DNA of 39,825 nt from IMG/VR virus record IMGVR_UViG_3300020165_000048, positions 1 to 39,825 of that record. The stretch is one strand, 5' to 3'. The stretch comes from a virus. Shown piece by piece: positions 1-39,825 of this stretch (position 1 is the first letter of the stretch; the number at the start of each line of letters is the position of its first letter). Under the pieces are notes generated by a model. That model saw only the letters and a list, made by a program, of their open reading frames with translations, made no database searches and had not been told where the DNA came from. The translations under genes and the position numbers were made by a program.

Positions 1-2
1 AA

Positions 3-440
3 AAGCATTTGGATGCTTCTAAATTTCAAGGACGACGCAAACTTTGCAAGACGTGTAAAAATCGAGCTCGCGCTAAGGTTTTATCAGCCTCATACGAAGA
101 ATACCTACGCAACCTGTACTCACAGAGTAAATCTGCAAACAGGCCCGCTAGTGGTAATAGTAGAAACCTTCTATGGGAGATAACACCTGAAGACCTAATT
201 GCGCTTTGGGAAAAGCAAGAAGGTAAGTGCGCCCTGTCCGGCGTCTACTTAACGCACCATAAAGATGGTTCCGGTAAGAAGGAGTACAACGCCTCCATAG
301 ACCGCATCTCCCCCGAAAAAAATTACACCCCCGAAAACATCCAATTGGTCTGTTTCCGTGTCAACATCCTCAAGCACGCCCTGTCTGAGGACATGTTTTA
401 CTGGTGGGTCAAGACCATCCACGATTTTTCTTGTGATTAA
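3..440 (+). CDS. HNH endonuclease, 5'-truncated by window edge
   Basis: The frame is open to the left edge, so the gene starts outside the window; TTG at 9 is the first possible start inside it, but the protein begins in the middle of a zinc-binding region. Seen: a CxxC pair (CKTCKN), then CALSGV, then a segment ending in ASIDRISPEKNYTPENIQLVC and a following RVNILK. This is the pattern of phage HNH/endonuclease VII-like nucleases, in which cysteines bind structural zinc and the Asp/His/Asn-rich loop forms the catalytic beta-beta-alpha-metal site. The first CxxC is presumably upstream. HNH enzymes beside terminase genes often take part in packaging or are free-standing homing nucleases; which applies here cannot be decided. 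The gene ends just before the first 17-bp dyad at 442. Confidence 0.72.
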   Translation, partial: KHLDASKFQGRRKLCKTCKNRARAKVLSASYEEYLRNLYSQSKSANRPASGNSRNLLWEITPEDLIALWEKQEGKCALSGVYLTHHKDGSGKKEYNASIDRISPEKNYTPENIQLVCFRVNILKHALSEDMFYWWVKTIHDFSCD

Positions 441-459
441 TTATTAGCCACGCTAATAT
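431..459 (+). promoter_or_regulatory. Promoter at head of the packaging/head block
   Basis: A -35-like TTGTGA (431-436) and a -10-like TAATAT (454-459) are separated by exactly 17 bp. The same geometry relative to the dyad (5 bp between -35 and dyad, -10 starting one base into its right arm) recurs at 7166-7194. Predicted transcription would begin near 466, almost on the ATG at 465, so the first gene may be read from a leaderless message, or the promoter assignment is slightly off. Confidence 0.5.
442..458. promoter_or_regulatory. 17-bp operator-like dyad, copy 1
   Basis: TATTAG-CCACG-CTAATA, a perfect 6-5-6 inverted repeat. It covers the spacer and -10 region of the promoter at 431-459 and ends 6 bp before the ATG at 465. 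The length and form match lambda-type repressor operators (17-bp dyads). Further copies are at 7177, 20474 (one mismatch), 21307 and 39292 (4-bp spacer). Confidence 0.6.
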
Positions 460-464
460 GTCGC

Positions 465-731
465 ATGCATGAGATAGAAGTAGTAGCAATCGATGGGTTA
501 GATGAGGCGATTGTAGGGTCCACGATCCGAAATGGTCGTGAGGTTCTCGCCTATAACTACGATAAAGCTATTTCGATAATAGTATCGCAAGGCAACTCTA
601 AGGAGTTTGCCGAACAGTGGATCGCAGAAGTGTCAGCGGATGAGTTCGAGGGCGCTCCTGCATTTGTGTATTTCGATAATGACCAAGAGTTTTATGGATC
701 TAGCACCCCAGCAGGAGTCATCGTCCACTGA
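465..731 (+). CDS. Conserved small phage protein, unknown function
   Basis: This 88-residue acidic protein has no signal peptide or membrane segment. The N-terminal part (DGLDEAIVGSTIRNGREVLAYNYDKAISIIV) resembles small proteins of the form DGF-EAIIG...YDYDKC that I associate with marine phage genomes, often near packaging genes; no function is known to me. It is the first gene after the dyad-bearing promoter and has no clear ribosome binding site, which fits a leaderless start. Its 3' end overlaps the probable start of the terminase small subunit gene by 38 bp. Confidence 0.6.
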   Translation: MHEIEVVAIDGLDEAIVGSTIRNGREVLAYNYDKAISIIVSQGNSKEFAEQWIAEVSADEFEGAPAFVYFDNDQEFYGSSTPAGVIVH

Positions 732-1209
732 CCTAGTCAGTGAGCACACGGAATTCCAGTCGCATATGCCGTACATGGGCATAAGCCGTGGATCGCTAAC
801 CATGCAGCAAGAAAAGCTGGTCTCGCTCATTAGCTCGGGTATGACAATCGCTGCCGCGGGACGTGGTGCGGGGTACTCTTCCCCGCAAGCAACCTACGCC
901 GCCGCAAAAGTCCCCGATGTACAGCAAGCAATCGAGTATTTCCGCCAGGAAATGCGTGAGGAAGTGAAGTTCACCAATCAGCACGCGCACATGATGTATA
1001 TGGAAGCGTACAACTCGTCGGCAAACGCCACTGAGATGAAGAACACCACCGATTCCCTGGTGAAGCTGCACGGTTTGGCTGCACCCGACAACGCCACCCA
1101 AGTAAATATCAACATTAACGGCACCAAGCAGCTAGAGCGGATGACCGACGAAGACCTGTTGAAGATTGCGGGTAAAGATCTCGACTACCTTGAACCTAAG
1201 AGTGATTAA
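694..1209 (+). CDS. Terminase small subunit-like protein (TerS)
   Basis: A 171-residue protein in the position expected of TerS, 92 bp before the large subunit gene. The central part has the TerS-like pattern: a helix with KLVSLISSGMTIAAAGRGAGYSSPQATYAAAK, which looks like a DNA-binding helix-turn-helix, followed by a helical oligomerisation region (VQQAIEYFRQEMREEV...NTTDSLVKLHGLAAP) and a C-terminal MTDEDLLKIAG. TerS recognises packaging DNA and regulates the large subunit. The frame opens at 607, but ATG 694, preceded by AAGAG, is preferred because it limits overlap with the gene ending at 731; ATG 766 is the alternative. The family assignment rests on pattern and position, not on a search. 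Confidence 0.62.
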   Translation: MDLAPQQESSSTDLVSEHTEFQSHMPYMGISRGSLTMQQEKLVSLISSGMTIAAAGRGAGYSSPQATYAAAKVPDVQQAIEYFRQEMREEVKFTNQHAHMMYMEAYNSSANATEMKNTTDSLVKLHGLAAPDNATQVNININGTKQLERMTDEDLLKIAGKDLDYLEPKSD

Positions 1210-1211
1210 TT

Positions 1212-1298
1212 ATGATGATGAAGCCAAAGAAAAAGGCGGCACCTAAGCGTAAGCCAGCTGCGAAACCTGCGAAGAAAAAGGTTTATAAGCCTTACTAA
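1212..1298 (+). CDS. 28-aa lysine-rich peptide with C-terminal Tyr
   Basis: A short frame between TerS and TerL, too short for usual gene callers. It starts at ATG 1212 (three ATGs in a row), 2 bp after the TerS stop, and ends 3 bp before the TerL ATG, so it fills the gap exactly. Eleven of the 28 residues are Lys and one is Arg; the peptide ends KKKVYKPY. A second peptide of this kind sits at 37336-37434 (ending KKNYGY). Such peptides could bind DNA or RNA, or act inside the capsid. No clear Shine-Dalgarno sequence is seen, so translational coupling to TerS is likely if it is expressed. Confidence 0.45.
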   Translation: MMMKPKKKAAPKRKPAAKPAKKKVYKPY

Positions 1299-1301
1299 AA
1301 T

Positions 1302-2945
1302 ATGACTGAAGTCACGAAGGTCGAATGCATACGCTGCAAAGCGTCGCATCCCGAGACGCTGTACTCGGGAGATGATCGACTCTGCGTGTATTGCAAAGCG
1401 GACATCGCGGAGCAAGAACCGCTACCCGCGACCCCCGAGCCCGTCGCTGCAGCTGAAGAAACACTAGAAGAAAAAGCGCGCGCGGAGCTCGCCTTACGGT
1501 TCCTGACTCGTAAAAGGCTGCTCCCCTTCGTGGAGCGGTTTAACCCAGATTACCAAGCGGGCTGGGTACACAAAGATATTTGTAAACGACTGGAGGAGTT
1601 CTCTAGAGATGTTACCGAAAAGAAGTCTCCCCGACTTATGCTCTTCATGCCTCCGCGGCATGGTAAAAGCACTCTTGCATCTGTGGCATTCCCAGCGTGG
1701 CACCTGGGCCGAAACCCTCAACACGAATTCATTAGCTGCTCTTACTCGGGCTCGCTCGCTATGGGCTTCAGCCGTAAAGTTCGCGGCTTACTACGCGAAG
1801 AAGGGTTTAAGTCGGCTTTCAAAACTCGCCTTGATCCGCAGTCTCAGTCAGCCGAGGCTTGGCTTACCACTGTGGGTGGCGGTTATGTTGCTGCTGGTGT
1901 GGGTGGCGGTATCACTGGTAAAGGGGCTCATATCCTTGTTATCGATGATCCTGTAAAGAACCGTGACGACGCTGAATCATCAAATGCTCGTGACTCAGCT
2001 TGGGACTGGTATACGTCGACTGCGTACACCCGTCTCGCTCCTGGTGGTGGCGTGCTCGTTATTCTCACCCGTTGGCATGACGATGATCTTGCGGGACGCT
2101 TACTTAAAGCAGCAGCGGACAACGGAGAACAGTGGGAAGTTGTTAACTACCCTGCACGAGCCGAAGTTGATGAAGAGTTCCGCAAGCAGGGAGAAGCCCT
2201 GCACCGCGAACGATATGACGAAGACGCGCTTGCGCGGATAGAGAAAGCGGTTGGCCCGCGAGACTGGTCAGCGCTGTACCAGCAGAACCCCGTTGCTGAT
2301 GATGGTGAGTACTTCACCAGGGAAATGATCAATTACTTCGATTACGAGGACATTGATGAGGACCGCATGAAGTTCTACTGCGCATGGGACTTGGCGATCG
2401 GTAAGAACGACAGGAACGACTACACCGTCGGCATCGTTGTAGGTGTTGACGAGTACGATCAGCTGTTCGTGATGGACATGGTCCGTGGCCGGTTTGATGG
2501 TTTCGAGTTGGTCGAACAGATCCTAGATATGTATGAGCTCTGGAAGCCGTCGATCATAGGTATAGAGAAAGGACACATCGAGATGGCCCTCGGGCCGTTC
2601 CTCGAGAAACGTGTTCGTGAGCGTGGGCTCTACGAAGCGTACTTCAAAGACCTCAAGACGGGGCGACGGGATAAAGAAGCCCGTGCAAGAGCGATCCAGG
2701 GTCGGATGCAGCAAGGCATGGTATTCATGCCAAGAGATGAAGAATTTACCGGCCCTCTGGTAGCAGAGTTATTGCGCTTCCCGAACGGGGTACATGACGA
2801 CCAGGTAGACGCCCTGGCTTGGATTGGTTTGATGATGACTGAGTTCAGCACCTTTGTTGAAAAAGTCGAATACATACCGAGCTGGCGCGACAAGTTGCCT
2901 GGATTACTGAAAGGCGAACGCACGAAATCACCTATGAGCGCATAA
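1302..2945 (+). CDS. terL: Terminase large subunit (TerL), ATPase and nuclease
   Basis: This 547-residue motor protein pumps DNA into the procapsid and cuts it. Seen in order: an unusual N-terminal zinc-ribbon-like segment with CxxC pairs at residues 9/12 and 28/31; Walker A PPRHGKST (117-124); Walker B ILVIDDP (211-217); a coupling-type LTRW (255-258); then an RNase H-like nuclease domain with acidic residues in AWDLAIG (D363), GIEKGH (E422) and NGVHDDQVDALAW (D499/D500, D503). The overall pattern is that of the Terminase_6/psiM2-type family. The first 60 residues, including the cysteine pairs and an acidic Pro/Ala/Glu linker, are extra to the usual ATPase start. No good ribosome binding site precedes ATG 1302, but all ATPase motifs need a start at or near here. 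Confidence 0.93.
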   Translation: MTEVTKVECIRCKASHPETLYSGDDRLCVYCKADIAEQEPLPATPEPVAAAEETLEEKARAELALRFLTRKRLLPFVERFNPDYQAGWVHKDICKRLEEFSRDVTEKKSPRLMLFMPPRHGKSTLASVAFPAWHLGRNPQHEFISCSYSGSLAMGFSRKVRGLLREEGFKSAFKTRLDPQSQSAEAWLTTVGGGYVAAGVGGGITGKGAHILVIDDPVKNRDDAESSNARDSAWDWYTSTAYTRLAPGGGVLVILTRWHDDDLAGRLLKAAADNGEQWEVVNYPARAEVDEEFRKQGEALHRERYDEDALARIEKAVGPRDWSALYQQNPVADDGEYFTREMINYFDYEDIDEDRMKFYCAWDLAIGKNDRNDYTVGIVVGVDEYDQLFVMDMVRGRFDGFELVEQILDMYELWKPSIIGIEKGHIEMALGPFLEKRVRERGLYEAYFKDLKTGRRDKEARARAIQGRMQQGMVFMPRDEEFTGPLVAELLRFPNGVHDDQVDALAWIGLMMTEFSTFVEKVEYIPSWRDKLPGLLKGERTKSPMSA

Positions 2946-2946
2946 C

Positions 2947-5061
2947 ATGTTAAAGACTAAGAAGATGGACCCTGCAAAGGAAGAGGAAATTACACGGACC
3001 CAGTGGGCTCGATATGAGCGCGCTCGGGACAACGGCCACCTAGACTACGTAGACATGGCACTCAAATGTGACGAGTACTACCAGGGTGATCAGTGGGATG
3101 AAGACGACGCAGCAGCACTCGAGAACGAAGGTCGCCCTGCTCTAACGATCAACACCATTCTTCCTACTATTAACACCATTCTAGGTGAGCAGTCATCGCG
3201 TCGCGCGGACGTTAAGTTCAAACCACGAAGAGGTGGTGATGAAGAGGTAGCGCACACGCTGACTAAGTTGTACATGCAGATATCCGACAGCAATAAGCTG
3301 GACTGGGTTGAGCAGCAGGTGTTCTCTGACGGTTTGATTATGGATGGTCGCGGATATTTTGACGTTCGCATGGACTTCAGCGATCACGTTGAAGGTGAGA
3401 TCCGAATCACGGCCAAAGACCCGTTAGACATACTCATCGACCCCGATGCAAAAGACGCAGACCCTAAGACTTGGAACGAGGTGTTTGAGTCTAAGTGGAT
3501 GACCCTCGATGAGATCGAGGAGCTGTACGGCGCAGACAAGGCGGAGCGCCTGTTGTTTGTTGCCGAGAATGGCATGAGTTTTGGTCCTGACTCTGTGGAG
3601 TATCAGGAGACTCGATTCGGTGATACGGACGACAACGACGACTACTTCGGAGCCGGTGTTCCTGGTGATGAGGAGTACCGCAACGTTAAGTCTTTGCGCG
3701 TCGTTGAGCGGCAGCACAAGAAGCTGGTCCGCGCATCGTTCTTCGTAGACAAGAACACGGGTGATCAGAGAGAGTGCCCCTCCCAGTGGAGCGAAGCGAA
3801 GTGTAAGAAGTTCGCGAAGAAGTACGACATGGAGATGGTATCAAGAGTCGTGCGCCGCGTTCGTTGGACCGTGACCTGTGATCAGGTTGTGTTGCACGAT
3901 AACTGGTCCCCATATAACGACTTTACCGTTATCCCCTTCTTCTGTTACTTCCGAAGAGGTAGACCTTTCGGCGTGGTGCGTAACCTACTGTCTCCGCAGG
4001 AGCAGCTGAACAAGATCGCGAGCCAGGAACTCCACATCGTAAACACTACCGCGAACAGCGGCTGGATGGTTGAGAGTGGATCGTTGGTTGGCATGACAGC
4101 TGACGACCTCGAGGAGCACGGTGCAGAGACAGGTCTCGTCCTTGAGTACGCTCGAGGTACGCAAGCCCCGACAAAAATCCAACCAAACCAGATACCAACA
4201 GGTCTAGATCGAATCGCTCAGAAAGCAGCGTTAAACATTAAGACTATTTCTGGTATCAACGACTCAATGATGGGTACGGACAGCGCGGAAGTATCCGGCG
4301 TTGCCATCCAGGCTAAGCAGAACCGTGGCGCGGTTATGATCCAGGTGCCACTGGACAACCTGGCTAAGAGTCGACAGTACCTAGCAGAGAAGGTTCTTAA
4401 CCTGATTCAAACCTTCTACACCGAGCAGCGCGTTATCCAGGTGACTAACGACGAAGATCCGATGCAGCCACGCGAGCCTATGGTCTTAAACATGGAGACT
4501 CCCGAGGGCGACATCATCAACAATCTGACGCTTGGTGAATACGACGTGATTGTTGCGTCTGCACCTGCCAGAGACAGCTTCGATGAGACGCAGTTCGCTG
4601 AAGCACTCAGTCTCAGACAAGCCGGTGTTGCTATCCCAGATGATGCGATTGTTGGGTACAGCCATCTCCTCAAGAAGGAAGAGTTGGCCAAGCGCATTCG
4701 CATAATGACTGGTCAAGAGCCTCCATCTCCAGAGAAGGCGCAGGTCATGCAGCAACAGCAGATGCTGGCGATGCAGAACTTGCAGCTTGAGACCATGAAG
4801 CTCCAAGCAGAAGTCGAGAAGCTCCAGTCAGAAACCTCGGTCAACGTTGCGAAGATACAAGAAGTGGCTGAAGTTAGCCCGCAAGTACGAATGGCTGAGC
4901 TGCAGGCGAAGATTCAGATGAATCAGGAGCAGTTACAGCTGCGGCGTGAGCTTTCAGCGGCAACAAACGACATCCGAGTAGGACAAAGTGAAACATCCGC
5001 TGCGACGAAGATAGCTACGACAGCTATGCAGCAATCTAGAACTCAAAACAACCAGCAATAG
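2947..5061 (+). CDS. Portal protein, P22-like
   Basis: This 704-residue protein forms the ring at the unique capsid vertex through which DNA enters and leaves. The segment GRPALTINTILPTINTILGE (residues 62-81), followed by QSSRRADVKFKPR, is typical of the P22-like portal family. The length matches (P22 gp1 is about 725). The C-terminal 100 residues are rich in Gln, Met and Glu in long heptad-like helices (QQQQMLAMQNLQLETMKLQ), corresponding to the barrel that projects into the capsid in this family. It starts 1 bp after the TerL stop, so translation is probably coupled. Position between TerL and scaffold supports the call. Confidence 0.9.
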   Translation: MLKTKKMDPAKEEEITRTQWARYERARDNGHLDYVDMALKCDEYYQGDQWDEDDAAALENEGRPALTINTILPTINTILGEQSSRRADVKFKPRRGGDEEVAHTLTKLYMQISDSNKLDWVEQQVFSDGLIMDGRGYFDVRMDFSDHVEGEIRITAKDPLDILIDPDAKDADPKTWNEVFESKWMTLDEIEELYGADKAERLLFVAENGMSFGPDSVEYQETRFGDTDDNDDYFGAGVPGDEEYRNVKSLRVVERQHKKLVRASFFVDKNTGDQRECPSQWSEAKCKKFAKKYDMEMVSRVVRRVRWTVTCDQVVLHDNWSPYNDFTVIPFFCYFRRGRPFGVVRNLLSPQEQLNKIASQELHIVNTTANSGWMVESGSLVGMTADDLEEHGAETGLVLEYARGTQAPTKIQPNQIPTGLDRIAQKAALNIKTISGINDSMMGTDSAEVSGVAIQAKQNRGAVMIQVPLDNLAKSRQYLAEKVLNLIQTFYTEQRVIQVTNDEDPMQPREPMVLNMETPEGDIINNLTLGEYDVIVASAPARDSFDETQFAEALSLRQAGVAIPDDAIVGYSHLLKKEELAKRIRIMTGQEPPSPEKAQVMQQQQMLAMQNLQLETMKLQAEVEKLQSETSVNVAKIQEVAEVSPQVRMAELQAKIQMNQEQLQLRRELSAATNDIRVGQSETSAATKIATTAMQQSRTQNNQQ

Positions 5062-5070
5062 GACATTGAT

Positions 5071-6093
5071 ATGAGTAATGAAGAAGACACAGCAGTAGAG
5101 CAGAAAGAAATATCGTTTGATTACATGCCAGGAGCTGATCGTCCAGAGGATGAGGACGCCCCTGCCCTGGATTTAAGCTTTGAAACCCCTGAGCCAGAGC
5201 CTGAAGTGGCCGAGGAAACAGAAGAAGTAGTGGCTGAGGCTGAAGAAGCCGAGGAAGAAGAGACGGTTACTGAAGAACCTGAGGAAACTGTTCCTGAAGA
5301 TGAACAAAGTACAGAAGAAGAAACAGAAACCGAAGAAGAAACCGAAGAAGCGCCTGTAGTCGCCGAAAAACCGGCGAAGAAAACGATGGTGCCCAAGGCT
5401 CGACTCGATGAAGTGCTAGCAAAGCAGAAAGCGCTCCAAAAACAGCTCGATGAAATCAATGCAGCGAACGAAAAATCGGCAGAAGCGCCTGATGCTTACG
5501 ATTTTGACGCAAAAGAAGTCGAATACCAGAACATGGTGCTCGATGGAGAGACCGATAAGGCGGTAGCGCTTCGTCGAGAGATCCGAAAAGCCGAGCGCGA
5601 GCAGCTTGAGTTTGAAATGCGCCAAGAAATGAACCAAACGGTCACCCAAGACCGCCAGATGACTGCTCTTCAGCAGGCTGCGAACGCGATGGAAGATGCT
5701 TACCCCATTTTCGACCGTAATTCTGAAGCCTACAACGAAGATGTTACAAACGAAGTCGTCGAATTGCGCGATGCATTCATGATGAAGGGCTACGAAGCGG
5801 TTGATGCCCTGTCAAAAGCCGTCAAGTACGTTGTAAAAGACCATGATTTGGACCAAACGCAAGAAAGTGCACCAAGTCTGGCTGGCCAAGCGCAGAAAAC
5901 TGACGAAGTTGCGCGAAAAAGAGCCCAGGTCACAAGGAAACTGCGGGTCGCAGACTCACAACCACCAGAATTGCCAGGTGAAAGCTCCTCTAATCACGGC
6001 GAAAAAGGTGTTGACCTTAGTACGTTGACTGAAGATGAGTTCGCCGCCCTACCAGAGGCTACTTTGAAGCGCCTAAGAGGCGATATTTTATAA
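5071..6093 (+). CDS. Scaffold-like head assembly protein
   Basis: A 340-residue protein between portal and capsid, the place of scaffolding proteins. Residues 1-105 are extremely acidic and low in complexity (runs of Glu and Thr, such as TEEETETEEETEEA). A Lys-rich switch (AEKPAKKTMVPKARLDEVLAKQ) leads into a coiled coil (ALQKQLDEINAANEK), more helical sequence, and a conserved-looking C-terminus ending TLTEDEFAALPEATLKRLRGDIL. A helical core and a charged C-terminal coat-binding end fit scaffolds, which line the procapsid and leave before DNA entry. AGGA before ATG 5071 supports the start. No recognised domain name is claimed. Confidence 0.72.
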   Translation: MSNEEDTAVEQKEISFDYMPGADRPEDEDAPALDLSFETPEPEPEVAEETEEVVAEAEEAEEEETVTEEPEETVPEDEQSTEEETETEEETEEAPVVAEKPAKKTMVPKARLDEVLAKQKALQKQLDEINAANEKSAEAPDAYDFDAKEVEYQNMVLDGETDKAVALRREIRKAEREQLEFEMRQEMNQTVTQDRQMTALQQAANAMEDAYPIFDRNSEAYNEDVTNEVVELRDAFMMKGYEAVDALSKAVKYVVKDHDLDQTQESAPSLAGQAQKTDEVARKRAQVTRKLRVADSQPPELPGESSSNHGEKGVDLSTLTEDEFAALPEATLKRLRGDIL

Positions 6094-6104
6094 CGAGGTG
6101 ACAA

Positions 6105-6395
6105 ATGCCAGTCAAAAAAGACCCACGGTTAGCCCGAGCAGGAGTGTCGGGCTTTAACAAACCTAAAAGGACGCCCTCGCACCCTAAAAAGTCACACATT
6201 GTGGTGGCTAAAGAAGGTGACAAGATTAAAACCATCCGATTTGGCGAGCAAGGCGCGTCTACTGCAGGTAAACCCAAGGCTGGTGAAGGCGACAAGATGC
6301 GTAAGAAGCGTGCGAGCTTCAAAGCACGGCATGCAAAGAACATATCCAAGGGCAAAATGAGCGCGGCCTATTGGGCAAATCGCGTTAAGTGGTGA
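6105..6395 (+). CDS. Small basic phage protein (RAGVSGFNKPKRTP type)
   Basis: A strongly basic 96-residue protein. Seen: RLARAGVSGFNKPKRTPSHPKKSHIVVAKEGDKIKTIRFGEQG, then KASFKARHAKNI-type sequence and the end KGKMSAAYWANRVKW. I recognise this pattern from many tailed phages of marine and soil bacteria as a conserved protein of unknown function; it is not an enzyme I can name. GAGGTG before ATG 6105 is a strong ribosome binding site. The protein pairs with the next gene, also very basic. Between scaffold and capsid genes, both may be packaged or DNA-associated, but that is inference. Confidence 0.75.
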   Translation: MPVKKDPRLARAGVSGFNKPKRTPSHPKKSHIVVAKEGDKIKTIRFGEQGASTAGKPKAGEGDKMRKKRASFKARHAKNISKGKMSAAYWANRVKW

Positions 6396-6399
6396 TCTG

Positions 6400-6795
6400 A
6401 TGGCTAGAAGTAATGAAGCATTGTGGAAACGGATTGTCTCAGCGGTAAAAGCAGGCTCTAGTGGCGGAAGACCTGGCCAATGGAGCGCGCGCAAAGCACA
6501 ACTAGCCACGCAGCGTTACAAAAAAGCAGGAGGTAAATACAGCGGTGCTAAGACCAAGGCGCAGAAGTCGCTCTCAAAGTGGACCAAAGAGAAATGGGGA
6601 ACTAAGAGCGGGAAGAACAGCACACAGGGTAGCAAAGCTACCGGCGAGCGGTACTTACCGAAAAAAGCCCGAGAAGCCTTGAGCAAGAAAGAGTATGCAA
6701 AAACTAGCGCAAAGAAGCGCCGAGATACTAAGGCCGGTAAACAATTTAGTTCGCAACCCAAAAAGATTGCGAAGAAAACATCACGTCACAGGTGA
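6400..6795 (+). CDS. DUF5872 family basic protein
   Basis: This 131-residue protein is about one-quarter Lys plus Arg. The whole length follows the DUF5872 pattern: NEALWKRIVSAVKAGSSGGRPGQWSARKAQLA near the start, then SLSKWTKEKWGTKSGK, then TGERYLPKKAREALSKKEYA and a C-terminal QFSSQPKKIAKKT. The family occurs in phages and some bacteria; its function is unknown and nucleic-acid binding is the natural guess from its charge. It starts 4 bp after the preceding gene (GTGGTGATCTG before the ATG) and ends 5 bp before the next, so the three small genes form one translational unit. Confidence 0.82.
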   Translation: MARSNEALWKRIVSAVKAGSSGGRPGQWSARKAQLATQRYKKAGGKYSGAKTKAQKSLSKWTKEKWGTKSGKNSTQGSKATGERYLPKKAREALSKKEYAKTSAKKRRDTKAGKQFSSQPKKIAKKTSRHR

Positions 6796-6800
6796 CCTAA

Positions 6801-7157
6801 ATGGCCGAATTATCTGAAGACACAGCGGTAACAATCCCGCTGAGGAATCTCATTGCAATGATTGCATTCACATCTATATCTACAATGGCATACTTCTCTA
6901 TACAAGAGCGGTTAAACACCCTTGAGCATGCCTTAGACAAAACTCAGATGGACATAGGGGCCAACTCCGAGTTTCGGATTAAATGGCCCAGAGGCGAATT
7001 GGGAGCGCTCCCTGCTGATGCGCGACAAGATATGCTAATCGAATACACAGCGGGGCTTGTTGATAAACAAATAACTAATAGCGAAGATCTCTTAGATGAC
7101 ATACATAATCTCAAGTTAAGGCTTGCCACCCTAGAAAAAGGTATAAGCCCAGAATGA
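6801..7157 (+). CDS. Single-pass membrane protein, unknown function
   Basis: A 118-residue protein with one hydrophobic segment near the N-terminus (about residues 13-32, LRNLIAMIAFTSISTMAYFSI), a short amphipathic stretch, a conserved-looking patch FRIKWPRGELGALPADARQDMLIEYTAGLV (about 52-81) and a C-terminal helix. AGGTGA before ATG 6801 supports the start. It is the last gene before the non-coding gap and therefore probably closes the first transcription unit. A small virion-associated membrane protein is possible; I cannot assign a function. Confidence 0.6.
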   Translation: MAELSEDTAVTIPLRNLIAMIAFTSISTMAYFSIQERLNTLEHALDKTQMDIGANSEFRIKWPRGELGALPADARQDMLIEYTAGLVDKQITNSEDLLDDIHNLKLRLATLEKGISPE

Positions 7158-7165
7158 GATAGTAG

Positions 7166-7194
7166 TTGCATTGTTATATTAGCTATACTAATAT
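7166..7194 (+). promoter_or_regulatory. Promoter for the capsid block
   Basis: TTGCAT (7166-7171) and TAATAT (7189-7194) are separated by 17 bp. The layout is identical to the promoter at 431-459, with the same offset to the overlapping dyad. Transcription would start near 7201 and give a leader of about 210 nt before the capsid ATG. Confidence 0.6.
7177..7193. promoter_or_regulatory. 17-bp operator-like dyad, copy 2
   Basis: TATTAG-CTATA-CTAATA, perfect 6-5-6 inverted repeat, extended by one more matching A/T pair on each side. It covers the spacer and -10 of the capsid promoter. A protein bound here would block RNA polymerase, as lambda-type repressors do. Confidence 0.68.
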
Positions 7195-7410
7195 TCTACA
7201 TACGTCCATCACAACGATATGTGTTCGGCCCGTAGCCGTAAAAAACGTATTCGCCTACACAAGGCGTTAAACCTGTCGAGGTCGCACCTCGTTAATAAGC
7301 GCTAGTTCGTTATCCCACGATACGGGAATACGGATTAGCCGCTCCTTTAAGTCGGCTGATGAGGCGGCGTGTGCCGCATAAATTATATTGTCTACTTAAT
7401 GGAGGCCATC
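7195..7410 (+). promoter_or_regulatory. Hairpin-rich 5' leader of the capsid gene
   Basis: A non-coding leader with successive perfect short hairpins: CGCCT/AGGCG (7252-7256 with 7262-7266), CGAGGT/ACCTCG (7277-7282 with 7286-7291, CGC loop), AGCCG/CGGCT (7337-7341 with 7353-7357) and GCGGC-GTGT-GCCGC (7364-7377). TCCC/GGGA near 7314-7327 may add one more. After the last hairpin comes an A/T-rich stretch and then a strong GGAGG (7401-7405), 5 bp before ATG 7411. The arrangement would stabilise the message and keep the ribosome site open, or bind a regulator. I do not recognise a known RNA family. Confidence 0.5.
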
Positions 7411-8556
7411 ATGGCTTTAACTAATTTCGGCACCTTAACTGGTGACCAGCTCCAAATGTGGAGCCGCGACTTCTGGAAAGTTGCTCGCAACCAATCTTTC
7501 ATCAACCAGTTCGCTGGTACAGGTTCTAACGCAATGGTTCAGCGAGTAACTGAGCTGACTAAGAACCAGAAAGGCACAAAAGCAAACATCACTTTGCTCG
7601 CTGATATGACTGGCGACGGTATCACTGGTGACAACACTCTCGAAGGGAACGAAGAAGCCCTCCGCGCGTTTGACATCACCATTGAGCTTGACCAGCTTCG
7701 TTTTGCTAACCGCATCGCGGGACGCATGACTGATCAGAAGACAGTTGTTAACTTCCGTGAGCAGTCTCGCGACGCACTTGCTTATGCAATGGCTGACCGC
7801 TGCGACCAGTTGGCATTCTTGTCATTGTCTGGTGTTGCATACACTCACAAGAACAACGGCGGTCTGCGTGCCACTTCTGGTACTACTGGCCACGAGTTGG
7901 TTGACCTTGAGTTTGCGTCAGACGTGTCTGCCCCTACTTCAGCTCGCCACCTTCGCGTTGATGGCAACGACCTTCTTACTGGTGACACTACTGCTTTGGT
8001 AGCTGGTGACACTCTGAAGTATCGTCACATCGTTAACCTGAAGGCTTACGCTAAAGATAACTACATCCGTGGTATTCGTGGTGCTGGTAACCAGGAAACT
8101 TTCCACATGTTTGTTACTCCTCAGCAAATGGCTGACCTCAAGCTTGACGCAGACTTCATTGCCAACGTTCGTAACGCTGGCGTACGTGGAGCTTCTAACA
8201 GCTTGTTCGCTGGTTCTTCTAGCCTGATGGTTGATGGCGTGATGATCCACGAGTTCCGCCATGTGTTTAACACTTCTGGTGCTACTACTGGTAGTTCATC
8301 TAACGCTGGCGCAGCTGGCTACAAGTGGGGTGCTGACGCCAACGTAGTTGGTGGACGTGCTCTGTTCTGTGGTGCTCAGGCTCTGGCTTTGGCTGACATT
8401 GGTCTGCCTGAGATGGTCGAAGACACTTTCGACTATGGCAACCAGTCTGGTATCTCTGTAGGCAAGATCTTCGGTCTCCGTAAGCCTAAGTACAACAGCG
8501 ACATTAGTAGCTCTGTACAGGACTTCGGTGTTATCTGCTTAGATTCTGCACAGTAA
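7411..8556 (+). CDS. Major capsid protein, N4-gp56 family
   Basis: This 381-residue protein is the main shell subunit. The N-terminus (LTNFGTLTGDQLQMWSRDFWKVAR), the RGIRGAGNQETFHMFVTPQQMADLK segment and the C-terminal region (QALALADIGLPEMVEDTFDYGN, KIFGLRKPKYNS) follow the N4-gp56/DUF4043 capsid family, which adopts the HK97 fold. The start is ATG 7411 because GGAGG lies 5 bp upstream; a longer reading from GTG 7369 would begin inside a leader hairpin and add residues unlike the family. Codon use is noticeably restricted compared with neighbours (repeated GCT, GGT, AAC), as expected for a highly expressed gene. A strong terminator follows at 8565. Confidence 0.92.
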   Translation: MALTNFGTLTGDQLQMWSRDFWKVARNQSFINQFAGTGSNAMVQRVTELTKNQKGTKANITLLADMTGDGITGDNTLEGNEEALRAFDITIELDQLRFANRIAGRMTDQKTVVNFREQSRDALAYAMADRCDQLAFLSLSGVAYTHKNNGGLRATSGTTGHELVDLEFASDVSAPTSARHLRVDGNDLLTGDTTALVAGDTLKYRHIVNLKAYAKDNYIRGIRGAGNQETFHMFVTPQQMADLKLDADFIANVRNAGVRGASNSLFAGSSSLMVDGVMIHEFRHVFNTSGATTGSSSNAGAAGYKWGADANVVGGRALFCGAQALALADIGLPEMVEDTFDYGNQSGISVGKIFGLRKPKYNSDISSSVQDFGVICLDSAQ

Positions 8557-8564
8557 GACAAGCG

Positions 8565-8587
8565 CCCCCTCTTCGGAGGGGGTTTTT
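8565..8587 (+). terminator. Rho-independent terminator after the capsid gene
   Basis: CCCCCTC-TTCG-GAGGGGG (8565-8582), a 7-bp GC stem with the very stable UUCG tetraloop, followed by TTTTT (8583-8587). It is 8 bp beyond the capsid stop codon. No promoter is evident before the next gene at 8611, so downstream genes probably depend on partial read-through, giving capsid message in excess. Confidence 0.93.
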
Positions 8588-8610
8588 ACTTATAGAAGAA
8601 GGTACATGAC

Positions 8611-9186
8611 ATGGCACTCCCCCTATTAGGCGTTGCAGCAATGATTGGCCGAGCAGGCATAGCGGCTGCAGCCAAAAGATTCGGTAAAAAAGCTGTACAA
8701 GAAGCCGTGAAAAAAGGCGCGAAGCCAAAGCCAAGAGGTGCTACTCGAGTAAAGCCCCAGGCTAAAACAACCGCCCCTAAGAAGCCTGCTACAACAGCGT
8801 CAGGCAAACCGCGCGGCGCGACTAGAAATCCCCCTAAGCCTAGGAAAAAGCCCGTAGCAGGCGCACGCGGTGCGACTCGTACAGGTCAGGCTCCAAAGAG
8901 CCGCCGTGCTAACACGGCACCTAAGCCAGGAATGAGCAGAACAGGCAAAGTTATGGCTGGTGCAACAGTCGCATCTATGATCCCTGCGGGTTCGAGCGTC
9001 ATTAAAGGCGGCGCTAAGACACCTAAGCGATCTAAGTTCGGCGTAGGTTCTGCCAAGACCATTACTTACAAGGGTCGAGAGATGGCGAACGTAGATGCCT
9101 CGCAGTTAAAAGCGACAGGCATGTCTCTGCGATCGTATATGAACGCTTGGAACAAGACCGGCAAGCGACCAACCAAGAAGAAATAA
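8611..9186 (+). CDS. Basic low-complexity protein with RGATR repeats
   Basis: A 191-residue protein rich in Lys, Arg, Ala, Pro and Thr. Residues 1-22 are hydrophobic (ALPLLGVAAMIGRAGIAAAA). RGATR occurs three times (42-46, 68-72, 86-90) in KP-rich surroundings, and the three DNA copies use different codons, so the motif is held at the protein level. A second hydrophobic patch (113-132) precedes a more ordered C-terminal region (ITYKGREMANVDASQLKATGMSLRSYMNAWNKTGK). GAAGAAGG before ATG 8611 is a good ribosome site. Its place after the capsid gene and its charge suggest an internal head or DNA-contacting protein; not identified. Confidence 0.65.
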   Translation: MALPLLGVAAMIGRAGIAAAAKRFGKKAVQEAVKKGAKPKPRGATRVKPQAKTTAPKKPATTASGKPRGATRNPPKPRKKPVAGARGATRTGQAPKSRRANTAPKPGMSRTGKVMAGATVASMIPAGSSVIKGGAKTPKRSKFGVGSAKTITYKGREMANVDASQLKATGMSLRSYMNAWNKTGKRPTKKK

Positions 9187-9201
9187 CCAGGACTATTAAT
9201 C

Positions 9202-9579
9202 ATGAAGATTGTTAGTGGCGAAGATTTACGAGTGGCGACCCTTAGCGGGGCCGTCGTTTTGTTTGAAGCAGGAGTTCCTCGAGAAATCGCTGATGAGATT
9301 GGCTTAATCGCCATTCAAATGGGTGCCAAGGAATACAACGACAAATACGTCGAAGAGGTCAACGCTGAAGTAGCGGTGTTTGAAGAAGTTGTTGAAGTGA
9401 CCACAACTGAAACCAACCCTACTTTGGTTACCGTCCTCGAAAAGATGATGGATGAAGGCGATCCAAAAAACTTTAAAGCAGATGGTTACCCTAAAGCTGC
9501 AGCTGTTAATCGAGCAATGGGTAAGACAATTGACACTGATGCCCGAGAAGCCGCTTGGGAATCCATTCTTAACTCATAG
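9202..9579 (+). CDS. Conserved phage head-region protein
   Basis: A 125-residue protein. The N-terminal half has a compact pattern (KIVSGEDLRVATLSGAVVLFEAGVPREIADEIGLIAIQMGA) that recurs in short phage head-region proteins. The C-terminal half contains FKADGYPKAAAVNRAMGKTIDTDAREAAWE, resembling the FKADGxPKVxxLNxxLG element found in many small phage head proteins of the Mu gp36/HI1506 type. An acidic Val/Glu/Thr linker joins the halves. It sits directly before two adaptor genes, so a role at the head-tail connection is plausible. The function is not established. Confidence 0.6.
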   Translation: MKIVSGEDLRVATLSGAVVLFEAGVPREIADEIGLIAIQMGAKEYNDKYVEEVNAEVAVFEEVVEVTTTETNPTLVTVLEKMMDEGDPKNFKADGYPKAAAVNRAMGKTIDTDAREAAWESILNS

Positions 9580-9589
9580 GTAAAATATC

Positions 9590-10279
9590 ATGGCAGTCAC
9601 AGTTCAAAGCGTAATTGATCGAGTACAAACCGTACTTCAAGACACAACAGGAGTTAGATGGCCTGTCGTAAATGAGCTTGTTTTATGGATTAACGATGCC
9701 CAGCGCGAGATTGCCTTGATGAAGCCTGACGCTTCAGCGGTCAACTCGACCATCACCCTAGCGACTGGAACTAAGCAGGATATCCCTTCCGGCGGCAACC
9801 GACTCTTGAAGGTAGTCCGAAACATGTCAGCAGCTAGCGGCGGCACCGGAAAGCGATCAGTTCGTTTAGTAGATATCGAGGTTCTTAACAGTCAGACACC
9901 TGATTGGCATGACCCGACGGTAGCGGGCGATGCTGCACACACCAACATCGTCAAGCACTACATATATGAAGAGAGCAACCCAAGAAACTTTTACGTTTAC
10001 CCTGGCGTCGCCGGTAATGCGTATCTTGAGATTGTTTACTCATCGAACCCAACTACTGTTGCCCAGAACGGAGCCCTGTCGATCCCTGACATCTTCGCGA
10101 ACGCAGTAATGAACTACGTTTTGTACATGGCTTACATGAAGGACGCCGAGTACGCAGGCAACGCAGACCGTGCAAACAGTCACTTCCAGTTATTTACGCA
10201 GTCTGTAGCTGGTAAAGGCCAGCTCGACGCCGTGACTAATCCAAACTTGGAACGCAGACCTACTAGCCAAATGGTGTAA
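9590..10279 (+). CDS. Head-tail adaptor protein (DUF6682-like)
   Basis: This 229-residue protein begins with SVIDRVQTVLQDTTGVRWPVVNELVLWINDAQREIALMKPDA, the helical opening of DUF6682-type phage adaptors, and continues with a beta-rich middle (ITLATGTKQDIPSGGNRLLKVVRNM, NFYVYPGV, YLEIVYSSNP) and a helical end (IPDIFANAVMNYVLYMAYMKDAEYAGN). Proteins of this kind bind under the portal and close the channel or carry the tail. The next gene has a related layout, giving a two-adaptor set as in other podoviruses. Confidence 0.78.
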   Translation: MAVTVQSVIDRVQTVLQDTTGVRWPVVNELVLWINDAQREIALMKPDASAVNSTITLATGTKQDIPSGGNRLLKVVRNMSAASGGTGKRSVRLVDIEVLNSQTPDWHDPTVAGDAAHTNIVKHYIYEESNPRNFYVYPGVAGNAYLEIVYSSNPTTVAQNGALSIPDIFANAVMNYVLYMAYMKDAEYAGNADRANSHFQLFTQSVAGKGQLDAVTNPNLERRPTSQMV

Positions 10280-10282
10280 TGA

Positions 10283-10966
10283 ATGGCGATTGCTTATGAA
10301 GCGCTACTACCTGAGATCTTACCTATGGTCCCAGGTTGCCCTGACACACTAGTCGAGAGCAATATTCGGTCCTCTGTGATCGAGTTTTGTCAGCGGTCTA
10401 ATGCGTATCAAGCTGAGCTCGACCCCGTTACTACGGTGGCTAACATTTTTGAATACGACCTCGAACCACCCCCGGGTACGTCGGTTCAAAAAGTGCTGTG
10501 GGTTACACACCTGGGAAAAGATATTGAGCCTATAACCACTACTCTGCTAGAGCAGCGGATACCAAAGTGGCGCGAGGGTAATGGCGTACCTGAGTATTTT
10601 GTTCAGTACACCTCTTCGACTTTCCTGTTAGTACCAATACCCACTACTACTGGTGTAAGCAGTACGATTCTTAGAGCAGTACTGCGCCCTACTCACACCA
10701 GCACAGCTTGTGATGACGCGGTAATGAATGACTACCGAGACACAATCGTAAACGGAGCTTTGTTCCGTTTACTACGAATGCCTAACAAAGAGTGGTCTGA
10801 CCTTCAGACTGCTGGAGTGTATGGGCAGCTATTTACTAATGGTATTGAGGAAGCTGAGCGCAGGTCGCGCAATGCCGATACCGCAGTGGCTAGGAAGGTG
10901 AAGTATGGAGGCAGTACAGCTGGCGCTTGGCGGGCTAGACGAAATAGATACGGTCGGGGCGGATAG
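10283..10966 (+). CDS. Second head-tail adaptor / tail tubular A-like protein
   Basis: This 227-residue protein follows the first adaptor by 3 bp. Seen: an N-terminal helical part with DTLVESNIRSSVIEFCQRSNAYQ, a beta-rich centre (FEYDLEPPPGTSVQKVLWVTHLGKDIEP, STFLLVPIP) and helices near the end (YRDTIVNGALFRLLRMPNKEWSD, then GQLFTNGIEEAERRSR). This layout is typical of connector proteins that join the portal to the tail nozzle in short-tailed phages. The C-terminal tail is Arg/Gly-rich. Its last 62 bp are also used by the next gene in another frame. Confidence 0.68.
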   Translation: MAIAYEALLPEILPMVPGCPDTLVESNIRSSVIEFCQRSNAYQAELDPVTTVANIFEYDLEPPPGTSVQKVLWVTHLGKDIEPITTTLLEQRIPKWREGNGVPEYFVQYTSSTFLLVPIPTTTGVSSTILRAVLRPTHTSTACDDAVMNDYRDTIVNGALFRLLRMPNKEWSDLQTAGVYGQLFTNGIEEAERRSRNADTAVARKVKYGGSTAGAWRARRNRYGRGG

Positions 10967-11366
10967 CAACCCCGTCGAAACAGATATCACCTGTAATGCA
11001 CATTGGGTGTTACCGGCGATACAAGAGATTTTGGATGCGAATCCAATGCTGACGTTTACAGCAGGTGATGTGTACGCAGCATGCGAGGTTGGAGCAGCAA
11101 CGCTCTGGACTACAGCAGATGGCTTCGTAGTCACTACGGGTGAAACAGATGCATTCACCGGCCAGAGAACTATGTTGCTTTGGCTGGCTTGGGCAAAGAA
11201 GCGAGGAATGAACCTCGTAGCCCAGCACCAGGACTTTTTTGTAGCGCAGGCGAGAGAGCAAGGCTACATAAATATAGAAACGCGGTCAGCAGTACCTGAG
11301 CTACGAGAGTATTTTTTAGAACAGGGTTGGAAGATCGACACTATTGTTTATACGAGAGATGTGTAA
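10905..11366 (+). CDS. Phage protein with possible GNAT-like fold
   Basis: A 153-residue protein whose first 62 bp lie within the end of the preceding gene; AGGAAGGTG just before ATG 10905 supports this start. The C-terminal half (TMLLWLAWAKKRGMNLVAQHQDFFVAQAREQGYINIETRSAVPELREYFLEQGWKI) resembles the last helices and strands of a GNAT-like fold, as in the internal virion protein A (gp13) position of T7-like phages. No acetyl-CoA-binding R/QxxGxG/A loop is visible, so enzymatic activity is doubtful. It opens the series of internal protein genes. The fold assignment is tentative. Confidence 0.55.
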   Translation: MEAVQLALGGLDEIDTVGADSNPVETDITCNAHWVLPAIQEILDANPMLTFTAGDVYAACEVGAATLWTTADGFVVTTGETDAFTGQRTMLLWLAWAKKRGMNLVAQHQDFFVAQAREQGYINIETRSAVPELREYFLEQGWKIDTIVYTRDV

Positions 11367-11920
11367 TGGGTAGCAAACCAAAGAAGCAAGATTACAAAGC
11401 ATCCGCTGCTGAGCAAGCTGAGTCGCGAATCGCGGCTGAAAAAGCAGAGTTCTTTAACGAGAACTACGCACCTTTAAATGTGGCTGAGCTAAAAGACTCT
11501 CTTACCGATGACATAAAGAACTTAGCGCGCGGGCGTGGAAACGCTGATGTGATGCAAGGGCTGACATCGACGCCTAACTATGCAGCCACACAAAATGCGG
11601 GCGGCACAGCGAGTGATCTTTCTGGCGCGTATCAGTCGACTCTGGGGCAAGCCACAGCAGGCGCGCTTGATGTCCAAAACAAACGTGCTGCAGCAGCTGT
11701 AGGTTCTGCACAGGGTCAGACCGCAGCGTCAGCAGACTCTATGTCTCTGCTTACTAATATTGGCACCAACCGTACACTAGATAAAGCTAAGAACACGCTG
11801 CTCACAAAGCAAGCCAAGATCGATGCGGGCCTTAAGATTGCCGGAGCAGCTGGCAAGAAGTTTGGCAAAGGTAACGAGAAAGTTTCGAAGTTCTTTAAGT
11901 ACATCGACGATAACGGGTAA
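11366..11920 (+). CDS. Internal virion (ejection) protein, gp14-like
   Basis: A 184-residue protein. The start is ATG 11366, sharing its A with the previous stop (TAATG); a frame extension upstream to 11327 is in the coding region of the previous gene. The N-terminus MGSKPKKQDYKASAAEQAESRIAAEKAEFF resembles small internal proteins of T7-like podoviruses (gp14 type). The rest is Ala/Gly/Ser-rich and helical (SDLSGAYQSTLGQATAGALDVQNKRAAAAVGSAQG), with a basic amphipathic end. Such proteins leave the head at infection and help form a channel across the cell envelope. The role is inferred from pattern and position. Confidence 0.66.
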   Translation: MGSKPKKQDYKASAAEQAESRIAAEKAEFFNENYAPLNVAELKDSLTDDIKNLARGRGNADVMQGLTSTPNYAATQNAGGTASDLSGAYQSTLGQATAGALDVQNKRAAAAVGSAQGQTAASADSMSLLTNIGTNRTLDKAKNTLLTKQAKIDAGLKIAGAAGKKFGKGNEKVSKFFKYIDDNG

Positions 11921-11931
11921 CGGGGGCTAGC

Positions 11932-12561
11932 ATGATAGGAAACTCATCCGCAATGTTCGCTATAGATGCAGGCGGTTTTAGTCAGTTCACAGGTTTTGGC
12001 CGAAACGCAGGCGCAAGTCGAACTGGCGGTTCTCTAACAGCTTACAACAGTGATGGTGTAGACCCTGAACAGACCCTTGCGAACATTACGCAGGCGGATT
12101 ACGCAAATTACGTGCGGGACATTCGGCCCATCGAACTAGACCTTATAAATAAGGCGCAGAACGATACGAGCTTAATCGACCAGGCTGTTGAAGATCGAGA
12201 GAACTCTAATCAGCTGATGCAAGGGATTGTTGACCGTAACGCGAGCCGTTATGGCGCTGCACTTACCCCCGCTCAAATGCAGCAGCAGAAACAATCACTC
12301 GCAATGGGCACTACGCTTGGTGGTATCCAGGGCGTTAACGACGCACGTATAGCTCAGAAAGATGCTAACAGAGCACTAATGGCGGACTTGATCGATATTG
12401 GTCAGGGCGTAAACCGCTCTTCGCTTAGCTCGTTAGGTAATGCAGCTGGTGCAGCAGCGAGCCGCGAGTCCGCTTACAAGAACGCGAGAGCACAAAGTAA
12501 AGCACAGACGTACAGCGCGCTTGGCACTCTTGGTGCAGCAGCAGTATTTGCGTTCCTCTAA
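11932..12561 (+). CDS. Internal virion protein, small helical
   Basis: A 209-residue protein preceded by GGGGG. The central region is helical and Gln/Asn/Ala-rich (VRDIRPIELDLINKAQNDTSLIDQAVEDREN, AALTPAQMQQQKQSLAMG), and it ends in an amphipathic then hydrophobic stretch (SKAQTYSALGTLGAAAVFAFL). The pattern of polar helix plus C-terminal hydrophobic end resembles ejection proteins that insert in membranes. It lies between a gp14-like gene and two large internal protein genes. No specific family is recognised. Confidence 0.62.
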   Translation: MIGNSSAMFAIDAGGFSQFTGFGRNAGASRTGGSLTAYNSDGVDPEQTLANITQADYANYVRDIRPIELDLINKAQNDTSLIDQAVEDRENSNQLMQGIVDRNASRYGAALTPAQMQQQKQSLAMGTTLGGIQGVNDARIAQKDANRALMADLIDIGQGVNRSSLSSLGNAAGAAASRESAYKNARAQSKAQTYSALGTLGAAAVFAFL

Positions 12562-12576
12562 TAGAGAGATTTGGTT

Positions 12577-14460
12577 ATGAGTTTGGCATCAGGCATAAAA
12601 AGTTTTGCTTCGGGGTATACAGGTGGTGACAGGATTGACCGTGAAAATGAAAGGCAATCCATAGCCAGAGATCAAAACGATCGGCAAGAAGAAGCAGCGC
12701 AGCGCACTCGTAACATGGATAACATGTATGAGATATCAGGTCTTGCGAACGATCTGGGGATTAGCAAACGTGCGGGCGAAGAAATTGATATTCCAAAGCT
12801 AGAAGCCTTACTTCAGAAACAGCGTGATAGTGGAAAGTTTGACCCTAAACTTGAAAGGTTTGTGACGCTTGTCGGTAATAAAGACCTATCGGTTGAACGT
12901 AACCCAGGATTTTCATTCACAAACTTGCAAGCCGGTCCTGAAGGGACTCTGACTATGCAAGGGACTTACGAGGGGGACGAGACACCTAAGTTCGCCACAA
13001 CTGACCGAAAACCTGGTGCAGATGCAGAGGTTGGGTTTTCTACAACAAGCGAGGTCGCAGGGCTTGTAGCTAATCAATACAACCAGTCTTGGAACAGGCC
13101 AGGTGTTGCTGGTTTTAAAAGAGAAGTCCAATTAAAAGGCGATATCCTTGAAGGGGATCAGTCAATTGCCGATAACGAGGTTAAGATTCAGAGGGCAGTT
13201 GGGCAGTTAACTAACGAGCTAGAAGAAGCAATACTTAGAATAGGTGGAGAGCAGGCACCCGCTATCGCCACGAAGCTGAAGCGAGCGCTTGCAGGCAAGC
13301 CTTACCCCGAGCAATTAGAAATCCTACAACAGTATGGTTCTGAGCTAAAGGTGCCCGTTTCCAACATCGTGACACCAGAAGTCCAAGAGGCGGCTAAGCA
13401 AGTTTCGGTCGGCGTGTTGCGTAGCGATGGAAACGAAGCCGCACCTAAGCAAGAGTCGTTTGGCGTGTTGCGCAGTGACTCCGGTAAAGAGCAAAACCCA
13501 ATCATCACGGCGATGGCCAAAAAGGGAGAAGCGGCTTCAGATGAAGATATTATTCAAGGCAAGGTTCAGGTTACTCAAGAGGAAGTTGATGCACTACAGG
13601 AACGCCTTAAAGCACAGGGTATAACATCACTCGAAGAAATGAATAAGGCTACGCGCGAGGACCAGCAAAGCATGAGACTGATGCTTTCAAGCATTGCTGT
13701 AAATGAAGAACAACGCGCCACATATCTCACACGGCTCAACAACATCACAGCAACGGGTAGCACTGACTATAACGCTAAAGAGCTGGGTGAAGCGGTCCTT
13801 GCGGAGCGCCAAGAGGACCGTGCGCAGCAGGCCGAAGAGCGTCAGGGTTATTCAGCCGAAACGTCTCGGATGACCGCTGAAACAGCCCGCCTTAATTACT
13901 TCCGACAGGTTGAACAACAAGATTGGAATGTCTCTGAGAAAGTTGGGGAGCGTATACGTAACAACTTTACCGCGGCCAAAAAAGCGATTTACGGAGTCGA
14001 CGGTGATGGGAACATAAATAGCGATATTAATTTTGATGAGGGCCGCTTCTTCTCTGAGTATCGAGGTGCTTTTGAAGACGCGTATAGAGAATTTAGAAGC
14101 GCTCCCGCTAGTACTCCTCGAAAGGCTGAAACGCAAGTTGCCTTAAATTCCATGATCAGCATGGGCATACAAGCACTCGCTGAAAGTGAAGAGTATGGGT
14201 CATTTGGGGAGAACTTTTTACCCGATGGCTCGATAAACTACATTGACGGCAACGATGAACTACTGGGTCGACTACAGGTACAGTCTGACGGATCAGTTAT
14301 TGTTTATGACCCTACAACTGGCTCACAACAGGATGAGTCTGTCCCTAAAAGCGTGCTTAGAAAAATCTTTGGTGATTCCGGTTACGCCTACTTTATAAAG
14401 GAGATTAAGGGCGCGAAAGGATCTGTAAAGGCTCGAGCTAACTCAAATAAGGCGGGCTAG
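12577..14460 (+). CDS. Large internal virion protein (gp15-like position)
   Basis: A 627-residue mostly helical, charged protein. ATG 12577 is preferred over TTG 12571; AGAGAG lies upstream. The N-terminal part is rich in Glu, Gln, Arg and Asp, as in the coiled-coil ejection proteins that precede the largest internal protein in podovirus genomes (gp15 of T7). A long helical stretch runs from about residue 330 to 470 (EEVDALQERLKAQGITSLEEMNK, ERQEDRAQQAEERQGYSAET). A short motif, GVLRSD, is duplicated near residues 280 and 297. The C-terminal third looks more globular. No enzyme motif is visible. Function is inferred from order and composition. Confidence 0.62.
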   Translation: MSLASGIKSFASGYTGGDRIDRENERQSIARDQNDRQEEAAQRTRNMDNMYEISGLANDLGISKRAGEEIDIPKLEALLQKQRDSGKFDPKLERFVTLVGNKDLSVERNPGFSFTNLQAGPEGTLTMQGTYEGDETPKFATTDRKPGADAEVGFSTTSEVAGLVANQYNQSWNRPGVAGFKREVQLKGDILEGDQSIADNEVKIQRAVGQLTNELEEAILRIGGEQAPAIATKLKRALAGKPYPEQLEILQQYGSELKVPVSNIVTPEVQEAAKQVSVGVLRSDGNEAAPKQESFGVLRSDSGKEQNPIITAMAKKGEAASDEDIIQGKVQVTQEEVDALQERLKAQGITSLEEMNKATREDQQSMRLMLSSIAVNEEQRATYLTRLNNITATGSTDYNAKELGEAVLAERQEDRAQQAEERQGYSAETSRMTAETARLNYFRQVEQQDWNVSEKVGERIRNNFTAAKKAIYGVDGDGNINSDINFDEGRFFSEYRGAFEDAYREFRSAPASTPRKAETQVALNSMISMGIQALAESEEYGSFGENFLPDGSINYIDGNDELLGRLQVQSDGSVIVYDPTTGSQQDESVPKSVLRKIFGDSGYAYFIKEIKGAKGSVKARANSNKAG

Positions 14461-14461
14461 C

Positions 14462-17400
14462 GTGTCGGAATCCATTGAAGACTTATTCAGCCGCTACCGT
14501 GGTAAGACCGGTTACGAAACGATTCAAGATGAATCTATGCAGCCGGAAACGCCCAAAGGCGTTGGGGAGACGTTTGACCGTGGATTCGGGGCGGGTGTTG
14601 AAGGTATTCGTACCGACACCGACTATTTTAAAGGGTTATTCAACACTGTAATAGGCGATGAAGAAGCGGCTGCCAAAAACATTGCAGACGCTAGGCAGCG
14701 CGAAGAGCGCGCAGCTGGTCAGTTTGGCGAGCTAGAAACGTTTGGGGAGTTTGTAGATAACCCTACTTTCGGCGGGTTTGTTTCTCAGGTCGCCAAGAAT
14801 GTCGGACAAGTTACCCCCTACTTAGGCACTACCATTACTGGTGGCCTCGGTGGCGCAGCAGTCACTGGACTAGCGAAAGTTGGTCTAACCACAGGCGGCA
14901 AGCAAGTCACAAAACGTCTCGTTAAAGATGCCTTTGAAAAGAAACTCAAGGGCGAAGCCATGCCCGAGGAAGAGCGCGTCCTAGCGGTCGCATATCGACT
15001 CGCTCAGCGCAACAACCCTGGTAAAAAGCTGTCGCTGAGAGGCGGCGCTCTAGCTGGCATGTTCGGCCAAGAATACGGCAGCATGGCTGGATCAAACTTT
15101 GGTGAGAACCTCGACTACCTAGACCAAGACGAAGCAGCGTTGCGTGCAGCTGGTCTTGCAATTCCGCAAGCACTGATTGGTATTGGAGGCGAGGCGCTCT
15201 TAACCAGAATGCTAATGAAGGATCTAGGTGCAATAGCTGCGAAGCGCTCAACTAAAGATGGATCAGCGTTTAGCGAGTTTGCAAAAACCCTGGGTAAGAA
15301 TACCGTTCGCGGCGGCGCTACAGAAGGTTTAGCTGAAGTTGGCCAAGAAGGTTTCGGTGTAGCTAACCGCTTTTCTATGGATGACGAATACACGCAGCAA
15401 GACGCCGCCCTTCGTATTGGAGAGTCAGCGTTTGCTGGATTCTTTGGCGGTGCGGGTATTTCTGGTGCTGGCAGCGTAGCGACTGGATCGCTTCGTGGTG
15501 CTGGTAACATCATGGGCAAAGCGAAAGATTTCATCGAGCAAGCCCGTCAGCAGCAAGTTGATAACCAGATCGACGCAGAGCAGTACGGCACTGACTCTAT
15601 GGGTTATACCACCCCCGAACCACGGAGCTCGGTCAACGCACAACTACGCGCAGCCCTCGATACTTCTACCAACAGACACTCTGTCTGGGTCGAAGGCCCA
15701 ACTCCTGAATATGACGCCTCCCCCGATAGCACTAAGAAAGTGGATATCCAGGGCGAGACGTTCTACACCAGGTTCATTCCTGGTCGTGGCACCATCATTA
15801 CTAAGAACTTCGATATCGCTGAAGAAGTCGCAAAGTCAGAAGCCAGCGAGTCGTCACTAGCAGAGGCGCTGCAGTACAGCAGTGTCAAGCCGAATGATAG
15901 TGATATCGCTATTGAGGCACTGGATCGTGGCGGCAACGTTGTATGGCAGCAGGCCACCAACGAGGAAGGTGTTCCTGGTGCCATGACAGCAGCTGGTAAG
16001 CAGGTGCCCGAAGGTGGATCTATCCGCCGAGTCTCAATCAAAGAAGCGTTAGAGAACCGTAAGAAACTCTTTGAAAACGAGCAAGGCCCACAGGTCCGCA
16101 ACATCGACCAAGAGAGTTTCGCTGAGATGGGCGCACCAGTAGAGCTGAACATTGGTAGGCAAGAGACCTACAAGCCTCGAGACCCTGAGCAATTATTTGA
16201 TACAACTCGTGAAGCTCGCGATGAGTTTGCTGCAGAGTTCGCTGAACTCGACCAGGAAGAACTGGGTAAAGGTCAGTTTGATGGCCTGAGTTTTGGCGCT
16301 AACAGTCCCTTCGCAACTATGTCTGACGCCTTCATGCGAGCGGCTGTCCAAGCCAAGCGCGATGCTGGCGACAACAGTGTGTTTTTTAAGCTAAACGATG
16401 ATAAGTCTTGGTCGCTTATGCAGACCAAAAGCCCCGAAGCAGATCTATATGGGCTTGATACTCGCTCGGATTTAGAAATAGATCCAGAGATAGATGCGGA
16501 GATCGATCGAGAGGCTGAGGCGGCGGGCGTTGCCACAGAGCGTTTGGATAATAGAAGCTCCTCCCCTATTACGTTTATTAAGAGCGCAATCAGCAAAGCT
16601 AAAGAAAGCCGTTATGCGCGTCAAAAAAAGGTCAAAGGACAGTGGGTAGACAAGACTAAAGAAGAAATAGTCACTGTAGATGGGGCCGCTGTTAACTTGA
16701 CTGACCTAGTGAAAGAAGGTCAGCGGCTCTTTTCAATTGAGCAAAAAACTAACTTCACAGAAGGTGGGCCTCAAACAGCCCAGCGCAATGGCCTGTTCCA
16801 GGCTATCGGATCATTGATTGAACAGGGATATGAGATTCGCATCGGTGGGTACGATATCCGCTCTAAAGACCTTAAAGATATTAGTGAGCTGAGTAGCCTC
16901 ATAGCCCGCGAAGAGGCTGACATAGCGAAAGCAGCTTTAGAGTTTGACATCGATCCTAACGATCCAAATTTGTCAGGGCGACTTGCGGAGTATGAACGGG
17001 CGCTCTCCCAGATTGATGAGACGGCTGCGCAGACAAACTCTCCCCTTGACCGGTTGAAGCGCGAGCGTAAAGCCTGGACTAAAAAATATATTGAATATCA
17101 GAAGGCTAAAGACAGGGGTGACACGAGTGTCGAGTTCCCTGAAAAGACTCCATTACTAGCCTTAATGGACGTTGAAGCAGGCACTGCTAGCGGAGGGAAT
17201 GTAACTCTAGGTAAGTTACTAAATATAACCCCCGCCGAACCAGCACCAAGAGACGCGACCTATCAGCTGACAAACGAGGATGGTTTTGTTGTTTTTGAAG
17301 GCAACAAGCAGCAAGTACAAGAACGAATTGAGAGTGACGGACAGCCTTACAGAATCACTAAGAATGGCGAAGTTCTGGGAGTTGATGAGGATGGCGTTGA

Positions 17401-20287
17401 AGAGTTTGCAGGCGAGCGAAATGTCGGATTTAACGAGCGCAACGAAGATCCCGTTGATCAAGGCCCAGTAGCAGATAGAGGCGAAGAACAAACTAGACCA
17501 ATTGGTTTTTCGGAGGATACAGAATCCGCTAACCCTGATTACACGTTTGAGCCTGACCAGGAGAACGTTGGCGACCTAGCGCAAATTGGGCTTAAAGAAG
17601 GAACGATTGGCAAGCGCGTTGCAGACATAGCGCGGCGAACTCTGCGGTTAAACAACCCTGTATCAGTTATATCTATTAAAGAATTGCTGGCCCAGGATAC
17701 CTCTGCTTATTTTGACAACGAAAATGTCGCTTCCTATGTGAAGCAGATTGCCGAAGACCTTCGCGACAACCCACAAGGCGGCGGGCGGTATATAGGTTTC
17801 GGCGATGCACACATCATCCTAGTCGACCCCGACGCAGGTAAGAATGAGCTTGATACCGCTATAGTGGTCGCACATGAACTAGGGCATGCCCTGTTTAAAG
17901 AGCAGCTATCCTCTACCCTGCAGAATCCCTCTCTGTACAACCGACTCTTTGATGCATATCAAATAGCACGCGGCGCCGATGATGCACCTGCTGCTTACAA
18001 GGGTAAAAGAGGTTTTGAAGAATGGTATGCAGACCAGACGGCCAATTGGGCCATAGGTGAATACACCAAGAACAGAAAGAAAGGTCTTATAGGCGCGCAC
18101 TTCCAAAAAGTAGCACGGGCACTCAAGTCTTTTTACAACGCATTCTCGAAAGAAATGAAGCAGCGCTTCGGTCAAGACACTTACTCTCCAGAGTTCCGTG
18201 GGTACATGGACGAGGTGATGAAAACGCGTAAGGCAGGCGATGTCCGTTCTGGGGCGCGCAATGCCACGATGGAACAGAAGGTGATAGTGAGAAAGATGGC
18301 GGAAGTCATCGAGAAGCAAAGCCCAGGGCTTTCTAACGCCATCACTAGAAAAGTACAGGAGATAATTCGTAGCGACGGGTTTACTCCTATCTACAACTTC
18401 GTTGTCACAGCAGACACTCGACTCCGAAAGATCGGCGGTAACAAGCTAGCAGATCTGTTCTACGGGCGGTCTCAGCAAGCTAAAGGACAAGGACGCAACA
18501 AGCTAGGCTTCCTCAAGACAGCCATGCTCGAAGGTAATGCACGCTTCAGTCAGCTTGAAGATATGGTGGATGGCAAGCTGGACTCACCAGAAGTCCAGGA
18601 GTCAATCCGCATAGCGTTTACCAGCACTCCTACGCGCGATCTTACCGACGCTAATGCGATAGCTGTACGCCAGTGGTTTGATAAGTTCTATGACGAGTAC
18701 ATTGAGCCATCTAACACAGACGTAGGTCGCCAACGTGACTACGCTCCTGTTGTCCTCAAGCTATCTGCAATCGACCAAGATCCTGCTGGCCTGGTTGCGC
18801 TGCTTATGGAAGCAGACCCCGAGGCTAAAGAGTCTGACATTAGGAGCGCTGTACAACGGTTGGTCAACTACCAACAGGTTGTAATGGATGAGGGGCCAAT
18901 CTCTATCGAAGAGACTAACCCTGCTCAGTCAGCAGAAAAGGCTATCCAGCTTACGAAGAAGGTAGATAGAGAGAAGCTGCAAGAAGCTGGTTTCCTTGAA
19001 GACCCTGATATTGCGCTAATGCGTTATATCAGCAACATGGTCAAGCGCGTTGAATGGAACCGAAACACTAAAGACGATTTCGGCAACAGTATCTATGAGG
19101 AAGAGCTGCGTAAGCTTGATCCAAAAGCTCGGGCAGAAGCAGAAAAGATCGTCCACAAGTACTTGGGATACCAGGACGCCCCGCTAGGACCAATGTGGCG
19201 AGCGATTAACAGCTGGGGCTCGATCTTACAAATTTTTGCAATCTTGCCTCTCGCTGTATTGGGCTCGATACCAGAACTAGCTGGGCCTGTAATTGCGAGT
19301 AAAGAGTTTGGCTCTGTTACCACGGGTATGAAAGAGATTGTAAACACTATCCGTAATCGTGATGAGGCTCGAGTGCTTGCTCGCGACTTAGGTGTCGTTA
19401 CTAGTCAGTCAGTCGCCAACGTCATGATGTCACAGGCAGAACTAGACTACATGAGCACTAATGCGCGTAAGGTTGCCGATGGGTTCTTCCGATTTACCCT
19501 CCTCGATACCTACACTAAATTTACCCGAGAGTTTGCGTCGAACATGGGCGTTAGGTTCCTAGAGAACCACAGTAACTCAGAGACAGCTGGCCCGTTTTCA
19601 AAGCGATACCTACAAGAACTAGGTGTTACTGCTGAAGAAGTACAGGTCTGGTCAAAAAGTAACCAGGACTTCAGTACACCCGAGGGCAAAAAGGTACGTA
19701 TGGCTCTGCAGCGGTTTGTAGAGTCATCGACACTGCGGCCAAACTCTGCGGAGCGGCCTCTTTGGGCATCTGACCCACGCTGGGCACTTGTTTGGCAGTT
19801 AAAAGGATTTGTTTTCTCTTACGGCAAAGTCATGCTCGCAGGCGCGAAGCGCGAATCACTAGCCAGGTTGGAAGGAGCATCTGCAAAAGATGTTAATACC
19901 TACGCTGCTATGACTGGCGCGGCTGGCGTGTTTGCCCTAATGGGTATAGCGACTATGCCACTGGCGATGGTGGGTATGGAGCTGCGTGAGTACGCTAAGT
20001 TTGGTTTAGCCTGGGCAATTCCTGGTATTGATCACGAAGCTAAGAATTACTTTAGAACCGACGATATGAGCTGGGGCACCTACATGGGCGCTGCCTTTGA
20101 CAGAGGGTTTGCTATGGGCCCGTTCACTATCGCGCGCCAGGCTATGCAAGCCGCCGATTGGGGCCGTGGTGTCACTGGCGCGGCGGCTGTTGTTCTTGGC
20201 CCCACTGCCGAGACTGTAGACAGAATATTTTCTGACGGATTCCCGAGCACATTTGAAAACCGCATACTACCTACAGGATTACTCTGA
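14462..20287 (+). CDS. Giant ejection protein with HExxH metalloprotease motif
   Basis: This 1,941-residue protein, read from GTG 14462 two bases after the previous stop, holds the place of the largest internal virion protein (T7 gp16). Residues 80-345 contain Gly/Ala-rich membrane-like segments (TPYLGTTITGGLGGAAVTGLA, FAGFFGGAGISGAG). A zinc-protease motif HELGH is at 1138-1142 (in AIVVAHELGHALF), with a probable third ligand and helix at E1186/E1187 (FEEWYADQTANWA), as in ImmA/IrrE-like peptidases. The C-terminal third has further hydrophobic helices (FAILPLAVLGSIPELAGPVI, GAAGVFALMGIATMPLAMVG). It resembles the large polyvalent proteins of phages, which are delivered with the DNA. Membrane insertion plus proteolysis of cell-wall or host protein is inferred. 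No transglycosylase motif was seen. Confidence 0.72.
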   Translation: MSESIEDLFSRYRGKTGYETIQDESMQPETPKGVGETFDRGFGAGVEGIRTDTDYFKGLFNTVIGDEEAAAKNIADARQREERAAGQFGELETFGEFVDNPTFGGFVSQVAKNVGQVTPYLGTTITGGLGGAAVTGLAKVGLTTGGKQVTKRLVKDAFEKKLKGEAMPEEERVLAVAYRLAQRNNPGKKLSLRGGALAGMFGQEYGSMAGSNFGENLDYLDQDEAALRAAGLAIPQALIGIGGEALLTRMLMKDLGAIAAKRSTKDGSAFSEFAKTLGKNTVRGGATEGLAEVGQEGFGVANRFSMDDEYTQQDAALRIGESAFAGFFGGAGISGAGSVATGSLRGAGNIMGKAKDFIEQARQQQVDNQIDAEQYGTDSMGYTTPEPRSSVNAQLRAALDTSTNRHSVWVEGPTPEYDASPDSTKKVDIQGETFYTRFIPGRGTIITKNFDIAEEVAKSEASESSLAEALQYSSVKPNDSDIAIEALDRGGNVVWQQATNEEGVPGAMTAAGKQVPEGGSIRRVSIKEALENRKKLFENEQGPQVRNIDQESFAEMGAPVELNIGRQETYKPRDPEQLFDTTREARDEFAAEFAELDQEELGKGQFDGLSFGANSPFATMSDAFMRAAVQAKRDAGDNSVFFKLNDDKSWSLMQTKSPEADLYGLDTRSDLEIDPEIDAEIDREAEAAGVATERLDNRSSSPITFIKSAISKAKESRYARQKKVKGQWVDKTKEEIVTVDGAAVNLTDLVKEGQRLFSIEQKTNFTEGGPQTAQRNGLFQAIGSLIEQGYEIRIGGYDIRSKDLKDISELSSLIAREEADIAKAALEFDIDPNDPNLSGRLAEYERALSQIDETAAQTNSPLDRLKRERKAWTKKYIEYQKAKDRGDTSVEFPEKTPLLALMDVEAGTASGGNVTLGKLLNITPAEPAPRDATYQLTNEDGFVVFEGNKQQVQERIESDGQPYRITKNGEVLGVDEDGVEEFAGERNVGFNERNEDPVDQGPVADRGEEQTRPIGFSEDTESANPDYTFEPDQENVGDLAQIGLKEGTIGKRVADIARRTLRLNNPVSVISIKELLAQDTSAYFDNENVASYVKQIAEDLRDNPQGGGRYIGFGDAHIILVDPDAGKNELDTAIVVAHELGHALFKEQLSSTLQNPSLYNRLFDAYQIARGADDAPAAYKGKRGFEEWYADQTANWAIGEYTKNRKKGLIGAHFQKVARALKSFYNAFSKEMKQRFGQDTYSPEFRGYMDEVMKTRKAGDVRSGARNATMEQKVIVRKMAEVIEKQSPGLSNAITRKVQEIIRSDGFTPIYNFVVTADTRLRKIGGNKLADLFYGRSQQAKGQGRNKLGFLKTAMLEGNARFSQLEDMVDGKLDSPEVQESIRIAFTSTPTRDLTDANAIAVRQWFDKFYDEYIEPSNTDVGRQRDYAPVVLKLSAIDQDPAGLVALLMEADPEAKESDIRSAVQRLVNYQQVVMDEGPISIEETNPAQSAEKAIQLTKKVDREKLQEAGFLEDPDIALMRYISNMVKRVEWNRNTKDDFGNSIYEEELRKLDPKARAEAEKIVHKYLGYQDAPLGPMWRAINSWGSILQIFAILPLAVLGSIPELAGPVIASKEFGSVTTGMKEIVNTIRNRDEARVLARDLGVVTSQSVANVMMSQAELDYMSTNARKVADGFFRFTLLDTYTKFTREFASNMGVRFLENHSNSETAGPFSKRYLQELGVTAEEVQVWSKSNQDFSTPEGKKVRMALQRFVESSTLRPNSAERPLWASDPRWALVWQLKGFVFSYGKVMLAGAKRESLARLEGASAKDVNTYAAMTGAAGVFALMGIATMPLAMVGMELREYAKFGLAWAIPGIDHEAKNYFRTDDMSWGTYMGAAFDRGFAMGPFTIARQAMQAADWGRGVTGAAAVVLGPTAETVDRIFSDGFPSTFENRILPTGLL

Positions 20288-20664
20288 TGAGCATCTTTAC
20301 CGCGCTACTTGGACCTGTTGCAGATTTAGGCAAGACGTATCTCAGCAACAGGGCTGAAGAAAAACAGGCTAAGCACCAAGCCAAAATGAACGTCATCCAG
20401 AACGATGCTGATTGGGAAGCCAAGATGGTTGATGCATCTGCGTCCTCGTGGAAAGACGAGTTCTGGACTATAATATTAGCTATACCAATATTCATGGTTG
20501 GCTATGCAATTATTGCTAATGACATGACAGTGGTAGAGCGCGTACAGCAGGCATTTTCAACGCTGAACGACCTGCCCGAGTGGTATCAATACCTTCTTTT
20601 TATCGCGATCTCGAGTTCATTTGGAATTAAGGGCGCATCGAAACTTATGGGGATGCGCAAATGA
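20287..20664 (+). CDS. Holin, 3TM (gene-transfer-release type)
   Basis: A 125-residue protein overlapping the preceding stop by one base (TGATG). After an amphipathic N-terminal region with basic and acidic residues come SSWKDEFWTIILAIPIFMVGYAIIA (first membrane helix), NDLPEWYQYLLFIAISSSFGIKGA (second) and a basic end. The WKDE-W...IP and P-WYQY...SFG elements match the Holin_3TMs family of phages and gene transfer agents. Holins make pores in the inner membrane that time lysis. The codons for ILAIPIF contain a near-copy of the 17-bp dyad (20474-20490). Confidence 0.8.
   Translation: MSIFTALLGPVADLGKTYLSNRAEEKQAKHQAKMNVIQNDADWEAKMVDASASSWKDEFWTIILAIPIFMVGYAIIANDMTVVERVQQAFSTLNDLPEWYQYLLFIAISSSFGIKGASKLMGMRK
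20474..20490. promoter_or_regulatory. Operator-like dyad, intragenic copy (one mismatch)
   Basis: TATTAG-CTATA-CCAATA. Over 21 bp it differs from copy 2 (7177-7193 plus flanks) at one position, including the same 5-bp spacer, although it lies within holin codons. There is no -35 match at the position used by copies 1 and 2. It may be a binding site inside the gene, or coincidence. Confidence 0.35.
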
Positions 20665-20942
20665 CCGACCCAGAAACAAATCGCCGGTTTGATCGTCTTG
20701 AAGTAAAGATCGACAAGCTGACCGAAGTACTCACCAGCGTAGCACGCGTCGAAGAGAAGCTGGTTGGTACTGACGCACGGCTGAAGCGGCATGAATTCCG
20801 ACTCGACGAAAACGAGAAGAAGATCGAGGAAGTAGCCGAGACGGCGTTAACTAACACAAACACGGCCAAAGTTGGCACAGCCATAGTCGCCTCTCTTTGG
20901 ACGGCGATTCTTGGCTACGTGGCATACTTATTTAGAGAATAA
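20661..20942 (+). CDS. Coiled-coil protein with C-terminal membrane anchor (lysis accessory)
   Basis: A 93-residue protein starting within the holin stop (ATGA overlap). Residues 1-60 form a charged coiled coil (RRFDRLEVKIDKLTEVLTSVARVEEKL, RHEFRLDENEKKIEEVAE), and residues 70-90 form one membrane helix (VGTAIVASLWTAILGYVAYLF). This is the layout of XhlA-like and related lysis accessory proteins that sit between holin and endolysin genes. It could modulate the holin or act as a one-part envelope protein. It lacks the lipobox or signal anchor at the N-terminus expected of a spanin. Confidence 0.62.
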   Translation: MTDPETNRRFDRLEVKIDKLTEVLTSVARVEEKLVGTDARLKRHEFRLDENEKKIEEVAETALTNTNTAKVGTAIVASLWTAILGYVAYLFRE

Positions 20943-20943
20943 T

Positions 20944-21294
20944 ATGACTGATTTTTTATACTTCAAGCTAGAAGATTTTGACTGCCAAGAGAGCGGGAAC
21001 AACCGCATGTCTGAGCAGTTCATACATAGCTTAGACCAGCTCAGGGGGGCTTGCGGCTTCCCGTTCTATGTGACCAGCGGTTATCGCGACCCAGAGCTTC
21101 ACAGCATCGAAAAAGCGAAAGAAAAGCCAGGCACGCATGCCCAGGGAATTGCCGCAGACATAGCAGTAAACGGCGGTGCCCAGCGACGCGCGATTGTTAA
21201 CCACGCCCTGGCGATGGGTATGTCTGTTGGTATAGCAAAGAACTTTGTGCATGTGGATGTAAGGAAGACCACACCAGTGCTTTGGTGTTATTAA
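20944..21294 (+). CDS. Endolysin, M15 family zinc peptidase
   Basis: This 116-residue enzyme cuts peptide cross-bridges of peptidoglycan. Seen: FYVTSGYRDPELH (SGYR at residues 45-48), GTHAQGIAADI with zinc ligands H65 and D72, and FVHVDV with H103 and D105, the HxxxxxxD...HxD set of the Peptidase_M15_3 family. ATG 20944, directly after the preceding stop, is chosen; extending to 20911 would add residues overlapping the previous gene. The N-terminus LYFKLEDFDCQESGNNRM is also typical. No signal peptide is present, so export depends on the holin. With the two preceding genes it forms a lysis cassette lying between internal protein and tail genes. Confidence 0.88.
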   Translation: MTDFLYFKLEDFDCQESGNNRMSEQFIHSLDQLRGACGFPFYVTSGYRDPELHSIEKAKEKPGTHAQGIAADIAVNGGAQRRAIVNHALAMGMSVGIAKNFVHVDVRKTTPVLWCY

Positions 21295-21298
21295 GAGG

Positions 21299-21327
21299 TG
21301 GAACATTATTAGTCGTACTAATATAAT
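21299..21327 (+). promoter_or_regulatory. Promoter for the tail block
   Basis: A perfect -10 TATAAT (21322-21327) lies 17 bp after TGGAAC (21299-21304), a weak -35. An alternative -10, TAATAT (21319-21324), keeps the offset seen at the other two dyads but has no good -35. AGATGAGCTC upstream of ATG 21351 provides a modest ribosome site. Confidence 0.55.
21307..21323. promoter_or_regulatory. 17-bp operator-like dyad, copy 3
   Basis: TATTAG-TCGTA-CTAATA, perfect 6-5-6 inverted repeat in the 56-bp gap between endolysin and tail genes. The arms are identical to copies 1 and 2 while the spacer differs, as expected when a protein reads only the arms. Confidence 0.65.
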
Positions 21328-21350
21328 AGCAAAAAGATGAGCTCACGATT

Positions 21351-23087
21351 ATGGCGTATTTCAAGGTACAGCAATTCAAAGGTATGGTTCCGGCGGTTAG
21401 CTCTAAACTTATCGCTGAGCAGTTTGCTGTAGACGCGAAAAACGCTGACTTTGCATCAGGCCAAGTCGGCCTACTGAACAGTGATAGTGAAATTCAGACG
21501 CTCTCTGGTGCAGTTCGTAAATCAATCTATCTTGACTCAAGTAACAACTGGTTTCAGTGGGACGACGCGAACGTAAGCGTCGTGGAAGGCCCAATACCTG
21601 ACGACACACAAGGCCGGTTGTATTGGAGCGGCGAAGATTACCCACGAGTTGGTACTGCAACTAGCATGATTAGCGGCGGTACTTACCCCGCGGTAAGTTA
21701 CAGGCTCGGCGTTCCAGCCCCGCCTAACGCACCTCAGCGTACCAAGACAGGCACCGCTGATGATACGCAAACGCCGAGCGACGTGTCTTACGTGTATACG
21801 TTTGTTACATCTCTCGGAGAAGAGGGGCCACCGAGCCCTCCAACTGCAGTAACGGAACTGACAGATGCTGAAAATGTAGACATCACAATGCCTACTGGTG
21901 ATCAGCCGAGCGGGGATTACTTCTTTTCAACAGGTGCTAAGAAACGCATTTATCGATCGAACTCAGGTTCGACTAACACTACGTTTCAGTTTGTCGGTGA
22001 AGTTAACTTCACAGCTACCACTTTCGCAGACACCCTGTCCTCATCTGAGCTGGGTGAGGTTCTACCCAGTGCTACTTGGATCGGCCCCCCAGATGATGAC
22101 AGTACACTGTACCCAAGTGGCCCGCTGCAAGGTTTAACCGCGTTAGCCAACGGTATGTTTGCAGGATTTAGTGGGAAGCGGTTATGTATAAGTGAGTCTT
22201 ACTTGCCGCACGCGTGGCCGATTGCGTACCGAATAACATTAGATGAAGAGATAATCGCGATCGCTACAACTGGAAGCGGGCTTGTATGCCTCACTAATGA
22301 GGCGACTTACTTTGTAGTAGGTTCAGATCCGTCAGCAATGTCTGCATCGAAGCTAGATATAGCGCAGGCATGTGTAAACAAAGACAGCGTCGTAGACATG
22401 GGTTCGTACGTTTTGTATGCGGGTCCAGACGGTCTTGTAGCGGTCTCTGGTGCAGAAGCTCGACTCGTTAGCGAGGGCCTGATTACACCTAAGCAGTGGA
22501 ATGCTGACTACTCACCTACAACGATAAAAGCGTTCAAACACGAAGAAACTTATGTCGCGTTTTACACCGATAACGGCGCTAACGAAGGTTGGATATACGA
22601 CCCTCGCTCTGAAGATACTTCTCTGATCAAACTCTCAACAGGCTCCCAGGAAATTGAAGGCGGTTATCAGGATCCTAGAGACGGTAGCCTTTACTACATC
22701 AGCGCAAACAAGATCCATAAATTTCAGGGCGATGCCACAACCTTCCGAGAGGCCGAGTGGAAATCAAAGGTTTTCGTTGCTGACAGACCTGTAGCGATGT
22801 CCTGGGTGGGCGTGGATTTTAGCACTGAGTCAGGCACTGGGGGAGTTATTGTCTCGGTGTATGCCGACGGCAATTTAATACTAAATACTAAATTCACCAC
22901 AAAAGCTACCGGCGGCTACACGTTGACGACTTTCGCCCCGAGCGGAATCGGGGATGTGACGCTCGCTGAGCCGATATGCAGACTTCCGGCAGTCACAGCA
23001 AAAGAATGGCAAGTCAAAGTAAAGGGCCGACGCTTCGTCGACTCTATTTGTATTGCTCAATCAATTGATGAGATCAAGAACGCATGA
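21351..23087 (+). CDS. Tail nozzle / hub-like protein
   Basis: A 578-residue beta-rich protein. The opening (FKVQQFKGMVPAVSSKLIAEQFAVDAKNADFASGQVGLL) is a pattern I associate with phage tail proteins that hold the place of tail tubular protein B or the P22 gp10 hub. Later segments (YVYTFVTSLGEEGPPSPPT, an FN3-like strand set; LTALANGMFAGFSGKRLCISESYLPHAWP; VVDMGSYVLYAGPDGLVAVSG; EGWIYDPR) suggest propeller blades with inserted domains. It would form the nozzle below the adaptors and carry the fibre encoded by the next gene, which starts 4 bp inside this one. The role is inferred from fold-like pattern and order. Confidence 0.66.
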   Translation: MAYFKVQQFKGMVPAVSSKLIAEQFAVDAKNADFASGQVGLLNSDSEIQTLSGAVRKSIYLDSSNNWFQWDDANVSVVEGPIPDDTQGRLYWSGEDYPRVGTATSMISGGTYPAVSYRLGVPAPPNAPQRTKTGTADDTQTPSDVSYVYTFVTSLGEEGPPSPPTAVTELTDAENVDITMPTGDQPSGDYFFSTGAKKRIYRSNSGSTNTTFQFVGEVNFTATTFADTLSSSELGEVLPSATWIGPPDDDSTLYPSGPLQGLTALANGMFAGFSGKRLCISESYLPHAWPIAYRITLDEEIIAIATTGSGLVCLTNEATYFVVGSDPSAMSASKLDIAQACVNKDSVVDMGSYVLYAGPDGLVAVSGAEARLVSEGLITPKQWNADYSPTTIKAFKHEETYVAFYTDNGANEGWIYDPRSEDTSLIKLSTGSQEIEGGYQDPRDGSLYYISANKIHKFQGDATTFREAEWKSKVFVADRPVAMSWVGVDFSTESGTGGVIVSVYADGNLILNTKFTTKATGGYTLTTFAPSGIGDVTLAEPICRLPAVTAKEWQVKVKGRRFVDSICIAQSIDEIKNA

Positions 23088-26000
23088 CAGTAAAAAAGAC
23101 TCCTACCAAAGTACCTGGCATTGGCCAGCCCCCAAGTTCTGTCGATCCTGCCACGAAGAAGTATTTAAGCAGTATTGTAGAAGCAATTGAGATTCGTCTC
23201 GGGCGACGCGGCGATCCCAGAGATCGTGCGGTTACTTTAAGAGAGTTGATCAATAGTGGTCTAGCGGAAGAGCTCAAAGCTAACAAGTTTGACCCTAACA
23301 ACATCACGTCATCTAACTTAGGCATGGGCGTAGTGCCTGGTCCAAGCGGCGGCAACGATGTCTTTGGAACTCCTGATACGCCAGTGAACTTCAGTGCGAC
23401 TGGTGGCTACCAGAAAGTCTTACTCACCTGGACAGCAGCAATTTATCTTGGACACAGCCAAACAGAAATATGGCGACACGACTCTGATGTATTGGGCGAC
23501 GCTATTCTTGTTGGAATCACATCAGGCCCTACTTACGTTGATAACGTCGGTGGTGACCAGAGTTTCTACTACTGGATTCGCCACATCTCTACGACTAATG
23601 AGGAAGGCAACTACAACGCTACTCAAGGCACACTGGCAACTACATCTCCGAACGTAACAGTTTTACTAGATGAGCTGGCTGGTGCAATTACTGATTCAGA
23701 GTTGTCTGCTGTTTTAAGTGGTCGCATCACAGATACCGAAACTGGTATTGCCGACCTAGTTACCACATATGGTAGTACCACGGCAGCAGCAGCTTCGGCA
23801 GCAGCAGCTTTAGCTAGTCAAACTGCAGCGGCACAAGACGCAGTCTTAACGGCGGCGGATGCGCAGAGCACGGCACAAGATGCACTGGATACAGCTGCTG
23901 ACTTAGCGGCGACTGCGCAGGACGTAATAGATACGGCAGCGAGCGCGGGGACTGCTGCATCCGAAGCAGCCGCAGCCCTGGCTAGCGCAAATGCAGCCAC
24001 AGTCGATGCAACCCAAACTGCTTTAGACGTGGCGTCGACTGCGGCTGATGTAATTAGCACAGCTGCTGATGCAGCTACGACGACATCTGACGTAGCGCAA
24101 ACCTCACTAGACGTGACAGCTACTGCAGCAGACGTGATCAGTACGGCAGCCGACGCTACACAGACAGCTTTAGATGCAGCAGCGACAGCTCTTGATAAGG
24201 CAGCCACAAACGCCGATGTCATACTGACCAATGCGGACGTAGTGTCTACTGCAGCAGACGTAATTGCAGCAGCGTCTTCCGCAACAGCTGCCGCCACCTC
24301 TTCTTCTGCGTCTAGCAGCTCAGCACTTGTAGCTAAAGCTAGATCGATAGACGCGGAGCGCGCACTAAAAGCGTCAGGCTCGATCAGCGAACGTATCTGT
24401 ATGGAGCCTGGGAACTATGTTTTTGCTGTTGAGCAAGATAGTACCCAGATATATAAAAACGGCACTCTACTGACAACACTTGATCGTGGTGTCACCGAAG
24501 TTCAGACCCTTGCTCAGGGTGATAAGCTCGCCTCGAGCAAACCGTTTAATGCGTGTATTAGCGATAACACCACGCTCGCATCGATAGCGCATGCTGGCAG
24601 ACAGTTCGGTATGTATATCACGCGAGAGCAATTCCATACCGTCCGTATTTACCCGCTCTCAGATGGACAGGCGTACGTAAGATCCGCAGACGCTTGGGAC
24701 AACGGAACTATGACAGGTGTCACGCCCGTAGCACTTACTGGCGGCACGATGTACTCGACCACCATTGATGTTGGTTCAGATGGGGTTGGTTACCTATCAG
24801 TCCGAACTACCTGCGATGCGCTAGTCTACAAACACTATACTTCTGGCTACGACCACACCGTTCTGAATCCTGCTAGTGAGCGGATAATTATAGATGTGGA
24901 CCGTACTGAAACTACTAGGCGTATGGATGAGAACGGTACATCTAGTTCCGCCACCATTGTCGAAACTGGCGGCCTACTCTCTACTAGCGATTTAAGTGAG
25001 GCGCTGTGGAGTGGGGCAATAGGTGATGGTGACGGCTCGGATTGTGAAACACATGTCCCGTATGAGTTTTTGGGTGATGAATACATTGTCCCTAATGTCA
25101 CCCTGAGCGATTTCTGCGTAATTTCTCCTGAAGACGATCTGATCGTCCGTGTATACGACAAAGACAGTACACTCCTCTACACGAAAACAGTTTCGACTGC
25201 CGGAGACAGAGGAACTGAAGGGACCCAAGATGGAACGGTAGATGTTAATGAGCCTGCGTTAAGCACAGACGGCCCTTATTACTTCTCGGGCAACAAACCT
25301 TTCTACCTGCGCATAAACTTAGGTGCAGATGAAGATCCAGTTATTGGATACCGGCGCGATGTTAAAGCACTCGCGGGTAACCAGGCAGCAGTTGCAGCCA
25401 CATACTATGCGAGCGAGGCATCAGCATCAGAGACGGCGGCTGGTCAAGAAGCGTCAGCGGCTAACACTTCCGCAGCTGCTGCTAATACAAGCGCAGGTGC
25501 TGCACTCGCGTCAGAACAAGCAGCGGCTACTAGTGAGTCAAACGCATTAGGGTCTGCAAATACCGCTACCTCTCAGGCCACTTTAGCTACTACTGCAAAA
25601 ACTGATGCTGAGACTGCTGAAACTAATGCACAAGCTAGTGAAAGTGCTGCGGCATCTTCTGCCTCTACTGCGTCAGGTCATGCGTCTACCGCTTCTACTC
25701 AGGCCACTTTAGCTACTACTGCAAAAACTGATGCTGAGACTGCTGAAACTAATGCTGAGACTGCGGAAACTAATGCACAAGCTAGTGAAAGTGCTGCCGC
25801 TTCTAGTGAGTCAAACGCAGCGGGACACGCTTCTACAGCTTCAACACAAGCTGGTTTAGCTACTACTGCAAAAACTGATGCTGAGACTGCTGAAACTAAT
25901 GCACAAGCTAGTGAAACTAATGCTTCTGCTAGTGAGAGTGCAGCAGCAGCATCTGTCATTACAGCCGCAGGTCACTCTTCTGTTGCTTCAACTCAGGCTA

Positions 26001-29000
26001 CTTTAGCTACAGACGCTGCTTCAGATTCAGAAGACGCGAGAGACGTTGTTCTTATAGAAACAGCAGCGGCAGGCGAGATTAGGTTTGTAACGAAAGACGC
26101 TTGGATAAAGAACCCACAAAGTTATGACTTAGGGACGGACGACCCAAGATTAATCCGTAACTCTAGTACGTACACTAGTACGTCTGCTGAATTCATCACT
26201 AACGACGCAGAGTTCGGTGTCGCATATATGGGTGCTCTTGCGGATAATCACGCAGTGGGTCCGCGAAAAGTGTACCCCTTCGCATCGGACAAAGTTTACT
26301 TTGTGCGAGTCGTAGCTCGTGTCGTAGATGACGGAACTGATAACGGTGGGGGTCGCGTATTCATTGGGTATAACGGTTTTGATGCCAGCGGGACCCGTCA
26401 GCAAACTAATCCCGACTACAACAACGTGCAGCCCTTCTCAGTTTATAAACTGGTCAGCGACGGCGTATTTGAAATCGCTGGTTTTATCGGCGGGCCAGAT
26501 TACACAGATGCTCAACTGGAAGCCTTAAACACGGTGATTGACAATGCGCCGTCAGGGCAATCTGGTGACAGGGCCTATGTTACCGCTACTGGTACAGACC
26601 CAGTACCCACCTCCATTGCTTTTCAGTTGCGACAAAACAGTTCTTCTACGATTGGCCAGGTAGCTCTAAAGTCTTTTGAGGTCATCGATGTTACTGAGCT
26701 TATCAAAGCAGAGATTCAAGCAGACGCGGCTTCTGGGTTTGCAGGTAGCGCGAGTGTAAGTGCTGGAGCGGCAGCAGGCTCTGCCTCTACCGCGTCGGGA
26801 CATGCGTCCACAGCATCAACTCAGGCAGGTCTCGCCACTACGGCTAGGTCGGGCGCAGAAACAGCGGAGACTAACGCACAAGCTAGCGAGACAGCGGCTT
26901 CAAATAGCGAGATCGCTTCAGCAGGCTCGGCAGCTACTGCCGCTGGACACGCCTCTACTGCGTCTACAAAAGCTGACCTGGCTACAAGCGTAGGCGCGAG
27001 AGCGAACCTAATAGACCAGGGTGCAAGCAACGCTGGTTTCGAACAAGGTGTAGCAGGCGTTGGAGCTCCCGCAGGCTGGACAGTAGAAGCACAAAACTCG
27101 ATCACTAATTTAGGTTTTGTAACGGATGTAGGTACGACTAGCGAGTTCGGCTCGGAGCTGTCTTACGGTATTGTAAGCTCCCTGGTATACACCACTGGGC
27201 ACTGGGTAACACATTACAAACACTTCTTGGTTGAGCCAGGTAAGACACTAAAAACGAAGTGCCGTGTTTGGAACTATGACTACGAGAACATTACCCCGAC
27301 CACTACAAACCCCCAGGACAGCTATTGGGTCGGTGAAGACGACACAATTTGCGTGTGGTCATTCTATGATTCTGAGGGCGTGTTCCTATCGTCATCGTAC
27401 TCTCAGAGTGCAGGACATTTGTACGCTGTTGCTAACAACATCACTACTTCAGGGGCGCTTGGCGCAGCAATAAACGAAACTTGGATCGACTTCGAGCCAG
27501 GAACAGTAACCGTACCGGCCAACTCCGTATACGCAAAAATTGAAATCGTTGGCGTTGACTATAACGGAATAGTGGTCGAGGCAAGCAAGCGCGGTGACTA
27601 TACAACGTGGTCGGGTGGCAACTGGATAGGCCGCATCGACGATGTGCAGTTCCTATGCACCGACGGTTCTATCCAAGAAATTTCCCAAGGCCCTATTGAT
27701 GCTGCGGTAAGTAAAACAGCAGCGTCTGTTAGTCAAAGTGCTGCGGCAGCATCTGTCGTCACGGCTGCAGGCCATGCATCTACGGCTTCTACTCAGGCTG
27801 GTTTAGCTACTACTGCAAAAACTGACGCAGAAACTGCTGAGACAAACGCACAAGCGAGCGAGACAGCGGCTTCAAATAGTGAGAGCGCAGCGGCAGCATC
27901 TGTTGTTACAGCTGCAGGCCATGCCTCTACCGCTTCTACTCAGGCCGGTTTAGCTACTACTGCAAAAACTGACGCTGAGACTGCTGAAACTAATGCACAA
28001 GCTAGTGAGAGTGCTGCGGCTACTAGTGAGTCAAACGCCTCGGGTTTTGCGTCTACAGCTTCAACACAAGCTGGTTTAGCTACTACTGCAAAAACTGACG
28101 CAGAAACTGCTGAAACTAATGCACAAGCTAGTGAGAGTGCAGCGGCTACTAGTGAGTCAAACGCAGCAGGACACGCCTCTTCTGCGTCCTCAAGTTCAAC
28201 GCTAGCGGCGACTGCTAAAACTGACGCCGAGTCCGCACAGACTGCTGCCGAATCTGCTAGAGACGGCATCGTACTTGAGAATTTGATTGTTGATTCAAGG
28301 TTATCTGAAAGCTCTTTAATAGGTGGTTGGGAAACCTCTGGTCCTTGGGAGCGCTCTAGCACGCAATCCAAGTTTGGCACCCATAGCTTTAAGACTACCT
28401 CTGGTGCATTTAGCAACCAATACCCAGAGTTTTATTACACTGATATACCCATGATTACAGGTGAGAAATTCACTTGGGGCGCTTGGGTTTATAAGAACTT
28501 TAATACAGATATTACTATTCAGTGCAGGCAGTTTGGTGGTTGGGCTACGGGTACGGTCACGTCAACAAACGCGTGGCAGTTCGTAACTGTTCAGGCCACC
28601 GTGGCGAGCCCTGTACCGTCTGGCGCCCTTGTAGAGTTTGACATACGCGGCCACACGGGTGGCACTAGTCGAGAAGTCTTTATAGACGGACTAATTCTTG
28701 TGCGCGGCCACCATGATCTCACTGTTGTTGAGGCTAGTGACGCTGCAAGTACAGCGTCCGCGAAAGCAGCTGCATCAGCTGGGGCTGCGCTCACGTCTAG
28801 TCAAAGTGCTACAGCAAGCCAAACTGCGGCTGGCAACTCTGCTTCAGCGGCTCTTGCAAGTGAAGGTCTGGCGGCAACAAGCGCATCCGATGCATCGGCC
28901 AGTGAAGCCGCAGCATTAGTTTCCGAGACTAATGCTGCAACATCAGAATCAAATGCTGCTGGATCTGAGTCATCGGCGTCCTCAAGTAGCACGTTAGCAG

Positions 29001-32000
29001 CGTCAGCGCAGTCTGCAGCAGAAGCTGCGCTTACTGTCGCGAAGGTGGAAATAGCTTCTATCGGCCCATCAAGGGTCACACCCATCGTTGAAAACTGGGC
29101 ATATCAAAGCTACGGAACGAACCTACAAAATGATGATGACAGGTTTGTAGCAACAAGCACTATTGCTGAAAGCCACTTCACTACCTCAGATAGTGTCTTT
29201 GGTGATGCGTATAACTTCGGTTCTGCTTCTACAGCTAATGCAGCTTTCGGTCCACGTAAGGCTTACCCCTACGGATCAGACAAAGTTTATATGGTGCGGG
29301 TTATCTATCGTGTCGCTGTGGAAAGCACTCAATCTTATGCCAGCAACGCTACGAACGTATATCTTGGAGCGACTACTCGTGGTGGCGATGGTCTTACGCT
29401 GTACGAAAACCACCAACCAGGTCAGCAAGAAACTAACAACGCTGACGGTGAAACTGAGTTCGTTATGGTATTTCATGGCGAGGACTATGCGTCTGCGACT
29501 CTAAGCCCACTTGATATCGTCCAAGACAACAAGACCACTCAAGCAAATAATGTCATTATTAGTCAGTTCTCCACGACGAGTATGCAAAGCCCAAACGGGT
29601 CGGACACCCCCGCAAAATATATTGGTTTCCACATTCGTCAGAATGCAAGCAGCGTTTCTGACGGTAATATTGCGGTCAAGTCGTATGAAGTGTTTGATAT
29701 TACTGATGTCGTCCTTGCAGAACTAAAAGCAGACGCAGCAGCTGTTTCTGCAGCCGCTGCGTTGGTATCTGAAAGTGCTGCATCAGCCAGTGAAACAGCT
29801 GCTGGGCAATCAGCATCGACCGCGAGCACACAAGCAGGTATCGCTACTACTAAGGCAGGCAATGCTTCCACATCAGCTAGCCAGGCGGCAACATCCGAAT
29901 CTAATGCGTCGGGGCATGAGTCAGCCGCATCGACTAGTGAGACTAATGCGGCAAACAGCGCGTCAGATGCCAGCGACTCAGAAGCTAACGCGTTGACCTA
30001 CAGGAATGCTGCGGCAACAAGTGCAACAAACGCAGCGTCGTCAGAGTCAGCGGCGGCCACGTCTGAAGGTATATCAGCTGCTATTGAAGACCGTATGAAC
30101 CTAGTTGATGGAGGTGTTGTTAATGTAGGCTTTGAAGCTGATCAAGCATCTACATCTATAGACACTTGGCCTACTGGTTGGGACTGCGAAGGCCAACGGT
30201 TTGATGCACCTCGCGATGTTGGGGTTGTTGATAACGTAGTAAATAGTACTGGAGACTTCGCTTCGACGAAGAGCTTCGGTACTCACGTAGAAAATGCCGG
30301 TACAACTGGCCATTGGTTGCGACTCAGTAAGTACTTTGTTGCTGAAGCTACACAGAAGTTCAACGTGGACATGGCTGTTCGCCTTGCAGGCACTACTACA
30401 TCTTCTTATAACCAAGACCCTGAGTGGATTGATGAGGACGACGTTTTCATCATCTACAACTGGTACGACGAAGACGGCGCGCTGCTTAGTCAAGCCGCTG
30501 TGTCTTCGGCTACTTCTGAATACAACCAGGCAAACGGTTCTTGGGTAAGTGGCACTTCACAAGCCCCACAGCTGACCTGGTTTGACTACGTCTCTGATGA
30601 GGGCACTGCACCTACCAATACAGCGTTTGTTCGAATTGATCTTATCTTAATTGATGATCAGCCTGGGAACATTGGTACTGATACTCTTGTTAATTATGCT
30701 ACCTGGGCAGTTGGTGGCAACTTCCGTGGGTACATCGACGATGTGCAGTTCCTATCGTCTAATGGCTCAATTGTTGAGACTAATAAAGCCAACCTAGAAG
30801 GTGCGGTAAGTGCAGCAGCATCACAGACATCTGCGTCTAACGCATCAGCAAGCGAAAGTGCAGCTGGAACATCTGCGTCTACCGCTTCGTCTCAGGCTGG
30901 TATTGCTACAACCAAAGCAGGTGAAGCGTCTACCTCAGCGAGTAATGCCGCGACAAGTGAGAGCAACGCCTTGGGTTCTGCTAACACTGCAGCCTCTCAG
31001 GCAACGCTTGCTACTACTGCAAAAAATGATGCTGAGACTGCTGAAACAAACGCGCAGGCAAGTGAGACAGCTGCAGCCAGTTCAGAAACCAATGCGGCTG
31101 GTTCTGCTTCTACCGCTTCGTCTCAGGCTACGTTGGCAGCTACTGCTAAGTCAGATACGGACGATCTAAAAGATGCTGTGCTGGTAGAGACAGCTGCGAA
31201 TGGTGAGATCCAATTTGTAAACCCTACAAGCTGGCAACAGACCCAGCAAAGTCATAATTTATATAGTGGTGACTTCAGGTTTGCAGGTACTGGCAACGCA
31301 ACCGCTAGCTTCTTCATCGATAACGATGCTGAGTTTGGTAATGCCTATTTGCCTACCCTTGGTTTAAATGAGTCGGTATCTACACGAAGAGTTCAGCCCT
31401 ATAACTCTGACAAAGTTTATCTTGTACGACTCATAGCCCGCGTTGTTAACGACGGTGCCACGATTGGCACTGGAGTAAGGGTAAGCCTCGGCATCAATGG
31501 TTGGAAAGCAGACGGCACTAGGATTACGAGTAGCCCTGATTTAAATAATTACCAGCCCATATATGTTGTGAAAACGGTTGCTGATGGTACATTCGAGCTA
31601 TCCGTTTTCTTTGGCGGTAGTGACTATACAGATGCACAGCTTGAAGCTTTTGATTTAGTAACTGAGAACGCACCTAGTGGGCAATCTGGTGGCAGGGCGT
31701 GGGCGATTATTCCACCCTCTTCAGGTACTAACAATGAACCTGATTTAGCATTCGTAAACTTCCAAGTACGTTATAACGCTAGTGGTATTACCGACGGCCA
31801 GGTGGCACTAAAGACGCTAGAAGTCATCGATGTCACTGAGTCGATTAAGGCAGAGATAGAAGCTGATGCCTCAGCTATTTCTGCATCCGCAGCTCTTGTT
31901 TCTCAAAACGCTGCATCTGCTAGTCAGACAGCAGCAGGGAATTCAGCATCTACTGCAACTACACAGGCGGGTATCGCGAGCACGAAAGCGGGTGACGCAT

Positions 32001-35000
32001 CAGGGTTCGCGAGTGACGCATCAGGGTTCGCGACTGCCGCTCAGACATCCGCGAGTAACGCTTCGGGGTCCGCGTCCACGGCCAGTACTCAAGCAGGGTT
32101 AGCAGCTACAGCTAAAAACGATGCGGAGTCTGCTAGAGATAGCATGGTTCTAGATAATGTTGTTGTGGATTCAAGGTTAGCAAACGCTACGTTAATAGGC
32201 GGTTGGGACACTACTCTTTACGAGCGTAGTTCTACGCAGAAATATTTTGGTGGGCACAGCCTAAAATCTAAAAGCACTATCTTTAGCAACAATAATCCAA
32301 TCTTCTACAGAACAGACGTAGAAATAGTTCAGGGTGAGAAATTCACTTGGGGCGCTTGGGTTTACAAAAACTTTAGTTCCAACATTACTCTGCAGTTTCA
32401 ACAGTTCGGCGGTTGGGCTACGGGCACGGTAACCTCCACAAACGCGTGGCAGTTTGTAACTGCGCAAGGCACAGCATCGGCGGGGCTCTCTTCGGGTTAC
32501 AACCTAGAGATGGACATACGCAGCCACACGGGCGGCACTAGTCGAGAGCTCTTTATCGATGGGCTCGTCATTGTCCGAGGTCATCACGACCTAACTGTTG
32601 TCGAGACCAGCGATAGGGCCGCTACTGCTGAGGTGTTATCCGAGGTGTCAGCAGCAGCGTCACTAAGTTCTGCTAATGCTGCCTCTGCCTCTGCAACCAC
32701 AGCGGGCGATGAAGCAACTATATCAACTACTCAAGCGGGTATTGCTACAACTAAAGCTGGCGAGGCTTTGACGTATAGAAATCAGGCAGCAACCTCTGAG
32801 TCAAACGCATCGGGTTCTGCTAGCACTGCTAGCACGCAGGCAGGATTAGCCGTCACAGCGAAGGATGACGCCGAAGCAGCCCGTGACGGCATTGTGTATC
32901 AGAACTATGCTTTTGATGGCACGTTCCCTGGTGGCGTTAAACCGCAGTGGACTGATCAAAGCAGTGCCTTCACCACATCAACCACGTATAAGAAGATTGG
33001 TACGCATAGCCTTAAAATTCCCGCAAGCAGCACAGCCAGCACCGACATCTTTGAGTCGGCTCTTTTGGACTCGTTCCCAGATATCGCGGTAGGCGACAAG
33101 TTCACCTGGGGCTTTTGGGTCTATATCGACGGGACTGGCACTACAAGTGAGAGTTTTGGTTTTGCTGGGGATGGCGGTTGGGGCACAATTGCTACGGCTG
33201 TCCGCAACTCTTGGGTATTTCTTACGAACACGGGCACTGCGGGATCGTATCCGGTTACCAACGGCCTCAGACTCGAACTTCGATCCGCCCCTATCGGAAG
33301 TAATACTGACAATGCGATCTATATTGATGGCATTATTGTTGTTAAGGGTGAAGTAGACCTAACGTCAGTAGAAGTAGATGACTCATCTGTTCGATCAGCC
33401 CACAAGTCTAGCGACTCTGCAGGCGCGGCTCTAATTTCATCTCAAAGTGCCACAGCATCGCAAAGTGCAGCTAGCACGTCAGCGTCTACCGCCAGTACGC
33501 AGGCAGGTATTGCTACAACTAAAGCCGGTGAGGCGAGCACGTTTGCATCTAACGCCAGCACCTCTGAATCAAACGCATCTGGTTTTGCTAATGCAGCGTC
33601 TGCTTCTGCGGGTGTGGCGTCTGGCCATAGCTCTGATGCTAGTGGTTTTGCGTCTGCTGCTAATACCTCTGCGGGTGCTGCGTCGACTTCTGCTACTAAC
33701 GCAGCTGCTAGCGCCACTGCAGCAGCGATTGATAACCGTTTGCTTGAAGCACGAGTTAACTCCCCACTGAATGGTCACTACGCTAACAGTGAGTGGTATT
33801 TATATAGCATCACCACGGCATACGTCGTTTCGTACTTCACGGGCACAGATATTCGTATCCAGAACATGGCTACTGGCACCTGGTACGATGTAAAGAAGAA
33901 CGCTACCGCACTTACTAACTATCGGGTTGACACTCTATCTGGTCAGTCTGGTATCGGACCGTGGCGCGTATCTGCTTCGGGGCCAATCGTTTGTAAGCAC
34001 GCTAATGGTCACATGGGTGTACCGGCTAACTTCGGCGGCACACTGCTTGGTAATATGGCAAACAGATATCAGCCAGTAGACGTTTACCTGTTTTCGCCTG
34101 ACTCCGAAGCGTCTGTCGATGTGTTTGTCAGCGAGTCATTCACTGGCTTCAGTAATACCATGACGCCTAATCACACGATCACGGTTCCTGCTGGTGGCTA
34201 TTACCACTGGCAGCAGGACGTAGATTGGGGCAGCACACAGGGAAGTGGTAATACTTCTATTTTGTTTAGGTCAGATGCGCGTGTTTGTGGTGTCTGGGTT
34301 CCCAATGGTGGCGACTACATGGTTCTGGTGCCGCTCACCAACGGCGAGGCTGTTGGTGGGGTAGAAACCCAGAACGGTTCTGGTTATCCGTATTATAACG
34401 ACGGTGCGACAAATACAACGGTTACGATAGAGTCTGATGGTAGTGCGCGGTACTACGTCAATGATGATCCTAAGTTCTACTTCATGCAGGCAGCTACCGC
34501 TGACGGCGCGGGTGGTGATGCAGAATTTGCAATACCACGAGAAGGTCTATCGGACTATTACATCTGGCCTGAGCCTAACATTTCAAACTTCCGTATGGTG
34601 GCTGTTGAACCAGGTACAGTAAAAGTCATGCAAGCCGACGGCACTGTGCTTTATACGAAAGAGTTCGGAGCCAACACAACCACAACAAGTCCCACCTTCT
34701 TGTCTGAAGGGTCAAATACCGGTAATACCGATATCCATACAGGCATCGGGCCATACCGATTTGTCGGAACCGTACCGTTCCACTTAGTCTGCCAAGAGGC
34801 GGGGGATGACGACGAGACAACTATGCTCGGCGCCCGTCAAAGTAAACTTGCAGAGTCCGGTGCTATTAAAGCAGCAGCCGTAGCTTTAAGTACTGTTAGC
34901 TCCTCCGTTGATGGACAGACGGCATCGATCGCTGCCCAAGCTACATCGATCAATGGTCTTGAAGCACAGTACACAGTCAAGATTGATGCGAATGGCGCGG

Positions 35001-35449
35001 TAGCTGGCTACGGCTTGGCATCTACTACTACCTCGTCAGGTAACAACGTATCGGAATTCATTGTTAACGCTGACCGGTTCGCGATCCTCAAGGACGCTAG
35101 CGACACCGGCACTGCGCAGGTCCCATTTAGCGTAGTGACCAGCTCATATACAAACAACGGCGTGACCGTAAATCCTGGTGTCTATATCACTGATGCGTTT
35201 ATTGCGAACGGTACGATTAACACTGCGAAGATAGGTAATGCGGCTATTGATGACGCTAAGATTGCGAACCTATCAGCGGGCAAGATAAGCACTGGTACGC
35301 TTAATGCGGCGAACGTAAACATCGCAGGTGTTACGTCGGGTATTGATTTGAAGTCTTCTGCTAGTGGCGCGCGAATGGAGATTAAAGCTGACTCGATCAA
35401 GGTCTTCGATTCAAGCGGCCAGGTCCGCATCAAGCTAGGTAATCTGTAA
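23084..35449 (+). CDS. Giant modular tail fibre, receptor-binding (4,121 aa)
   Basis: One uninterrupted frame uses 31% of the window. Rough order by residue: N-terminal anchor; FN3-like domain (97-190); Ala/Ser helical stalk (231-423); module D1 (423-765); then globular modules A1 (985-1218), B1 (1305-1544), C1 (1726-1886), A2 (1987-2219), B2 (2334-2578), A3 (2696-2931), C2 (3018-3179), C3 (3266-3436) and D2 (3553-3923), each separated by 85-220 residues of repeats such as TTAKTDAETAETNAQASES; then a C-terminal part (3923-4121) resembling the lambda gpJ/DUF1983 end (VDGQTASIAAQATSINGL, YTVKIDANGAVAGYGL, ADRFAIL). A, B and C modules look like jelly-roll carbohydrate-binding domains. The fibre probably contacts surface polysaccharide through several copies. 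Identity of the receptor is unknown. Confidence 0.85.
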   Translation: MTVKKTPTKVPGIGQPPSSVDPATKKYLSSIVEAIEIRLGRRGDPRDRAVTLRELINSGLAEELKANKFDPNNITSSNLGMGVVPGPSGGNDVFGTPDTPVNFSATGGYQKVLLTWTAAIYLGHSQTEIWRHDSDVLGDAILVGITSGPTYVDNVGGDQSFYYWIRHISTTNEEGNYNATQGTLATTSPNVTVLLDELAGAITDSELSAVLSGRITDTETGIADLVTTYGSTTAAAASAAAALASQTAAAQDAVLTAADAQSTAQDALDTAADLAATAQDVIDTAASAGTAASEAAAALASANAATVDATQTALDVASTAADVISTAADAATTTSDVAQTSLDVTATAADVISTAADATQTALDAAATALDKAATNADVILTNADVVSTAADVIAAASSATAAATSSSASSSSALVAKARSIDAERALKASGSISERICMEPGNYVFAVEQDSTQIYKNGTLLTTLDRGVTEVQTLAQGDKLASSKPFNACISDNTTLASIAHAGRQFGMYITREQFHTVRIYPLSDGQAYVRSADAWDNGTMTGVTPVALTGGTMYSTTIDVGSDGVGYLSVRTTCDALVYKHYTSGYDHTVLNPASERIIIDVDRTETTRRMDENGTSSSATIVETGGLLSTSDLSEALWSGAIGDGDGSDCETHVPYEFLGDEYIVPNVTLSDFCVISPEDDLIVRVYDKDSTLLYTKTVSTAGDRGTEGTQDGTVDVNEPALSTDGPYYFSGNKPFYLRINLGADEDPVIGYRRDVKALAGNQAAVAATYYASEASASETAAGQEASAANTSAAAANTSAGAALASEQAAATSESNALGSANTATSQATLATTAKTDAETAETNAQASESAAASSASTASGHASTASTQATLATTAKTDAETAETNAETAETNAQASESAAASSESNAAGHASTASTQAGLATTAKTDAETAETNAQASETNASASESAAAASVITAAGHSSVASTQATLATDAASDSEDARDVVLIETAAAGEIRFVTKDAWIKNPQSYDLGTDDPRLIRNSSTYTSTSAEFITNDAEFGVAYMGALADNHAVGPRKVYPFASDKVYFVRVVARVVDDGTDNGGGRVFIGYNGFDASGTRQQTNPDYNNVQPFSVYKLVSDGVFEIAGFIGGPDYTDAQLEALNTVIDNAPSGQSGDRAYVTATGTDPVPTSIAFQLRQNSSSTIGQVALKSFEVIDVTELIKAEIQADAASGFAGSASVSAGAAAGSASTASGHASTASTQAGLATTARSGAETAETNAQASETAASNSEIASAGSAATAAGHASTASTKADLATSVGARANLIDQGASNAGFEQGVAGVGAPAGWTVEAQNSITNLGFVTDVGTTSEFGSELSYGIVSSLVYTTGHWVTHYKHFLVEPGKTLKTKCRVWNYDYENITPTTTNPQDSYWVGEDDTICVWSFYDSEGVFLSSSYSQSAGHLYAVANNITTSGALGAAINETWIDFEPGTVTVPANSVYAKIEIVGVDYNGIVVEASKRGDYTTWSGGNWIGRIDDVQFLCTDGSIQEISQGPIDAAVSKTAASVSQSAAAASVVTAAGHASTASTQAGLATTAKTDAETAETNAQASETAASNSESAAAASVVTAAGHASTASTQAGLATTAKTDAETAETNAQASESAAATSESNASGFASTASTQAGLATTAKTDAETAETNAQASESAAATSESNAAGHASSASSSSTLAATAKTDAESAQTAAESARDGIVLENLIVDSRLSESSLIGGWETSGPWERSSTQSKFGTHSFKTTSGAFSNQYPEFYYTDIPMITGEKFTWGAWVYKNFNTDITIQCRQFGGWATGTVTSTNAWQFVTVQATVASPVPSGALVEFDIRGHTGGTSREVFIDGLILVRGHHDLTVVEASDAASTASAKAAASAGAALTSSQSATASQTAAGNSASAALASEGLAATSASDASASEAAALVSETNAATSESNAAGSESSASSSSTLAASAQSAAEAALTVAKVEIASIGPSRVTPIVENWAYQSYGTNLQNDDDRFVATSTIAESHFTTSDSVFGDAYNFGSASTANAAFGPRKAYPYGSDKVYMVRVIYRVAVESTQSYASNATNVYLGATTRGGDGLTLYENHQPGQQETNNADGETEFVMVFHGEDYASATLSPLDIVQDNKTTQANNVIISQFSTTSMQSPNGSDTPAKYIGFHIRQNASSVSDGNIAVKSYEVFDITDVVLAELKADAAAVSAAAALVSESAASASETAAGQSASTASTQAGIATTKAGNASTSASQAATSESNASGHESAASTSETNAANSASDASDSEANALTYRNAAATSATNAASSESAAATSEGISAAIEDRMNLVDGGVVNVGFEADQASTSIDTWPTGWDCEGQRFDAPRDVGVVDNVVNSTGDFASTKSFGTHVENAGTTGHWLRLSKYFVAEATQKFNVDMAVRLAGTTTSSYNQDPEWIDEDDVFIIYNWYDEDGALLSQAAVSSATSEYNQANGSWVSGTSQAPQLTWFDYVSDEGTAPTNTAFVRIDLILIDDQPGNIGTDTLVNYATWAVGGNFRGYIDDVQFLSSNGSIVETNKANLEGAVSAAASQTSASNASASESAAGTSASTASSQAGIATTKAGEASTSASNAATSESNALGSANTAASQATLATTAKNDAETAETNAQASETAAASSETNAAGSASTASSQATLAATAKSDTDDLKDAVLVETAANGEIQFVNPTSWQQTQQSHNLYSGDFRFAGTGNATASFFIDNDAEFGNAYLPTLGLNESVSTRRVQPYNSDKVYLVRLIARVVNDGATIGTGVRVSLGINGWKADGTRITSSPDLNNYQPIYVVKTVADGTFELSVFFGGSDYTDAQLEAFDLVTENAPSGQSGGRAWAIIPPSSGTNNEPDLAFVNFQVRYNASGITDGQVALKTLEVIDVTESIKAEIEADASAISASAALVSQNAASASQTAAGNSASTATTQAGIASTKAGDASGFASDASGFATAAQTSASNASGSASTASTQAGLAATAKNDAESARDSMVLDNVVVDSRLANATLIGGWDTTLYERSSTQKYFGGHSLKSKSTIFSNNNPIFYRTDVEIVQGEKFTWGAWVYKNFSSNITLQFQQFGGWATGTVTSTNAWQFVTAQGTASAGLSSGYNLEMDIRSHTGGTSRELFIDGLVIVRGHHDLTVVETSDRAATAEVLSEVSAAASLSSANAASASATTAGDEATISTTQAGIATTKAGEALTYRNQAATSESNASGSASTASTQAGLAVTAKDDAEAARDGIVYQNYAFDGTFPGGVKPQWTDQSSAFTTSTTYKKIGTHSLKIPASSTASTDIFESALLDSFPDIAVGDKFTWGFWVYIDGTGTTSESFGFAGDGGWGTIATAVRNSWVFLTNTGTAGSYPVTNGLRLELRSAPIGSNTDNAIYIDGIIVVKGEVDLTSVEVDDSSVRSAHKSSDSAGAALISSQSATASQSAASTSASTASTQAGIATTKAGEASTFASNASTSESNASGFANAASASAGVASGHSSDASGFASAANTSAGAASTSATNAAASATAAAIDNRLLEARVNSPLNGHYANSEWYLYSITTAYVVSYFTGTDIRIQNMATGTWYDVKKNATALTNYRVDTLSGQSGIGPWRVSASGPIVCKHANGHMGVPANFGGTLLGNMANRYQPVDVYLFSPDSEASVDVFVSESFTGFSNTMTPNHTITVPAGGYYHWQQDVDWGSTQGSGNTSILFRSDARVCGVWVPNGGDYMVLVPLTNGEAVGGVETQNGSGYPYYNDGATNTTVTIESDGSARYYVNDDPKFYFMQAATADGAGGDAEFAIPREGLSDYYIWPEPNISNFRMVAVEPGTVKVMQADGTVLYTKEFGANTTTTSPTFLSEGSNTGNTDIHTGIGPYRFVGTVPFHLVCQEAGDDDETTMLGARQSKLAESGAIKAAAVALSTVSSSVDGQTASIAAQATSINGLEAQYTVKIDANGAVAGYGLASTTTSSGNNVSEFIVNADRFAILKDASDTGTAQVPFSVVTSSYTNNGVTVNPGVYITDAFIANGTINTAKIGNAAIDDAKIANLSAGKISTGTLNAANVNIAGVTSGIDLKSSASGARMEIKADSIKVFDSSGQVRIKLGNL
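25571..28170 (+). repeat. Near-identical DNA repeats in fibre linkers
   Basis: A unit of about 60-80 bp encoding LATTAKTDAETAETNAQASES recurs at about 25581, 25705, 25856, 27799, 27947 and 28075, with a diverged copy near 31008. A long core beginning GCTACTACTGCAAAAACTGA is identical or differs only at a few third positions. Between 25681 and 25800 the subunit AETAETN is itself duplicated. Identity at the DNA level, not only in protein, points to recent duplication or ongoing gene conversion. Confidence 0.85.
28460..32364 (+). repeat. Direct repeat between fibre C modules
   Basis: A 32-bp sequence beginning GGTGAGAAATTCACTTGGGG is identical at 28460-28491 and 32333-32364, encoding GEKFTWGAWVY in modules C1 and C2. 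Flanking parts (FGGWATGTVTSTNAWQFVT, RGHHDLTVVE) are also nearly identical in protein, showing duplication of a whole module. Confidence 0.8.
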
Positions 35450-36123
35450 TGACTACCTATACAGAAAATTTATCTCTTGTATCGGCAGCATTACCCTACG
35501 GTGGTACAGCGACTGCTACTAGAAATTTGACGGTTGGCGACACCATAACAGCGAGCTTTGATCAGGAAGCTACTAGCACACAACAGACCAATTACTTGGA
35601 TAACGAAGACAATGACATCGTCTTTACCCTGGTCAACTGCACAATCTCCCCGACAAGTGTTAAAAACCGCGGCACGTTTACGATTACTCCAACGAACACG
35701 AATTCGAATTACTCGTGTAATGGGGTGCTCGTATATTACCTCCCTGGCGGGCATCAGTATGGTGGCCCTTCAACGGACCACCAGCAGGCTGAGTTTACGA
35801 TTAGTGGCACCTTCAGCGGCAGTTCCGGCACACCGGATATGGGCCTGCAGGTGTGGCACCCGAGCAACACGTCCCTGCCGCGTTTAGACACCAAAGACAA
35901 GCAGATCATGCACTACGCGTCGTACTCCGGCACCGTAACATCAGGTACAAACACTACTATTTCTGTTGGGGGTGGCTACGACATTACTAATGGGGATTGG
36001 GGGATTGATGTGACACCCGTTGACTACGATTTAAGTGTCGTATCGACCTCAAATCAGTTTGTTGTTAGCAGTGCTGAGGGTTCGATCCAGTGGCGCGTTA
36101 ACGTATTTAAGTTGAATCAATAA
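35449..36123 (+). CDS. Tail accessory protein, unknown function
   Basis: A 224-residue, Thr/Ser/Asn-rich, beta-type protein that starts within the fibre stop (TAATG). No cysteine-rich, membrane or enzyme motif is seen. The composition (TVGDTITASF, FTLVNCTISPTSVKNRGTFTITPTNTNSN, AEFTISGTFSGSSGTPDMG) resembles phage fibre tips or decoration proteins with immunoglobulin-like strands. It overlaps the next gene by one base, so fibre, this gene and the next are translationally coupled. It may bind the fibre end or be a secondary receptor-binding part. Confidence 0.58.
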   Translation: MTTYTENLSLVSAALPYGGTATATRNLTVGDTITASFDQEATSTQQTNYLDNEDNDIVFTLVNCTISPTSVKNRGTFTITPTNTNSNYSCNGVLVYYLPGGHQYGGPSTDHQQAEFTISGTFSGSSGTPDMGLQVWHPSNTSLPRLDTKDKQIMHYASYSGTVTSGTNTTISVGGGYDITNGDWGIDVTPVDYDLSVVSTSNQFVVSSAEGSIQWRVNVFKLNQ

Positions 36124-36881
36124 TGACATACGGTATTCGAGTAGAAAACGAGTCGGGCTTTACACAAATCGACGACACTACACAGGGGTTCCAGGTGCTC
36201 GCTACTGGGACTGTATCGGCTAGTAACGCGTACACCATTAATTATGTGACGATTCCGAGCACTTATCCAGATGACATCCTTGTTGTGGCTAAACCTAACA
36301 ACCCTAATACCAACATAGACTACCGGTTGTACGCTAAGTACAGCGATACAACTAATAACAACGGGGTTCGTACTCGTCGTTGCTTTATGAACTTCGCAGC
36401 CGGAGGGAGCGTCGTTGCTACGGAAGCCGCAGATTACGCCATTATCCAACGCTGCAGTGAGTTTGATGACAGTCTTATTAGCGGTCAGACGCCGCCTAAC
36501 CAGGGCTTAAATATTTACCAATCCGACGGCACTTTAAGTTTTACGTCAGAGAAACCTACTTACCGCGTCCAAGCAGCACGGCATCATGAAGTCACGTCGT
36601 CTAGTTCTGGGGCAGGCACTTGGTACACAGGCGTCGACAGTACAGACATTGAAGATATTTACGGTTTGGCTATGGGCTATGGGGCATATAAGTATCGAGT
36701 GTTTGGCCCAGCGGCGGATCGCCAGTACACAAGCACCTCTCGACTACTACGATGGGATTACCAAAATTCACGAATAGAAACAGTCACGAGGAGTGTTGGT
36801 GGCCAAGCGGGTTATACCAGCGGGACATATACAAGGGTTTGGGAAGGGCATAGAACAGAGATGGTGGGATATATCGTATGA
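36123..36881 (+). CDS. Tail tip-associated protein (DUF6453-like)
   Basis: This 252-residue protein begins MTYGIRVENESGFTQIDDTTQGFQVLATGTV, a form that I associate with a group of phage tail proteins resembling DUF6453, usually encoded just after a gpJ-like or fibre gene. The rest is beta-rich (YRVQAARHHEVTSSSSGAGTWYTG, YKYRVFGPAADRQYTSTS). It overlaps genes on both sides by 1 and 4 bp. A structural role at the distal tail is likely; direct evidence is only pattern and order. Confidence 0.6.
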   Translation: MTYGIRVENESGFTQIDDTTQGFQVLATGTVSASNAYTINYVTIPSTYPDDILVVAKPNNPNTNIDYRLYAKYSDTTNNNGVRTRRCFMNFAAGGSVVATEAADYAIIQRCSEFDDSLISGQTPPNQGLNIYQSDGTLSFTSEKPTYRVQAARHHEVTSSSSGAGTWYTGVDSTDIEDIYGLAMGYGAYKYRVFGPAADRQYTSTSRLLRWDYQNSRIETVTRSVGGQAGYTSGTYTRVWEGHRTEMVGYIV

Positions 36882-37321
36882 ACAAATTTGCACTGGTCGC
36901 AGAAAACGGAGAGGTGGTTTCAATTGTTCACCCGTCGTACGACGGTATGTGGACCGAGGGTCAGCAGGTTGGAACAGAAACCGCGCGTAGTTTCCCGTAT
37001 GAGATTCCAGACACAACGGTCATAATCGAATGGTACTGGCGGCATGCATGGGTAAAAAATAAACCCATACGGCCTGGTGACTATTACTACTGGGATAACT
37101 ACCAGTGGAATCTGAACACAACTGAGCTTCAGGCCGAGATGCGTTCATTGCGTGATTACAAGTTAGCTAAATCCGACTGGACACAGTTTAACGACAGTCC
37201 GTTGTCTGATTCTGACAAAGCCGCTTGGGTGACTTACAGGCAGGCATTACGAGATGTCCCAGCAAACAATCAAGATATAGATTCACTAGACGATGTGTCC
37301 TGGCCAACACCGCCAGGTTAA
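36878..37321 (+). CDS. Tail assembly chaperone-like protein (Phage_tail_APC)
   Basis: A 147-residue protein. The C-terminal 60 residues (LRDYKLAKSDWTQFNDSPLSDSDKAAWVTYRQALRDVP, then DDVSWPTPP) match the Phage_tail_APC pattern found at the end of phage fibre operons. The N-terminal half has aromatic-rich strands (NKFALVAENGEVVSIVHPSYDGMW, WYWRHAWVKNKPIRPGDYYYWDNYQW). In related phages such proteins help fold or attach fibres. It overlaps the previous gene by 4 bp, consistent with coupling to the fibre genes. Confidence 0.72.
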   Translation: MNKFALVAENGEVVSIVHPSYDGMWTEGQQVGTETARSFPYEIPDTTVIIEWYWRHAWVKNKPIRPGDYYYWDNYQWNLNTTELQAEMRSLRDYKLAKSDWTQFNDSPLSDSDKAAWVTYRQALRDVPANNQDIDSLDDVSWPTPPG

Positions 37322-37335
37322 ACAGGAGATAAGAT

Positions 37336-37434
37336 ATGCACGCAGGTAAAGGTAAGCAATGTATTTTGAACCAACAAGACAAGCCAAAGAAAAAGAAGGC
37401 TAAGAAGAAGGCGAAAAAGAACTATGGCTACTAA
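37336..37434 (+). CDS. 32-aa lysine-rich peptide with C-terminal NYGY
   Basis: A short frame preceded by AGGAG (37323-37327), a good ribosome site 8 bp before ATG 37336. It overlaps the start of the next gene by 11 bp in another frame. The second half is almost pure Lys with a few Ala and Pro (KPKKKKAKKKAKK) and ends NYGY. It matches the style of the 28-aa peptide at 1212-1298: Lys-rich helix followed by two tyrosines separated by one or two residues. Function unknown; nucleic-acid or capsid binding is a guess. Confidence 0.55.
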   Translation: MHAGKGKQCILNQQDKPKKKKAKKKAKKNYGY

Positions 37435-37657
37435 ACGCGACTATAAAGAAGAGTATAAGTATCACCAGACTGATGCTCAAAAGAAACGACGCGCTGCCCG
37501 TAACAAAGCGCGGCGTGATGCCTTGGCGAAAGGTAAGGTCAAGAAAGGAGACAAAAAAGACGTACACCATAAGGATGGAAATCCTAAGAACAACAGCAGT
37601 AAAAATGTTGCTGTGGTGAGCCGTAAGAAGAACCGTGGTGCGTACCGATTTGCATAA
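37424..37657 (+). CDS. Small HNH-type protein
   Basis: A 77-residue basic protein. The first 45 residues are Arg/Lys-rich (YKEEYKYHQTDAQKKRRAARNKARRDALAKG). The rest is a compact HNH core, DVHHKDGNPKNNSSKNVAVVSRKKNRG, with His-His, Asp and Asn in the expected spacing. Short proteins of this form are common in phages of marine bacteria. With no added zinc ribbon it may nick DNA or only bind it. It ends the + strand late region; 4 bp later a 26-bp palindrome begins. Confidence 0.75.
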   Translation: MATKRDYKEEYKYHQTDAQKKRRAARNKARRDALAKGKVKKGDKKDVHHKDGNPKNNSSKNVAVVSRKKNRGAYRFA

Positions 37658-37661
37658 CCTC

Positions 37662-37687
37662 CATGAATTTAATGCATTAGATTCATG
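37662..37687. repeat. 26-bp near-perfect palindrome
   Basis: Twelve of 13 base pairs match around the centre at 37674/37675; the two halves are CATGAATTTAATG and CATTAGATTCATG, and the one unmatched pair (T69/G80) would be a wobble pair in RNA. It is AT-rich and not followed by a T run, so it is not a typical terminator. Its right end overlaps the likely -35 of the promoter at 37678-37706. It looks like a binding site for a dimeric protein. Confidence 0.7.
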
Positions 37688-37706
37688 ACCTGACCCCCCG
37701 TATAAT
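37678..37706 (+). promoter_or_regulatory. Promoter before the 21-aa frame and attP region
   Basis: A perfect -10 TATAAT (37701-37706) lies 17 bp after TAGATT (37678-37683), which keeps T1, G3 and A4 of the -35 consensus. Transcription would start near 37713. The palindrome at 37662-37687 overlaps the -35, so it may act as operator. Confidence 0.5.
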
Positions 37707-37734
37707 TGCGCCTCTTTCATATAGGGGGCACACC

Positions 37735-37800
37735 ATGTTGTACGTAATAGCGTTCGTTCTTTTAGCACTAGGGGCGATAGCCAAACAGGACTTACTGTAG
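37735..37800 (+). CDS. 21-aa hydrophobic peptide
   Basis: A short frame with a G-rich ribosome site (GGGGG, 5-6 bp before ATG) and a consensus -10 upstream. Residues 2-16 are hydrophobic (LYVIAFVLLALGAIA), followed by a short polar end (KQDLL), enough for a single membrane helix. It could be a small lysis or exclusion peptide, or a leader read before the integrase gene. Expression is not proven; the good upstream signals are the reason for listing it. Confidence 0.4.
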   Translation: MLYVIAFVLLALGAIAKQDLL

Positions 37801-37817
37801 GGTGTCAGTGACACCCT
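37799..37817. repeat. 8-bp hairpin after the 21-aa frame
   Basis: AGGGTGTC-AGT-GACACCC-T is a perfect 8-bp inverted repeat that begins in the stop codon of the 21-aa frame. There is no T run after it on either strand. It could weaken transcription into the integrase gene or serve as a protein site at the edge of attP. Confidence 0.5.
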
Positions 37818-37824
37818 CAAGATA

Positions 37825-37981
37825 TAAGTAAATTGAATTAAGTAGTAGAAACAAGCACTTAGGAATTTTAGCCCCTGTAGGGTAAGTAATAGTAAGTAGT
37901 ACTTAACCTATTGAAATAGAACGGAAAGTTGCAATCCGGCGCACAGAATCCCTCTCTCTCCGCCAGTTTTGTAAGTGCTTG
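37825..37981. other. attP: attP region with integrase arm-type repeats
   Basis: TAAGTA occurs directly at 37825, 37839, 37883 and 37893 and inverted at 37900-37905. A perfect 10-bp inverted pair, CAAGCACTTA (37852-37861) and TAAGTGCTTG (37972-37981), brackets the tRNA-like core. Short repeated sites flanking the crossover are typical arm-type binding sites of lambda-like integrases. The integrase gene follows at 38037. Confidence 0.65.
37946..37965 (+). other. attP core: copy of a tRNA-Ser 3' end
   Basis: GAATCCCTCTCTCTCCGCCA divides as the end of a T-loop (GAAT), T-stem 3' strand (CCCTC), acceptor 3' strand (TCTCTCC), discriminator G73 and CCA. G73 is characteristic of tRNA-Ser. The preceding bases do not form the rest of a tRNA, so this is not a tRNA gene. 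The phage therefore most likely integrates into the 3' end of a host tRNA-Ser gene and restores it. The exact tRNA-Ser isoacceptor cannot be told. Confidence 0.82.
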
Positions 37982-38036
37982 ATGTGCATGGATTTTTCAG
38001 TAAGATAATGTCCTTCGACACTCATAGGACACCCTG

Positions 38037-39032
38037 ATGCACGTAAGGAAGCGCGGCAACGGTTGGCAAGCAATCGTTAAATTTAAAGGTAACCCCACTC
38101 AACAGAAGACTTTCAATTCCCAGGCAGCAGCTAAAGCATGGGGGCGTCGCATTGAGTCGAGCATGGACAACGGGTCGTGGATCGATACTCGTGAATCGCG
38201 GTCCGTGCTCATCGAGCACATAGTCGATGACCTGGTCTACTCGTATGAGAGGTTTGGGCTCGAGGTCGCTGGTCCTAAATTAGGACAGTTGAATCAGATA
38301 AAAGAATACTTCCACGGTGTATCGATACACGAGCTGACTTTTGATGATGTGTTGGACTTTGCTGCATTTCGTTTAGAGACCATTGCTGCAAGCACACTAC
38401 AGACTCAAATGTATTATCTGAAGCAAGCCGTCACAAACAGCAGAATAAAAACCGAGCAGCCTGTAGTAGATATGGCGATCGATGAGCTCAAGAAAAAGAA
38501 GTTGATCATGGGAAGCGTCAGAAGAGACAGGCGGTTGGAACCAGGCGAGTACGAAACTTTGATGGAAGCAGCAGAAGGACACTGGATTAGTGCTGCAATA
38601 GACATAGCTGTGGAATCTGGCATGAGACAAGGTGAGATTCATGCGTTGAAGTGGTCAGACATAGATGAAAACAAAGGCGTCATCCACTTAATGCGTAAAG
38701 ATAAGGGCGCTGAAGGAGGTAAATCTAAGTGCGATATACCTCTACTTCAAGGCGTGAGAGAGGCGTTGCTACGCTCGTCAAACGTACTTGGGCAAGGGCC
38801 AAACCTTATTAGCGTAAAGCGGGCAGCATCGATTTCAGACAAGTTTGCCAGGATGACGGCGAAATTAGGAATAGACGACTTGAGGTTCCACGACTTACGT
38901 CATGAAGCAATTAGTCGAATGTTTGAGCGTGGAATGAGGGTTGAACAAGTGCGGGTTGTATCTGGACACCGCACCTTAGATCAACTTTCTAGGTACGTGA
39001 ACCTTCGCGCTGAAGATCTAGCTGGGATGTGA
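38037..39032 (+). CDS. int: Tyrosine-family integrase
   Basis: This 331-residue recombinase inserts the phage genome at the tRNA-Ser site. Seen: N-terminal arm-binding part (VRKRGNGWQAIVKFKGNPTQQKTF), a core-binding helical domain (about 55-150), and a catalytic domain with R197 (ESGMRQGEI), a lysine near 221-223 in the beta-hairpin, H285 and R288 (FHDLRHEA), H311 (SGHRTL) and the nucleophile Y320 (LSRYVNL). All expected residues are present and the length is normal. AGGA lies 7 bp before ATG 38037. A weak promoter may exist inside attP (TTGATG 37979, GATAAT 38004, 19-bp spacing). The 3' end overlaps the oppositely oriented excisionase-like gene by 44 bp. Confidence 0.94.
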   Translation: MHVRKRGNGWQAIVKFKGNPTQQKTFNSQAAAKAWGRRIESSMDNGSWIDTRESRSVLIEHIVDDLVYSYERFGLEVAGPKLGQLNQIKEYFHGVSIHELTFDDVLDFAAFRLETIAASTLQTQMYYLKQAVTNSRIKTEQPVVDMAIDELKKKKLIMGSVRRDRRLEPGEYETLMEAAEGHWISAAIDIAVESGMRQGEIHALKWSDIDENKGVIHLMRKDKGAEGGKSKCDIPLLQGVREALLRSSNVLGQGPNLISVKRAASISDKFARMTAKLGIDDLRFHDLRHEAISRMFERGMRVEQVRVVSGHRTLDQLSRYVNLRAEDLAGM

Positions 39033-39210
39033 AGTAGGTAGCTACTTCAGGTGTAGGGAAGAGATATTTTTTCCCGTGTTTTACGTGCGGTATGTTTAGA
39101 CCGTCGCGATATATCTGCTGATACAGTGATTCTCTTTTGATCTTTAATAGATCAGCGAGATCGGCTAGGTCCATGAATGGACCGTATTGATTGATTAAAA
39201 CCTCTAACAT
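38989..39210 (-). CDS. Excisionase-like / HTH_17 DNA-binding protein
   Basis: A 73-residue protein. MDLADLADLLKIKRESLYQQIYRDGLNIPHVKHGKKYLFPTPEVATYF is a winged-helix/MerR-type (HTH_17) fold as in Xis, AlpA and torI proteins, which bend attachment-site DNA and steer integrase to excision. AGGGAG lies upstream of the ATG at 39210. The reading direction is opposite to the integrase, and its last 44 bp overlap the integrase 3' end. The probable promoter (39278-39305) contains a variant of the 17-bp dyad. A transcriptional regulator (Cro-like) is the alternative role. Confidence 0.68.
   Translation of the reverse strand: MLEVLINQYGPFMDLADLADLLKIKRESLYQQIYRDGLNIPHVKHGKKYLFPTPEVATYFTSQLDLQREGSRT
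39030..39049. repeat. Hairpin at the integrase stop codon
   Basis: TGAAGTAGGTAGCTACTTCA is an 8-bp perfect stem with a GTAG loop that starts in the integrase stop codon. It lies inside the oppositely oriented excisionase-like gene. It may end the integrase message, but there is no T run after it. Confidence 0.45.
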
Positions 39211-39277
39211 CTTTCTCCCTCTGTAACTTTCCTTGTCTAAAGATCAATGCAACAGGGTAGTTACAAAGTGCTAATAT

Positions 39278-39305
39278 ATTATAACAAAAATTATTAGTAT
39301 GCTAA
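39278..39305 (-). promoter_or_regulatory. Promoter of the excisionase-like gene
   Basis: On the - strand, a perfect -10 TATAAT (39283-39278) is 16 bp after TTAGCA (39305-39300), four of six matches to the -35 consensus. Transcription would start near 39271, 60 bp before the ATG at 39210. The -35 lies within the dyad at 39292-39307. Confidence 0.55.
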
Positions 39306-39307
39306 TA
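39292..39307. promoter_or_regulatory. Operator-like dyad, variant with 4-bp spacer
   Basis: TATTAG-TATG-CTAATA has the same arms as the dyads at 442, 7177 and 21307 but a spacer one base shorter; the arms extend by one more T/A pair to 39291-39308. It overlaps the -35 of the promoter reading toward 39210 and starts downstream of the repressor-like gene. A further half-site CTAATA is at 39271-39276. Confidence 0.5.
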
Positions 39308-39319
39308 AAATGTAAGTAT

Positions 39320-39823
39320 TTAGTAATAAGAGTAGTTTACGACGGACCAAAGGGTATGTATCTGAGACGCGGGGGGCAGCTCTTCTGGTAAATAGAAAGA
39401 TAAGTTTTTTTGACTTTTAAGACGGGCTGCAAAAATTTTAGGGTTTTTTAATTCTGAAGGGGATACAAGGCGAACGTAGCAGTCAGAGTAAATAGCCTCG
39501 GGTGTGAAATGATTTTGATAAGGTTTTTGGTTAGGTATTTTCACTAAGATAGAAGAGTCAACTCGACGACTTAGCAAAGTTTCGTTAATTCGCTTAGTCA
39601 TGTCTAAGGCGCTAAAAGCAATAATTTTTTTCTGAATGCTCGGTAAATCTCGCTCTATGTCGGGGTCAATATCTCTTGGGTCTACTTCTAGAAAGTTAGC
39701 TAGCTTTACAATGGCAGGTGCGCGTAGCTCGGTAATGTTATTAAGGTAATGAGAAATCGCACCCTGGGACCATCCTAGTTCTTTAGCTGCTTCTACCTGG
39801 GTAAAACGCATTTGTATTTTTTT
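39320..39823 (-). CDS. Repressor-like XRE-family HTH protein, 5' end outside window
   Basis: The frame is open to the right edge; ATG 39811 lies in the middle of the expected helix 1, so the start is probably beyond the window. Seen: FTQVEAAKELGWSQGAISHYLNNITELRAPAIVKLANFLEVDPRDIDPDI, a complete XRE helix-turn-helix in which SQGAISHYLN is the recognition helix region, very like lambda-type CI repressors including the DPDI ending. The remaining about 110 residues do not show the Ser-Lys signature of the S24/LexA self-cleaving domain. It is the obvious candidate immunity repressor and candidate ligand of the 17-bp dyads; that link is inference. Confidence 0.75.
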   Translation of the reverse strand, partial: KKIQMRFTQVEAAKELGWSQGAISHYLNNITELRAPAIVKLANFLEVDPRDIDPDIERDLPSIQKKIIAFSALDMTKRINETLLSRRVDSSILVKIPNQKPYQNHFTPEAIYSDCYVRLVSPSELKNPKIFAARLKSQKNLSFYLPEELPPASQIHTLWSVVNYSYY

Positions 39824-39825
39824 AG

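Follow-up and report, generated by a model that had tools for sequence, protein, structure and literature searches.

The operators of phage lambda, 17 bp long, start with TAT, end with ATA and are known only from PL and PR. The conserved inverted repeats of phiC31 and the C1 operators of P1 are short and dispersed over the genome. In L5 (Cluster A), one repressor serves many dispersed sites that have clade-specific variants, and the C-terminal half of the repressor is variable; these stoperators are 13 bp long, asymmetric, lie mostly in one orientation and stop elongation (PMC6550527). In SPbeta, the master repressor MrpR acts at ten promoter-region sites (SPBRE) across the prophage (PMC10516654). 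For RacR of E. coli K-12, binding to its intergenic region has been demonstrated both in vitro and in vivo (PMC5700373), and DicA binds TTGTTAGTCATAACTAACAA (TTGTTAG-N6-CTAACAA), which overlaps the -10 element of dicC, a binding that is abolished by a single base change (PMC3441716). In the lambdoid (cryptic) prophages that encode them, operators of the RacR/DicA type cluster in one region, racR-ydaS or dicA-dicC.

Here we analyse a stretch of DNA of 39,825 nucleotides from a virus of marine bacteria (IMG/VR record IMGVR_UViG_3300020165_000048; the window), in which a 17-bp dyad, TATTAG-N5-CTAATA, recurs at the start of gene blocks. On the basis of sequence comparison we propose, with a probability of about 0.86, that the dyad serves as operator for a CI/RacR-type repressor encoded by the phage itself, which would silence early and late promoters directly. 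Three perfect copies are present in the window, exactly where the initial annotation had placed them, against none in 100 dinucleotide-preserving shuffles. The first (442-458, TATTAG-CCACG-CTAATA) overlaps a promoter with TTGTGA at 431-436 and, 17 bp further, TAATAT at 454-459; the site recurs in the relatives G005, G006, G008, G010 and G012 and is followed by terminase (phrog_38) and portal genes. The second (7177-7193, TATTAG-CTATA-CTAATA) lies within the capsid-block promoter (TTGCAT at 7166-7171, 17 bp, TAATAT at 7189-7194), ahead of the major head protein gene (phrog_334). In the third (21307-21323, TATTAG-TCGTA-CTAATA) the right arm continues into the -10 of the tail-block promoter (TGGAAC at 21299-21304, 17 bp, TATAAT at 21322-21327), and genes for an internal virion protein (phrog_511) and a giant protein of 4121 residues follow. 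Gene content thus agrees with the packaging/head, capsid/ejection and tail blocks that the copies had been said to open. The 4-bp-spacer form noticed at an excisionase-like gene is likewise present: TATTAG-TATG-CTAATA at 39292-39307 covers the -35 (TTAGCA, 39305-39300, minus strand) and the spacer of a promoter whose TATAAT (39283-39278) follows after 16 bp, so that promoter elements accompany all four dyads, as the initial annotation had supposed. The proposed target of this site is the AlpA/excisionase-like gene at 38989-39210 on the minus strand (Pfam HTH_17; a homolog has a PHROG excisionase-like match), and the gap between this gene and the neighbouring helix-turn-helix (HTH) gene holds dyads likewise in G001-G006, G008 and others. 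The N4 spacer counts against the reading of all sites as a single operator, and would need some flexibility.

Scanning with the capsid protein yielded 80 uncultured viral loci as relatives. Most of them have the dyad some 200-230 nt ahead of the capsid gene; its arms are constant and its spacer follows the pattern Y-NNN-R, and contigs of the same viruses carry up to 14 sites at no more than one mismatch, early regions included. In the 15 contigs that encode the HTH protein (743 kb, the window among them) we count 92 copies of the core ATTAG-N5-CTAAT, whereas 29 dyads with arms of equal composition average 0.55 copies in the same contigs. The scan of gap against coding sequence that the initial annotation had called for gives a clear enrichment: 79 of the 92 copies lie in gaps, which make up 11.2% of the sequence (p about 4e-61), and each of these contigs above 40 kb has 7-15 gap sites. 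The top dyad found de novo in seven relatives is the same one. The units preceded by sites are early (primase-helicase, PD-(D/E)XK nuclease, SNF2 helicase, AlpA) as well as late (terminase, capsid and tail genes), a spread over early and late regions of the kind seen in dispersed-operator systems, with the HTH protein as the presumed binder. Sites also stand at early replication units beyond the window, so that the set is genome-wide and not specific to late genes. No description of this set was found in the literature. A search for host prophages with the window's capsid protein gave no match; the same search with the capsid protein of G014 returned two contigs of gammaproteobacterial MAGs, L245 and L249, both with the motif, and one of Pasteurella testudinis (L248, 56% identity) without it. 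An HTH profile run against these assemblies, with no positive control alongside, had no match.

The initial annotation had pointed to the product of 39320-39823 (minus strand) as the protein to test for binding. An HTH regulator is indeed encoded there, but the open reading frame is incomplete, truncated at its 5' end by the right end of the window, which also places the early region outside it. The ATG at 39811 is an internal methionine, as a 99%-identical relative (L115) starts MSKDLPLSVRNLRKIWDAKKVQMRFTQ. Full-length homologs from the near clade have about 180-203 residues and a lambda-CI-like N-terminal domain. That this domain is of the XRE/CI type is indicated by Pfam (HTH_3), by a PDB profile match to lambda CI (E 4e-6) and by the modelled fold, which superimposes on lambda CI (3kz3) with a Z of 10.8. 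Its recognition helix, W[ST]QGA[ILF][SA][HQ]YL, is almost invariant among 15 homologs; the C-terminal half is divergent and modelled as beta-rich, outside the HTH the alignment with full-length lambda repressors is weak, and Pfam detects no Peptidase_S24 domain in the protein. Gln33 and Gln44 of lambda CI contact operator base pair 2. Their counterparts in the alignment are invariant residues (Q29 and Q40 in the protein of G003); most sites have A at position 2, and the two residues may therefore contact that position as they do in lambda CI. Within the phage collection the nearest relative is 'DicA' of Rac-SA53, a RacR-like protein with 43% identity across the HTH. TATTAGCCTCACTAATT (a TATTAG-N5-CTAATT site) is present in the intergenic control region of that protein; beyond the HTH domain no similarity to RacR/DicA is seen.

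The HTH gene is the last of an early-direction operon and overlaps a VRR-NUC-like gene. A divergent cI/cro region with clustered operators was not found: the gene does not diverge from a cro gene, and the sites are dispersed. Its lysogenic promoter may lie at conserved CTAATA half-sites within the upstream gene. A tyrosine integrase (38037-39032, plus strand) co-occurs with the HTH protein, the two genes being adjacent in all eight HTH-encoding contigs among the first 13. All 15 such contigs carry the dyad or a clade variant of it, a co-occurrence that is inflated by shared descent and comes from mostly incomplete contigs. We infer from these comparisons that the HTH protein binds the dyads, dimerises, represses, and has a role in lysogeny.

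The clade variants of the operator point in the same direction. In G001 the sites read TAATAG-N5-CTATTA, replaced together; in G002, a genome complete by its 55-bp terminal repeat, and also in G009, they read TAATAC-N5-CTAATA, with no called site of G002 in coding sequence; and G013-G018 have A/C/GATTAG forms. A variant thus affects every site of its genome at once, which is what a single trans-acting protein would lead one to expect. The asymmetric form of G002 and G009 was considered as a directional promoter element and discarded, since copies face either way with respect to genes; it reads instead as two different half-sites. On the protein side, the end of the recognition helix is TGET in G001 in place of NNIT, whereas G002 retains the common helix, and operator specificity is consequently not fully read from the helix. 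Covariation between helix and operator is partial, G001 being the one clear case. Cluster A repressors with an identical HTH also have different stoperator motifs (PMC6550527).

Promoter architecture bears on whether the sites would serve repression or activation. At the capsid gene the register is kept in 39 distinct relatives, with TTGCAT near-invariant (TTG in 97-100%) and 17 bp before TAATAT; at the tail block it is kept in 26, with TATAAT or TATACT beginning at dyad position +15 and weak -35 elements. The dyad centre lies at about -16 in the former and at about -19 in the latter, the AlpA site lies over the -35, and such variation with the promoter fits steric repression better than activation. 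Four contigs of at least 39 kb without HTH and integrase matches (G007, G019, G021 and G023) provide a natural comparison, as they hold a single core match in 181 kb, in coding sequence. G007 is syntenic with the temperate relatives and lacks HTH, AlpA and integrase genes. Its capsid promoter, TTGCAT-17-TAGTAT, stands ahead of the same leader without the dyad, and its tail gene has TATAAT upstream, again without the dyad. The persistence of these promoters indicates that the dyad is dispensable for promoter function, as expected of an overlaid operator.

The initial annotation had left room for a phage activator that uses the dyads to switch late promoters on, and such a protein might equally serve the early ones. 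Late activators such as Ogr of P2 and C of Mu do use dyads, and the weak -35 elements of the tail promoters would suit them. Activators, however, need fixed and usually upstream phasing, whereas the dyad here lies between -35 and -10 or, at AlpA, over the -35; moreover, the capsid promoters have strong TTG -35s and the dyad-less relatives keep their promoters. With the offset between dyad and promoter varying as it does, activation is disfavoured and appears very improbable. Recognition by a host regulator or a phage RNA polymerase would account for the strong conservation of the motif at promoters, but hardly for half-sites that change genome-wide between phage clades, nor for HTH-less relatives being without the dyad, and we give it next to no weight. 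No single-subunit RNA polymerase was seen; the early protein of 833-836 residues matches DUF5906/VapE-like helicase families, and promoters for a phage RNA polymerase were rejected on that ground.

Many copies in short intergenic gaps of early and late operons could also mean that the sites work mainly as transcription roadblocks, as L5-type stoperators do, and not as promoter operators. The -35/-10 register conserved around the site speaks against it. Stoperators are asymmetric and for the most part oriented one way (PMC6550527), while the sites here are symmetric in most clades, and even the asymmetric form of G002 faces both ways relative to genes; we regard roadblocks as very improbable. 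A similarly small probability attaches to another phage regulator, be it a second XRE protein, AlpA or an unseen Cro, as the main binder. A second XRE protein with repressor-family matches is encoded in G004 (2853-3248), and Cro-type proteins usually share operators with CI; AlpA, on the other hand, differs in fold (HTH_17). The second XRE protein was rejected as a general binder, given that it is present in only five contigs and absent from the complete G002. Any of the three may bind in addition.

Returning to repression by the phage's own CI/RacR-type protein, a repressor dimer would span the core promoter of each unit, between -35 and -10 or over the -35, and block the host sigma-70 RNA polymerase there. 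Because early replication, excisionase, terminase, capsid and tail units all carry a site, a single repressor would shut off all of the lytic programme directly, with no relay through early genes only. Once the repressor is removed, all units could fire from ordinary sigma-70 promoters. The suggestion that one regulator silences late blocks directly in the lysogen is strongly supported by comparison, through gap enrichment, conserved promoters and the co-occurrence of HTH and integrase genes.

Set beside the known systems, the dyads share TTAG...CTAA half-sites with DicA Oc and the Rac-SA53 site, and they lie within core promoters much as Oc of DicA extends over the -10 of the gene it controls (PMC3441716). 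Being palindromic, with the family half-site over core promoters, they qualify as candidate operators with a presumed binder; in contrast to the clustered RacR/DicA operators, they are spread across both early and late units. Operator length, the terminal TAT and ATA and the DNA-binding fold recall lambda CI, but here each block has an operator of its own, there is no Peptidase_S24 match and no divergent cI/cro region was found. The likeness to L5 comprises one repressor, many dispersed sites, clade-specific variants and a variable C-terminal half (PMC6550527); the sites, however, are 17-bp dyads inside sigma-70 promoters, symmetric in most clades, and not 13-bp asymmetric sites in one predominant orientation. 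With MrpR of SPbeta these phages would share a master repressor and promoter-region sites across the genome, yet the fold of MrpR is that of a tyrosine recombinase and its motif measures 15 bp, whereas the protein here has a CI-type HTH. The likeness to phiC31 and P1 lies in dispersed short operators. Lacking both the asymmetry and orientation of L5 sites and the divergent cI/cro region of lambda, the system is placed among dispersed-operator systems, with a difference: dispersed-operator repression is a known strategy, and a lambda/RacR-type dyad inside promoters is an unusual form of it.

If this reading is true, an immunity repressor directly holds off late structural genes at every block in a large group of marine temperate phages, immunity would not rest solely on a block of early genes, and any superinfecting relative that shares the operator would be silenced throughout. 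The many aligned genomes whose operators change in concert form a natural series in which the evolution of immunity specificity becomes testable, as does the loss of lysogeny in the relative without HTH and integrase genes that has kept promoters and not operators. The motif would furthermore serve as a simple sequence marker by which uncultured phages could be assigned to immunity groups. More tentatively, and at somewhat less than even odds, a widespread marine podovirus-like lineage may lack an early/late cascade switch at the level of DNA, with one CI/RacR-type operator at every sigma-70 promoter, in sets of about ten that change in concert between clades, one clade being strictly asymmetric (TAATAC-N5-CTAATA).

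The capsid gene is separated from its promoter by a conserved structured leader RNA (7194-7398, plus strand); an Rfam search of the window, this leader included, gave no match. A one-mismatch copy of the dyad, TATTAG-CTATA-CCAATA, is located at 20474-20490 within the open reading frame 20287-20664, upstream of the lysis genes. It is kept in near relatives and absent from others, and is a possible internal operator.

Downstream of the capsid promoter, the segment that leads up to the capsid gene (7194-7398) is, as judged from pairing across relatives, a conserved structured leader RNA. Of its 35 pairs, 11 have changed on both sides, a level reached by only 0-1 of 500 shuffles, and 98.6% of cells are paired over the 18 sequences compared. 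Rfam gave no match to this leader. The structured RNA is retained in G007, a syntenic relative devoid of the dyad TATTAG-N5-CTAATA.

While most other promoters carry one proposed operator each, the gap between the proposed repressor (HTH) gene and the excisionase-like AlpA gene holds two, 14-17 bp apart, in the related contigs G003, G005, G006 and G002. Across the entire complete 57-kb genome of G002 (loci L104-L106), the operator is strictly asymmetric, TAATAC-N5-CTAATA, yet the CI-type HTH protein of this virus has the common recognition helix. A further dyad, with one mismatch, lies inside a holin-like ORF (20474-20490). Near relatives preserve the codons ATA ATA TTA GCN ATA CCA ATA at this site, keeping ATA even though its share of isoleucine codons is only about 20-30%; in more distant relatives the dyad is lost. 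Possibly, this candidate site serves as an internal operator upstream of the lysis genes.

The right end of the window (39811-39825) cuts the proposed repressor gene. In L115, a 99% identical relative, the protein has about 24 additional N-terminal residues and its gene is preceded by a VRR-NUC-like gene. Two or three CTAATA half-sites, spaced by about 25-27 bp, are found within the gene preceding the HTH gene (around 10220-10310 of locus L084 in G003, and equivalents), and are conserved in G003, G004, G006, G008 and G001. Perhaps these half-sites mark an autoregulated repressor promoter; alternatively, coding constraint may account for their conservation.

A second XRE repressor-like protein with weak RstR/CI matches (2853-3248 of locus L087 in G004) is present in five contigs, and in contig G010 a one-mismatch dyad is located 25 bp ahead of its gene. 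In relatives, a gene for a CsrA-like protein adjoins the DNA polymerase A gene on its downstream side, lying immediately 3' of it at 9027-9215 of L087.
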